From Sinohyriopsis cumingii (lineage: Eukaryota; Mollusca; Bivalvia; Unionida; Unionidae), in the NCBI GenBank assembly GCA_028554795.2, contig JAPYKE020000263.1, forward strand, positions 1,815,001 to 1,879,000: a stretch of 64,000 nt of DNA, read 5' to 3'. This document shows positions 1-64,000 of the stretch, piece by piece; positions within the stretch are counted from its first letter, which is position 1, and each line of letters starts with the position of its first letter. Under the pieces are notes generated by a model. That model made no database searches. It was not told the DNA's origin and saw only the letters and a program-made list of their open reading frames with translations. The position numbers were made by a program, and so were the translations under genes.

Positions 1-13
1 CTTTCCTTTATAG

Positions 14-3000
14 GTCATTGATGTCATGGGGCTGCCATCACATTTTCAGACCTCGGGAGTTTTCAAGTGCCCTGCCGAAGGAGTTTACAAGTTTCAGGTC
101 TATTCACTGACTACCAGTGGCAAACGAATCTGGCTAGAGCTGTACAGAAATGAAGAATTGGTCGCATCGATGTATGGATACACTCCGGATAATTACGCCG
201 CAGCAGGCAACGCTGTGATACTGTTTCTCACAGAAGGAGATGCGATTTTCGTCAAGACACGTGACCAATATGATGTAATGTTGTTCGGTACCCCCGATGA
301 AATTTATACTACGTTCAGCGGCGTGCGAATGCCAAATAGCGGAGTGGCAGGTAGCAATTCCTCTAAAATTGAAATGATATGGCAAAGTGCTAAAGTTCTC
401 AATACGTGTTACATTTATGTAATAATTGTTTGAATATGTCTGCCTCGAGGGATTCGAAATAGCTTATTGTTTGTGTATTTCCTCAGATATTGAGATATAT
501 TAATAGTTTATTGGATGTTGCTTTAGGTTCTCTCTGGGCTTTTGTATTTCGAGTATATATTTTTTGTTTTGTTAAATAGTTTCATCTCTTGACAGCGAGC
601 TTGGAACATTGGAAAACTTTTTCTACTACTTAATTACTTCTTTTCTTTCTTTATCTATATATGATTACCGATTTTTTAAAAACATCTCTGTCACACAGTA
701 ATCTTTTTTTTAAATCTTATATGACAACTTATATTTTTATTTTATTACCAATTTGTTTATATTAAGAAACATCAGCCTTCATCAATAGAGTTAGAAAGTC
801 TGACATTATAATTTGTTTTCTTTCAGCATCAAATGGATATAAGGACGACATCTCATTTTCTGCAACTTTGTCTGAAAACAAGGTCTTCCAACAAGGTTCC
901 ACCATCTTGTATAACAAAGTTTTACTGAATCGAGGCAATGGATATAATATTTATGGAGGAATTTTTACGGCCCCTGTCCATGGAATTTACATTTTCCATT
1001 TTTTCTCCCTGGCTGATAAAGACTCCGAAATATGGCAGGAATTATATCATAACAACGACTACGTGTGTGCACTTTATGGGCGTACACTCTCGGAGTTTGC
1101 AGCGGCCGGAAACACCGCCATTGTGCACCTGAGATCCGGGGATATTGTGCAGATAAAAGCCAGGCAGAACAATACAGTGTATGGGCAACAAGATCAGCTC
1201 TACAGTACATTCTCTGGTGCCCTAATAATCAGAGAGTCACCAAACATACCGCGTAAGTTGATTTGTTTAATAATAAAAGTGAAAAGAAAATATATAATAT
1301 AGAAGACAAATCTTAAGTTTTTCAATATCCACAATTCTGTATTTGATCTTGTCTGGAATACTGAGTGACCTTCATATGGTAGTAAAGTCATCACTTTCTG
1401 CATATAATGAAGCTTGATGTTCTAACAATATTTTAATGGATTACAAATTAAAATGTGGTATTTCAAACGATTGCCTTAATGTTACAACTGATGTGGAGGG
1501 AAACTTAAATAGCACTACATATTCTTTCATACGTCTCCTTTTTGCAGTGAGTTCCAGGATGATTGCTTTCTCTGTCGGCCTATCAACAAGTACTGTAGTA
1601 TCAGCAAACTCGAAGGTTATGTTTGACCAAATCTTCATAAATGTAAAACACACATATAACCAACGAACAGGAGATTTCACAGCTCCAAGAGATGGATTTT
1701 ATGAGTTCAACGTGCATGCGCTGGGTCAGTCTGGGAGTCCAATTTGGCTTGAATTATTCCATAATTATAAGTAAGTTTCAATATTAGCTTTTTCTTAAAA
1801 CAAGTAAGAAAATAACAGCAATGACGAATATTACATTGTTATAAGTTACTTGATTTTGACTTCATCATCATCGTTACTATTTCCATCATTGTCATCATCG
1901 TGGACAATGTTTATGTTGTCATCACACCACAATTGCTATCAGCATCAGCTGTAGCTGAAATATAAATTGATTTATCTGTATGTGACTACATATTTGTATT
2001 AAGAAACGCTACAGAGGAGATTTTACATAGTTAAATTAAGCAATGTTTTTGTATTAATATTTTCACCAGTTTTCTACCACTATGAAATAAAAGTTATACA
2101 GTTTCAGTTCCAGTTTTGTGGGATTATGCAATTTACCTTATATATACAGCGGCAGGGGGCAAAAGCACCAGCCGCTGAGAAATAGAAATAACCAAAGGCC
2201 TTGTAGGAAAATACTTTAACGCGGACTATGCTGAACCATACTAGTGTTTGAGTCTGTGTTTCCTAAACAAACATCGGTAGTTTGTATTTAATCGTGTACC
2301 ATGTATATATCTTTGTGGAGATACTTTTGTATGCTTTTTAATGTCAAAACGACAATAAAACAGTAGGGGAGCATACCGTTTATATTGAGAAGTAAATTAC
2401 CCCGAAACATTTTAGGCAAAATATTTTAGAGCTGGGTCAGCCCATCCAAACCATTTATTGACCATGTGTTTCTGTCCCATACTAAAAAATAGAAGTGACC
2501 AAACACAAGAATTTATTAATCGAGTTGATAGATCATTTTAGCATTTAAACCTGTTGATAGATAGTTACCAAACCGTAAACCAATATTTTTTTAACTGACG
2601 CTCCATTTTCTAATTGATAAATTAAATGCAGTAAATGAAAAATCATGTAATTTATGGAAGCCATCCATATTAAAAAGACGGATTAATAAAACTACTTGTG
2701 TCAAATCTATGGTTTTTCGTGCACTTAGATACCTGCTGGCGGTTTTGTTCAGAACATTTCTTTTTGCGAGCGATCAAATATTTTGTAAGATACTTCACAC
2801 GTATTATCATAATGCATCTTAAATGTTTATCTGATATTACTCCTACTGCAATGCGTATGTTCATTAATAAAAGAATAGTGCGAACATCTGGGTCTATTAT
2901 ATTTAATTGATGAGCCATGACGTTTAATATTTAGGAACCTTAACTCATTTACTAATGAACTATGTTGCCAATGTGAATTATGATGTCTGAGGCAAGTTGA

Positions 3001-4108
3001 CCCACTTACAGTTGTGTTTTTCATACTTACTATAATACTTACATTTCATTCTTGCCTCCTTTTATTATTTATGTGTATGTACGTATGCTAAGTTATACCA
3101 TTCAGCCTTATGTCGTAGCTGTTTTCCTTATGTAATATGGATACACGCAACGTTGGCAATAGTTACCCATCCATTAATTACATTTTTCTTTTTTCGCTTC
3201 TGCTTCTATCATACTACATTTTATGCAATTATTACACTTTCTCGTGTGCTATCAAAAATATGCAAAATAATGTTTTCAAATATACCATTAAAAACTAACC
3301 ATGCAACATAACATTATATGCAGCATACTAAAGCCATTCCTTTTCATACATCTGATTCATAATGAGATCAGTCACAATTTTCCTACATGCACTTACACGT
3401 TGCGTCCTCTATTGGCACTTACACGTTGCGTTCTCTATTGGCACTTACACGTTGCGTTCTCTATTGGCACTTACAGGTTGCGTTCTCGATTGGCACTTAC
3501 ACGTTGCGTCCTCTATTGGCACTTAAACGTTGCGTTCTCGATTGGCACTTACACGTTGCGTTCTCTATTGGCACTTACACGTTGCGTTCTCGATTGACAC
3601 TTACACGTTGCGTTCTCTTTTGGCACTTACACGTTGCGTTCTCGATTGGCACTTACACGTTGCGTCCTCTATTGGCACTTTTTAAAGGACAAATCGGATT
3701 CTTGTATCAGTTAAAACTTAGTTTGGAGAGGTAATCCGTCTTGAAACTAGGGGTTACACAGAACAATAACGAACCACTTAACAATTAAAAGTTACAACAA
3801 ATATTTATTTGAACGTTCTGTAACGTTTAGCTCTTAGAAAATTGTAATAAAGTTGCTACTTCGCATTCTGTACCATAAATACGACTATTTCATTTATTTC
3901 TTTTTCCTCCTTTATCAGGTATATAGTGTCTTTGTACAGTCTGGTTCCAGAAAGGTATGGATCCACAGGTAATTCTGCAGTCATCCGACTTTACTCTGGT
4001 GATGTTGTTTACGTCAAGACACGATACGATAGGAATTCAGCTTTGTACGGCGGTCCCAAGAACATATACTGCACGTTCTCTGGTTACCTTGTCTCGTCCA
4101 CACCTTAA
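14..4108 (+). CDS. Multi-C1q-domain protein gene, 3' part (four exons)
   Basis: Exons 14-350, 827-1252, 1548-1770 and 3919-4108 are joined by GT-AG introns whose phases agree (1, 1, 2), giving 391 residues to a TAA stop. Exon 1 encodes most of one C1q domain (GVYKFQVYSL, IWLELYRN, GNAVILFL, FSG). Exon 2 holds a complete domain (ISFSATLS to TFSGALI). Exons 3-4 hold a third domain, split after HNYK. C1q-domain proteins are secreted trimeric recognition lectins; in molluscs they are a large innate-immunity family. An acceptor (cctttatag) directly before position 14 shows that more exons, including any signal peptide, lie outside the window. A poly(A) signal AATAAA lies at 4381. The exon assembly is inferred from splice sites and phase, without transcript data. 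Confidence 0.88.
3390..3690. repeat. 26-bp minisatellite in the last C1q intron
   Basis: About eleven head-to-tail copies of a 26-bp unit (core CACTTACACGTTGCG followed by TYCTCTATTGG). Because 26 is not a multiple of 3, the array keeps several frames open and creates spurious reading frames. It lies inside intron 1771-3918. Confidence 0.95.
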
Positions 4109-6298
4109 GGTATATCTATGGTTGGCTGACGAGATAAATATAAGTCTGTTTTGACATACTTTAATATATATTTTGAAATACCAATTGCATTAATTTCCTT
4201 GCAAATTTTGTGATATTTTTATAGCTTAGAAATATCAGTGTTTAAAACAAAAATGTTAGTACTCTAAACTTTGTCTCCTGTAAAGGAGATCTCTCTAGAA
4301 TATTCTGAATTCAAATGACGTTACCTGAAAACATCACTTGGATATTATAACTGGAAGTTTCACATGCATGTACGAAAGAAAATAAAGATAAGAATATTTG
4401 TACATTTTTAGATTTGCTATTGCAGAGTAGCAACTAAAACTCTGCTGGAAGCTAACTATATATTAAAAATGAAGTGTCGTATATGTATATATATGCAGAC
4501 AAATAAATCTTTTAATATTGTTCTTTCTCCTGGATAGTGTTGCTCAGAAAAATGGCACATGAGCTTTTAAACCAAATTATTGTCATCACATACATCTAAG
4601 ACTAAAATATTTTCGCATTTGTCGGACGAACAAAATTGTTAGATTTTCTAACATTTGTATACATTTACATCTATCCTAATTTTGTGTCGTTGCCATATTT
4701 CCCACATCTTTAGCCATCCAATGCGGATGAGCTCGGATGTCACTCCACTCAACTTTTAAAGCCCCAATAACCAATGAACCAATTAAACAAAAGTGGCGGT
4801 ATTAGGACAGAATTCAATATACTAATTATAGGATGGACAATATTAATATTTTAATATCATAGATAATATATTGTTGTTAATACTTCAACGCATAACGCGC
4901 ATACATATATCTTAATTAAATTCAATGAAACGCATACTTACAATGTTTCACTTGAGGGCAGCCATTTCACTCTTAAGCATAAAAGGAATTCTCCTGTTAA
5001 ATGCACAATGAAAATAATTCATATTTCGATAGCTTTGGTAGTATACATACATTTACTGACTTACACATAATATTATTTATATACATATTATTTCGTTATA
5101 AATCTATTAAGAAATAGATTAAATTTAGGACTTACACCAATAAAATGAAATTAATATGATATATGTACTGTATTTGTCATCCGGCATATCATCCCTTTAT
5201 ATTCACACATTTTATCACCCTTTATATCCCATCATCACTGCCTGGTTGTATTCAGAGTTTCCTTGCAAACAGGTATCGCATGTTTATTTGTATTAGAATT
5301 ACAATAAACTTACTATTCAAAATCATATTTAATATCCTTTTAAAATGGAGCTTTTGATTTTCAAATAAATCAGCTTTCTAATTTTGTTTAAAAAAATAAT
5401 TAAAAAAGAACTTTGCTTGAAACCTACTGAAAAAATATGTTACATTCACTATTATGTGAATATACCCTAAAACAACATAAGTGACTATATTCCTAATACA
5501 TTTGCTGTCTATTCAATGTCCGGGATTTCACCTTCTTAAGCACGAATTAATTAAAGAATATATTCTTTTTACCGTTCACTTATCTAAACAGTCCAGTATT
5601 TAGTGCGAAAGTGTATTGGCACTTTGTATGTCCAATGAATAATTGAAATAACTAAATACTTTCCAATAATAAATGCACACAATTAAAAGACGGATTCATT
5701 CTCATATATTAAAATAGGAAAAAATAATTCAGCTACTCACTATCGTATGTAAAAAAACCAAGACGCAATAACATAATCAAGATGAGGGGCTATATTTCAT
5801 TCTAACTTGCTTACAACGCCTGGTCCTTTAGCAGTCATTCAAGCAGGAATATGGTAGTCTGATTTTCCAAATATAACAAGAAGAAAGCCAATGACCTGAA
5901 TTCAAATCACATCTAAGTCGTAAACAAGAACCTTCCAGGGTCGAAAGGCTACGTAAACATATTTACTCAAATTTAAATACAACCATGGATCTATGTAATG
6001 TTATTTGCAAGAGTCACCCCCTGCAATATACAATCTGAACAAAAGTGACACACACACAATATAGATGTACATAACACCTCCAAAGAGCGATTCTGACAAT
6101 AAAGCTTACTTTTCCACATTAGTCAAACATACATACAACTAAATTGCATAGGAATGTGTCTTGTGAATGACACAAACATTATACAAAAAAATCAATATAG
6201 TGCGTCTGCAGTAACATTAACTTTTCCCTTAATGTCTCTAATTTTATTGCTGTATTCTGCAGTATTAAACTCTAACCCAACAATTCCTGAATTTTGTC
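4109..6298. other. AT-rich intergenic DNA
   Basis: The 3' UTR and AATAAA (4381) of the C1q gene lie at the left. Beyond that I see only AT-rich sequence with no convincing coding region or repeat. Confidence 0.6.
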
Positions 6299-6760
6299 TT
6301 ACATTGTGTTAGTGAAAGAAACGGAATTGTGATCACTAATTACAACAATCGGATAAGGAGCGGAATTAATATACACTTCATAGTATTGCGAAATCCATGA
6401 AGCCAAACATTCATTCTCGATTGTGGAGTAATTTCTCTGGTGCATGTTTAATTTTTTTAGAACAATAGCACACTGTCTGTTCCACCCCATTTTATCTTTA
6501 TGAATCAATACTCCACTAAACTCTACATCACTTGCATCAACAGTTATTTTAAATAATCGACAGGAGTCTGGAGCTGGAAAAAAAACTGGTGCACTCTTAC
6601 GAATGGTCTTTAATGTATCCATAGCCTCCTGACATTTTTCAGACCAATAAAACTCTGTTTATAACTCAACAAAATGGTCTGCGATTTATCAATTATGGAA
6701 TATAAGCCACAATTTTCGATAATATCCATCCATACCAAAAAAATCTATTCAGATTTTTTC
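6299..6760 (-). pseudogene. Ty3/gypsy-type RNase H remnant
   Basis: Read on the minus strand, the segment gives a retroelement RNase H-like stretch: the motif FKITVDASDVEFSGVL with the catalytic Asp, then KLNMHQRNYSTIENECLA and VVISDHN. These match the RT-RNaseH region of Ty3/gypsy elements. Upstream codons (FYWSEKCQEAMDTLK) are typical of the same region. No intact polyprotein is left. Its RT half lies at 7375-7590 on the same strand, separated by an inserted LINE tail. Confidence 0.8.
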
Positions 6761-6764
6761 TAAT

Positions 6765-7370
6765 AATAATAATTATAATAACAATAATAATAATAATGAG
6801 GACTTTGTATAGCGTCTAAACTTTAGAAGCTCTAAGCGCTTTACAACATTAGACAACACCTATAACATAAAAAACATATATAATGATATGATTACAAAAA
6901 GCAAACACCATGAAATTCGAAAAAATAAAAAAACATGCTCAGAATATTTAAGGTTGGAAACATTATTAGGTCTTTAAGTTTGTTCTTGCAGTCGAAATAA
7001 GTGAGTTTTAAGAGCACTCTTGAATGGGATCACTGTGTCTTTGTGTCTAAGTTCTGTGGGCAATTCATTCCACGTTGCTGGACCCTGGTATGCAAAAAAA
7101 CGTTGTCCATATGCCTTCGTTGTCATAGTGGGAATAATGACTATACGATTGTCAGAAGAGGAGCGTAAGTATCTTGCTGGTGTATACACATGGGTGAGGT
7201 CGGAGAAGTATTTTGGACTAGATGGAGTCCGTCAGTGAAACGTAGCACAGAGAACAAATTCTGTGTTGGATTCTGGATCGAATGGATAGCCTGTGTAGGG
7301 TATAGAACAGCGGCGAGGTGTGCTCTGATCGTGGTACTCTAAGTATGATCCGAGCAGCAGTGTTTTGAAC
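6765..7370 (-). mobile_element. Non-LTR retrotransposon 3' end nested in the gypsy remnant
   Basis: A minus-strand reading frame (7189-6974) has the standard C-terminal tail of LINE reverse transcriptases: YTPARYLRSSSDNR, then FFAYQGPATWNELPTELR and a final FKSALKTHLF. It is followed by a short 3' UTR containing AGCGCTTTACA and an imperfect (ATT/ATA)n tail at 6765-6796. The element is 5'-truncated; its upstream limit near 7220-7370 is approximate. Confidence 0.75.
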
Positions 7371-7374
7371 ATTT

Positions 7375-7590
7375 TTATAGGCACTGGGAATTCAGAGATA
7401 GCCTTGGCCTAAACTCTTGAGGTTCAACTTGACCTTGTCCCACAACATGTCCTATAAATGTAACACAAGCACGGCAATACTCACATTCACTTAAATTATC
7501 AAATATCCAAATGTTTCCCAGGTGATCTTTTAAAGATGGCGTTGTAATGGACGATGTCATCGATATAAACATCACCGTTATGTAGAGCAA
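7375..7590 (-). pseudogene. Ty3/gypsy-type reverse transcriptase remnant
   Basis: On the minus strand the frame reads like the RT palm/connection region of a Ty3/gypsy polyprotein: SLKDHLGNIWIFDNL, VTFIGHVVGQGQV. A frameshift then leads to AISEFPVP, the usual following motif. It is collinear with the RNase H remnant at 6299-6760, so both are one broken element. Confidence 0.75.
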
Positions 7591-7811
7591 ATGTTATTAT
7601 GTTCACGGAAACTAGTGCACGAGAGTGATACACATAGTCATGACAAAGGTTTAAGTACTCTTCAAAAAGTGATTAGGGATAGAAGATGTTTCATTATGTT
7701 TGAAGTTGTAGAAATCTTGACAGTGATTCCACTAGTGTGCAATTGCTTCAGTTACAATGAGTTCCTTCGGTTTCTACATAACCTGTTAAATAGCTCTCCA
7801 GCTTTCTTTGT

Positions 7812-8067
7812 GGTTGTTGTTGTTGTTGTTTTGTTTAACGCCATTTTTCAGCACAAGATAGGCTATACATGGTGGCTAGTATTAATGGTGGCGGAAGAAC
7901 TCGGGAAAATCCTGGAAAGAACCACCGACCCACGAGTAGCTACTAGCAAGCTTTCTCACATACCAACATAGGCCGAACCCGCTACTCGAACGCACGGAGA
8001 CAGAATAGAGATGGCTGTGATCCGTAACGGTGAGCGCTTTAGACCACTCGGCCACTCTGGGCCCCTC
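7812..8067 (-). mobile_element. tRNA-derived SINE, family B
   Basis: The minus strand starts with a tRNA-like head: A box TGGCCGAGTGG (8054-8044) and a B-box-like GTTCGAGTAGC (7991-7981). It ends in an (AAC)n tail (7813-7830). The pol III boxes identify a SINE rather than a functional tRNA, since no cloverleaf with acceptor stem can be closed. Confidence 0.7.
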
Positions 8068-8490
8068 TTTCTTTGTGGACCAGCATGCAAATGTATTGCC
8101 AAGATGTGAAAATGTGAGCGAAGAATAATGTTGCGGAACCTTAAGCCAGTCAGTGTGATTTTTAAACATTTCAAATAAATTTAATTGTAGATAACTTGAA
8201 AACCGTTTCATTTTGCCGTATCATTTTGAAGTTTTATAGTTCTCAAGCCTGATAGGTACATTCATTTGGAAGAGTCATATACACTTTTTGGACAAGAATG
8301 TCATATGCCATGAATTTGTTTTGAATTTAGTTGCGGAGCAGGTGTACTATAAGAATTCATTGGGAGTTTTGTTACTTTGGTACGACTCGTTATCTTTTTA
8401 AAGCTTCAGAATCAAATAATTATTGTATGTCTCTTCCTTTTTATTTAATTGATATAGTATTGCCAAAATATATGAATGGTCACGTAACTC

Positions 8491-8527
<37 letters not shown>

Positions 8528-9066
8528 AAAATACAGTAAATTCAAGAAAAATCATGAATCAATAGACAAGGGAGAGTGTGGGTCATGCTGATATAAATGA
8601 AAACGCCTTGCATATGCATCCAAAGTAAACGAAAGAAACATGAACTGTGACAACGGCGTCAAAGCAAAAATACATTCTGAACCTTTCCTCCCAGATATGC
8701 GAAATCCTAAATCACTTTGTTGTTGTTACAGTCCTTGCAGTTTGGGACCCTAATTTTAGTAGTACGACTGATATGGAAGGAACAGAACTAATTTCTTAAT
8801 ATAACTTCAACATATATTGACGACATAACAGAACTACTCACTAGGTCTACATATATTCTTTATGAGTAGGCGTAAAACCATTCATCTATATATCGATTCA
8901 TCGACGCATTTGCTGCAAAGATACACAAATCCATACAAGGGATAAAGAATCGATACAAAACGATACTTACGGTATGCAAGTTATTTCAATTTTCAGCTGT
9001 CATAAATATTTATTATTAGTTTGCCTTGTTATTCTTTAAATTCATAATTCTTCTGAACAGCATTTG
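8068..9066. other. Intergenic DNA with (ATT)n tract
   Basis: No coding region seen. A perfect (ATT)n microsatellite lies at about 8489-8526. Confidence 0.6.
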
Positions 9067-9366
9067 CAGGCACAAACACTCTGATGCGTGAGGTCGCAGG
9101 TTCGAATCCAGACTGAGTCATACTAAACCTTATATAAAATGGTATGAACAGCTGCCTCCATAGGCGCTTAGCATTAAGAAGCTAGTGTTAGGACTGGTCG
9201 GTCTGGTGTCCGGATAATGTGACTGGGTAGGACATCATGATGCATGCCTTCGACATGATGCTCCAGTGCCAGACATCACAATCAACGGCCACACAGCAGA
9301 CATCGTAGCGATATGACTGAAATATTGTTAAAGCTATGTTAAAAATCCAATCACACACACAGTCAC
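9067..9366 (+). mobile_element. tRNA-derived SINE, family A (diverged copy)
   Basis: Shares the family-A body with copies at 23401, 27135, 49403 and 60846 (GTGTTAGGACTGGTCGG; GACATCGTAGCGATATGACT) and has a B box GGTTCGAATCC at 9099-9109. The A-box end is degraded. It ends in a CA-rich tail. Confidence 0.85.
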
Positions 9367-10191
9367 AAACACACACACACACTTGGTATTAGCAAAAACG
9401 AAAACGACTATTGAGAATACACTAGTATACTAGGACAAAATGTGGTGCTGTGCGGTAAGCAAATAAACTAGTGTATTCCTAGCATGGAAAGTAACAATTT
9501 CTATCCCTCCCAAGTTCAGTTACTAAATAAGGTAGACTAATTTGCTTTATTATTAATAGCATGGCATTGGTCCCAATGATCAAAAAGGTAAGGTATGTTA
9601 AGATATGTATAACTTCCAAGCAGTTAATTACAACTAGTTGTAAGAAAGCAAAAACAAAACAATTTTCAGTCCATGCTGCATTTGATCAAGATAAGACCGG
9701 TTCTATGAAATACCAGAACGAATTTAAGTGGATCTCTATTTTTTTTTTTAAAATGGAAAACGACGTGTAAATATATCTATCCAGTAAAGAGAAAACTATA
9801 TAACCAACCACATAAAGAAAGCAAATATGGTTGTAAACAATAAAACGTAAAAATTTAGAAACGTATTTTGCAGTAAGAACAAGTATTTGTCTAGACGTGG
9901 TGATTTCTATGTTGCAGATGTATTTCGTTACAAAGGGAACCGATCACCTTCATTAACCTATGGAATCTGATCAGGATAAATCATATACAATGACGTGTTT
10001 GCATGTTAGTGATTAATACCAGAAAAACACATTGTTTTCTACTCCCCATCCATTTAGTAATAGGCAGCTGAGAGGGCGCGCTTGTTAATTATCAAACATT
10101 TCGATATTGTTTGTGAGGTCTTATCCCAACGCACAATATATCAGAATCTGTAAAAAGTGATCCACTGATAAATTCTAGTTAGCCACTCGTA
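9367..10191. other. Intergenic DNA
   Basis: CA microsatellite at the SINE tail, then AT-rich sequence. No gene recognised. Confidence 0.55.
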
Positions 10192-10720
10192 AGTAGTAAC
10201 GTGGGGCGATATAGCGACAATGGGAATTAGCATTAAAATACCCCTTGGGCCTGTATAGCGACAATGGAAAATTAACATTGAGAAAAATCGTGGGCCTGTA
10301 TAGCGACAAGGGGAATTAACATGGGAATAAATTGTGGGCCTGTATAGCGACAAGGGGAATTAACATGGAGAAAAATCGTGGGCCTGTATAGCGACAAGGG
10401 GAATTTGACATGGAGAAAACCATTGGGCCACTCTAGCGACAATGGGAAATTAACATGGGAATATATTTTGGGTCTGTTGAGCGACAAGGGAAATTAACAT
10501 GGGGAATAAATCGTGGGTCTGTTGAGCGACAAGAGAAATTTAACATGGGAAACATTGCTGGGTCACTCTTGGGACAAGGGGAATTGAACATGGGAATAGA
10601 GTGTGGGTCTGTCTAGGGACTAGGGGAATTTAACATATGGAAACTGAACATGGTGGGTCTGTATAGCGTCAAGGGGAATTGAACATGGTGGGATTGTCTA
10701 GGGACAATGATGGTAGAGGG
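10192..10720 (+). repeat. Polinton-1 left terminal repeat, expanded tandem array
   Basis: About ten degenerate units of roughly 45-57 bp, each carrying a core like TAGCGACAAGGGGAATTAACATGG. The same units, in fewer copies, form the Polinton-2 TIRs. Short frames on the minus strand here are repeat artefacts. Confidence 0.85.
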
Positions 10721-11402
10721 TCAAACACAACAGAGACAGAGACATACATACACTAGTACAAGCGTGAGATTTATATATAAAGCATTACCAAGACCTGAAA
10801 TCTTGATGGGGTGTTCAAAAATTTGCATAATTGTAATGATGCTATAAATAACTATAATCAAGGAAATGCTCAACGACAAAAATGGATGTGACTAAAAGTA
10901 ACGCTAAAATGACGAAATTGTCCCAGAATTTAAAGGAAAATAAGCATATCCCCGAAAATTAAGTTACAATGGTTTAGACTAAAATGGATAAAATTAGTAA
11001 CTACGTACAATATCAACTTGTGTGACGATCGTGGATAAACACCCATGTATCTATTTATAGCTATAATCAGCTAAAATTTCTATGAAATCCCACTATCTAT
11101 TTATACTACAACTTGTGGGTTATTCCTTTGGAAAACCCCACTATCTTTTTATAGCCTCATCTTGAGTGACGTTCCTGTTTATGAACTCTAGTACATATGT
11201 ATAGCTGCAACCTGTGGAAAACCCCAAGTCCATATTTATAGTATCAAAATTTCCAGCGTCAGTGACGTCACTGTACTGGAAACTAGGGGATAAATGGCAA
11301 CAGTGTTGCAAGTGGCTGACCTGAATAGGCGCTACCTTAGGTAGGTAGGTAGAATGTATTTGATAGGGATAAAGGGAGTTTTATAGGGACAAACAGAGAC
11401 CA

Positions 11403-11450
<48 letters not shown>

Positions 11451-11588
11451 CACAGAGGGAAGAACAAAAAGCAAACCCAAAATATACTATTCACACAGGG
11501 AAGAGGAAAAACCCAACAAATATACTATCCAGACGTTCTTACACTAACACACACACACACACAACAGATCGAAGAATAAAACCAAAAT
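10721..11588. other. Non-coding subterminal Polinton-1 sequence
   Basis: No protein homology seen. Contains recurrent TATTTATA(G) strings (about 11050-11250), a 14-bp perfect palindrome CAGTGACGTCACTG with a CRE core near 11270, and a (CA)n tract at about 11407-11445. In Polinton-2 the corresponding side carries polymerase and accessory genes, so this segment is a replacement or a highly diverged remainder. Confidence 0.5.
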
Positions 11589-12000
11589 TAAAATATAGTA
11601 TCCATACAAACGTACGCTAACGCGTACAAAGCCCAAATATACTATCCATACAAACGTACGCTACCGCATACAAACCCCAAATATGCTATCCACACAAACG
11701 TACGCGAAGGCATCCAAACCCCAAATATACCATCCACACAAACGTACGCGAAGGCATCCAAACCCCAAATATACTATCCACACAAACGTACGCGAACGCA
11801 TACAAACCCCAAATATACTATCCACACAACGTCGCTAACGCGTACATACCCCAAATATACTATCCACACAACGTCGCTAACGCATAAAATCCCCAAATAT
11901 ACTATCCACACAACGTCGCTAACGCATACAAACCCCAAATATACTATCCACACGACGTCGCTAACGCATACAAACCCCAAATATACTATCCACACACGGG
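11589..12000. repeat. 44/42-bp tandem repeat in Polinton-1
   Basis: About nine units marked by CCAAATATACTATCCACAC and CGTACGCKAACGCATAC. Copies of the anchor start at 11633, 11677, 11721, 11765 and 11809 (44-bp spacing), then 11851, 11893, 11935 and 11977 (42-bp spacing). Related units occur between genes of Polinton-2 (33100-33650). A long minus-strand frame across the array is an artefact. Confidence 0.9.
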
Positions 12001-12049
12001 AGGAAGAAGAAGAAAAAAAATACAACCAAATATGCGATCTACACAACGT

Positions 12050-12062
12050 ACGCGAACACACA

Positions 12063-12100
<38 letters not shown>

Positions 12101-12130
12101 CACACACACACCCACACACACACAGGGAAG
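12050..12130. repeat. (CA)n microsatellite
   Basis: Imperfect CA dinucleotide array immediately before the first recognisable Polinton-1 gene. Confidence 0.9.
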
Positions 12131-12148
12131 AGGAAAAAACAAACCCCA

Positions 12149-12891
12149 ACTGGCCGATCCCCGCATCGACACTCAAACCAAAAAACAAATCATTTTGAAA
12201 CCTGGAGGGAACGGTACTCTAGGAGGGGTCATCATTCGCTCTCTCTTAAGATGGGATCCTAATGCTCCCAAAGTTCTCCCCAAGAAAAAAAAGAAGTCAA
12301 ACGAAGCTCCAAGAAGAAGAAGAAAAAAACCAGGTCCCCAAAGAGAACCGTGTCTCCAAGAACTTCTCCAGTGGCTGGACCTTCCTCTTACCAGACACAA
12401 CCCGGGAAAAAGAAAATTCCCCAGAAGAAGAACAGAGAAAAAGTCCCCAGAAAAAGAAAAGTCCCCAGAAGAAAACTAGTCGCAAGTGAGGCACTTCTGC
12501 CAGGACGTAACCTTACACTCGCAAACCACGACCTGCCACGGCGGTGACTGCGTCTCCGGTAGCCTCAGGTTCAATCAATTCTCCGTTGATGTCACCAAGA
12601 ACCGAACAGTACTTGAAGACGTTGATCACACCAAGAACTTCTCCGTTGATGACCCCAAGAACTTCCCCAGTGGCAGGACCTTCCCATTTATCGGCAGTGG
12701 CCGCGGCTCACAAAGTACCTGCTCCCAAAATCAAAGTCCAAGAGAGATCGGGCGTGTTACAAAGTTTACTGGATTTGCCCAAGCAAGAACTGGCTTGATT
12801 TAGCCCGTTGCGTACCCCTACACGACGTGTCATGCCTGTCCTCAAGTTGATACGACGTAAAGACAATCAGTGGCGACGCGTTCCAGTATAA
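12149..12891 (+). pseudogene. Basic Polinton protein A, truncated and frameshifted
   Basis: Homologous to the intact frame at 41680-40805 of Polinton-2. The shared core is GTLGGVIIRSLLRWDPNAPK, followed by Lys/Arg/Pro-rich tracts and repeats such as TSPVAGPS and ITPRTSPLMTP. The N-terminal part is lost where the repeat array begins, and at least two frameshifts split the rest. The last codons overlap the TATAAAA (12888-12894) presumed to serve the next gene. Confidence 0.75.
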
Positions 12892-12945
12892 AAAAGTCAG
12901 TGACTAAGTAGGGGTATCAGTGTTTTTGGTGTTGAAGACTCAAAG

Positions 12946-13348
12946 ACGTCACCCTCCAGAAAACATTCCTCTTCTAAACCCCAAGGAAAGAAAAGGAAAG
13001 GACTGCCTCCACGTTTAGTCAAACATGGGGACATGTTATCTGTCCTGTCCAACGCTTCTCCACCCCTACGAAAAAAAGCTCATTCAATCAGCCTCCAAAG
13101 AGGTCATCGATACCGTGTGCGAATGTTGTTTGAACGTCTTGAAAGGCACGATCCCTTTGTCCAAACACCAGAAATAATGTTTAGGCAAACATCGTCACGT
13201 TCTGCGCCAAATGGTTCAAAAGAAAATCCCCATCGGACAAAATAAGAAGATGTTGGTCCAACGTGGAGGAATTTTACCCCTCTTGTTAGGTCCCTTACTG
13301 AAAGGAGTCTTGGGAACCATGTTGGGAGGACTGGTGGGAGCAAGATAA
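12946..13348 (+). pseudogene. Small basic capsid-associated protein (PX-like), broken
   Basis: Counterpart of 40746-40360. The ATG has become ACG (12946), a one-base difference in an A-run (about 13070) shifts the frame, and a TAA replaces a Gln codon near 13176. The C-terminus keeps a hydrophobic Gly-rich tail (RGGILPLLLGP, then GVLGTMLGGLVGAR), which resembles small core/PX-type polypeptides of Polintons and adintoviruses. Confidence 0.75.
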
Positions 13349-13397
13349 AAAGGCCATCGGAAGTCCCAAGATCCCAGAATCGACCCCTGACAACCCC

Positions 13398-14098
13398 ATG
13401 GAAGGACGAAAACTAGCTTTAGTACCTTACAAACGATGGATGGAATACCATCGTTGACAAGAACAACGCACCCGCATTTACCTGCCAATCCCAATTTGAG
13501 CGAGATGTCCCAGTTACAACACGAATTGCAGTCCTTGATGGATCGCCAAGATTTGTCCGAAACAGAAAAATCGCAAAAGTACGGTCAACTCTTGCAACGA
13601 CTGCAACTCTTTCACCAGAAAGCTTTAGACGAAACAGCTCTACCCGCTCTGAAAGATTTTAAGACCTTGATGAAAAGTCCAGCACCATCATCACTACCAC
13701 CACCACCACCACCACTACTACCATCCCCAGGGGTCACCAGAGATGCTACCCCACGAAGACCTGAGGAAGAAGAGATGCGAGAAGTGTTTCAAACACCGTC
13801 AGCAGCTCCCATTTCGAGTAAGATTGCAGCATCCTTGTTGACCCCATCCCCCAAACCCCAAGAAATGAAAGCTTTTGTTGAAAAGGTGATGTCCACTCCT
13901 CCTTCGACAGAAGTGAAAAAGAAAGAAGGGAAACCAGAAGTGAAAAAAGAAAAGAAGACCAAAGCCATTCCATTGCCACTTCCACCACCACTACCTTCGT
14001 CTCCTACTCTCGTAGCCCATCGGACACGTAAATCCGTTTCTAAACCACCCTTTCGTCCCACCCAAAGTAGCATCACCGAAGAGCGGGTGACTTATTAA
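13398..14098 (+). pseudogene. Polinton protein with N-terminal KLALVPYKRW motif, broken
   Basis: Starts MEGRKLALVPYKRWMEYHR like its Polinton-2 homologue (40311-39673). A TGA and a one-base deletion follow at about 13456-13475, and the remainder continues in another frame (LSEMSQLQHELQSLMDRQDL to the stop at 14098). The second half is Pro/Ser/Lys-rich and less conserved. The function is not established; it lies between the PX-like gene and integrase, as in other Polintons. Confidence 0.75.
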
Positions 14099-14107
14099 CA
14101 CACAAAA

Positions 14108-15216
14108 ATGGAAAAAGTCTTAGCCAGCATTTACTATGATCCCTCCCATCATGGAGGTTACCCAGGAGTTCAAAAATTGTATCGTGCTGCCAAAACTCGA
14201 CTGAAAAGTCTCCGTTTACCTCAAGTGCAACGATGGTTACAAGAACAAGCTACCTACACTTTACACAAACCCATTCGACGCAAGTTTGCCAGAAGTCGCA
14301 CCGAGTGGAAGGCATCGATCATCAATGGCAAGCCGATGTAGCCGATGTCTCTCATTTGGCCAGCTACAATCGCGGAAACAAATATTTGTTTTGTGTCATA
14401 GACGTCTTTTCCAAATTTGCCTGGGTCGTGCCCTTGACTTCCAAATCGAGCAGCGAGTTAGTGCGAGCCCTGCAACGAGTGTTGAAACAAAGCGGTCGTC
14501 ACCCTCTTCGATGGCAAACGGACAAAGGCACCGAATTTCTGAACCGAGCTTTCCAAAAAGAATTAAAGAAACGTGACATTCATTTTTTTACCACCGAGAA
14601 TCCCGAGACCAAAGCCAGCATCGTGGAACGTTTCCAACGCACTTTGAAAGAACGCATGTGGAAATATTTTACGCATCACCACACTCTGAAGTACATCGAC
14701 ATCTTACCGCACCTGGTGCAAGCGTACAACCAATCTTACCATCGAAGCATTGGACGTGTCCCGCAAGAAGTGACTCCCGACAACGAAGTGCTGGTGTTTG
14801 AGCGCCTGTTTGGTACACCCCCGACGAGGGCTGTCCCCAAGAAAAGTGGAGTGTTGGCCGTAGGAGATTGGGTGCGCATTGGCAAAACCAAACGCACTTT
14901 CGACAAAGGTTACTTACCTAATTGGACGATTGAATTGTTTCGTGTCACTGGACGAGTGCATGGCTGTCATCCTGCCGTCTATAAATTGGAAGACATGAAC
15001 GGAGAAGTGCTCAAAGGAACGTTTTATTTGTCCGAGTTACAACGTGTCACCAAAAAAGAAGACGACGTGTACGACATCGAAAGCATTCTCGAACGCAGAA
15101 CCCGTAAAGTGGGCAAACGACGTGTCAAAGAAGTCAAAGTACGTTGGAAAGGATATCCACCCAGTTTTGATTCTTGGATCGACGCTTCGCAAGTCATCGA
15201 CTATAAAAAGAAGTGA
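14108..15216 (+). pseudogene. Polinton integrase with chromodomain, frameshifted
   Basis: Retrovirus-like DDE integrase homologous to 39650-38541. It is interrupted by a one-base deletion near 14303 (cgcaccgag against cgcacccgag in Polinton-2). Downstream, the catalytic region (DVADVSHLAS, WQTDKGTEFLN, SIVERFQRT) and a C-terminal chromodomain (YDIESILERR ... VRWKGYPPSFDSW) are otherwise well preserved. The family catalyses strand transfer of the element ends into host DNA. Confidence 0.9.
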
Positions 15217-15221
15217 CCATC

Positions 15222-15622
15222 ATGCCCTTTCACACAGACGCAGCTACTACGGCCACCAATCCTTCACCCAGTTCTTCTCTACAAGATTTGCAAAAACAAC
15301 CCTTGTGGGTGTGGTGGGGAGAACGTGTGCCTAAATAGTCTTTTTCTGCCAAATCTTCGTGGTGTATTGTGCCATCGGGGCAGCCATTGCCAATTTGAGT
15401 TTGCAACAAGGAAACAAACAATTGTGGACCATTTTATTGAGCAGTTGCATCGGTTACCTGCTTCCCAATCCCTCCCTGAAATCCTCTTCCAACGGGAACC
15501 TTGTGTCCAGTGCCAGTGCCAGTCACCACTCCAACAACAACAACCAGAACCCCATTTTGGGCGGAGACACGCCTCTGACGTCCAGTAACCCCTCGGACAG
15601 CCACAGAACTCTGGAATTATGA
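15222..15622 (+). pseudogene. Small two-TM Polinton protein, broken
   Basis: Homologue of 38535-38119. An 8-nt deletion next to the codons for VPK creates a TAG and shifts the frame. Hydrophobic segments (YCAIGAAIANLSL; LWTILLSSCIGYLLP) remain in the downstream frame. Its TGA overlaps the ATG of the minor capsid gene (ATGA at 15619-15622), as in Polinton-2. Confidence 0.75.
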
Positions 15623-16548
15623 GTTACCAAAACCAATTTTACTTAACCTTACCCAGTGACAGTTCCATGGAGGTGTTTCCCCACAACACGTTGTGCTGTT
15701 ACACGGCCAAATTACCTCAGGGCATCCCCTTAGATCACGAAGCGCATTGGGAAGTGGCTTTAGTGGAAATCATTCACCCGACCCAAGTCCTCAATGTCCT
15801 TCCCAATCAAAATTTTTTTGATGTGGAAGTTCATGACGAGCAAATGCAACAGTGGTTGGATGGCAATGTCAAATATGACAAGAAAACACGTTCACAAAAT
15901 CAAAAGTACACCACCTTTCACTTGTTCATTCCCCCAGGCTATTATTTTAGTGGTCAACATTTGGTCAGCACCATAGCCACCAGGTTTAATGGCGTGTTTC
16001 TTAGAGCTTTGGAGCATGTCAACAAAAGTGTCACCATGGAGTACCACAAAGCAACTCGTCGCTTCTCGATGAAATTTGAACGGAGTAAAATCATGTCCAT
16101 TTTATTTTGTCCTGAATTGTTTGACATGTTGGGCGGAGACATGAACATGAGAATGGCCATGATGAAGAAAAACGAATTACCCATCGTTTACGACAACGAG
16201 TCTTTTGCCAAGTTATTTCGTACCCCAGTAGAACTGAATCAAGGACTGAATTTGATGTTCGTGTATTCCGATGTGGTGGAGTACAGCGTGGTGGGACACA
16301 CCTCCGTGCCGTTACTGCGTGTCATTCCTTTCAAAGTGGATTCTGCCACGAACGCTGACGAGGAAGGTGGAAACACTTACCACGTCCACCGCGAATTTGT
16401 CCATCCTCACTATTTGCCCGTCAGCAAGTCGTATTTGGACACGGTCAACATTACTATAAAAGGAGATTTGGGACAAAATATTCCATTCACCAAAGGAAAA
16501 GTCACGGTGAAACTCCATTTTCGAAAACGGTTTTCTTACGACTCTTAA
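15619..16548 (+). CDS. Polinton minor capsid (penton-like) protein
   Basis: Uninterrupted 309-residue frame, 306 residues in Polinton-2, very similar throughout. It has the Polinton minor capsid pattern FYLTLPSDSSMEVFPHNTLC near the N-terminus, HWEVALVEIIHPTQ, and an FIPPGYY segment. This family is predicted to be a single-jelly-roll penton protein placed at capsid vertices. It starts 4 nt inside the preceding gene and ends 3 nt before the next ATG, so the capsid genes form a tightly packed unit. It is one of the few core genes of this copy without a lesion. Confidence 0.9.
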   Translation: MSYQNQFYLTLPSDSSMEVFPHNTLCCYTAKLPQGIPLDHEAHWEVALVEIIHPTQVLNVLPNQNFFDVEVHDEQMQQWLDGNVKYDKKTRSQNQKYTTFHLFIPPGYYFSGQHLVSTIATRFNGVFLRALEHVNKSVTMEYHKATRRFSMKFERSKIMSILFCPELFDMLGGDMNMRMAMMKKNELPIVYDNESFAKLFRTPVELNQGLNLMFVYSDVVEYSVVGHTSVPLLRVIPFKVDSATNADEEGGNTYHVHREFVHPHYLPVSKSYLDTVNITIKGDLGQNIPFTKGKVTVKLHFRKRFSYDS

Positions 16549-16551
16549 GTC

Positions 16552-16872
16552 ATGTATCCAGTGTACCGAGGGGTTGCTCGACAGCGAGGACACGGTTTAG
16601 GAGATATGTTAAAATCGGCCTTTCGTTCGGTGGCCCCGGTGTTGAAACCGATGGTGACACGAGGAATGCTTGCCTTGAAAGATGCGGCACTGACACCGGG
16701 CCGACGAGACACACCTATAAATGCCTTGCACGCTACCGAGTCAAGCATTCAGCAAGGACAAGGCAGAAAGAGACGACGAAGAAAACACCCTTTCACCAGA
16801 CTTCACACATCTAAAGCTAGAAAGGCAAAGAAAAGAAGAACCGTTCGAGACTTAGACGTTTTCGATTATTGA
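16552..16872 (+). CDS. Basic core/pVI-like protein (shortened)
   Basis: Protein of 106 residues: N-terminal MYPVYRGVARQRGHGLGD, a helix-like LKSAFRSVAPVLKPM, and a strongly basic tail (GRKRRRRKHPF, KARKAKKRRT). The layout suits a DNA- or capsid-interior-binding core protein like Polinton pVI/PX proteins. Compared with Polinton-2 (37198-36781), an in-frame deletion of about 32 codons removes the middle (after LTPG). A TATAAAA (16455-16461) lies within the upstream gene. Function is inferred from composition and position. Confidence 0.7.
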   Translation: MYPVYRGVARQRGHGLGDMLKSAFRSVAPVLKPMVTRGMLALKDAALTPGRRDTPINALHATESSIQQGQGRKRRRRKHPFTRLHTSKARKAKKRRTVRDLDVFDY

Positions 16873-16884
16873 GAAAGAGAAAAA

Positions 16885-18215
16885 ATGATGCACCGAGAGT
16901 CTTGCGCCTGTTCCAAGTCGGAACTGGATCTGTTTGCCATGCCCCCCACCATGATGACCATGCAAGAATCTCAGTGGGTGGAATTTCATCCCGTCTCCTC
17001 TTTGACGGATTTCGCTCCCATCGAGTTTGAAATCAAAGGACAACCCGAAGATTACATCGATCTGAATAGCAGTTACCTGTATTTGAAAGTGAAAGTGATC
17101 GAACCACCCAACGCTAACATAGACAATGATGATGTAGAAGCTCCCGTCAATAATTTCATGCATTCATTGTTTAGCGAAGTGGACTTGTACTTGAATAACA
17201 AACTGGTCAGCAGCAGCATGGATACTTACCCTTATCGAGCGTACCTGGAAAATCTCTTGACGTACGGGAAAGAAGCCAAGAACACTCATCTGGATGCTTG
17301 CGTGGTATGGAAACCTGACAAAGCGACTAAGTTAAACAGCATTACAATTGCTGGGGATGCTCAAAATACAACGGGATTTGTAGAACGACGAACGAAAATT
17401 CATCTAAGTCGTAGTTTAGAACTGATGGATCGCTTGCATCTAACATGTGGTTACAAGAAAAGTATTTGCTCAACGGAGTGGATATCCGCTTGAGACTGAA
17501 TCTCAGCAGTGCCGCTTTCCATTTGATGGCTGCTCATGATGCCACTTACAAAACCATCATCCAAGAAGCCAGACTCTACGTGCGTCGTGTGGAAGTGTTA
17601 CCTAAAGTGGGAAACGACGTCAGTCAGACGTTGAGCAGAACGACCGCCAAGTATCCGATACGAAGAGTGGGAGTGAAAACGTTCACCATTCCTGCTGGAC
17701 AGCGATCCATGATCGAAGATCATCTGTTCCAAGGACAGTTACCCAAGCATTTAATCCTTGGTATCGTCAAGAATTCAGCCTTCGACGGAGCCTACAACGA
17801 AAATCCTTTTGAGTTTCAACATTAGAATGTGTCCAAGATCGAAGTCAGTCGCGACGGCAAGACCTTGTGTACCCGACCTTTTGAGCCTAAGTTCGGTGAC
17901 AGGAATTATTTGAGATCGTATTTGTCCCTGTACGAAGCTACCGGACAGTTAGGAACCAACACCAGTCACGGTATAACGTACGAGGATTATGTAGGAGGCT
18001 ACGCTTTGTGGGCTTTCGATTTCACTCCAGACCAAGGCAGCGACGAGGGACATTTCCACCCTATAAAATCCGGCCAGATTCGTGTGGAAATTCAGTTTGC
18101 GAGTGCACTACGCCCAGAGAACACAGTCAACGTCATCGTGTATGCGTAATTTGACAATACCATAGAAATCAACAGTTTGAGAGAAGTCATTCTAGATTAC
18201 ACTGGTCAACAGTGA
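16885..18215 (+). pseudogene. Polinton major capsid protein, multiply broken
   Basis: Double-jelly-roll MCP family, N-terminus SELDLFAMPPTMMTMQ, then QWVEFHPVSSLTDFAPIEFE. A one-base deletion near 17440 shifts the frame, a TAG follows at 17823, and a TAA near 18147 replaces the Glu codon seen in Polinton-2. The last codon is interrupted by the CMC-like transposon at 18200, so the original stop now lies beyond the insert (20602-20604). The family forms the icosahedral shell. Confidence 0.9.
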
Positions 18216-20597
18216 AATCATTACTGACTTGAAAAGGCCCTAATCTGTAGTATTTTGGTGTGCCGAACACGAATATAACCGTGAAAAATTTGTATTGGCT
18301 CTCGTTTTGAAGATATTCATATACCTCATTTTCTATGTTTCACTGTGTAAATTTCTCCAGTAGGACTGCAGCAACATCCGGAATAATGATGTAACATTGC
18401 ATAATACCATCATGCTCACATCATCCACAGTTGATTGCATCATTTTCTGATGCAATGCAATACTAATGCCATGCGGCTGCTGAAGTAAGTTGACGTCAGC
18501 AGTGTACTATACATGTGTAGGCCTATTATACTAATGCCAGGCGGCTGCTGAAGCTGACGTAAGCAGTGTACTATATAAAGCCCAATCAGATAGGTTCAGC
18601 ATTTAAAATATTTTAGACGTTGTGCGAGACAGTTCAAGCTACTGTTACATAAAACTTATTATTTTATCCATTTACGTACAATAAAGAACAGTAATGCCTC
18701 GAAAGTGTGTTAATACCGCGGACAATTTTTGCTATATTTGTGGGGAAGTGACATTTGCCAACCAGAAGAAAAGTATCAATTCTCAAGTGAAGAAGGCATA
18801 TCATCTTTACTTCGGATGCAAGGTTGGTGACCAAGACAAGCCTTGGGCTCCGCATATATGCTGTGCTACATGTACAACACAGCTTTCACAGTGGTTGAAT
18901 TGCAAAAGGTCATCAATGCCGTTTGCAGTCCCAATGGTGTGGAGAGAGCCAAGCAACCACCTAAATGACTGTTACTTCTGCTTGGTTCCTCCTCTTTCCG
19001 GCGGAATAACGAAGCGAAAGAAGTCGAGAATAGTCTACCCAAACATTCCGTCTGCATTGAGACCAGTTCCACATGGTGAGGGACTTCCTATTCCAGAACC
19101 TCCAGCAGAATATTCTCTTGATTCATCTGACGAAGACAAAGGTGAGTCGACCTGTTCTTCTCCTGGTCCATCAGCATGCAGTGATCCAGATTTTCACTGT
19201 GGTGCATCATCAACCCCACACAGAATAACACAGGAAGAACTAAATGACCTGATTCGTCATTTGGACTTATCAAAGAACAAGGCAGAATTGCTAGGATCAA
19301 GACTCCAACAATGGAATCTTCTAGAAGAAGATGTCACAATTACTGCATATCGAAAGCGCCACCAGCAATTGGAGCCTTTCTTCAGAAAGGAAAGTAATCT
19401 GATATTCTGTTCCGATATTGAGGGCCTCATGAATGCTTTAAAAATCACTCATGACCCACAAGAATGGAGACTATTTGTGGACTCTTCGAAACTGAGTCTC
19501 AAGGCTGTGCTTTTGCACAATGGAAACATTCTTCCATCTATTCCAGTAGCGTATGCTGTCCACATGAAAGAGACACGATAACTTAAGGCAGCTACTGAAT
19601 TCCATTGAGTATAACAAGTACCGCTGGCACCTCTGTGATGATTTGAAGGTAGTTGCCCTTTTAATGGGACTGCAGCAAGGATATACAAAATACATGTGTT
19701 TCTTATGCGAGTGGGATAGCCGAGCAAGGGAAATGCACTACATGAGGAAGGAATGGACTCACAGGCAGAATGTAGCCATTGGAGAGAAGAATATCCAACA
19801 CCCAGCTCTGGTTGAGGCTCAGAAAATCTTGCTACCACCCCTTCACATCAAACTAGGTTTGATGAAGAACTTCGTGAAAGCCATTGACCGGACTTTGCCA
19901 GCATTCCGATACCTGCATGAAAAATTCCCTCGACTCAGCGAAGCAAAGATTAAAGAGGGAGTTTTTGTGGGTCCTCAGATTCGAGAGCTTTTCAAAGATG
20001 ACCGGTTCAACAACTTGCTGGAAGGTGACGCGAAACAAGCATGGAATGCTTTTCGCCTAGTTTCTACAAACTTCCTCGGAAATGTTAGGGCAGAAAACTA
20101 TAAGGAACTAGTAGAAGACATGTTGATGAAGTATAAGAAACTTGGCTGCAATATGTCTCTAAAGATTCACTTCCTTCATTCCCATTTGGATTTCTTTCCT
20201 AGCAACTGTGGTATTGTTAGTGATGAACACGGCGAATGTTTTCATCAAGATATCGCAACAATGGAACAAAGATACCAGGGAAAATGGTCCACTACAATGC
20301 TGGCTGACTACTGCTGGACACTCCTCAGAGATGCTCCCGAACAGCTGTACAAGAGACAGGCGAAGAAATCTAAGATGTAGTCAATGACTTGATTTTTTAT
20401 AGGTAGGCTATTATAGTTGACCTTTTACTATTGGAATGCATTTCGTTATGTAAACATTAATTTCTTGCAGATTACAAAAAAACTAGAGCCAATTTTGCAA
20501 TTTGACTGTCATATTCGTGTTCAGCACATAAAAATTGATAAGAATTGACTAATTTTATTTCAGTAACATGACTTTTGTAATAATTTGTTGTCCAGTG
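18200..20597 (+). mobile_element. CMC-like DNA transposon inserted in the MCP gene end
   Basis: The 2398-bp insert begins CACTGGTCAACA and ends TGTTGTCCAGTG, an inverted pair. A second well-matched inverted segment lies inside (GAACACGAATAT near 18265 and its complement near 20512). It is flanked by TTA on both sides (18197-18199 and 20598-20600). Removing the insert plus one TTA restores the arrangement seen in Polinton-2. CACTG ends and a 3-bp duplication fit the CACTA/Mirage/Chapaev (CMC) group. It carries one transposase-like gene. Confidence 0.8.
18694..20380 (+). pseudogene. Transposase-like protein of the CMC-like element, frameshifted
   Basis: N-terminal residues contain a Cys-rich zinc-finger-like block (CYICGEV ... 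GCK ... CCATC). The frame is open to 19581, then continues in the next frame to 20380, so one frameshift separates the halves near 19578. Candidate catalytic acids are LFVDSSK, LCDDLK and SDEHGE, with the CxxC (FLCEWDSR) between the second and third acid that is a hallmark of CMC-type DDE transposases. I recognise this as a protein family dispersed in many invertebrate genomes, but the superfamily assignment is my inference. Confidence 0.65.
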
Positions 20598-20609
20598 TTA
20601 TTAGAAGCT

Positions 20610-21113
20610 ATGGAAGACTGTTATCCCTCTGTACCTAGTGGAGAAACTTTGAAGATGGAATGTGAGGAAACTGTGGAAGAAGAATCCCAAGACAAAGACG
20701 AAGAAGTTATCATGATGAAGTCAAGATGGCCAGAACAAGAAGTCCATTTAGTTTCCTGTTTTGCTACAGTCCTGACAGATGTAATGAAAGAATTGATCAA
20801 GGAAGAGTGCTATGGATGTCGCAACGATCATCCCAGTCAAATGCAACACGACAAATGTCTGATGTTGAGCCAAGAAGAAAAATTGGACGAATATCTGGAC
20901 AAAGCTTGGTGTGTCATCGAGATAGAATTCGTGTTGAACGAGTGGTATAAAGGCTTGGATAAACATTCTTCTCCTCCATTAACGTCTCTGGAGTGCCGTC
21001 GCGTCGAATCTCTCTTTGACCAGAGTAAGAAGTCGGATCTAAGCGCCTTTTACTTGTCAGATATTTTCAAGCAAAAAGTCTGGATCGAATTGATCACTTA
21101 TCATTACCTGTGA
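20610..21113 (+). CDS. Polinton zinc-binding-like protein
   Basis: Intact frame of 167 residues. It starts 5 nt after the displaced MCP stop, and its stop lies 26 nt before the protease ATG. The central motif ECYGCRNDHPSQMQHDKC has the spacing of a metal-binding site (C-x2-C...H-P-S-Q-x2-H-x2-C). The N-terminus is acidic. In Polinton-2 only the first dozen or so codons survive (35445-35404). The function is unknown; position between MCP and protease suggests a late or virion-related role. Confidence 0.65.
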   Translation: MEDCYPSVPSGETLKMECEETVEEESQDKDEEVIMMKSRWPEQEVHLVSCFATVLTDVMKELIKEECYGCRNDHPSQMQHDKCLMLSQEEKLDEYLDKAWCVIEIEFVLNEWYKGLDKHSSPPLTSLECRRVESLFDQSKKSDLSAFYLSDIFKQKVWIELITYHYL

Positions 21114-21139
21114 AGAAGAAGAAAAAAACCATACAAAAC

Positions 21140-21700
21140 ATGGATACCTGGGAACTTTATTACCTTTTGAACCACAGTTCGTATACGGCTTCTTGGAATC
21201 CTGTCGTCTGTGCTAAAGATGAACTCCCTCATCGCAAACCTAAAGACCATCTAGCTTATGTCATCAACACGGACGACAGTCATCTCCCAGGAACCCACTG
21301 GGTAGCCGTCTACTTTCCTCAAGAAGGATGTGTGGAATATTTCGATTCGTATGGATTGCCCCCTTTGGAAGACGATATCATTGACTTTATGAGAAGAAAT
21401 GCTCAGACCACCCAATTCAATAATGTGAAATTACAAGGCACAGATTCCTTGGTGTGCGGACAATATTGTGTGTATTTTCTGCATCATCGCAGCCTGGGCT
21501 ATTCCTTAGAACATTTAGTGACTCATTTTGATCCTCGTTCTTCTTCTAGAAACGATGTGAAAGTAGATCGATGGTTTTGTGACCATTATGCTTATCTTTT
21601 GTCTCAAGCTAGGAAACGTAGTGTCCATCAATGGCCTAATGACTTCCAACAGTGGAAATCACAATTTCATTCACAACGTTGTCAGCCCTGTTTAAAGTAG
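21140..21700 (+). CDS. Polinton adenain/Ulp1-type cysteine protease
   Basis: About 186 residues from the ATG at 21140. Catalytic residues are visible: His in GTHWVAVYFP, Asp in EYFDSYG, Gln and Cys in LQGTDSLVCGQYCVYFL. That is the His-Asp-Gln-Cys arrangement of adenovirus-type maturation proteases (C48/C5 clan). Polinton versions are predicted to process capsid proteins. An earlier in-frame GTG at 21110 overlaps the preceding stop and is less likely as start. The gene is undamaged here but deleted in Polinton-2. Confidence 0.9.
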   Translation: MDTWELYYLLNHSSYTASWNPVVCAKDELPHRKPKDHLAYVINTDDSHLPGTHWVAVYFPQEGCVEYFDSYGLPPLEDDIIDFMRRNAQTTQFNNVKLQGTDSLVCGQYCVYFLHHRSLGYSLEHLVTHFDPRSSSRNDVKVDRWFCDHYAYLLSQARKRSVHQWPNDFQQWKSQFHSQRCQPCLK

Positions 21701-21791
21701 AGCGTGAATTGAAAAAAAAATGCTTGATGTTATATTGTTGGATTGTTGTTAAAAAAATGTTAGAGTTGTTGGTTAGTGTGAAGTGATTTTG

Positions 21792-21835
21792 AATAAAAAA
21801 AATGTTGTGTTTTGAAAAATTGCCTTTGTCTTTTG
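21792..21835 (+). terminator. Poly(A) signal downstream of the protease gene
   Basis: AATAAA at 21792-21797 followed by GT-rich AATGTTGTGTTTTG. Polinton-2 keeps duplicated copies of the same block downstream of its MCP. This contrasts with the histone-like 3' ends of the accessory genes. Confidence 0.6.
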
Positions 21836-21925
21836 TTTGGCTATAAGAATGTTGATTCATGCTCTTTCACTTCTCTCTATCCCTCTCATGACACTCATTG
21901 ATCGTTCCGGCTCGAAAACAGTAGA

Positions 21926-21950
21926 GGGATGTTTTCCTTCACGTCCGCGC
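21926..21950 (+). promoter_or_regulatory. Shared accessory-gene upstream motif (copy 1)
   Basis: GGGATGTTTTCCTTCACGTC followed by CGCGC, about 67 nt upstream of the ATG at 22017, with a TATA-like TTTAAG between. Eight copies occur in the two Polintons, all upstream of short genes. Confidence 0.65.
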
Positions 21951-22016
21951 GTTGACTTTAAGAACAGGGGTAGTTTCCAGTCTAACCATCCATTGTCGAC
22001 TCATCCTCCTACGAAC

Positions 22017-22376
22017 ATGTGCTCCAAACTAGCTAAGCTAAACGAAGCCTACGTGAATTTGCATAGGGTCAGACACAGTCTGATACCGAAGCCAGAAGAG
22101 ACAGAGAATGTGAGAATGTTAAAAGTCACTGAAGACCTGATAGAAGAGCTCTTCAGAGAAGAAATGAACAGGGAGAAAGAAGAATGGACAGAGAAGTACA
22201 GACTTCAGAGACAGCAGCAACAGCAACAACAACAACAGCAGCAGCAGCAACCTGAACCTGACAGAGGCTTTGTCGATTGTCGTATCGACACCAAAGAGTT
22301 CTTCTTCTCTTTCCGAAGAAGCAGATCTATCGCCAGAAAGTCTATCCTCAGAGGACATCGCATTCTTAGAAACTAA
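22017..22376 (+). CDS. Polinton accessory protein, Gln-rich coiled coil
   Basis: Protein of 119 residues starting MCSKLAKLNEAYVNLHRVRH. A predicted helical Glu/Arg-rich middle (EELFREEMNREKEEW) and a poly-Gln run are followed by a basic C-terminus ending in ILRGHRILRN. A nearly identical intact homologue lies at 35018-34662. The stop is 26 nt before a histone-type stem-loop. No recognisable family; conservation of both termini argues that it is a real protein. Confidence 0.7.
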   Translation: MCSKLAKLNEAYVNLHRVRHSLIPKPEETENVRMLKVTEDLIEELFREEMNREKEEWTEKYRLQRQQQQQQQQQQQQQPEPDRGFVDCRIDTKEFFFSFRRSRSIARKSILRGHRILRN

Positions 22377-22399
22377 AAGATTACCATAGCAAACAAAAA

Positions 22400-22441
22400 A
22401 ACAGCCCTTTTCAGGGCTACCCAATACTCTAGAAAAGAAAT
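22400..22441 (+). terminator. Histone-type 3' stem-loop with purine downstream element
   Basis: Stem AGCCCT/AGGGCT (22403-22418), loop TTTC, 3' flank ACCCA. After 13 nt comes GAAAAGA (22432). A-rich 5' flank. Confidence 0.75.
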
Positions 22442-22721
22442 AACAATCGATTTGCCAATGTGTGTATGTAGAGTAGTGTGAATATAAACACTGACTCTTT
22501 TTTTATAGTGTGAGTGTATGCGTTTGTGTATAGGATTGTGTGTTTGTAAGTGCTCACGTACGTTTGTGTGGATAGTAGATTAAGATCATGTTTTTTTTTT
22601 GCTGTTTGAGGTGTGGGGAGAGTAGATTTGGGGATGGATTGGATCGTTTTGCGTATGTGCATAGGATATTATTTGTTTAATAAATTTTTTTAGAATAGTG
22701 ATGGGTAGTATAAAAAAGTGA
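22442..22721. repeat. Intergenic Polinton repeat units
   Basis: Diverged units with GTGTGGATAGTAGATT and CGTACGTTTGTG, the reverse complement of the units at 33100-33650. No coding signal. Confidence 0.6.
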
Positions 22722-22824
22722 GTGAGTGTTTCTTTTAGGTCCGCGCGTTGTTTTGTTATGATCTAGGTAAGGTCAATTTTGTTTTAGGGGATGTTTTCCA
22801 TTACGTCCGCGCTTTTAGTATAAA
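22722..22824 (+). promoter_or_regulatory. Paired upstream motif plus TATA box
   Basis: A weaker motif copy (22722-22746, ending AGGTCCGCGC), a conserved spacer containing GATCTAGGTAAGGTCAATTT, then a stronger copy (22787-22812) and TATAAA at 22819-22824. The TATA box is about 51 nt from the ATG at 22875. Both Polinton-2 pairs have the same layout. Confidence 0.7.
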
Positions 22825-22874
22825 TTGAAACTCGCTGGGCAGTCTAGCTACCCTGTTCATTCGTTGACAAGACA

Positions 22875-23171
22875 ATGAATACCAGAATTGTGAAACTGCT
22901 AGAACTCCAGATGCACCTGGAATATGCCAGGCGCATACTAAATGAACTGGCCGCGGAGGCCATTGTCGAAGAGGCAAGGATGAAAGAGGAGGAGGAAAGA
23001 AGAAAAAAAGAAGAGGAGGAAAAGGAGAGAGAAAATTTCAGAATCCCAGAGACAGAAAATTGGGATTCTGAAGCCACTTATCCCGCCTCTGCACTCCCAA
23101 GAAGAAAGGTAAAAGGAGACTGGGGAAGAAGATGTGTGTGTGGTGCCAGGCCTGGAAGGTGCCATCATTAA
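22875..23171 (+). CDS. Polinton accessory protein, Glu/Lys-rich coiled coil
   Basis: Protein of 98 residues: MNTRIVKLLELQMHLEYARR, a charged helical stretch of Glu/Lys/Arg, then NWDSEATYPASALPRRK and a Cys/Gly/His tail (CVCGARPGRCHH). Homologue at 34161-33784 has a longer charged repeat. It is followed after 29 nt by a histone-type stem-loop. Function unknown; the terminal Cys-His cluster could bind metal. Confidence 0.7.
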   Translation: MNTRIVKLLELQMHLEYARRILNELAAEAIVEEARMKEEEERRKKEEEEKERENFRIPETENWDSEATYPASALPRRKVKGDWGRRCVCGARPGRCHH

Positions 23172-23195
23172 CCAGGTGTCACTGGAGTTCAAAAA

Positions 23196-23241
23196 CAAAC
23201 AGCCCTTTTCAGGGCTACCCAAACCTTTAGAAAAGAAATAA
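23196..23241 (+). terminator. Histone-type 3' stem-loop with purine downstream element
   Basis: Stem AGCCCT/AGGGCT (23201-23216), loop TTTC, flank ACCCA, then GAAAAGA at 23230 after 13 nt. Confidence 0.75.
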
Positions 23242-23400
23242 CAATCAATTTGCCAATGTGTGTATGTAGAGTAGTGTGAATATAAACACTGACTCTTTTT
23301 TTATAGTGTTTGTGTTTGTGTTTGTAAGCGCTGATGTAGGTTGGTGTGGATAGTAGATTTGGGGTTTCATTTTAATGCTTTGCGTGTGTAAATAGTAGAT

Positions 23401-23612
23401 TGGCTTTCAGCATTAAGATATTAGTGTTAGTACTGGTCGGTCTGGTATCAGTATAATGGTATAATGTGACTGGGTGGGACATGAAACTACTTGTCTTCGG
23501 CATGATGCCCCATTGCTAGACATCACTCAAAACTGCCACACTGCAGACATCGTAGCTATATGACTGAACAGTTTTTAAAGCTTGGTTAAAAATCCAAATC
23601 ACACGGATACAC
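23401..23612 (+). mobile_element. SINE family A, 5'-truncated, abutting the Polinton-1 break
   Basis: Starts in the SINE body (CTTTCAGCATTAAG) and runs to the CA-rich tail. The tRNA-like head is missing. Polinton-like sequence stops directly before it. Confidence 0.8.
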
Positions 23613-23710
23613 ACACGCCTTTTAGTAGTATACAGGTACTAAACTAATTTGCTAACTTTAATTATCCCACTTTATTTACGTCAAAAGTCAACCTTAGTAT
23701 GAAGGTATAG

Positions 23711-23712
<2 letters not shown>

Positions 23713-23767
<55 letters not shown>

Positions 23768-23768
23768 T
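23713..23768. repeat. (GA)n microsatellite
   Basis: Nearly perfect GA dinucleotide tract. Confidence 0.97.
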
Positions 23769-24779
23769 TATTTGGTTGGTATGTTTGCCATACCTATTTT
23801 AAGTTTTATTGGTTACCATACTAAATAACACTTTAAAATCGACACAATATGAACAAAATTCTTATGTTGTGCCGTTATGTCATACACATATCTACCGATA
23901 TATTGTGAACCATCGTAAGAACTTCAATTCCAGTGTTTGTGAACTATATGCAACGGTCAGTTGAATTTAAAAAGAATGATGTGACATAATCAGTACATTC
24001 AATCTTACATATATTGATATGCTAATGAGTTCAAACCATACCCGGTAGTCATGGCGAAAAGAATATCCGGTACAATGAATTGAACTATGGGATAGCTTGT
24101 ATAATACAGATCTTGTTATAAACTGTTAGGACGCTACGTTGCATTACAGGTAGGTCCTTTGATAATATTTATACAATATTTTAATGTCACTGATCACTTG
24201 CTTGTGATTAGATTATTCATATGTCAAGTGGAGTTATGTATATACACTTGCTATGCTCACATCAGTGTGTAGAATATCAACATTGTAGAATGCAGATAGA
24301 ATGTATTCCTTTTGAAAGTAGAAAGAGAAAATCACAGTTTTATGCTTTTCCTTTAGTTAATAAACAAGACATACAAGACATGATTAAAAAATATAAGAAA
24401 AATATAAATACGAAATGACAAAGCTCTAGCATGTCCAGCGGCAATGCATGGAGGGAGAGAATATACATTTGCCATAAAGTATGTTGCGTAATGTTGATGA
24501 AAATTGCTATATCTTTCACATACGTGATTAAAATGTACTTGTATCTTTGTAGCTATGTAGATATATTAAACAAATTACGTTGATATCAGATATGTCTCAT
24601 GCTTATACAGTAGGTTTACCTTTAAGCTCAGATACATCTCCAATGGGACCGTTTTCATTGAGAATCTTGGGAAAATGTTGACATCGCATAATTCTCAAAA
24701 AGACAACAAACCAATACTTCTCTGATAACAGTGTTCTAAATTTTAAGGCCTCTAGACTAATATGATGGACGATATGCTA
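23769..24779. other. AT-rich intergenic DNA
   Basis: No convincing gene. A 65-codon frame at 24221-24418 shows no recognisable motif. Confidence 0.55.
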
Positions 24780-25592
24780 TAATGCCTACAATTTATTTGA
24801 TATTGTATATATCAGTCATTTTAGATATATAACCAGTTGTATATATGGGATGTAGTTTATATGGTATTATTTAATCATTTTAAATAAATACCCAACCCTA
24901 TATCTGGGTATGAAGTTAAATTTGGTATTAATTCATCATTTCCAACATATATCAGCATAAAGTGCGCTATTTTATCCTTCCATTATTGTTAATATATGTT
25001 CAACCCTTTATCAGAGAATGAAGTGTGATGTTGTATGCATCCATTATATCTAATATATACTCAGCCCTTTATCAGGGCATTAATTGTGATGATGTATTTA
25101 GCCATGACTTCTAATATATAGCAGACCCTATACTAGAGCATGAAGCGTCATATGGAACTCACCCGTCATTTCTTATATATGCCAGACGCTATATATGGGC
25201 CTGAAGTTTGATATTGTATAAATCTATCATTTCTAATAGATACCCAACCCTATATATGGTCATGAAGTGTGACATGATATGTATCCATCTTTTTTCATAT
25301 ATACCCCAACCAATATATATGCATGAAGTAATATGGTATGATTTCTAATTGATCGTATATTTCATTTGTATAGTATATCTGTCTTTTGGAGTGAGTTTGA
25401 CTGAGATTTCTGAATGTAGTAAATGCCTACCTGACCTTTGTCGTGGTTTAAATAATAAGCAAGATGTTTACTAGAATTTAAGTTCAAGAGTCAGTGGAAT
25501 TTCGCATCCATCAATTCTAATATACACCCGACCTTATAACTGGGCATACAACTTGATATGCTGTCAATACCTCATTTTATCTATCTATCTAT

Positions 25593-25676
<84 letters not shown>

Positions 25677-25700
25677 GACCCTTTATCTGGCACAAAAGTG
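24780..25700. repeat. Degenerate ~55-65-bp satellite with embedded (TA)n
   Basis: Recurring module: ATATAYCCAACCCTATAT, GGGCATGAAGTKTGATAT, then ATCCATCATTTCTAAT. At least ten diverged copies, interrupted by a (TA)n tract at about 25610-25672. Related copies occur at 51355-51545. Confidence 0.8.
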
Positions 25701-26604
25701 TGACATATCCACGTAGTATCTGGATTTCTTTTCTTAAAATAAGTTTTATAAGAACATGTCGATGTTTAAGGAGGTGTTTAAGGGATAACCATCCCCTTCG
25801 ATGTAATTGCATTCATCATCAGTAAGTTGGTTGAGTAAGAAAACTGGAAACACCGATTTCAGCATTGTTGAAAGAAGAATATGCTAAGTCATGAACTTGT
25901 TTGCCCGTTTAACCCATTTATGTTATTTGTTATTTGATTTATCATAAATGTACAAATGGCAGCTGATTCATTTGAAATGACGATGAGAATATCAGATATT
26001 GGTGTCTATGCAATTAGACAGAACATGGGAAAATGAATTTCTAAATTTGTTTTAAAAAAGTATATAATATGATCATACAAATTTGGAAATGATGACCAAC
26101 TATTATAACTTTTAGGCGAAATTCACTGTTAAACATAGGAAGTTGTGGTTTGTGGAAGATTGAGAATATGGGAATCGGAAAAAAAAAAACACCAGTAACG
26201 TGAGACCTTATAAAGCGGATAGTAAAATAAATACAGGACATCATAATTTACAATTGCCTCCTTATGGCTCTTATGTTAACTATAAACATGTACGCCTGAA
26301 ATAAATGTTTGGCACCCATGCTAGAAAACACAAATAACAACCCATGTAGAATGGATCAAGTGTCGTGCTATCTATGTACAATGTTAAATAATAACGCGAA
26401 TCAGTCCTTTTGTATAGAGAACTGAATTGTGGGCAATTGTGTGAATGTGTAACTAATTTTGACACGGTTAAATGGTTCACTTAGTATGTTACATTTGAAA
26501 AATAGCGTCGTCATTATCTTATTATTTAAAGCTACTGAACTGGTGCCATTGCTTTCATCAGCCTTGATTCTATTAGGTTTGCTTGAAAGACTGGATTAAA
26601 CAAA
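25701..26604. other. AT-rich intergenic DNA
   Basis: No gene, RNA or clear repeat recognised. Confidence 0.55.
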
Positions 26605-26761
26605 CCGATTTTTCAAACCTTATAACGAAAATTAGTCAACAGCCTGATTTTCTGTGTTTGTTTCGGGAACATAAGTGTTTACCTCCAATTCACACGGCTA
26701 GAAAAGGTATCAATAAAATCGAGCAAACACTAAATCATATATTTATATGTCTCATATAGTC

Positions 26762-26826
<65 letters not shown>

Positions 26827-27035
26827 GAAATCATAACTATCTACTTAATTTTTATGCACCCTGATATTGAGTACAATAATTTCGGGATTTTTCAAACCTT
26901 ATAAGGAAAATTAGTCAACAGCCTGATTTTTTGTGTTTGTTTCGTGAACATAAGTGTTTACCTCCAATTCACACGGCTAGATAAGGTATATATAAAATGG
27001 AGCAAACACTGAATCGTATAGTTTATAAGTCTCAC
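26605..27035. repeat. Direct duplication around a (TA)n tract
   Basis: About 150 bp (TTTTTCAAACCTTATAA ... CACACGGCTAGA ... GAGCAAACACT) at about 26607-26757 recurs at 26888-27038 with few differences. A (TA)n tract lies between (26766-26821). A further shared block (26830-26883; ATAACTATCTAC ... AATAATTTCGGGA) recurs at 27605-27661. Confidence 0.8.
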
Positions 27036-27040
27036 ATATA

Positions 27041-27061
27041 CCTCTCTCTCTCTCTCTCTCT

Positions 27062-27118
<57 letters not shown>

Positions 27119-27134
27119 ATATATATATATATAT
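27041..27134. repeat. (CT)n/(TA)n microsatellite
   Basis: CT dinucleotide tract followed by a short TA tract, directly before a SINE. Confidence 0.95.
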
Positions 27135-27435
27135 GGACCACTCCGGTGGCCTAATGGTCAGAGAGTCCGCCTCGGATGCGGGAGGTCGTTGGCTCGTACC
27201 CCGGCCGAGTCATACAAGAGACTTATAAAAATGGTACTAACAGCTGCTTCGCTTGGCGCTCAACATTAAGAGGTTGCTGTTAGGACTGATCGGCCTGGTG
27301 TCAGGATAATGTGACTGGGTGGGACATCATGCTACATGTCTGCGGCATGATGCCCCAATGCTAGACATCACTATAAACGTTCACACTGCAGACATCGTAG
27401 CGATATGACTGAATTTGTTTATACAGCTACGTTAA
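27135..27435 (+). mobile_element. tRNA-derived SINE family A, full length
   Basis: A box TGGCCTAATGG at about 27147, tRNA-like head (CGCCTCGGATGCGGGAGGTC), the family-A body, and a CA tail continuing into the microsatellite at 27436-27555. Confidence 0.88.
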
Positions 27436-27564
<129 letters not shown>

Positions 27565-27660
27565 ACTGAAATCTATTAGCGCACTACATTATCGATTTTA
27601 ATTATTCATAACTATCTACATGATGTTTATGCACACTAATATTGAATAAAATAATTTCGG

Positions 27661-28247
27661 GATCATCATCATCATCATCATCAGTCTCTTGACCTAGTGT
27701 GGTCGTTGAGGCACTGTGCTGCTGAACATCTGACCAGTTCCCGCCACTTGTCTCGATCATGTGCCAATGCCTGTGTCTCCGCAAAACTTTTCCTGGTCCA
27801 TTCTGTGATGTTGTCAGTCCACTTTTTTTTTTCTGTCTACCTCTCCTTCTGCCACCCTGGACGCTGCCCTGCAGGACTGTTGTGGGTAGACTGTTGGCTC
27901 TAGTGACATGGCCATACCATTTCAGCTTTCTCTTTTTGACGGTGGTGAGGAGGTCCTCATATTGGCCTACTTCGCGCCTGATGGTGTTACGCACTTCTTC
28001 GTTTGTGATGTGGTCCATGTAAGAGATGCCAAGGATGGTTCTGTAGCATCTCATTTCAAGTGACTGGACTCTTCGTTGTAATTCTGCTGTCAGGATCCAT
28101 GCCTCACATGAGTACAAAAAGACTGAGATGACTAGAGCTCGCAATAGTATGATTTTAGTTTTCAGACAGATATTCTTGTCTCTCCATATGGGTCTTAGCT
28201 TTGACATAGCTGCCATTGTTTGTGCTGCTCTTGAAAAAATTTCAGGA
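27661..28247 (-). pseudogene. LINE ORF2 C-terminal fragment with (GAT)n tail
   Basis: The minus-strand frame matches the post-RT region of RTE-like non-LTR retrotransposons: KTKIILLRALVISVFLYSCE, ELQRRVQSLEMRCYRTILGI, VKKRKLKWYGHVTR, QGGRRRGRQK. A frameshift in a poly(A) run follows GRQKKK; the other frame continues W-T-D-N-I-T-E-W. The 3' end is a GAT trinucleotide tail at 27661-27683. It is 5'-truncated near 28247. Confidence 0.85.
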
Positions 28248-32158
<3,911 letters not shown>

Positions 32159-32530
32159 AGTAGTAAATGGGGGCACCCTAGCGACAATGGGAATTAGCAT
32201 TACAAGACCCCTTGGGCAACTCTAGCGACAATGGAAAATTAACATGGAGAAAAATCGTGGGACAATCTGGCGACAAGGGAAATTAACATGGAGAAAAATC
32301 GTGGGTCACTCTAGCGACAAGGGGAATTTAACATGGAACTATAGTGTGGGTCTGTCTAGCGACAAGGGGAAATTAACATGGGAATAGAGTTTGGGTTTGT
32401 CTAGGGACAAGGGGAATTGAATATGGGATTTTTTTTAAAATTTAAATTTAAATTTAAAAAAGGGGTAGGCAATGGAAAGGCTATCTCTTTTCGAGAAATA
32501 TGGCTGGCCCTGAAAAGGGCCTTTGGGTTT
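32159..32530. repeat. Polinton-2 left TIR (372 bp)
   Basis: Inverted copy of 49022-49401. The outer part consists of about six tandem units with TAGCGACAAGGGGAATT cores. The inner part contains TTTAAATTTAAATTTAAA and a histone-type stem-loop. Confidence 0.95.
32480..32530 (-). terminator. Histone-type 3' stem-loop within the left TIR
   Basis: Minus strand: AAA, stem GGCCCT/AGGGCC (32521-32506), loop TTTC, flank AGCCA. After 13 nt comes GAAAAGA (32492-32486). It lies 25 nt after the stop of the adjacent accessory gene. Confidence 0.75.
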
Positions 32531-32546
32531 TCTTCTTCTTCTGCTT

Positions 32547-32936
32547 CTAATTTCTTCTTTTTCTCCACCAAGTTCTTATTTTATCTCCAACACTCTTTCT
32601 CTTCTTCTCTTTCTTTTTCTCCTGCTCTTCTTTCTTCTTCTTCTCTTCCTGCTCTTCTTTCTTCCTCTTCTCATTTTCTTCTTCTTTTTCAATCTTTTCG
32701 TTCCATTTGCTTATTCTTATTCTTTCCTCTTCATCCTCCTTCTCCTACTTTATCTCTTTCATGACACCACTAATCTTGTCCTTTACCTTTTTTAAGTTAT
32801 TAATTTCCATCTTTACACGATGGGGACTATAGGAATAATGGTCTTCAACCAGTCTTATTAACATCTGCTCCATCATGCCTAAGTTGTCTAAAACGTCTTG
32901 TAATGTTAGTATTTTGTCCATTTGGTTAGAAGCCAT
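32547..32936 (-). pseudogene. Polinton accessory coiled-coil protein with one in-frame TAG
   Basis: From the ATG at 32936: MASNQMDKILTLQDVLDNLG, a leucine-rich helical N-terminus, interrupted after 63 codons by TAG (32747-32745). The same frame then continues through a Glu/Lys/Arg-rich segment to a TAG at 32549-32547. Conservation of the frame beyond the stop suggests a recent nonsense change or readthrough. TATA-like AGTATAAG at 32995-32988 is about 52 nt upstream. The function is unknown. Confidence 0.6.
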
Positions 32937-32987
32937 CTTCTTTTTTTATTCTTTGCAGAATGGTTTGAACGACGAATACTATGGGTT

Positions 32988-33095
32988 CTTATACTTAAAG
33001 CGCGTACGTGAAGGAAAACATCCCCCTAAAACGTAAAATTGATCTTACCTAGATCATGACCAAACAACGCGCGAACGTGAAGGAAAACATCCCCC
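32988..33095 (-). promoter_or_regulatory. TATA box and paired upstream motifs
   Basis: Motif copies at 33026-33000 and 33095-33069 (GGGGGATGTTTTCCTTCACG then T(A/T)CGCGC), 69 nt apart, with the conserved spacer GATCTAGGTAAGATCAATTT, then AGTATAAG. Drives the gene starting at 32936. Confidence 0.7.
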
Positions 33096-33700
33096 TACTT
33101 TTTCATTTCATATAATAAAACCCAAACTATACTTTCTCATTTCGTATAATAAAAACCCAAACTATACTCTCCACATACGCTAAGAAACAATAAACAAAAT
33201 CCATAATCTACTATCCACACAATCTTACGTGAGCGCTTACAAAACCCAAACTATACTCATCACATACGCTAAGAACAATAAACAAATCCATAATCTACTA
33301 TTCACACAATCGTACGTGAGCGGGTACAAACACAAACACACAAACACAAACACACAAACACAAACACACAAACACATACGCTAAGAAACAATAAACAAAT
33401 CCATAATCTACTATCCACACAATCGTACGTGAGCGGTTACAAAACCCAAACTATACTCTCCACATACGCTAAGAACAATAAACTAATCCATAATCTACTA
33501 TCCACACAATCGTACGTGAGCGCTTACAGAACCCTAACTATACTCTTCACCTACGCTAAGAAATAATAAAGAAACCCATAATCTACTATTCCCACAAACA
33601 TACCTTAGCTCTTACAAGCACCAACACACAAACACATACCCTCACACTATCTTAAAAAAGAGTTAGTGTTTATAATCACACTACTCTACCTACACACATT
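33096..33700. repeat. Intergenic Polinton tandem repeats
   Basis: Five or six units of about 75-90 bp with ATAATCTACTATYCACACAA, TCGTACGTGAGCG and CACATACGCTAAGAA, plus a CAAACACA-rich stretch (33328-33373). Related to the 44/42-bp array of Polinton-1. Confidence 0.85.
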
Positions 33701-33715
33701 GGCAAATCGATCGTT

Positions 33716-33760
33716 ATTTCTTTTCTAGAGTATTGGGTAGCCCTGAAAAGGGCTGTTTTT
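33716..33760 (-). terminator. Histone-type 3' stem-loop
   Basis: Minus strand: stem AGCCCT/AGGGCT (33754-33739), loop TTTC, flank ACCCA, GAAAAGA (33725-33719) after 13 nt. 29 nt after the stop of the upstream gene. Confidence 0.75.
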
Positions 33761-33783
33761 TTTTGAACTTCATGGACACCTGG

Positions 33784-34161
33784 TTAATGGTGGCACCTTC
33801 CAGGCCTGGCGCCACATGCACATCTTGTCCCCCAGTTACTTTTTACCTTTTTGGGGGAGAGAGCAGAGGCAGGATATGTCGCTTCAGAATCCCAATTTTC
33901 GCTCTCTGGGATTCTGAAATTTCTTCTTCTTCTCTCCTTTTCCTCCTCCTCCTCTTCTTTGTATCTTCTCTCCTCCTCTATGTATCTTCTTTCCTCTTCT
34001 TCTTTATATCTTCTCTCCTCCTCTTCTTTGTTTCTTCTTTCCTCCTCCTCTCTTATCCTTCCCTCCTCCACAATGGCTTCCGCGGCCAGTTCATTTAATA
34101 TGCGCCTGGCACATTCCAGATGCACATGAAGTTCCAACAGTTTCTCCAGTCTCGTGTTCAT
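33784..34161 (-). CDS. Polinton accessory protein, Glu/Arg repeat coiled coil
   Basis: Intact 125-residue frame: MNTRLEKLLELHVHLECARR, an expanded repeat of type EEERRYK, then NWDSEATYPASAL and a Cys/His C-terminus (CACGARPGRCHH). Orthologous to 22875-23171 but with a longer charged repeat, so repeat length varies between copies. ATAAA-type TATA (34220-34214) lies about 53 nt upstream of the ATG. Function unknown. Confidence 0.72.
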   Translation of the reverse strand: MNTRLEKLLELHVHLECARRILNELAAEAIVEEGRIREEEERRNKEEEERRYKEEEERRYIEEERRYKEEEEEEKERRRRNFRIPESENWDSEATYPASALSPKKVKSNWGTRCACGARPGRCHH

Positions 34162-34213
34162 TTTTGGTGTTGATCAATCAACAAGGGTAGCTGGACTGCC
34201 GAACGAGTTTCAA

Positions 34214-34325
34214 TTTATAGTGAAAGCGCGGACGTGAAGGAAAACATCCCCTAAAAACATAAAATTGATCTTACCTACATCATGACCAAAAAACAACAAC
34301 GCGCGGACCTAAAAGAAACACTCAC
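34214..34325 (-). promoter_or_regulatory. TATA box and paired upstream motifs
   Basis: CTATAAATTG (34220-34211), strong motif at 34251-34226 (GGGGATGTTTTCCTTCACGT then CCGCGC) and a weaker copy at 34325-34301 (TTTCTTTTAGGTCCGCGC), 75 nt apart. Same order as in Polinton-1. Confidence 0.72.
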
Positions 34326-34594
34326 TCACTTTTTATGCTACCCATCACTATTTTAAAATTTTTTATAAATCACTTCAATAGACTATCCACATACGCAAAG
34401 CAATCCAATCTAACCCCAAATTTACACCTCAAACACCAAAAAAAGACATCATTTTAATCTACTATCCATACCAACTTACTTAACCACTTACAAACACAAA
34501 CACACAAACACATACCCTCACATTTTTTTTAAAAAAAGAGTTAGTGTTTATTTTCACACTACTCTACCTACACACATTGGCAAATCGATTGTTA

Positions 34595-34638
34595 TTTATT
34601 TTCTAGAGTATTGGGTAGCCCTGAAAAGGGCTGGTTTT
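34595..34638 (-). terminator. Histone-type 3' stem-loop
   Basis: Minus strand: stem AGCCCT/AGGGCT (34632-34617), loop TTTC, flank ACCCA. After 13 nt comes the variant GAAAATA (34603-34597). 29 nt after the stop. Confidence 0.72.
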
Positions 34639-34661
34639 TTTTGTCTGCTATGGCATTCTTT

Positions 34662-35018
34662 TTAGTTTCTAAGAATGCGATGTCCTCTGAGGATAGACTT
34701 TCTGGCGATAGGTCTGCTTCTTCGGAAAGAGAAGAAGAACTCTTTGGTGTCGATACGACAATCGACAAAGCCTCTGTCAGCTTCAGGTTGCTGCTGCTGC
34801 TCTTGTTGTTGTTGTTGCTGCTGTCTCTGAAGTCTGTACTTCTCTGTCCATTCTTCTTTTTCCCTGTTCATTTCTTCTCTGAAGAGCTCTTCTATCAGGT
34901 CTTCAGTGATTTTTAACATTCTCACATTCTCTATTTCTTCTGGCTTCGGTATCAGACTGTGTCTGACCCTATGAAAATTCACGTAGGCTTCGTCGAGTTT
35001 AGTTAGTTTGGAGCACAT
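34662..35018 (-). CDS. Polinton accessory protein, Gln-rich coiled coil
   Basis: Intact 118-residue frame from ATG 35018 (MCSKLTKLDEAYVNFHRVRH). Nearly identical to 22017-22376 of Polinton-1 apart from the length of the poly-Gln run. Mid-region EELFREEMNREKEEW is strongly helical; the C-terminus is Arg-rich. The frame is also open upstream, but the ATG matches the start shared by both copies. Function unknown. Confidence 0.72.
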   Translation of the reverse strand: MCSKLTKLDEAYVNFHRVRHSLIPKPEEIENVRMLKITEDLIEELFREEMNREKEEWTEKYRLQRQQQQQQQEQQQQPEADRGFVDCRIDTKEFFFSFRRSRPIARKSILRGHRILRN

Positions 35019-35070
35019 CTTCTTAGGAGGATGAGTCGACAATGGATGGTTAGACTGGAAACAACCCGGT

Positions 35071-35110
35071 TCTTAAAGTCAAAGCGCGGACGTGAAGGAA
35101 AACATCCCCC
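35071..35110 (-). promoter_or_regulatory. Upstream motif and degenerate TATA
   Basis: GGGGGATGTTTTCCTTCACG then TCCGCGC (35110-35084), with GACTTTAAGA (35080-35071) at the position of the TATA box, about 53 nt before the ATG at 35018. Confidence 0.65.
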
Positions 35111-35220
35111 ACACGGTTTTTGAGTCGCAACGTTCAGTGAGTGTCATGAGAGGGGTAGTAAGAAATGAAAGAGCATCAATCCAACATTCTTATAGCTAAA
35201 CAAAAGACAAAGGCATTTTT

Positions 35221-35396
35221 TTTCAAAACACAACATTTTTTATTCAAAAATCACTTAACATTAAACAACAACTCTAACATTTTTAACAATAATCCAACAA
35301 TATAACATCAAAAAATTTTTTTAAAACACAACATTTTTTATTCAAAAATCACTTAACACTAAACAACAACAACTCTAACATTTTTTAACAACAATG
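35221..35396 (-). repeat. Duplicated block with poly(A) signals after the MCP gene
   Basis: Two copies (about 35223-35290 and 35326-35395) of a segment containing TTGAATAAAAAATGTTGTGT on the minus strand. Polinton-1 has a single copy downstream of its protease. Likely poly(A) site of the capsid unit. Confidence 0.7.
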
Positions 35397-35403
35397 CAAC
35401 ACT

Positions 35404-35445
35404 AAAAGTTTCTCCACTAGGTAAAGAGGGATAACAGTCTTCCAT
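35404..35445 (-). pseudogene. Remnant of the zinc-binding-like gene
   Basis: Only the first dozen or so codons (MEDCYPSLPSGETF) of the homologue of 20610-21113 remain. A deletion of about 1.1 kb then joins to the sequence that follows the protease in Polinton-1. Confidence 0.8.
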
Positions 35446-35450
35446 GGTTT

Positions 35451-36764
35451 CTAGTAATCTAGGATGACTTCTCTCAGACTGTTGATTTCTATGGTATTAT
35501 CGAATTCTGCATACAGGATGACGTTCACCGTTTCATCAGGGTCTCGGTCTTTAAACTGAATTTCCACACGAATCTGGCCGGATTTTATAGGGTGGAAATG
35601 TCCCTCGTCGCTGCCTTGGTCTGGAGTGAAATCGAAAGCCCACAAAGCGTAGCCTCCTGCATAATCCTCGTACGTAATACCGTGACTGATATTGGTTCCT
35701 AACTCTCCGGTGGCTTCGTACAAGGACAAGTACGATCTCAAGTAATTCTTCTTTTTAAAGTCAGGTTCGAAAGGTCGGGTACACAAGGTCTTGCCATCGC
35801 GACTGACTTCGATTTTGGACAAGCCAAAGTGTTGAAAGTAGAAAGGATTTTTTTCGGCAGCTCCGTTGAAGGCTGTATTCTCGACGATACCAACGATCAA
35901 ACGTTTGGGTAACTGTCCTTGGAACAGATGATCTTCGATCATGGATCGCTGTCCCTTGGGAATGGTGAAGGTTTTCACTTCCACGCGTCGTATGGGATAC
36001 TTGGCGGTCGTTCTGCTCAACGTCTGACTGATGTCGTTTCCCACTTTAGGTAACACTTCCACACGGCGTACGTAGAGTCTGGCTTCTAGGATTTTGGATT
36101 TGTAACCGTCACTATCAGCCATCAAATGGAAAGCGGCACTGCTACGATTCAGTCTCAGGCGGACATCCACCCCGTTCAGCAAATACTTTTCTTGCAACCA
36201 CATGTCCAAATGCAAACGATCCATCAGTTCTAAACTTGTGTCGGCTCCCGTGATTCTCTTTCTTCGTTCTACAAATCCATCATTGTTGTCTTTCTTTTCA
36301 TCAGTTTCCAATATTTCAAACTTGGTAGGTTTGTCAGCTTCCCATACCACACAGGCATTGAGATGAGTGTTCTTGGCATCTATTCCGTACGTCAAGAGAT
36401 TTTCCAGGTAGGCACGATAAGGGTAAGTATCCATGCTGCTACTGACCAGTTTGTTATTCAAGTACAAGTCCACTCAACTGAACAAGGAATGCATGAAATT
36501 GTTGACGGGAGCTACTGCTTCATCGTCTATAGCACCTCCAGTCTTATCTAGAATTTTGACTTTTAGGTACAAGTAACTGCTATTCAGATCGATGTAATCT
36601 TCGGGCTGTCCTTTGATTTCAAACTCGATGGGAGCGGAATCGGTCAGTGAGGAGACAGGGTGAAATTCCACCCACTGGGATTCTTGCATTGTCATCATCG
36701 TGGGGGGCATGGCAAACAGATCCAGTTCCGTCTTGGAACAAGCGCAAGATTCTCGGTGCATCAT
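35451..36764 (-). pseudogene. Polinton major capsid protein with one in-frame TGA
   Basis: From MMHRESCACSKTELDLFAMP, with QWVEFHPVSSLTDSAPIEFE, the Polinton double-jelly-roll MCP. A TGA interrupts it after HSLFS (about 36474), where Polinton-1 has a Glu codon. The following 340 codons continue in frame without further damage to the terminal ILDY. Known MCPs of this family form the capsid shell, and the length is as expected. Confidence 0.9.
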
Positions 36765-36780
36765 TTTTTTGTCTCTTTTC

Positions 36781-37198
36781 TCAATAATCGAAAACGTCTA
36801 AGTCTCGAACGGTTCTTCTTTTCTTGGCCTTTCTCGCTTGAAGTCTGGTGAAAGGGTGTTTTCTTCGTCGTCTCTTTCTGCCTTGTCCTTGCTGAATGCC
36901 TGACTCGGTAGCGTGCAGGGCATTTATAGGTGTTTCTCGTTGGCCTAAAATGTCTTTGCCCGTTTGCAGCAAGACATTTTTGCCTGCCCTCATGAAGGCT
37001 TCTTTAGGGTTTTGTTTGTCGATGATGACATTTTGGAGAAATTCTTTGCCTTGCGTCAGTGCCGCATCTTTCAAGGCGTGCAATCCGCGTGTCACCATCG
37101 GTTTCAACACCGGGGCCACCGAACGAAAGGCCGATTTTAACATATCTCCTAAGCCGTGTCCTCGCTGTCGAGCAAACCCCTCGGTACACTGGATACAT
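36781..37198 (-). pseudogene. Basic core/pVI-like protein, frameshifted near its N-terminus
   Basis: Starts MYPVYRG as in Polinton-1. One extra T (near 37176) shifts the frame; the remainder runs from MLKSAFRSVAPVLKPM to the basic tail. It retains a middle segment missing from Polinton-1 (FMRAGKNVLLQTGKDILGQ). It is strongly basic at the C-terminus (KRRRRKHPF; KAKKRRT). Confidence 0.75.
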
Positions 37199-37201
37199 GA
37201 C

Positions 37202-38122
37202 TTAAGAGTCGTGAGAGAACCGTTTTCGAAAATGGAGTTTCACCGTGACTTTTCCTTTGGTGAATGGAATATTTTGTCCCAGATCTCCTTTTATAGCAAT
37301 GTTGACCGTGTCCAAATACGACTTACTGACCGGGAAATAGTGAGGACGGACAAATTCGCGGTGGACGTGGTAAGTGTTTCCACCTTCCTCGTCAGTGTTC
37401 GTGGCAGAATCCACTTTGAAAGGAATGACACGCAGTAACGGTACGGAGGTGTGTGCCACCACGTTGTACTCCACCACATCGGAATACACGAACATCAAAT
37501 TCAGTCCTTGGTTCAGTTCTACCGGGGCACGAAATAACTTGCTAAAAGACTCGTTGTCGTAAACGATGGGTAATTCGTTTTTCTTCATAATGGTCTTTCT
37601 CATGTCCATGTCTCTGCCCAACATGTCATACAATTCAGGACAAAATAAAATGGACAGGATTTTACTCCGTTCAAATTTCATCAAGAAGCGACGAGCTGTT
37701 TTGTGGTACTCCATGGTGACATTTTTGTTGACATGCTCCAAAGCTTTCAGAAACACATTAAACCTGGAGGTTATGGTGCTGACCAAATGTTGGCCACTAA
37801 AATAATAGCCTGGGGGAATGAACAAGTGATAGGTGGTGTACTTTTGTGTACGGGTTTTCTTGTCATATTTGACATTGCTATCCATCCACTGTTGCATTTG
37901 CTCGTCATGAACTTCCACATCAAAAAAATTTTGATTAGGAAGGACATTGAGGACTTGGGTCGGGTGAATCATTTCTACTAAAGCCACTTCCCAATGGGCT
38001 TCGTGATCTAACTGGATGGCCTGAGCTAATTTGGCCGTGTAACAGCACAACGTGTTCTTGGGAAACACCTCCATGGAACTGTCACTGGGTAAAGTTAAGT
38101 AAAATTGGTTTTGGTGACTCAT
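37202..38122 (-). CDS. Polinton minor capsid (penton-like) protein
   Basis: Intact 306-residue frame, homologous over its whole length to 15619-16548 (FYLTLPSDSSMEVFPKNTLC; HWEVALVEMIHPTQ). Predicted single-jelly-roll penton. Its ATG overlaps the stop of the preceding gene (ATGA), and its own stop lies 3 nt before the core gene ATG. Confidence 0.9.
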   Translation of the reverse strand: MSHQNQFYLTLPSDSSMEVFPKNTLCCYTAKLAQAIQLDHEAHWEVALVEMIHPTQVLNVLPNQNFFDVEVHDEQMQQWMDSNVKYDKKTRTQKYTTYHLFIPPGYYFSGQHLVSTITSRFNVFLKALEHVNKNVTMEYHKTARRFLMKFERSKILSILFCPELYDMLGRDMDMRKTIMKKNELPIVYDNESFSKLFRAPVELNQGLNLMFVYSDVVEYNVVAHTSVPLLRVIPFKVDSATNTDEEGGNTYHVHREFVRPHYFPVSKSYLDTVNIAIKGDLGQNIPFTKGKVTVKLHFRKRFSHDS

Positions 38123-38535
38123 AATTCCAGAGTTCTGTGGCTGTCCGAGGGGTTACTGGACGTCAGAGGCGTGTCTCCGTCTAAAATGGGGTTCTGGTTG
38201 TGATTGAAGTGGTGACTGGCACTGGCACTGGACACAAGGTTCCCGGGGTTCCCGTTCGAGGTGAATTTCAGGGAGGGATTAGGAAGCAGGTAACCGATGC
38301 AACTGCTCAATAAAATGGTCCACAATTGTTTGTCTCCTTGTTGCAAACTCACATTGGCGATGGCTGCCCCGATGACACAATACACCCCGAAGATTTGGCA
38401 GAAAAAGACGATTTGCGTTTTAGGCACACGTTCTCCACACCACACCCACAAGGGTTGTTTTTGTAAATCTTGCACAGAAGAACTAGGTGAAGGAGGAGTG
38501 GTCGACGTAGCTGCGTCTGCTGTGTGAAAGGGCAT
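38119..38535 (-). CDS. Small two-TM Polinton protein
   Basis: Protein of 138 residues from ATG 38535 (MPFHTADAAT). Two hydrophobic segments (IVFFCQIFGVYCVIGAAIA; LWTILLSSCIGYLLP) suggest a hairpin membrane protein with a Ser/Asn-rich tail. The ATG follows the integrase stop by 5 nt. Possible role in virion or membrane association, by position only. Confidence 0.7.
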   Translation of the reverse strand: MPFHTADAATSTTPPSPSSSVQDLQKQPLWVWCGERVPKTQIVFFCQIFGVYCVIGAAIANVSLQQGDKQLWTILLSSCIGYLLPNPSLKFTSNGNPGNLVSSASASHHFNHNQNPILDGDTPLTSSNPSDSHRTLEL

Positions 38536-38540
38536 GATGG

Positions 38541-39650
38541 TCACTTCTTTTTATAGTCGATGACTTGCGAAGCGTCGATCCAAGAATCAAAACTGGGTGG
38601 ATATCCTTTCCAACGTACTTTGACTTCTTTGACACGTCGTTTGCCCACTTTACGGGTTCTGCGTTCGAGAATGCTTTCGATGTCGTACACGTCGTCTTCT
38701 TTTTTGGTGACACGTTGTAACTCGGGCAAATAAAATGTTCCTTTGAGCACTTCTCCGTTCATGTCTTCCAATTTATAGACGGTAGGATGACGGCCATGCA
38801 CTCGTCCAGTGACGCGAAACAATTCGGTCGTCCAGTTAGGTAAGTAACCTTTGTCGAAAGTGCGTTTGGTTTTGCCAATACGCACCCAATCTCCGACGGC
38901 CAACTCTCCACTTTTCTTGGGGACAGCCCTCGTCGGGGACGTACCAAACAGGCGCTCAAACACCAACACTTCGTTGTCGGGAGTCACGTCTTGCGGGGCA
39001 CGTCCGATGCTTCGATGGTAAGATTGGTTGTACGCTTGCACCAGGTGCGGTAAGATGTCGATGTACTTCAGAGTGTGGTGATGCGTAAAATATTTCCACA
39101 TGCGTTCTTTCAAAGTGCGTTGAAAACGTTCCACGATGCTGGCTTTGGTTTCGGGATTCTCGGTGGTAAAAAAATGAATGTCACGTTTCTTTAATTCTTT
39201 TTGGAAAGCTTGGTTCAGAAATTCGGTGCCTTTGTCCGTTTGCCATCGAAGAGGGTGACGACCGCTTTGTTTCAACACCCGTTGCAGGGCTCGCACTAAC
39301 TCGCTGCTCGATTTGGAAGTCAAGGGCACGACCCAGGCAAATTTGGAAAAGACGTCGATGACACAAAACAAATATTTGTAGCCACGATTGCAGCTGGCCA
39401 AATGAGAGACATCGGCTACATCGGCTTGCCATTGATGATCGATGCCTTCCACTCGGGTGCGACTTCTGGCAAACTTGCGTCGAATGGGTTTGTGTAAAGT
39501 GTAGGTAGCTTGTTCTTGTAACCATCGTTGCACTTGAGGTAAACGGAGACTTTTCAGTCGAGTTTTGGCAGCACGATACAATTTTTGAACTCCTGCGTAA
39601 CCTGCAGGATGGGAGGGATCGTAGTAAATGCTGGCTAAGACTTTTTCCAT
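38541..39650 (-). CDS. Polinton integrase with C-terminal chromodomain
   Basis: Intact 369-residue protein from MEKVLASIYYDPSHPAGYAG. A retroviral-type DDE core is visible: first Asp in WQADVADVSHLA, second Asp in WQTDKGTEFLN, Glu in KASIVERFQRTLKER. Next comes a C-terminal domain (GDWVRIGKTKRTFDKGY) and a chromodomain (YDIESILERR; VRWKGYPPSFDSW). It inserts the element, and the chromodomain may guide it to methylated histones. The frame is open upstream without a better ATG; this start matches Polinton-1. Confidence 0.95.
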   Translation of the reverse strand: MEKVLASIYYDPSHPAGYAGVQKLYRAAKTRLKSLRLPQVQRWLQEQATYTLHKPIRRKFARSRTRVEGIDHQWQADVADVSHLASCNRGYKYLFCVIDVFSKFAWVVPLTSKSSSELVRALQRVLKQSGRHPLRWQTDKGTEFLNQAFQKELKKRDIHFFTTENPETKASIVERFQRTLKERMWKYFTHHHTLKYIDILPHLVQAYNQSYHRSIGRAPQDVTPDNEVLVFERLFGTSPTRAVPKKSGELAVGDWVRIGKTKRTFDKGYLPNWTTELFRVTGRVHGRHPTVYKLEDMNGEVLKGTFYLPELQRVTKKEDDVYDIESILERRTRKVGKRRVKEVKVRWKGYPPSFDSWIDASQVIDYKKK

Positions 39651-39672
39651 TTTTTTTGTGTTGGTTGGTGTG

Positions 39673-40311
39673 TTAATAAGACACCCACTCTTGGAGGATG
39701 CTACTCTTTTTCTCTTGGGGTATTTTCTTGGATTGCAATGCTTTGCGTGTGCGGCCAGCAATAGGTGTCGAAGAGGAGAAGGATGTCTGAGCGGGGGATA
39801 TCGGTTCTTGTTTCACTTCTGTCTTCACTTCTGTCTTCACTTTCTTTTTATCTTGTGAGGAAGAAGGGGTGGCCATCATCTTTTTAATCCATCCAATTCT
39901 GGAGGTAGGTGGTGTTGTTAACTTGCGTACTTTTTCTGGTGGAGTTTGAAACCCTTCCTCTTCTTCTCCTTTTTCTGTCTTGGTCACGGGTACTGGTGGT
40001 ACTGGTACTGGTACTGGTGATGGTGCTGGACTTTTCATCAAGGTCTTAAAATCTTTCAGAGTGGGTAGAGCTGTTTCGTCTAAAGCTTTCTGGTGAAAGA
40101 GTTGCAGTCGTTGCAAGAGTTGACCGTACTTTTGCGATTTTTCTGTTTCGGACAAATCTTGGCGATCCATCAAGGACTGCAATTCGTGTTGTAACTGGGA
40201 CATCTCGCTCAAATGGGGATTGGGAGGTAAATGCGGGGTGTGTTGTTCTTGCCACCGATGGTATTCCATCCATCGTTTGTAAGGCACTAAAGCTAGTTTT
40301 CGTCCTTCCAT
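39673..40311 (-). CDS. Polinton protein with N-terminal KLALVPYKRW motif
   Basis: Intact 212-residue frame, MEGRKLALVPYKRWMEYHRW. The conserved helical first half (LQHELQSLMDRQDLSETEKS, QLLQRLQLFHQKAL) is followed by a Pro/Lys/Ser-rich variable half. A GATAAAAA (40370-40363) lies about 52 nt upstream. It is conserved between PX-like and integrase genes in both copies; the family is known from Polintons, but I cannot assign a function. Confidence 0.75.
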   Translation of the reverse strand: MEGRKLALVPYKRWMEYHRWQEQHTPHLPPNPHLSEMSQLQHELQSLMDRQDLSETEKSQKYGQLLQRLQLFHQKALDETALPTLKDFKTLMKSPAPSPVPVPVPPVPVTKTEKGEEEEGFQTPPEKVRKLTTPPTSRIGWIKKMMATPSSSQDKKKVKTEVKTEVKQEPISPAQTSFSSSTPIAGRTRKALQSKKIPQEKKSSILQEWVSY

Positions 40312-40359
40312 GGGGTTGTCAGGGGTCGATTCTGAGATCTTGGAACTTCCGAGGCCTTT

Positions 40360-40746
40360 TTATCTTGCTCCCACCAGTCCTCCCAACATGGTTCCCAAGA
40401 CTCCTTTCAGTATGGGGCCTAACAAGAGAGGCAAAATACCTCCACGTTGCACTAACATCTTCTTTTTTTGACGAATGGGAATTTTCTTTTGAACCATTTG
40501 GGGAAGAACGTGACGATGTTTGCCTAAGCATTGTTTCTGGTGTTTGGACAAAGGGATCGTGCCTTTCAAAACGTTCAAACAACATTCGCACACGGTATCG
40601 ATGACCTCTTTGGAGGCTGTTTGAATGAGTTTTATTCATAGGGGTGGAGAAGCTTTGGACAGGACAGATAACATGTCCCCATGTTTGGCTAAACGTGGTG
40701 GCAGTCCTTTCCTTTTCTTTCCTTGGGGTTTTCTGGAGGGTGACAT
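40360..40746 (-). pseudogene. PX-like small basic protein with one in-frame TGA
   Basis: From ATG 40746 (MSPSRKPQGKKRKGLPPRLA), interrupted by TGA near 40640 where Polinton-1 has CGA. It then stays open to 40360: CECCLNVLKGTIPLSKHQK, MLVQRGGILPLLLGP and a Gly-rich hydrophobic end. TATAAAA (40809-40803) is about 57 nt upstream. Basic N-terminus plus hydrophobic tail resembles PX/core peptides packaged with viral DNA. Confidence 0.75.
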
Positions 40747-40804
40747 CTTTGAGTCTTCAGGAGCACCAAAAAACACTGATACCCGACTTGGTCACAGGCC
40801 GTTT

Positions 40805-41680
40805 TTATACTGGAACGCGTCGCCACTGATTGTCTTTACGTCGTATTAGTTTGAGGACAGGCATGACACGTCGTGCAGGGGTACGTAACGGACTAAATCG
40901 AGCCAGTTCTTGCTTGGACAAATCCAGTAAACTTTGTAACATGCCCGATCTTTCTTGAACTTTGATTTTGGGAGAAGGTACTTTGTGAGCAGCAGCCACT
41001 GCCACTAAATTGGAAGGTCCTGCCACTGGGGAAGTTCTTTTGGGGGTCATCAACGGAGAAGTTCTTGGTGTGATCAACGTCTCCAAGTACTCTTCAGTTC
41101 TGGGTGTCATTAACGGAGAAGTGGACAAACGTGAAGCTGCCGGAGACGCAGTCACCGCCGTGGCAGGTCGTGGTTTGCGAGTGTAAGGTTGCGTCCTGGC
41201 CGAAGTGCCTCTCTTGCGACTAGTTTTCTGTGGACTTTTCTTTTTCTGGGGGCTTCTTTTCTTTTTCCGGGGTGGTGGTGGTGTCTGGTCAGAGGAGGGT
41301 CCTGCCACTGGAGAAGTTCTCCTTGGGGACCTGGTCTTTTTCTTCTTGGGGCTTCGTTGGACTTTTGTCTTGGGTATAACTTTGGGGGCATTAGGATCCC
41401 ATCTTAAGAGTGAGCGAATGATGACCCCTCCTAGAGTACCGCTCCCTCCAGGTTTCAAAATGATTTGTTTTTTGGTTTGAGTGTCGATGCGGGGATCGGC
41501 CAGTTGGACCAAAGCGACTTTGTTTCGATCAAAAAAGCGTTTGGTTTGATGAGGAATCTGAATGATTCCTTGGAGTAATTGACGTGCCGTCACCGTGAAC
41601 CATCGTAAGACTTCTTTGAGACTAGCTTCTAAGACACGAGCTCGTGTTTGTGGATTTTTTTCTCGACTGATGCCATACAA
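40805..41680 (-). CDS. Basic Polinton protein A
   Basis: Open frame of about 290 codons. The first half is helical (LKEVLRWFTVTARQLLQGII, RFFDRNKVALVQLADPR), then GGSGTLGGVIIRSLL. The second half is Lys/Arg/Pro/Ser-rich with repeats (TSPVAGPS, TPRTSPLMTP), suiting a nucleic-acid-binding virion protein. No ATG opens it: the frame continues upstream, without a stop, to about 41840 inside the ATPase gene, so the true start is undefined. Its N-terminal pattern resembles that of the PX-like gene next to it, suggesting paralogy. Confidence 0.6.
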   Translation of the reverse strand: MYGISREKNPQTRARVLEASLKEVLRWFTVTARQLLQGIIQIPHQTKRFFDRNKVALVQLADPRIDTQTKKQIILKPGGSGTLGGVIIRSLLRWDPNAPKVIPKTKVQRSPKKKKTRSPRRTSPVAGPSSDQTPPPPRKKKRSPQKKKSPQKTSRKRGTSARTQPYTRKPRPATAVTASPAASRLSTSPLMTPRTEEYLETLITPRTSPLMTPKRTSPVAGPSNLVAVAAAHKVPSPKIKVQERSGMLQSLLDLSKQELARFSPLRTPARRVMPVLKLIRRKDNQWRRVPV

Positions 41681-41777
41681 GGCAGAATCAATTTGACGGG
41701 AAGATGCGACTGAAGGGACGTCATGTTCGCACTGTGTGAGACAGACGAAAAAGGGTCTGAGATTTTTATAGATTTTT

Positions 41778-42521
41778 TTATGGGGAGTGAAATGAAGTCG
41801 AGGACGGAGACGTGTACAGGACAGGCCCTCCGTCTTGGCACCAGTGGTGAAACAAGTGGGTACGAAATCGCAAATCCTCAGGAGTCGTAGGTTTCAAATC
41901 GACGAGTAAATAGGCGTGTGGCGTTTGAGTGGCATCGTCGTACGCCTGAGTCAGCCAAGGCGTTCCTAACTGTTTGGCTAAGACTTGCACTTGCGATTTA
42001 TCTCGAGGGCTTTTAAACAAGACCACGTAATGCGCATTGAGACTGATGGTGCGATGGGCTTTACTTTGTTGAAACAAATTTTGGGTGATGTAAACGACAC
42101 TGGCATTACGGTGATGCCCTTTGCGCGTGAACCACAGTTTAATTTCTTCTTCGTCTTCTCCTAACATGTCGTCGAAAATGACCAAATGGGTTTGACGGGA
42201 GTCAGAGACGATGCCGTCGTCTTCTTTAGGAATGCCTTCCACAAACACGATGGAATCGCCTTGACTTTCTCGCAAGAGGCTGTACGCCGATTGCCACTCT
42301 TTGTAACACCACACGATCTGTTGAGGGGGTCGATCGATCAAATGATGTTTATGTTCGATCAAACGTTTGACGAATTCAGTTTTGCCAGAACCGCTAGGTC
42401 CAGCAATGAGCATGTTAAAGGGATGGCGAAGATACAAAGCCTCCCAACTGGCACGATCTCAGTGTTCGTCGATGACTTTGACAGTAGAGGAAGAGGAAGC
42501 AGAGACAGTAGAGGTAGCCAT
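41778..42521 (-). pseudogene. Polinton packaging ATPase (A32/FtsK-like) with one early TGA
   Basis: From ATG 42521 (MATSTVSAS), interrupted by TGA at 42461-42459 after 20 codons, then open for about 227 codons. Walker A is GPSGSGKTEF, Walker B is HLVIFDDMLGED, and YITQNLFQQ lies at the sensor position. This family drives genome packaging in Polintons, adenovirus-like and NCLDV lineages. TATATAAA (42577-42570) is about 50 nt upstream of the ATG. Initiation downstream of the stop could still yield the ATPase domain. Confidence 0.88.
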
Positions 42522-42619
42522 GGTGTGAGGAATGTCACTTGTGACACGAAAAAACAAACAAGACAAGAGTTTATATACTTTTTCAGAACACGTTTATTGA
42601 ATGTTTTTTTCAAACATGA

Positions 42620-43019
42620 TTACGAAAGACAAAAATACATAAAAGCCAAAGGCTTAAGTACAAGAATAAAAGGCACATGAACGTGGAATAAAAAACAAGT
42701 GTCTGTACAACAACCACATGTTTTGGGTAAAGTTCTAACCAGTTCTATTGTAGGGGGTAAGGTCACACAAGTGTCCTCCCGAAAGGGTCTTTCAGGCCTG
42801 TCCACGACAGTCCTGTCCTGGGTGACGGGTTCTTCTGGCACCGTCACTAACACAGGTTGAAAAGTAACTTTTATCCTTGAACAACTCTCGTGCATACTGG
42901 GCCACCTCTTGTGTCCAAGCCTCAAAACCCTGGTCTCGGTGATGTCCAACATTTGACTCCTATCCAATCTGGTTTCTTCTTCGTCAACGACATGGTAAGT
43001 TACTTCAATGAACAATGAA
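42620..43019 (-). other. Unassigned coding-like segment between polymerase and ATPase
   Basis: The longest frame (43015-42620) lacks an ATG at its start and ends with a Cys-rich hydrophobic stretch (TCGCCTDTCFLF). An alternative frame starts at an ATG near 42993 (MSLTKKKPDWIGVKCW), and a third reads GFEAWTQEVAQYARELFKD. This pattern suits a frameshifted small gene. TATAAAA (about 43042-43036) lies at the polymerase end. No family recognised. Confidence 0.35.
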
Positions 43020-46000
43020 CTATTGGTCTTGGACGTTGTCCCTTTTTATATGCTGACCAATATCGATGTGGCCGTACGGCAACGTAAAGTGATTGGGAAG
43101 TCTCACTCGCTTCTGGTACACGATTTGATAGATTTTTTCCAGGGGCCGACTGACGATGTGGTGAGTGGGTAAACGTACAATCTTGTTCGGTTGATAAGTG
43201 GTCACTTCAAAGTTTCCATCCTCTCCCGATTGCAAGGCTTCTTTCAATACCCCAAAGTTGACCACTCGACTGGTACGATGATTCAGAGTCAGTCCTTTCA
43301 CTTTGCACGTCGTGTGCACTTCTCCTTGTTTGTCCCGGTATTCGTAGCCGTAATTTTTGGGACCACCACTGACGAAACTTAGAATCTTGTCGTCGGGATG
43401 CTCGTCTGTCCAGGCTCCTAAACGGTCTCCTTCGATGTCAGGGTGCTGTTGACTCGGGTGATGGATGTAAATGCAACTGTCCGTGTCAAAGTACAGGACG
43501 CGTTCTTCTAACTGTTCTAAAGCTTCGTACAATTTTAAGCGAGCATGAGCTGTCACGTAAGCCGCAATGATGACATTTCCAAAAGGGTCGTCTTGTACAA
43601 AGTCCAGATCTTCTTCGTAATTGACCAAGATCAAATCCTCTCGAACGACGTCCACGTGTTTCATGTATTTGGTTTTGTCCTGAATCATCTGGAAGTAGCG
43701 GGAAGGTTCTGTCAAATATTCCGTCTTGGGTAAACACGGTCGTTGTGCCATTTAACCCCACAAGCAATTTAACATCACTTTGGCAAACGATCGCCTGCCT
43801 TCGTTTTTTTCGATGTGGTCTAAAGAGATGCCTTCTTGTGCGTAGTATTTCTCTTTGAATTGTATTTGGTCTTCGGGAGTGTGACACCAGGAAGGATAGC
43901 CGCTGGCTTCTTGTTTCAGTTTCAAAAAGGCATCCACGTAGTCGGCGAAAATGCCTTTCTGAGTAGGGTCACCCTTGTGGTACTGTTGTGTCTTGGGAAA
44001 GTGGCAAATTTCGTACACTTCTAACAGTTGGTATCCCATGTCCAGAGCTTTGAACAATTCCACGCTGACCCAGGTTCCCGTCAAGGCACGTTCTTCCTGG
44101 CTGTGATGGCAAGGTTGGTCCTGGTTGCACGTTTCGGCACAAGTACGGCACAAGGGAAACATCAGTTTGCCTTGACAATGGTGAGGTAAGACGGGATGGT
44201 ATAGGTTCGTGGGAGGCAAAACTTTACACTTGATCAAGCCTTCGTATTGTCGAATGTTTTTCAGGTCGATGTGTTCCGTGAACAATTGCGGGTGCCCTAC
44301 AGGAAAGCGACAATATTTGCACACGTAGGGATACTGCGAACACACGTCCAAGTATTTGATTTCTTCTCCTTTCTCTTCGTCGGCTTGGTACAGCAAACAG
44401 GTGGCATTGGTCCTTCCTCCGTACAAACTATCCCTCGGGTTCAGCGGGTCCATGAACTGGTAACTTTCCACGAGGCGTTTAAACTCGGGATCGGTTTTCA
44501 AACGGTGATCGTACTCGTGTTCCCACATTTCCACCACTTGGTATCCTTGCTGTTCTAACTTTAGGCGTCGTTGACAAGTGTCCTGGTACAAGTCTTCCAT
44601 GGTTCGTTGCAAAAACTGATTTTTAGTGTCACGGTCAGGGTAACAGATGGGACATCCGTGAAATAAGCAACCGTTAAACTCGTACACGATCTTGGGGTTT
44701 TCTAAGTCCCAGCCATCTACCGAATACGTTCCGATGGTCTTTTCGCCTCCTCCGTTGCGGGCATGCTGAATCCATTTGTCTTCCTTGTCGCACAAGTAAT
44801 GTAACCAACGTAGGGCTTTGACCGAGTATTGACGCTTGACATAGTGGGTCGTTTGAGGACTGATGACAGCCACGGTGTTTTCAGGCATGAATCGTTGGCG
44901 GTACACTAAGGAACACGCTTTGGCAATGGTGCAAGCTTCTTTCAAAGGATCGACCCCTCCGTGTTCCATGAACAGTTCTCGAAATTTTCCACAGCAACGT
45001 CGTAAAATGTCCACGTCGGAACGACAATACTTTAACATTTCTTCCTGAAAGTCGAAGGGGTCAGAGGCATGAGCCTGGTACCAAGCGTAGAAAGCTTCTC
45101 GTTGTTCGGTACGCATGTTGTCGGGGTCGTAATAGTGAGCCTCAGGTAAATGGGGTAGAACGGCATGTTGATTGGCTTCCATATTGAAAAAGTGTGGAAA
45201 GTACCCTTTAGCCATTTCTGTCATTCCAAACGTTTTAGGCATTCGACTCAAAGGCATGGCCAAGTAACTCATCGAATCTTTAAACTGTACTTGTCCCACT
45301 TGCATGAAAATGATTTTGGCTCCGTTCAAAGTCACTTTAGGACGCTCGGTGCCTTGTTCCGTATAGTACCTCAAAAGAAACTGTCCATCGTATCCGGAGA
45401 AATTGTGAGCCATCACCGTGGCATGACGATGACAATCTCCGTAACGTTCGATGTCCTCTTTGCTCCATGTCTTGTCGATGGGGTCTAAGACCCATTGGGC
45501 AAAATCGGCTAACGTGTTTGGTCCTCGAAAGATTTTTTCACGTCCTCCAGGAATCTTGCTGCAGTGAGGGCAATGACTGAAGATAGGTTCTTGAATGCAC
45601 TTCTCGCACGCTCGATGAGCCACGCAGAAATTAGGAATGTGAATGCCGGTCTCTTGCATGCATTCGAAATCGAAAAAGATGAAATTGCCTTTCTTCTTGT
45701 GACCGTCCTCTTCCTCTGGTGGGGGTTGGTATTTTTGCACGTAACATTCGTGTTCCAAGTCCACGATGTGGTGACAAATGTGACATTTTTTCTTTCCTCG
45801 ACATACGTGTGCCTTGGTACTATTGGTACGTATGCCTTGTCCACACGTAGGGCACAATCTCAGGAGTTGACAAGCACATTTCTTCTGTGAACCTTGTGTT
45901 TTCAAATGTTGCTGGTAACAGGTAGGGCTGACAAACGTGCGCAGACAAGTTGAACAAGGCACTGGTTCTTCGCTCAGACAGGGTGGAGAGGCCAAACATC

Positions 46001-47084
46001 CTGGGCATTTCCATCCACAAGACTTGTGTTGCTCTCGATTGTTATAACCATAATCACATTTCTCACAATAATAACTGTATCCCAGGAATCCAGTGATACT
46101 GGTAATGGTATCGAAATGTTCATCGTGATAATAGACATGAATGTATTTTCCGTCCTTAAAATCTTGGCCTCGAAACAACTGAGTTCCACGCATTTCTTGA
46201 GGGTGCACTTTCAAGGTGTAGCGTGGAGCTAGGGCATCTTGCAATTTTTGCATCTCAGGAACGCCACAAGGTGTGTCTTTGGACAGTCCGGCTTGTTGTA
46301 ACAGGAGTTCTGCTTCATTTCGTTGTTTGGCTCGGTCGGATTGTTGAATAGTGTTCCAGGTTCTTTTCCATTCTACCGTGTCGTTCTTGTTGGCATAGGT
46401 TCGTCCCACCTCGATGGCACGGGCTAAACACATCTGGTCTTGAGGGTTGTGAATTCGGACGAGACTTGTTTTGGTGTTGCGAAGGTTGTCCACCAATAAC
46501 ATCTTTTTGCGTCCTGTCCCTTGAGGAAGAGAGACGTGGGCCATTTTCAGTGTGGCTTTACCATCGGTGATGTCAAACTGGTCATTAGATTGTTGTACGT
46601 GTTGAATCTTGTCCATGATTTTGGAAGGGGTTAGTTCTGCGGGTCTGCTAAACTCGATCCAAACAGGGGATTTCAAACTGTCGTGATCTATGGATAGTGT
46701 CAAGCGATCGTCTTCTTTGGGTTGACATTGTCGCTTGAGTGCGGTGAGCAAAGAATCCCACATCTCGGTGATAAACCCTTCTGCTTTCTCCAAGGGTACG
46801 TCGGCCTTGAAATCTTTAAACTTCACCGTGTAGGTGTAAGCCGTGGTTCTAAATTTTCTAGAGGAGCGCTTTTCCGTCTCTCGAATGGAATAGTACTTTT
46901 CAGGGTTGACTAAGGGTGGTGAACTTGGTTTAGAGAGTTCGGATTCTGGTTCACTCATGTCCTCTTCAAAATCACTGGCATGAATTTGTGCCAAGATTTC
47001 AGCCCTGGTACGAGGCGATAGATCACGTTTCTGCCTCTTACTTTCTTCTTCTTCTTTCTTCTCGAATGAATAGGATCGTTTCAT
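43020..47084 (-). pseudogene. Protein-primed family B DNA polymerase with one in-frame TAA
   Basis: About 1354 codons from MKRSYSFEKKEEEE. An N-terminal region (QMCLARAIEVGRTYANK) and a Cys-rich zinc block come first. Next are exonuclease motifs Exo I (FFDFECMQETG), Exo II (AHNFSGYDGQF) and Exo III (YCRSDVDIL), then palm motifs A (LDVCSQYPYV), B (KVMLNCLWG) and C (YFDTDSCIY). A TAA (43754-43752) directly after motif B separates the frame from motif C, so the 1110-residue product would lack a catalytic Asp. No frameshift is seen. It replicates the element from its ends in the family model. Confidence 0.93.
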
Positions 47085-47217
47085 CTTGAGTGCAAAACGT
47101 CAAATGACTCAAGTTCAAACACCATAGACTAATTTATAGTCATGGCAAACCAGCGTATATAAAAAGGGTGTGTCTTGTCCTTTCACTATTCATTTCACTC
47201 TCAAACCGAGGAGAACA
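47085..47217. promoter_or_regulatory. Divergent promoter between polymerase and CCHC gene
   Basis: CTATAAATTA on the minus strand (47139-47130) lies about 50 nt from the polymerase ATG. TATATAAAAA on the plus strand (47156-47165) lies 53 nt from the CCHC ATG. Confidence 0.7.
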
Positions 47218-47702
47218 ATGGAAGAGACTAGCCAAATCGAACGTTTCGTCAGAGCTTTGCGAGGGGTCATTAGAAAATTCTCTTCAGACCAGCCGACAGA
47301 CTACTCTCCTTCCTTTCGAGATAAGAGTTCGGATACTTGCTATATCTGTCAGAAGAAAGGGCATTGGTCTTCAGAGTGTCCAGACCGTCAAAAAAGAAAA
47401 AAAAAACAGGGGCTAAAAAAGACAAAAGTCAAGATACCTGTTATTATTGTAAAGAAAAAGGACATTGGTCTCCAGATTGCCCAAAAAAGAAACAAGAGGA
47501 GTCAGAAGAAAAGAAGGATTCTTCAGAAGAAGAGAGGGATTCTTCGGAAGAAGAGAGGGATTCTTCGAAAGAAGAGAGGGATTCTTCAGAGGAAGAAAGA
47601 AGACAATTATATTTAAAAGAAGCAAATAAACAGGAGAAGAAAAGAAGAAGGGAAGAAAATGAGGAAAAAACGGTGAAGAAATTCAAAAAACAGAGAGACT
47701 AA
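47218..47702 (+). pseudogene. CCHC zinc-knuckle protein, frame split at an A10 run
   Basis: From ATG 47218 (MEETSQIERFVRALRG) with one zinc knuckle CYICQKKGHWSSEC. At the A10 tract (47397-47406) the second knuckle (CYYCKEKGHWSPDC) and the Ser/Glu repeat tail (DSSEEER repeated four times) continue in the -1 frame to 47702. Each knuckle is C-x2-C-x4-H-x4-C, as in gag-type nucleic-acid binders. The split could be a homopolymer indel, programmed -1 frameshifting or transcriptional slippage. Confidence 0.7.
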
Positions 47703-47921
47703 ACAAGGAGAAAGAAGAAGTCAATGAACTTTTAATTAAAGTGTTGTGCTGTGAATTGGATTGTAAAAAATGGATAAAAGAATACATGAATGATATAAGG
47801 TAAGTGTCTTTGAGTTTTGATTTTAAAATAAGAAGCTACACTCACGCACTCATACACAGACACGTACTATAAGGGTAAAATGGGTGGGGTTTATTTTTGA
47901 GTTATTGGCAAATTGAAATTG
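47703..47921. other. Intergenic between CCHC gene and accessory gene
   Basis: 3' flank of the CCHC gene. No stem-loop on the plus strand and no clear AATAAA seen. Confidence 0.4.
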
Positions 47922-47968
47922 TATTTCTTTTCGAGAAATGTGGGTGGCCCTGAAAAGGGCCTTTTTAT
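47922..47968 (-). terminator. Histone-type 3' stem-loop, closest to consensus
   Basis: Minus strand: A-rich flank AAA, stem GGCCCT/AGGGCC (47961-47946), loop TTTC, flank ACCCA. After 13 nt comes GAAAAGA (47932-47926). 25 nt after the stop at 47987. The core and both flanks match the metazoan histone mRNA consensus. Confidence 0.8.
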
Positions 47969-47986
47969 CTTGGTGTAGGGGTGAGT

Positions 47987-48547
47987 TTAACCAATCAACT
48001 TTAACTGCCTTAAGCCTTTGCCACGGCCAAGGCCTACTTCTGATGATTGGGTTGAAATCACTAAGGGTGGTACGATAGGCTTAGTCACAGGGTTGGCGTG
48101 TTTAGCTCGGGAAGGTCGTATTCTCTTCGGTCGTGATAAAGAAGTCTGATACATTTGTTTCAGACTTCTTAACTCCGCTAAAATGTCCAACAGTACCGTG
48201 ACCGTTTGATTTTCACCCTCTTGTTTCTTTGCTGCTACTTCTTCTTGCTGTTGTTGCTGTTGTTTTTTCCTTACCTCTTCTTGTTGCTGTTGCTGTTGCT
48301 GTAGGAGAAAAGCTTGTTCCGCTTCCTTTTGTCGTTGCATAAATTTCTCCAATTCTTCTTTCTGTCTCTGTCTAAAATTCTCCACTTGCGGTAATGAAGA
48401 ACGTAACGAAGGTTCCGGAACAAATTCTTGCGAGGTAAGAAAATCCACAAAATCCCAATGTACCTCTTCTGAAAGTAAGTCCGGGTTCCCTTGGGCAGTC
48501 TCCCCTGCTGGTGCACCCCAATGTATCGTTTTCTGAGTTTCCGTCAT
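47987..48547 (-). CDS. Polinton accessory protein, Gln-rich coiled coil
   Basis: Intact 186-residue frame MTETQKTIHWGAPAGETAQG. An N-terminal acidic/aromatic region (EEVHWDFVDFLTSQEF) is followed by a long helical Gln/Glu/Lys region with two poly-Gln runs and a second helix (VTVLLDILAELRSLKQMYQT). The C-terminal part is basic (RPKRIRPSRAKHANP). TATATAG (48599-48593) lies about 47 nt upstream. Followed by a histone-type stem-loop. No family recognised; composition suggests a multimerising nucleic-acid or chromatin factor. Confidence 0.7.
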   Translation of the reverse strand: MTETQKTIHWGAPAGETAQGNPDLLSEEVHWDFVDFLTSQEFVPEPSLRSSLPQVENFRQRQKEELEKFMQRQKEAEQAFLLQQQQQQQEEVRKKQQQQQQEEVAAKKQEGENQTVTVLLDILAELRSLKQMYQTSLSRPKRIRPSRAKHANPVTKPIVPPLVISTQSSEVGLGRGKGLRQLKLIG

Positions 48548-48766
48548 GTTGAATCACTGTCGCATAGATTGACTGCACACAAGCGCTAACGAATCTATAT
48601 AGACCACGTGACGTCACAGACTGCTCTCTTCGGATTGGATGCGAGCTGACTGAATTTTGTAACGCGTGTTCGTATTGGTGAATGAATTCAATCCGTTTCA
48701 ATCCTTCCTGTACCTATAAATAAGCGCAGTTCACTGCATTGATTCACCTATTCTCGTCGCTTCAAG
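48548..48766. promoter_or_regulatory. Divergent promoter with TATA, CRE/E-box and CCAAT boxes
   Basis: CACGTGACGTCA (about 48606-48617) joins an E-box and a CRE. Inverted CCAAT boxes (ATTGG) occur near 48635 and 48674. TATA boxes face both ways (48593-48599 minus; TATAAA 48715-48720 plus). Each TATA lies 46-53 nt from its ATG. Confidence 0.7.
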
Positions 48767-49006
48767 ATGTGGACCACAGTTGAGTCATCTACCCTTGTGT
48801 CTTCCATGATGTTTAGGACGGACATGCTCATGTATGTCAGGTCCAAGTGGACTGTTGTTGATAGGACAGATACTAGTCAATGGATGATGAGAGTTTACAT
48901 AGAAAGACAAGGATGTCTCAAGAGGGTACTTGTGTATGGACCGGCAGTTAGAAGGAGTTTAAGAAGAAGAAGAAGAAGAAGATGTGACAGATGGCATCTA
49001 TGTTAA
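48767..49006 (+). CDS. Polinton terminal accessory protein, Arg tail
   Basis: 79-residue frame, MWTTVESSTLVSSMMFRTDM, with an Arg-rich stretch (RRSLRRRRRRRC) near the end. It reads toward the right TIR, opposite to most genes of the element. A TATA box lies 47 nt upstream and a histone-type stem-loop 24 nt downstream. The small size leaves some doubt, but both flanking signals support a gene. Function unknown. Confidence 0.6.
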   Translation: MWTTVESSTLVSSMMFRTDMLMYVRSKWTVVDRTDTSQWMMRVYIERQGCLKRVLVYGPAVRRSLRRRRRRRCDRWHLC

Positions 49007-49021
49007 TATTAATATTAACAT

Positions 49022-49401
49022 AAACCCAAAGGCCCTTTTCAGGGCCAGCCATATTTCTCGAAAAGAGATTGCCTTTCCATTGCCTACCCCTTTTTTTAAA
49101 TTTAAATTTAAATTTAAATTTAAAAAAAAAATCCCATATTCAATTCCCCTTGTCCCTAGACAAACCCAAACTCTATTCCCATGTTAATTTCCCCTTGTCG
49201 CTAGACAGACCCACACTATAGTTCCATGTTAAATTCCCCTTGTCGCTAGAGTGACCCACGATTTTTCTCCATGTTAATTTCCCTTGACGCTAATCTGACC
49301 CACGATTTTTCTCCATGCTAATTTTCTCTTGACGCTAGAGTTGCCCAAGGGGTCTTGTAATGCTAATTCCCCTTGACGCTAGGGTGCCCCCATTTACTAC
49401 T
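49022..49401. repeat. Polinton-2 right TIR (380 bp)
   Basis: Inverted copy of 32159-32530, including the stem-loop, the TTTAAATTTAAA tract and the tandem TAGCGACAAGG units. Confidence 0.95.
49025..49070 (+). terminator. Histone-type 3' stem-loop within the right TIR
   Basis: AAA, stem GGCCCT/AGGGCC (49031-49046), loop TTTC, flank AGCCA, then GAAAAGA (49060-49066) after 13 nt. Confidence 0.75.
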
Positions 49402-49402
49402 C

Positions 49403-49635
49403 TTCTGCCTCGCTTGGCTCTCAGCATTAAGAGGTTAGTGTTAGGACTGGTCGGCCTGGTGTCAGGATAATGTGACTGGGTGGGACATCATGCTACATGT
49501 CTGCTGCATGATGCCCCAGTGCTAGACATCACTATAAACTGCCACACTGCAGACATCGTAGCGATATGACTGAAAAATTGTTAAAGCTACGTTAAAAAAC
49601 AAAATCACATCACATCACATCACATCACATCATAT
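49403..49635 (+). mobile_element. SINE family A, 5'-truncated, abutting Polinton-2
   Basis: Body of family A from CTGCCTCGCTTGG to the tail, followed by a (CACAT)n microsatellite (49606-49635). The tRNA head is absent; the right TIR ends directly before it. Confidence 0.85.
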
Positions 49636-50070
49636 ATCTCAGTTGCATGCGTCAGCGTCGTCAATAAATCAGTTGCATTGGGACTTAAGAACCAACACCG
49701 ACATTCTTTGAGTTGTGATTTAAATGCTGAAACAGAGATATTTCTTTATTATGGAGCTAACGTTTTTTTTTTTTTTTTTTTTTTTTGTATACTCTTGTTC
49801 GAAACAAATTAATACGCACGTGTTTGTTTGCTGGGGGACCGGCATGATTTTGATTTTGCTGGTTTCTATTTAAAGATAAATGTAATTCATGTGGAGAAAC
49901 CAAAATGAAGTTGAAAGTTTAACTCAGGCAAAACCACTAAAACTAAACGTTTTATGTGGTGCTTGAAACACTTTAACTATTTACTTTATAAGTGAACTCT
50001 GAACCAAAGCTGTTAATTGTGCATGGATTAAGTTTGCGACCGACAGTGTCGATATTGGAATGGGATTGCA
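49636..50070. other. Intergenic DNA with poly-T tract
   Basis: Poly-T run at about 49765-49786. No gene recognised. Confidence 0.5.
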
Positions 50071-50291
50071 CTATAGTTTGTTCTACACAGTATCGCGAAT
50101 TTTATCCCATCTGTAACTCGGTATATTTTTAGCTCAGAGTCATTAAATATAGCTACAAGTACCGACTTCGTTTTAAATATTTCGTATGAATCGATCTAGG
50201 TACTTTTATCTACATTTAATGATGCTAATCTGATAATTTACTGAGTTACAGATTGGATAAAACTCGCGATTCTGTGTGGAACTTACTATAG
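50071..50291. mobile_element. Foldback (MITE-like) element
   Basis: Two ~95-bp arms form an imperfect inverted repeat from CTATAG to CTATAG. Arms share CACAGWATCGCGA, TTTTATCC and ATCTGTAACTC with their complements. A short AT-rich centre lies near 50175. No coding capacity. Confidence 0.8.
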
Positions 50292-51354
50292 TGTCGTGCT
50301 ATTGACTTGTGACGCTTTCCATTACAAACGCAGCTCTGTAAAGGTCAAAAACTAATTCATTTCCTTTTCTTTCTCTAACGCATTATCTACAACATAATTT
50401 TCTCCACTCTCTGCAAATGATAAACCATGCATTGATAAGACTGCCTGATTAGCATTTGTACGTGTAAAATCTGATCTTGTACCGACCTTATCCGTCCTTG
50501 CCGGTACGAGTAGCCGGTAGTAGCGCAACCCTAGCGGAAACGATGTATTGCATAATGTTCAAAAGGAACTAAATAACAAACTGTTCACCACTTTTCTCGC
50601 AATAGTGTACAACATTGTAAGGACGCTAAAATAACTTGCTGGTCGGTATCCTATTTTACCTGAAATCCATTTCATAATGTATTGTAACAAATATGGAGTA
50701 TGCTCATTTGGTTATAGCGCCCCGTTTTAAGGAATTCTTAGATTTGTGTGATTACTTGTGTGATTATTGGAATTCGGCGCAACGGAAATATTCCTAACCC
50801 GAAATAATTAGCCAATTATTAGGAGCAAATGTCACGGCGTGAAGCGTTTGTTTGTTCCCATTATGTCATGGTTCGCTAGTAGTGAATTCCGGCCAAAACC
50901 GAATGAATTTCCCTAGAAGATAGTCCTTATTAAAATCTAGCTGCGTACATTGGTGGTTTGACTGCAAGGGTAGTATTTACAGTAGGAAACCGGTAAATTA
51001 CACAAAGGAATAAATAAGAACAGATTGGCAGATACCGTTTATGTCGCCATGGGGGCAAATATGGTGCAGTTATATTGGCGAAATGTGCCTGGAAAGCATA
51101 CATTGACTGGCTTAAGGTGGCGGAGTTAAACTAGTTCCCATTGTTAGGGGATACTCATATATTTTCTAAGGCCGTGAACGGTTGGCGGTACGGAAACATG
51201 ATTAGAGTAAAATTTAGGTATATAATGGACACGTCGAGCTTTCTAATTTACAACTTAAGTTGTATGGAAGTCATTGGAAAGTTGGGGTAAACTTATGACT
51301 TCTAGCGAGAATCGCGCCAGGGTTTGACAACCGCTCGGTCAAGTAAATACCCGT
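50292..51354. other. Intergenic DNA
   Basis: No gene, RNA or clear repeat recognised. Confidence 0.5.
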
Positions 51355-51545
51355 GTGCGTGTAACACTATCTACACTCATTTCTACTATATGCCCAGCCA
51401 TATCTCTAGTTATGAGGGGTGATTTTATATCCATTTATATCCATTCATCGTTTCTTATACACATCCAGTTTTGTACCTGGGACTGAGGTGTTATATTGTA
51501 TTCATTCATTATTTCTACTATATACCTGACCCTGTATACCCACCC
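51355..51545. repeat. Degenerate ~60-bp satellite, second locus
   Basis: Three copies of the module of 24780-25700 (ATTTCTACTATATRCC, then TTATATCCATTCATC). Confidence 0.7.
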
Positions 51546-52540
51546 TTACACCCTAGCCGAAACGGGAATAGTCGGAAATGCGCGACAGGCATGTCACCTC
51601 AAAGTAAAACCATAGTCTGCAGTGGACTCAGATTTTTCTCGTCTATTTCTAAACTCGCATTTGTAAGCATTTTCCCTTTCCATCGGAATCAATCTTTTGT
51701 TCTAAAGCAGCTTTAGGAAAGTCATAGTCTACTATTTTAGTTCAGTCTATATCACCAGGCAACCGTTGTGCTACTCCTCTTAAACTCATTACAAGTTGTT
51801 GAGCCCTTTCATTTTTTATTCTAATTATTCCAATATGCGACTTGCTCAAAATGAACAAATAAAACCCTGGCATTCCACGTTTTTGCCATATAATTTGTCA
51901 GGTTCTTTTTCTTTCCCAAATCGTTCGATACCTCCAAAGTATTTATTTTGCCCAAATTCATTTATTTTGTCTTTATCTTTGTGACTGAAGTTACCGCTAG
52001 AGCTATCGTACATAATACAAGCATAATTGTGTTTTGCCAAGTTTACACAACGCCCACTTTACCTTGAAATGGAACACAGTGACACACGAATCGGGATTCC
52101 TCGGCTTCTGACTTCACGTGACCGCTATCAGCCTCCTAAGAACAACATAAGTTGAACGCGCGGACTTATTTGTGAAACAATCATTTAAACAACGGGAAAT
52201 ATTGCAAAATATACTGTCGTCGCAGGCAACATCTCGAGATATGGATTCCTAGCGTACGAATTGTTTCTGTCGACACGAAGGACTCCAAATTTTCTGTTTT
52301 TGCGAAAAGAAGCGCCGTTTCAGCAGTGTGCCGAGAAACAATTGTTAGGATTATTGACATGGATGCCATTCTTATCCTTAGTCGGTGAGTACATTCCATA
52401 TTTCCTATTCTTTAATTTCACTGCCTAGAACGCGCAAAGGTATTTCATCATGAAGATATGCTGCATTGTGCCTTTGGTGGGATTCGACCTTGATATTGTG
52501 TGTCTGAGTATCTAAATACAACCTTGACCTCATAGTGAAC
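51546..52540. other. Intergenic DNA with one weak exon-like frame
   Basis: An open plus-strand frame (about 52170-52384) ends at a good donor (GTGAGT, 52385), but no ATG-led partner exon or homology was found. Confidence 0.35.
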
Positions 52541-52665
52541 CGGTCCATCGAAACACCCCAAACCACCCTTAACCTTCGAAACACCACAAACTAATCCAAA
52601 CCTTCGAATCACCCAAAATCCTTTTGTTACATACATAAAGAAATAAATAAAAAATACTTTTCTAT
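52541..52665. repeat. Inverted repeat arm, left
   Basis: Imperfect units of about 18-20 bp (AAACACCCCAAACCACCCTT; AACCTTCGAA) ending in TTACATACATAAAGAAATAA. The reverse complement of 56790-56908. Confidence 0.7.
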
Positions 52666-52875
52666 GTATATAATTTACTGGAATTAAAAGGTAAAAAGCT
52701 CAAAGTTCTTTACAACAAATTTACATTTTTTTCTTCTTCATTTTAACAGAATGTTTCCAGGGAAATAAATTATTATATTTTTCAAAGCTTGCTGTTTTCA
52801 CTCTTTCTTGTGTTACTGTTTATTTGAGCCTAAACACATGACAGAGTAAAGTCAATTTGAAATACTATTTTTTTT

Positions 52876-53094
52876 TTAGCACTTTGACACAATTAACTGG
52901 AATGGCATAAACAATTTCACATACCTTGCAAGTGTTGTCCAGGAATTATAACCTGTTCCAATGGAAAAAACCCATTTACATATAGATTTAAAATGTTTCG
53001 CTGACCAAGCTTTCAAATCAATTTTGTTCAGATTTGCACATGAACCATGAGCCCACTTTAGACAATTTGAACACTGAATTGACTCATTTTGCAC
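52876..53094 (-). pseudogene. PHD-like zinc finger fragment, probably LINE-derived
   Basis: Minus-strand frame with ESIQCSNCLKWAHGSCANL, the C-x2-C...W-x-H-x2-C half of a PHD finger. CR1-like LINEs often encode such a domain in ORF1. There is no ATG, and a stop lies directly upstream. Residues after about 35 show no domain. Confidence 0.45.
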
Positions 53095-54794
53095 ACCTTA
53101 GTGCAAACTGAACATAGTCATCCATGACAGATAATAATTAACAGACAAATTAGGTTTGATGCAAAAACGTTCTTTACCAGTGAATTTATTGTCTTGGAAA
53201 AATGGTCATTTAAACAATGATAAAAATAACCCAAGACAATGAATGTGTTCCCAAAGTGATTTTGATTGTGACTTCAGTTTACTAAGTATAGAGATTAATG
53301 AAGACGATTGTGTCAGACCTTACAGTAGTCTTGAGTACCCGTAGTTAATGAAAGAGGTCCCAACTTGACAGTTGGCAGCGGCATGTTAATCCTTTAATAT
53401 AGTTTTGATTGCGATTACGCTGAAAGGAGATATTTGCGTGTTTCAAAAGAATATTTTTTCACAGGTGTAGTGAATGCACCGGATGCACAGTTTAACATGA
53501 AAGATGAAAGTGATGACTGCATGCTCAATCTGTAAGATTCCTTTGATTTGGACCGCAATTTATTGCATTCAAAGGAGTAAAGGAGATAAACGTTGCTTTT
53601 GTAAGGTGACATGTTTCTGCATAACTAATACATTTAACAAATGAAGAAAGTGCTTTATTCGCTGCTATGCCAAGTATTGTGTTTATTGTTTTCTTGTACA
53701 TTTTTAAATATGCTCTATATTTAACAAAAAAATTGTTATTAAAACTCTGATATATTTTCTTGTACATTTTCGGGAATATATCTCTACCGGGTACTAACAC
53801 GTTACGTAAATCAAAGTTAAAAACAATTAATAGTCCTAGAAACAATAAATATTTCCAAATCATGCATAAAGTCAGGTCATAAAATAACTATTTATTTTTA
53901 TGTTCAACTGGTTTCAACAACCATCACGTGTACGAGTAACAGAATCTGTGTATTACGTCACTGCTTTTTGTTTTCTTGATGAGCCTGGTTCCTGTAGTTG
54001 TGTTTAATATTATCCTGCCAGATTGGGAGTCCACAGAGCAGGGAACTAGACTAACTGTTGGTACACCACCAAACAAGATTCCTTTTTTTCCAAAACACGT
54101 GACATTTATTTAGTGAGACAATTGTCTATGTTTAACTCAGTTTTTGTATGGCTCAATTAGTACAATATTGATGTCGTGAATTAATTAATTGGAATTAATA
54201 ATGAAACTTCTTATCATCCTTGAGGATATCTCTAAGTGCCAGTTCAAGAATTCTTTGAAACACGCTTGCCCACAATGGTCCGTATCTGTGAAATCAAACT
54301 CAAGCTAGGTCCTGTTAATACTATCTTGGAGTATCGAACCAGGGATAAGTATGCTTCTTTTCAGCTGACTAAGGGGGGGGGGATGGAGTAAACTTTAACT
54401 CTTGATATCTTTTCAACCATAACACATGATGATTCATTTGTTAAGAAACAATGAATAAAGTCAGTTCATAACCATGACAATCTTGTTGTTTTTGTACTAA
54501 GCCAAAATACTATCATTGTTTGGAGGTACAGTATGGTATATGATAATTTCATGCAAGGTTGGGGTACACATTAGCACTATACTATTAGTTCATTACATTA
54601 TTTCTTCTGATGAGTGAAAATTTTATTAGAGTTACCATATGTGGATTTAGTTGCAATAAAGTTTACTACAGAAGAGAAACTATGACTTGATTGTAATTGT
54701 GAAATGTAAAAATCTGCAAGGAACACACATGCTTGACTTTACACTTCAACTATAGCGTAATACTTATCTGAAGGGAATTGGTATAGATGGAAGT
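53095..54794. other. AT-rich intergenic DNA
   Basis: Hydrophobic or Lys-rich frames (53415-53863) have no recognisable motif. Nothing else seen. Confidence 0.5.
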
Positions 54795-55085
54795 AAATTG
54801 GCTATCAAGTAGGTGAGGAAAACACTCACAATGACTTAGACAACTAATACATTATAAAATAGAAACTTACATTGTTTAGATTGCTATCATAATCAAGTAT
54901 TGTTGAATTGAATTTAGAATGTCAAGTCGGTGAGGAAAGCACTCACAATGACTTAGACAACTAGTAAATTATAAAATAGACACATAACTTATGTTTTATA
55001 GATTGCTAGAATAATCAAGTATTGTTGAATTGAATTTAGAATGTCAAGTCGGTGAAGAAAACACTCACAATGACTTAGACATTTT
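54795..55085. repeat. ~120-bp tandem repeat, about 2.5 copies
   Basis: Copies of TCAAGTMGGTGAGGAAARCA begin at 54805, 54922 and 55044 (117- and 122-bp spacing), with CACTCACAATGACTTAGACA in each. A diverged half-copy is near 55230. Confidence 0.88.
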
Positions 55086-56454
55086 ATTTTCCTAAGAACT
55101 TTGTGGGACCTATAATTTAAGAAAAAGGAATTATATATTTGTAATATAGAGAAACTTATCTGTATGTTTTTAGCTTCATAAAACTAATTAAATAAAGAAA
55201 ATAAATAAAGAAATGAACAAAGGTATTGGTCTGTGAGGACAACACTCACTTGACCATATAACTGAATTTCAAATAACAAATGATATAACAATATCTTGTT
55301 TGCTTGTAAAAATAAATTAGAAATGACTAGAATGCATATAATTTGGAAGAGAGAATGGAATTAAAAATAATAAAAATTGATTTGTACTTAAATAAACTTT
55401 AACAAACATTTACTGTCCAAAATATTGCCTAAAGTTACATAATTCTCTAATAAACTAAACAAAACAAAAACCAAAAAATATAAAAAAAATAAAACAATAA
55501 CTGATATACCTAGTTTGATGGCTGCTAGCTGACTGAACTCTCTCAAACAGCCCACAAAGCCTTATATACTCCTGACAAAACCCACAACGCCCACAAAACC
55601 CACAATTTTTGTTGGAATATTCAAACCAGCATGCATTAGCATTGCATGTGTATATTTCGTTAATTTTCACAATGATTATTTATAGAAATTACCAGCTGGA
55701 TATTGTACACATTGCTACATTGCGATTGAATTGCCCTAAGTAAAAAAACAGAAGAAAAAAATCAGTTTTGTATTTCGTGGCACATACTGTGTTAGTCTGT
55801 CACTCATAGCAATGGTTCAGAAACCATGTTATGCACTTTTACAATATTACCGAGGTAGACTGCATGACAGGGTAGTCAACATGTATATGTACCAAAGAAA
55901 TAAAGAAGAGGAAAAACAAACTTAAATGCGATGATGTATATAAATGAAACATCAGGGACTATAAACACATTGCATATGTACTGTACAGTCTTAAGCAGTT
56001 AACTAGAAATAGCCATTAATCAAATTCTCAAGGATGCCAGCCTCCGGCACGATGCTTTCTATTTTCGCTATCAGAAAAACATGTAGACTATACCAACTAA
56101 CTATTAATCGACAAGTAAACAAAACAAAGGATCCTAGAAAATAGTAATGTCAACTCATTTGAGCAATTCACTGCTAATGCATTGGTTTATAATTTTAAAA
56201 AAATCTCGACCGAATTGGGCGGCTTGTATGAATAGTGTTTACCGTATACACGCATGCATACTTCACTCCCTAAATGCAGGTTATTACACTCTTTATTTTA
56301 CAAGGTAGTTGTTTTGCTTGGCTGCCTTTTTATCCTTGATCACAGTTATGAAAGAGTCAGTTAATTTAAGGAAATTTATGTTACATACACAGTAACATTT
56401 ATAAGTGTTTGATTGATCAAATGAAGTAGGTTCACCCACAAGAGTCTGACATTT
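55086..56454. other. AT-rich intergenic DNA
   Basis: No gene recognised. Minus-strand frames at 55455-55670 and 56293-56541 are Cys-containing but show no family pattern. Confidence 0.45.
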
Positions 56455-56789
56455 TATCAATAAAGTACAGCAAAAACTCTGACAACATGAAATCACCTTA
56501 TCGGTAATATAAATGAACACAAGGAGTGCAAGGTTGACCACAAATAAAATATAGGTTAATTCGCCAGATTGGATTCATGTGATGGTCGACCGAGAGTTAT
56601 GCATTTTTACGTCACTGTCTTTTGAATATATAATATGTGTAGTTTTTCAGTCCTCTTGTGATTCTGAAGCAATAAAAGACGCGCGAGATAAGTTGAATAG
56701 AGCAGAGGATTGTGGTCACCTTTACACCCCTTGTGTTCATTTATATTACTCATAAGGTGATTTCGTGTCAGAGAATTCGCTGTATTTTC
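56455..56789. repeat. Hairpin-forming inverted repeat
   Basis: 56476-56541 (GAAATCACCTTAT, GTAATATAAATGAACACAAGG, GACCACAA) is inverted at about 56718-56783, with a ~170-bp loop. Pairing weakens outward but extends to about 56455/56800. Confidence 0.75.
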
Positions 56790-56908
56790 TGTTTTATTCC
56801 TTTATATATGTAATAAAAGCATTTGGGGTTTTCGATGGTTTGGGCTGGTTAGGATGTTTAGAAGGTTTGGGGTGGTTTGGGGTTGTTTCAATGGACCCCA
56901 TACCGAAC
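56790..56908. repeat. Inverted repeat arm, right
   Basis: Reverse complement of the arm at 52541-52665, with GGTTTGGGGTGGTTTGGGG-type units. The two arms enclose about 4.1 kb. Confidence 0.7.
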
Positions 56909-57344
56909 TGCTTGCCATTAGGTGTGTCCAAACACTTGGTATGTGCATGTGTCTGGACGATGTTGTCCACAAGTGTCATGAAATTACTCATCAGGAGAAT
57001 AAATCTCCACTCTTTGAGACACAGTTAGTCTACTTTCAACCACAATTTGTGCGGGTTTGGGTGTACATACATCAACAATTCTGCTACCCCAATATTCCAG
57101 TATAATCTTAGGGCAGATGACATGACTTAGTTTGATTGCTGTAAAACATTAACGATACCAAACTACAGCAGTAGTAAATTTCACAGAATATCCTGGTCGC
57201 GTCACAAAAAAATGTAACGGGCAATTCTGTACAAAACTGAATTAGGACTTTCTCTGGTTGTTAGACCTCAATAATTAGTTGCCATGATTGATGGGGGTGG
57301 GGGGGCCTGGTGCATATGATTGAAGTTAGTGGGTGAACGGACAG
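56909..57344. other. Intergenic DNA
   Basis: Short G-rich tract near 57297. No gene recognised. Confidence 0.5.
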
Positions 57345-59077
57345 AACGGTCTTCATATATTTATTTAGGTCTAATAAATTTCCACAAACATGGAAAACTG
57401 CCAAGGTTATACCATTACATAAAGCAGGAACAAAAGATGATGTAAATAACTTCAGACCCATCTCTATCCTTCCTTGTCTCTCCAAATTACTAGAAAAACA
57501 TGTACATGATTCTTTTCTCAACTATTTAAACACTTATAATCTTATTCATGATAATCAGTCTGGCTTTCGCCAGAATCACTCCTGTGAAACTGCACTTGTA
57601 TCTTTGATTGATAAATGACTGAAAGCATTAGATCAAGGAGAAATGGTAGGCACTGTTATGGTTGATTTTGGTAAAGCTTTTGATCTTGTAGACCATGAAA
57701 TTTTGCTTGAAAAACTAAAAATCTATCAATGCAGTGAAAACTCCCTAAACTGGCTTACTTCTTACTTAACCGATAGAGTGCAAAAAGTATCTTTAAATGG
57801 TCAACTTTCTGAAAGTAAAAATATTAATTGTGGAGTACCACAAGGCTCTATCCTTCAAGGGCCTCTCTTATTCATACTATTTATCAATGATTTACCTCTT
57901 AAGATTGGAACTTCAGTTTCTTCCACTGACCTCTATGCAGATGATACTACACTGTCTGACATTGGTAAAACCAAAACAGTACTTGAAAATAACTTACAAG
58001 ATGCTCTCAACAGACTTCAAGTATGGTGCAAGGAAAACAGTATGATCATAAATACAGAAAGAATGAAAGCCCTACTAGTTACAACGCAACAAAAACGAGC
58101 AAGGCTAGATAGCGACAAACTCCAGGTTCTATTCGACAGTGTGAGCCTCATTATGACCTCTCAAGATAAAATTCTTTGTGTATTCGTGGATAACAGTCTT
58201 ACTTGGTCTATTCACATTAATAAACATATTTCAAAAAAGGTTAACTCTTATCTTTGGCTACTGAGGAAAATCAAAACATACATTCCTCTTCAGTATAGGG
58301 TCATCTTTTATAAAAGTTATATTCAGCCATATCTGGACTACTGTAATGTAATTTGGGGTAATACCTCTAATTCAAACATAACAACACTTTTAAGACTACT
58401 AAAGAGGGCTTGCCATTTAATTCTAGATCAAAGTATAGACAATTTTCAGGATGCAATGAATAATATAAAGATTTTAACAATACATGAAAGAAAATTTCTT
58501 AGAAAGGCCAAATTGATGTATAAAGTATCCAGAAAAGACATTCCTGTCTATCTAAGCAATATCTTTCACCATAGAGATGCTGATGGCACTCCAAATTTAA
58601 GGTCCATAAGAAGAAAAAATTACATCATACCAAGGCCAAAGAAGGAATTGTTTAAAAAAGGTTTTCAATATACTGGTCCACTGGTATGGAACAACATTCC
58701 CAGTGACATAAGGCAGGCTCCTAGCATTTCATCTTTTCACAATCACTGTCTTAAATGGATGAATCTTTAGAAAATTGAACAGTTCTAGTACAAAAAATAC
58801 TGCCTGCTTTTCGGTAATTTTACATCATTTTCATAGCTGAATATTTCAATGCAGGATTATATTTTATGTTTTATATATATATGTTTATGTCTTCACTGAT
58901 GCCTGTGAATGTGTTCCAGGCTTGATTTTTAGAATTTTAAAATTACTTAATTATTTAGTGTCAAGCCAGACTCTTCACATCATGTTGTATATACTGTATA
59001 TATTGTACATAACAGATAGAAGGTCTCAAGGTAGATTATTTCTGTAACTAATTGAGTTACCTTCTCTAAATTAAGTC

Positions 59078-59145
<68 letters not shown>
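57345..59145 (+). mobile_element. 5'-truncated non-LTR retrotransposon (LINE)
   Basis: Reverse-transcriptase coding region (to 58770), ~300-nt 3' UTR and an (ATT)n tail at 59081-59143. The 5' part, including any endonuclease, is missing. The 3' microsatellite tail and RT pattern suit a CR1/Jockey-group element. Confidence 0.88.
57380..58770 (+). pseudogene. LINE reverse transcriptase
   Basis: Motifs in order: WKTAKVIPLHKAG, NNFRPISILPCLSKLLE, DNQSGFRQNHSCETAL, VDFGKAFDLVDHEILL (first catalytic Asp), GVPQGSILQGPLLFILFIND, LYADDTTLSD (catalytic DD), then the C-terminal TGPLVWNNIPSDIR. One in-frame TGA at about 57616 (after LIDK) interrupts it; the 375-codon frame after it is open. Non-autonomous in this form. 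Confidence 0.9.
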
Positions 59146-59146
<1 letters not shown>

Positions 59147-59734
59147 TCCCTATGTATTTCAGCTATTCTGACCCAGGTTCATTTCTGTTAAAAGGGTATT
59201 CGGTGATGTAATTTAGATATTGGAGAAAGAGGAAGACAGACAGAAAGGTCTAAAGTAGAACGACAGCAAGAAGAAAAAACCTCATTTCTTTAAAGTGTAG
59301 TAATTACTTACTGAAAATAAGAGGCAAAGGTTAAATTGCAATAAAAATAATAAGATTTATCTAAAGTGAATAATAAGTTAAATATACAGTCACAATGATG
59401 GGTCTGTTTTTGATGGAAGACCAAATGTAGGAGGAAAATGAGGGAAGTATAAAAAATAATTTGATAAAATAAGTAATTAAAAGTGATTCACTAAAGAGCC
59501 ATGTACAGTAATGGAGTTTAATTCGCTGTATTGGACAGTAAGGGAGTCAAAAATACAATATTATAACAGAAATTGCAGTAATGTACATTAAATATTATAT
59601 TTTTTATTGTATGGACTTTAATAAATAAATCACATATATCTAATGTGGCTGTTGTATTGTTTTATTAGTATTCAGAATATGTTTTGATGAAAATAATGCA
59701 AAATAAAATGGAACAACTTTCACTTCTCTCTCTC

Positions 59735-60555
<821 letters not shown>

Positions 60556-60715
60556 AATGGTCTAACAGGCAATAGTATACCCCCAGTCCAGAGTATACTT
60601 GGGGTTAAAGCGGCCTAGGCTAGATTATACCCGGATATATTATGGCCTGGGCCAATTTATATGCTGGGGTATATTATGGCCTAGGCCAATTCATACCCCT
60701 CAGGCCAAATTATGC
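60556..60715. repeat. GGCC-rich inverted repeat arm, left
   Basis: Degenerate units with CAGAGTATACTTGGGG, GGCCTAGGC and ATTATACCC. The reverse complement of the arm at 62930-63095. Confidence 0.7.
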
Positions 60716-60845
60716 CCCTATTATATCAATAGCTTTGAGCGATATGCACAATAATTACTTAATTTTTCAACATTTTATTGAGGATTCAGCTTTGTCTGGT
60801 AAGTTAAGTGAGAAAGCTAACTGAACTAAAATCTTAAAACTTTTG

Positions 60846-61166
60846 ACCGCTCCGGTGGCCTAGTGGTTAGAGCGTCCGCCTCGGATGCGGGAGGTCGTGG
60901 GTTTCGATCCCTGGCCGAGTCATACCAAAGACTTACAAAAATGGTACTAACAGCTGCCTCGCTTGGCGCTCAGCATTAAGAGGTTAGTGTTAGGACTGGT
61001 CGGCCCAGTGTCAGGATAATGTGACTGGGTGGGACATCATGCTACATGTCAGCGGCATGATGCTCCAGTGCTAGAGATCACTATAAACTGCCACATTGCA
61101 GACATCGTAGCGATATGACTGAAAAATTATTAAAGCTACGTTAAAAATCCAAATCACACACACACT
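60846..61166 (+). mobile_element. tRNA-derived SINE family A, full-length reference copy
   Basis: A box TGGCCTAGTGG (60856-60866), B box GTTTCGATCCC (60901-60911), the family body and a CA tail. Best copy in the window. Confidence 0.92.
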
Positions 61167-61420
61167 AAACACTTTTATTATGTCAACCAGAAAAAACTTT
61201 AATCAGTAAAAATATTAGACTTCCACAAAGATCAAAGATTACTACCACACTTCTCAGTAGTGTTTACACATTAAAATAAAACCTCATATCTAAAACATTG
61301 TAATGCAATTGTAACATAATGTTCAATTAATTTCACTATTCATAATATAATAAAAGTCATGACGTCCTGAAACTTCAACTACTAAGACTGGTAAGTCCTC
61401 GCTATAATATAAATGTTCAA

Positions 61421-62340
61421 AGCTAAACACTGATAACAGCATCAAAATGATCATGCTTGTTTTCGAGATAAAGTGCATGATCTGTTGTTGACTGCAGATT
61501 GAAGCTTGCGGGATAAGTCAACCAATCCATGGAGTCACCGGCTTTTGTGTGGATGACGATGTCGCAACTCAGTAGATTCGCTGTGGCCATGATCTCTGCA
61601 TCTGTTGCCCAGACCCCATCATGGGAGATGCCAGAGGTGTTTAAATATTCATTCACATTTTGGTTCAAGTAGTCCTATAGTTCTTTTGTTAAGTCAGTGT
61701 TCATATGGTGGATGACTTTATCTCTGAGAAGGCAGTGGTTGTTTTCTGATCCTGACAAGATGTAGCTGATGGCCCGGAAGATGCAGTTCCCATCACCTTT
61801 GGTTTTATATATACGCTGTGGTTGTCCAAGGTCCCTTGTTCATCCATAGTACACAACCGTACCAAATGTAAGGGCAAGAGTGGTGCTGAGCTACTTTCTT
61901 CCTGAACTTGGTAGAGGGTTGAAAGTCTTGGTCTGCTTGTGTTTCAGTGAGATATAGATGTCATCATTGTCTGGTTCTTCATGTGGTCTTTTGAGTGTCT
62001 TTTGCTTTGGGCAGTCATTGGCAGAGTCACTGGGACAATCATCGGGGGACTGGGGTGGTGGAGAAGCCTCTTCATACTGGTAAATCTTAAGGTTGCTGGT
62101 GTGGTAGTGTTGCTCAGTATCTTGTCAGTCTTATTGTTTTACTTGTCCCTTGGTCAAGGATTCCACAACTATGTAGGGTCCAATCCAATGTGGTTCCAAC
62201 TTTGAACCCATGCGATGAATACGGCGCTGATTCTTGATATAAATGGTACTAGTGGAGCCAGCAGTGATGTCTTTGTTGCTGTTGTGTCGGCGATCTAAGG
62301 CACGCTTATGGTGTTAATGGGCAGAGTGGATGTTGGTACT
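61421..62340 (-). pseudogene. Integrase C-terminus fused to an OTU protease domain (Ginger/gypsy-like)
   Basis: Minus strand: ALDRRHNSNKD ... YIKNQRRIHRMGSKLEPHW, IGPYIVVESL is the C-terminal region of gypsy/Ginger integrases. After a frameshifted linker comes an OTU-type cysteine protease domain: KGDGNCIFRAISYILSG with the nucleophile Cys, GVWATDAEIMATANLL, and LENKHDHFDAVI with the catalytic His. A TAG interrupts the domain at about 61676. From memory of the family, Ginger1 DNA transposons carry C-terminal OTU, PHD, YqaJ or Ulp1 domains; some LTR elements could also fit. Confidence 0.7.
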
Positions 62341-62374
62341 GACTGTTGAATGGAGCTTTTTATGGATGGTTGTC

Positions 62375-62398
62375 AACCCTAACCCTAACCCTAACCCT
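62375..62398. repeat. Interstitial telomeric repeat
   Basis: Four perfect AACCCT units (the TTAGGG telomere motif in reverse complement), next to the 42-bp satellite. Confidence 0.95.
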
Positions 62399-62400
62399 AG

Positions 62401-62625
62401 CTGCAAAATATTTATATCCTCAGTTAGTGGCAAAACATTTATAACTTCAGATGGTCGTATTCAGTTAGTGGCAAAACGTTTAGAACTTCTGACGGTAGTG
62501 CCCAGTTAGTGGCAAAACATTTCTATCTTCTGATGGTAGTGCCCAGTTAGTGGCAAAATATTTATATCTTCTGATGGTAGTACCCAGTTAGTGGCAAAAC
62601 ATTTATATCTTCAGATGGTAACACC
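62401..62625. repeat. ~42-bp satellite
   Basis: About five and a half copies with CAGTTAGTGGCAAAACATTT and CTTCWGATGGTAGT. Confidence 0.93.
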
Positions 62626-62929
62626 CAAAAAGTAACAACATAATATTGCTAAAGTCTCATATTTTTTCTCAAGATTTTAGTTGAAGAGACTTCTGTTTTG
62701 CTAATTTGCACTTACATTAAAAATCATCCAAATATTAGCAAAAATGCCCCCCCCCCCGCCCCCCAAAAAACCAAAGCAAAAGACCCCCCTCCAAAAAAAA
62801 AAGTAAAAGCAGAAGAAAAGGCACGGTTACGAATATCAGTTTTGGATGCCTTGGTAGAAATGAACTGAGACTTGGCATTCTTCCATGGTTGAAAACTGAA
62901 AAGTAAATATTAATTTAATATACAATGGG
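62626..62929. other. Intergenic DNA with poly-C/A tracts
   Basis: C-rich and A-rich homopolymer tracts at 62746-62800. No gene recognised. Confidence 0.5.
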
Positions 62930-63095
62930 GCGTATTCTGGCCTGAATGGGTATGGTCTGGCCCAGGCTATTTTCCACCCCCAGGCATAGTTTAGTCTAGG
63001 ACACTTTATCCCCCGAAGTATACTCTGCCCTGGCCAAACTATACCCGGGTTTAATCTGGGCAGGGGTTAATTTGGCCTGCTACAATGGGATTCGG
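62930..63095. repeat. GGCC-rich inverted repeat arm, right
   Basis: Reverse complement of 60556-60715 (for example GAAGTATACTCTGCCCTGGCC). The arms enclose the SINE, the OTU pseudogene, the telomeric tract and the satellite. Confidence 0.7.
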
Positions 63096-64000
63096 AAGAA
63101 ATTCCCTGGCATATAGTCTGTTTTTAAATTCTTTACTTATTTTTTCCTCATAAATGAGAAGTTGTAAGCACTTTACATCCTATTCCTTGTTGTTTCTTTT
63201 CCACATAATAACTTATTTTTATAAAATGTTAAACTTTTACTAGTTTTTTTGCAAGATTGACTTAGTTTGCTTAATGTCTCTTGCCATTTAGTGGAATTGT
63301 TACATTGAATTTTGTAAAACCAGCTATAAACCAGACCTAATTACTCAACTTAAATGCTGACAGAAAGAGTCAAAGCAATTTATTTCATTTCCATAGCCCG
63401 ATGTGTAAACATGAAATCTTTTCAAAGCTATGCACAGAATAAGCAGGCCTATTACAAGTCATGAAAACAGATGTTGTGTCCCACATGTCAAAAATTAATA
63501 TTGTTTTAAACAGAATTTTCTGGTGACAGTTGGCTCTCTTCAAATGGTAAGCATAGCAGTATTTTATTTTCGTCAGTCAGCTGAATTCGGTATGCATTTT
63601 GCGCCAGTAATGGAGATGGATTAAGGTCTTACTGGATAGTTTCGTATTTTGACACCTCCCTAATTTTTAAGGTAAATGGCATGAATCTAATTATCACAAG
63701 CCTAGCATTTTATAATTCACACAGAAGCTAAATCTATAATGTGGTTTAGATTTACTTTGAGTTAGGCTTGGAAATGGGTTGGCTTGTTGGTGACTACCTG
63801 TCACAGTTAGACAAGCATTGGAGATCGAATGCGTAATTTGGGCTGCAAATCAACAGCCGACTTGGCCTACATATTTACATATGTCTGCTACAGAGGTAAA
63901 TATCTAAAAATCTAGATGATTGAGGGGTAATGAAAAGTATGCTAATTTGTTTGAGGGGGATGTGGGGAGGATGACGACAACTGTCAACATTGAATATATA
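63096..64000. other. AT-rich intergenic DNA
   Basis: No gene, RNA or repeat recognised to the window end. Confidence 0.5.

Follow-up and report, generated by a model that had tools for sequence, protein, structure and literature searches.

Histone-type 3′ ends on five accessory genes, and a histone promoter motif on three of them, in a Polinton family of Sinohyriopsis cumingii

A Polinton family of Sinohyriopsis cumingii very probably (rough probability 0.88) presents its accessory genes A–E as host replication-dependent histone genes and would have them expressed via the host histone programme. At the level of sequence, the features seen are stem-loops, a 13-nt spacing, likeness to host histone 3′ ends and complementarity to a candidate U7 snRNA, together with a shared promoter motif, a histone downstream element (HDE) that is kept while the neighbouring spacer is not, and tens of thousands of modules. 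The initial annotation had assigned a histone-type 3′ end with a U7-pairing element to Polinton accessory genes; this is supported by the covariance model, the host histone genes, the candidate U7, the footprint and the fixed spacing; pairing with human or Drosophila U7 and the search for the host SLBP domain added nothing in its favour. It was incomplete, as three genes (A, B and C) also have the host histone promoter motif. No earlier report of Polinton genes with 3′ ends or promoters of histone type emerged from literature searches, and in both features the family is unlike the Polintons of the literature searched.

Results

Polinton elements

The window, i.e., the whole stretch analysed, comprised 64,000 nt of contig JAPYKE020000263.1 (1,815,001–1,879,000); all coordinates are window-based. 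Element 2 (32159–49401) measures about 17.2 kb, has its core genes on the minus strand and was recognised by its terminal inverted repeats (TIRs) and Polinton genes; left TIR 32159–32530, right TIR 49022–49401, aligned over 381 bp at 94.8%. No 5–8-mer shared by its two ends was found as a target-site duplication; a dispersed repeat starts 4 bp past its right end. Genes of element 2, all on the minus strand: DNA polymerase B (PolB), 43020–47084, two open pieces split by an in-frame stop (PF03175, E 1.3e-37 on 43752–47084), without a histone-type 3′ end; RVE integrase, 38541–39761, aligned to the element-1 copy at 14233–15216, which matched rve (PF00665, E 9.4e-15) and chromo (PF00385, E 9.8e-8); packaging ATPase (A32 type), 41778–42437 (PF04665, E 7.7e-8, over the cut-off; FtsK-like PF01580, E 1.7e-4, just under it).

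Element 1 (10200–23325, plus strand) is related and degraded; it was recognised by its alignment to element 2 and by terminal tandem repeats (10200–10688). Its part 12146–23325 aligned piecewise to element 2, the long pieces at 86–95%, and the alignment did not reach that end of element 2 where PolB, D and E lie. An adenovirus-type protease match on 21110–21700 (PF00770, E 0.019) was below the cut-off. Both elements contain broken genes. Major capsid protein and penton gave no Pfam match in the scanned window genes; the genes that we take to be of capsid type (double jelly-roll major capsid protein, penton) were named from gene order, and the penton-like protein had 41 homologues among metagenome proteins. 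With PolB, RVE integrase plus chromodomain, A32-type ATPase, TIRs and a length of about 17 kb, the family resembles Polintons/Mavericks (polintoviruses; related to adintoviruses), for which defining features are listed in an excerpt of PMC4028283.

Accessory genes

Five genes per element (A–E) have histone-type 3′ ends, and their coding sequences differ from one another: A1, 22017–22376 (+), MCSKL..., charged, polyQ, and A2, 34662–35018 (−), dN/dS 0.30 between the two; B1, 22875–23171 (+), MNTR..., Glu/Lys-rich, and B2, 33784–34161 (−), dN/dS 0.20; C2, 32547–32936 (−), MASNQ..., with an in-frame stop inside it here and a first part that other copies conserve; D2, 47987–48547 (−), 186 aa, with a conserved basic block PKRxRPSRAK and 20 homologues among metagenome proteins; E2, 48767–49006 (+), 79 aa, divergent from D2, with 19 matches in the fetched loci, from which it differs mostly at codon position 3. 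No introns are visible in the open reading frames. The Pfam scan found no histone domain in A1, B1, A2, B2, D2 and E2, nor in the first 63 residues of C2; as a control, host H3, H2B, H2A and H1 passed the histone-domain cut-off and H4 (PF00125) fell below it.

Stem-loops and downstream elements

Seven exact hairpins (6-bp stem, TTTC loop, GCCC..GGGC stems) were found where the initial annotation had placed them: A1, 22403–22418 (+); B1, 23201–23216 (+); A2, 34617–34632 (−); B2, 33739–33754 (−); C2, 32506–32521 (−); D2, 47946–47961 (−); E2, 49031–49046 (+). Counted from the 5′ end, those on the minus strand are 34632−, 33754−, 32521− and 47961−; those on the plus strand are 22403+, 23201+ and 49031+. 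The stem-loops of C2 and E2 lie inside the left and right TIR of element 2, respectively, and face outwards. All seven matched the Rfam Histone3 model (RF00032) with E 9.6e-9 to 3.6e-4, scores that are not chance; three exceeded the gathering score (34 bits). An eighth TTTC hairpin in the window, at 57559+, is without the flank and without the purine block.

The 5′ flank is A-rich; the 3′ flank is ACCCA in five hairpins and AGCCA in C2 and E2, as had been annotated. The purine block begins exactly 13 nt past the stem in 7/7, again as first described. HDE GAAAAGA: A1, 22432–22438 (+); B1, 23230–23236 (+); B2, 33719–33725 (−); C2, 32486–32492 (−); D2, 47926–47932 (−); E2, 49060–49066 (+); HDE GAAAATA: A2, 34597–34603 (−). 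A second block that pairs with the candidate U7, TTTGCCAA, follows at 22451–22458 (A1, +), 23249–23256 (B1, +) and 47905–47912 (D2, −). The stem variants AGCCCT/AGGGCT and GGCCCT/AGGGCC, earlier read as compensatory change, are real; they differ at one pair between two copy classes and thus amount to a single covarying pair.

A gap of 24–29 nt between stop and stem had been given for every gene and holds for six (A1 26, B1 29, A2 29, B2 29, D2 25, E2 24 nt); at C2, the frame with the internal in-frame stop has its final stop at 32547–32549, 25 nt ahead of the stem, and the ATG-started frame ends 54 nt ahead of it. AATAAA occurs 64 nt past the A2 stem and 50 nt past the D2 stem, and in A2 the changed HDE creates one more; a polyadenylated fallback is therefore possible.

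Host histone genes and candidate U7

Tandem histone genes of the host were found in the same assembly. The 3′ ends of H3, H4 and H2B read GGCCCTTTT(T/C)AGGGCC, followed by GAAAAGA at 13 nt, i.e., the same block as in the Polinton genes; H2A and H1 have stem-loops of their own and a similar purine block at 14 nt; host stop-to-stem gap, 27–38 nt. A candidate host U7 snRNA, predicted from the HDE and an Sm site, matched once in 2.9 Gb, and the reversed control gave no match. RF00066 does not recognise the candidate, and at −6.3 kcal/mol the hairpin at its 3′ end is weak. A search of the assembly at E 1e-3 did not find the host SLBP RNA-binding domain; the controls were silent as well, and introns are suspected of splitting the domain.

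Predicted pairing with the candidate U7: seven Polinton 3′ ends, −22.0 to −30.5 kcal/mol; five host histone ends, −16.5 to −28.7 kcal/mol; A1 and B2 (−30.5 kcal/mol) pair more strongly than any of the five host genes. For all 12 ends, 0–1/500 shuffles paired as well, a test that is partly circular because 11 U7 bases had been the search key. With the 27 bases outside the key, shuffles as good numbered 1–6/1000 for A1, B1, A2, B2 and D2; 33/1000 (C2) and 41/1000 (E2), which is marginal; 39 (H2A), 84 (H4) and 86 (H1) per 1000, which is modest; host H3 (317/1000) and H2B (889/1000) showed no pairing above shuffles with these bases. Among further Polinton copies, 51/55 had ≤5/100 shuffles as good, and the distal block TTGCC[AT], which pairs with the candidate U7, is kept in 54/55. 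Human or Drosophila U7 paired unremarkably with the Polinton 3′ ends (47–326/500 shuffles as good).

Promoter motif

A 29-nt motif is common to A1, B1, A2, B2, C2 and host H1, H2B, H2A (reverse) and H4 (0/100 shuffles at each of the four host genes); the motif scan did not find it at D2, E2 and host H3. With the B2 copy as reference (34223–34251, −, TATA box next), the matches are: A1, 21925–21953 (+), 27/29; B1, 22787–22815 (+), 27/29, TATA box next; A2, 35081–35109 (−), 29/29; C2, 32997–33025 (−), 28/29, TATA-like box next, and a further copy upstream at 33066–33094 (−), 27/29. H4-type variants lie upstream of B1 (22721–22749, +) and of B2 (34298–34326, −; 25/29 to the host H4 promoter). The distance from motif to ATG is 88–92 nt in the Polinton genes and 88–110 nt in host H4, H2B and H1.

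Genome-wide, the motif gave 33,289 matches (reversed control, 0). An exact stem-loop plus HDE lay 250–900 bp downstream on the same strand for 41/63 matches on C1 and in none of 63 in the opposite-strand control; the other 22/63 had no exact stem-loop plus HDE downstream. One motif array proved, unplanned, to be tandem H2B-like genes.

Occurrence and conservation

The stem-loop with the block at 13 nt had 48,688 exact matches genome-wide versus 300 at 15–23 nt. The feature is not confined to the window elements: it is present in many other element copies of the same genome and behind the stop of one metagenome protein (P0054, read past its stop). The 30 Histone3 loci fetched as the best of 75 scored all adjoin Polinton gene B or D, which is a warning for annotation.

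Mean pairwise difference across 14 copies of gene B was 0.020 for the HDE versus 0.236 for the 8-nt spacer before it; for genes B, D and E, the HDE differed by 0–0.020 and the adjacent spacer by 0.15–0.236 per site, the footprint being limited to stem-loops that had not themselves brought their locus in.

Discussion

Like animal replication-dependent histone genes, A–E combine a stem of 6 bp and a loop of 4 nt with an A-rich 5′ flank, an HDE 13–14 nt downstream that is complementary to the candidate U7, a short stop-to-stem gap and a lack of visible introns, and A–C share the promoter motif as well; they differ in having no histone domain in the sequences scanned (for C2, the first 63 residues), in their place within a dispersed virus-like element, and in a second block that fits the candidate U7 better than host histone ends do. 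As a mechanism it is proposed that host SLBP would bind the Polinton stem-loop and that U7 snRNP would cleave 4–5 nt after it, the position given in an excerpt of PMC7026596. The resulting mRNAs would be without poly(A), would build up in S phase and would be degraded once it ends. In this way the element would time the products of A–E to DNA-replicating cells, and its own polymerase could exploit those conditions.

Every copy descends from active masters, and the 3′ regions of A and B are near-duplicate over about 130 bp, so identity alone is no proof of function. A histone 3′ end gained by recombination and spread by copying alone, functionless, would fit both facts. Such passive capture is disfavoured and quite improbable in view of the HDE-to-spacer difference in B, D and E, the retention of the distal block, and the presence of the module on five genes with unlike coding sequences. 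The 48,688 exact modules and the strong pairing of A1 and B2 relative to host histones could also be taken to mean that tens of thousands of RNA stem-loops titrate SLBP or U7 snRNP, disturbing histone supply and favouring replication of the element; it is unlikely that they serve as a sponge of this kind, which needs no coding genes, since the modules stand directly behind genes under purifying constraint, though titration may occur as a side effect.

The position of C2 and E2 inside the TIRs might suggest a role in the DNA itself (TIR recognition, replication or integration) with an accidental histone likeness; this is disfavoured to the point of being barely credible, because the A, B and D hairpins are internal, 7/7 are gene-oriented and 24–29 nt behind a stop, and there is no DNA-level reason for an HDE and complementarity to the U7 tail. 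Transfer might also have run in the opposite direction, host histone genes receiving the motif or the 3′ module from the element. This is highly improbable, as histone stem-loops occur throughout metazoans and the vertebrate H4 promoter also has the GTTTTC-N6-GTCCG layout. Most likely the signals were acquired from host histone genes or evolved into imitations of them.

The preferred reading remains expression of A–E through the histone programme. A bolder version, for which the odds are somewhat below even, is that the Polinton lineage made its gene cassette pseudo-histone at both ends, with A and B 3′ ends that pair with most of the host U7 5′ arm, tighter than host histones do; the cassette would run on the S-phase/histone-locus machinery and, with tens of thousands of modules, may burden the supply of SLBP and U7 and compel host U7 and the HDEs of histone genes to evolve together.

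Viruses with histone genes are known (bracovirus H4, Marseillevirus histones); they likewise use histone biology but borrow the protein, whereas the Polinton has expression signals only. To our knowledge, replication-dependent histone mRNAs are the only metazoan mRNAs with a stem-loop in place of poly(A). A virus-like element appears to join this class with five non-histone genes, the promoter being copied for three. In this family the SLBP/U7 pathway would have natural users other than histones, and the coupling of Polintons to the cell cycle of the host could be addressed directly; in a genome with so many exact modules, an arms race over U7 and SLBP is likely.

Elements and their surroundings

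The window holds two related Polintons. Element 2 (32159-49401, minus strand) has inverted terminal repeats, PolB, integrase and packaging ATPase; element 1 (about 10200-23325, plus strand) is a degraded relative, to which the polymerase end of element 2 remained unaligned. Broken genes occur in both, e.g., an in-frame stop in PolB of element 2. The capsid-type genes of element 2 gave no Pfam match, and their names, presumptive, were taken from gene order; a target-site duplication of element 2 was not found, and the tRNA scan gave no match. Five accessory genes end in a stem-loop: E and D, in divergent orientation, at one element end, and A, B and C at the opposite end (the digit in A1, A2, etc. 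denotes the element; stem-loops are named after their genes). The C and E stem-loops lie inside the terminal repeats and face outward.

Tandem repeats of about 44 bp are located within the terminal repeats (32159-32428, 49132-49401 and 10200-10688). The segment 18694-20380 of element 1 contains two ORFs with neither a Pfam match nor alignment to element 2, and looks like a later insertion. A reverse transcriptase ORF at 57643-58770 (PF00078, E 3.8e-18) probably belongs to a non-LTR element; a tandem repeat with a 26-bp unit (3389-3680) overlaps ORFs.

Stem-loops of the accessory genes

A script listing all exact 6-bp/TTTC hairpins returned eight in the window, seven with a GCCC..GGGC stem; the same seven carry the A(C/G)CCA flank and, exactly 13 nt downstream, the purine block (histone downstream element, HDE), as the initial annotation had described. 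Its assignment to histone-type 3' ends was borne out by the Rfam model Histone3 (RF00032), which matched all seven (E 9.6e-9 to 3.6e-4; three above the curated score). The hairpin was formed in the predicted fold of the 60-nt stretch in 7/7 cases, with equally good folds in 0-5 of 200 shuffles; the C2, D2 and E2 folds show an additional small hairpin around the HDE. With E values allowed up to 5, the window gave no further Histone3 match, thus no core gene ends in a histone-type stem-loop. AATAAA occurs 64 nt downstream of stem-loop A2 (34547-34552, minus strand) and 50 nt downstream of D2 (47890-47895, minus strand), and host H4 likewise has such hexamers; a poly(A) fallback is therefore possible.

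Host histone genes

The host assembly (2.9 Gb) contains the histone quintet in tandem (about 8.3 kb). In the unit fetched (L063), H3, H4 and H2B end in GGCCCTTTT(T/C)AGGGCC followed by GAAAAGA at 13 nt, and the stem-loops of H2A and H1 are followed at 14 nt by GAAAAGG and GAAAAGA, respectively, so that the purine block of the Polintons has its counterpart in all five host genes; Rfam scores of these stem-loops were 35.0-39.4 bits. H3, H2B, H2A and H1 were above the Pfam cut-off; H4 was named from its sequence, its PF00125 match being under the cut-off. The 3' end of host H2B (stem GGCCCTTTTCAGGGCC, spacer ending in CTCTA, GAAAAGA) shares with Polinton genes A and B the loop, the last five spacer bases and the HDE. 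Host H2A (L063:4036) and Polinton gene D (window 47961-) show extra similarity past the HDE, CAATTTTGCCA vs CAATTTGCCA, which hints at the donor gene. The search for host SLBP (PF15247) gave no match in the host assembly at E 1e-3.

Promoter motif

Genes A, B and C each have a 29-base motif (at 34251-, GGGGATGTTTTCCTTCACGTCCGCGCTTT). A TATA-type box follows it closely at B and C, a place taken at A by TTTAAG; a second copy of the motif lies upstream at B and C. The motif was found before host H1 (24/29), H2B (23/29) and H2A (21/29, reverse), and a second Polinton version agrees with host H4 in 25/29 positions; none of 100 shuffles reached the host values, and the motif is absent at host H3. 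Measured from its start, the motif lies 88-110 nt before the ATG in host H4, H2B and H1, and 88-92 nt before it in A1, B1, A2, B2 and C2. The motif is missing from D2, E2 and the five core genes examined; in E2, a TATA box and a TATTC start resemble those of some host histone genes. The motif resembles the HINFP-type H4 element; a literature search for the letters of the HINFP motif was without result. HiNF-P binds H4 promoters, according to PMC5706932.

A separate tandem array (1851 bp; L085, G000:C1:5075700-5077700 of the host assembly), reached unplanned via the motif search, holds H2B-like genes, so named from likeness to host H2B; it has the same promoter motif (seven copies among the matches listed), the stem-loop and the block at 14 nt.

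Candidate host U7 snRNA

Human and Drosophila U7 (sequences from PMC7026596) gave no significant pairing with the purine block (47-326 of 500 shuffles as good) and were replaced by a host candidate. The U7 core that the host HDE (TCTAGAAAAGA) predicts, with a U7-type Sm site behind it, served as a genome search pattern: one match was obtained (reversed pattern, 0; chance expectation about 0.04 by simple base counting). The locus (L065:1501) reads ...ACACCAATTGGCAACTTGAATAGGCTCTTTTCTAGAGATTTGTCTAG...; the predicted 5' arm would contain UUGGCAAC...CUCUUUUCUAGA. Its pairing beats shuffles in 7/7 Polinton and 5/5 host 3' ends (0-1/500 each), but use of the core as search key makes this result partly circular. 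When restricted to the 27 bases that lie upstream of this core, pairing was still significant for A1, B1, A2, B2 and D2 (1-6 of 1000 shuffles as good) and marginal for C2 (33/1000) and E2 (41/1000); in the host it was marginal for H2A (39), H4 (84) and H1 (86 per 1000) and not significant for H3 (317/1000) and H2B (889/1000). Among 55 other copies, 51 had at most 5/100 shuffles as good, and 54 contain a third conserved block, TTGCC[AT], which is conserved because it pairs with UUGGCAA of the candidate. Against the candidate count its weak 3' hairpin and the RF00066 search, which found no U7 and did not recognise L065:1501.

Conservation of the 3' module

Thirty genome loci were fetched, the best 30 of 75 matches scored; since they were picked by Histone3 score, only their other stem-loops and those of the window are a fair sample. 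Gene classes A-E of the copies were assigned by our own pattern rules. Mean pairwise differences for gene B (14 copies) were: upstream 0.137, stem-loop 0.054, next five bases 0.029, 8-base spacer 0.236, HDE 0.020, downstream 0.107; gene D (13 copies): 0.034, 0.047, 0.059, 0.207, 0 and 0.118; gene E (5 copies): 0.231, 0, 0.080, 0.150, 0 and 0.213, respectively; A and C had two such copies each. The low values of the stem-loop and the next five bases are partly built in, both being in the finding rule; the contrast of HDE and spacer is not. In gene D, though, the upstream stretch also varies little (0.034), which argues against a simple contrast with the flanks.

Accessory genes

The frames of A and B are intact between elements 1 and 2, with dN/dS of 0.30 and 0.20 (integrase 0.45, penton-like gene 0.61, one small gene 0.30). 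In the fetched loci, pairwise differences fell mainly on the third codon position; the counts at positions 1/2/3 were 1614/624/3871 for gene E (19 matches, two with an in-frame stop) and 103/69/307 for gene C (8 matches, one with a stop). Longer forms of gene C seem to exist: loci L074, L070, L071 and L082 have a differing start region, also behind a histone-type promoter, with a 198 aa open frame in L074. All Pfam matches of A, B and D were under the cut-off (best, MAP7 on B2, 20.8 bits vs 28.5); E2 and C2 (first 63 residues) had none at E up to 0.1.

In viral_contigs, the searches for relatives of the penton-like protein and gene D were negative, as was that of genome_contigs for gene D; comparison with relatives beyond this genome is therefore limited to metagenome proteins. 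Gene D, with 20 homologues there, carries a conserved basic block, PKRxRPSRAK, which looks like a nuclear localisation signal. One homologue, P0054, extends beyond its own stop: the tail, ...QWPISGPPTSLEKRYY, corresponds to stem-loop and HDE translated in register, some 28 nt past the point where its relatives stop (hand count). Related elements thus carry the feature too: it occurs in many other copies in this genome and in this one metagenome protein. The stem-loop DNA pattern matched two viral_contigs, in both inside a phage-type polymerase gene and with no Histone3 match at gathering score; these were rejected.

Genome-wide occurrence

The promoter pattern GTTTTCNNTNACGTCCGCGC occurs 33,289 times in the genome and GCCCTTTTCAGGGC-N15-AAAAGA (13-nt spacing) 48,688 times, each with 0 for the reversed control; the other spacings counted, 15-23 nt, together gave 300 as an off-spacing control. 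These counts may include host histone genes. Divided by five genes, the 48,688 modules suggest about ten thousand copies of one Polinton family in the 2.9-Gb genome, which would be a very large Polinton load. Among the first 100 stem-loops on sequence C1 of the assembly, 18 pairs are divergent at a distance of 1087-1125 bp, as D and E are, and one pair closer than 1.5 kb is convergent. Of 63 promoter matches from this stretch, 41 are followed at 250-900 bp, on their own strand, by an exact stem-loop with HDE, and none by one on the opposite strand; 25 have one upstream on their own strand, as expected of genes in tandem. In 19 downstream stretches of 720 bp (19 of the first 20 matches listed, the second of one doublet being skipped) the script found a stem-loop in 13, with the block at +13 in 11 and at +14 in two; the covariance model matched 10/19 at E up to 0.01. 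The remaining six, read by eye, comprise one stem-loop cut by the stretch end, two that look damaged and three genes that overrun the end.

Proposed mechanism

The initial annotation knew of no such description for Polintons; likewise, the literature matches listed, mostly open-access and seen in part (including PMC4028283 and PMC11071213), contained no report of a Polinton or adintovirus with a histone stem-loop, SLBP or histone gene, nor of histone stem-loops in viruses or transposons. The component parts are of known kinds; their union is, to our knowledge, new. Beyond the signals observed here, we infer the RNA and protein steps from the known pathway (PMC5706932 and PMC7026596). A-C would be started by host factors as histone genes are; Pol II would transcribe the short gene, SLBP and the U7 snRNP would process its 3' end, and the resulting mRNA would live and die with S phase.
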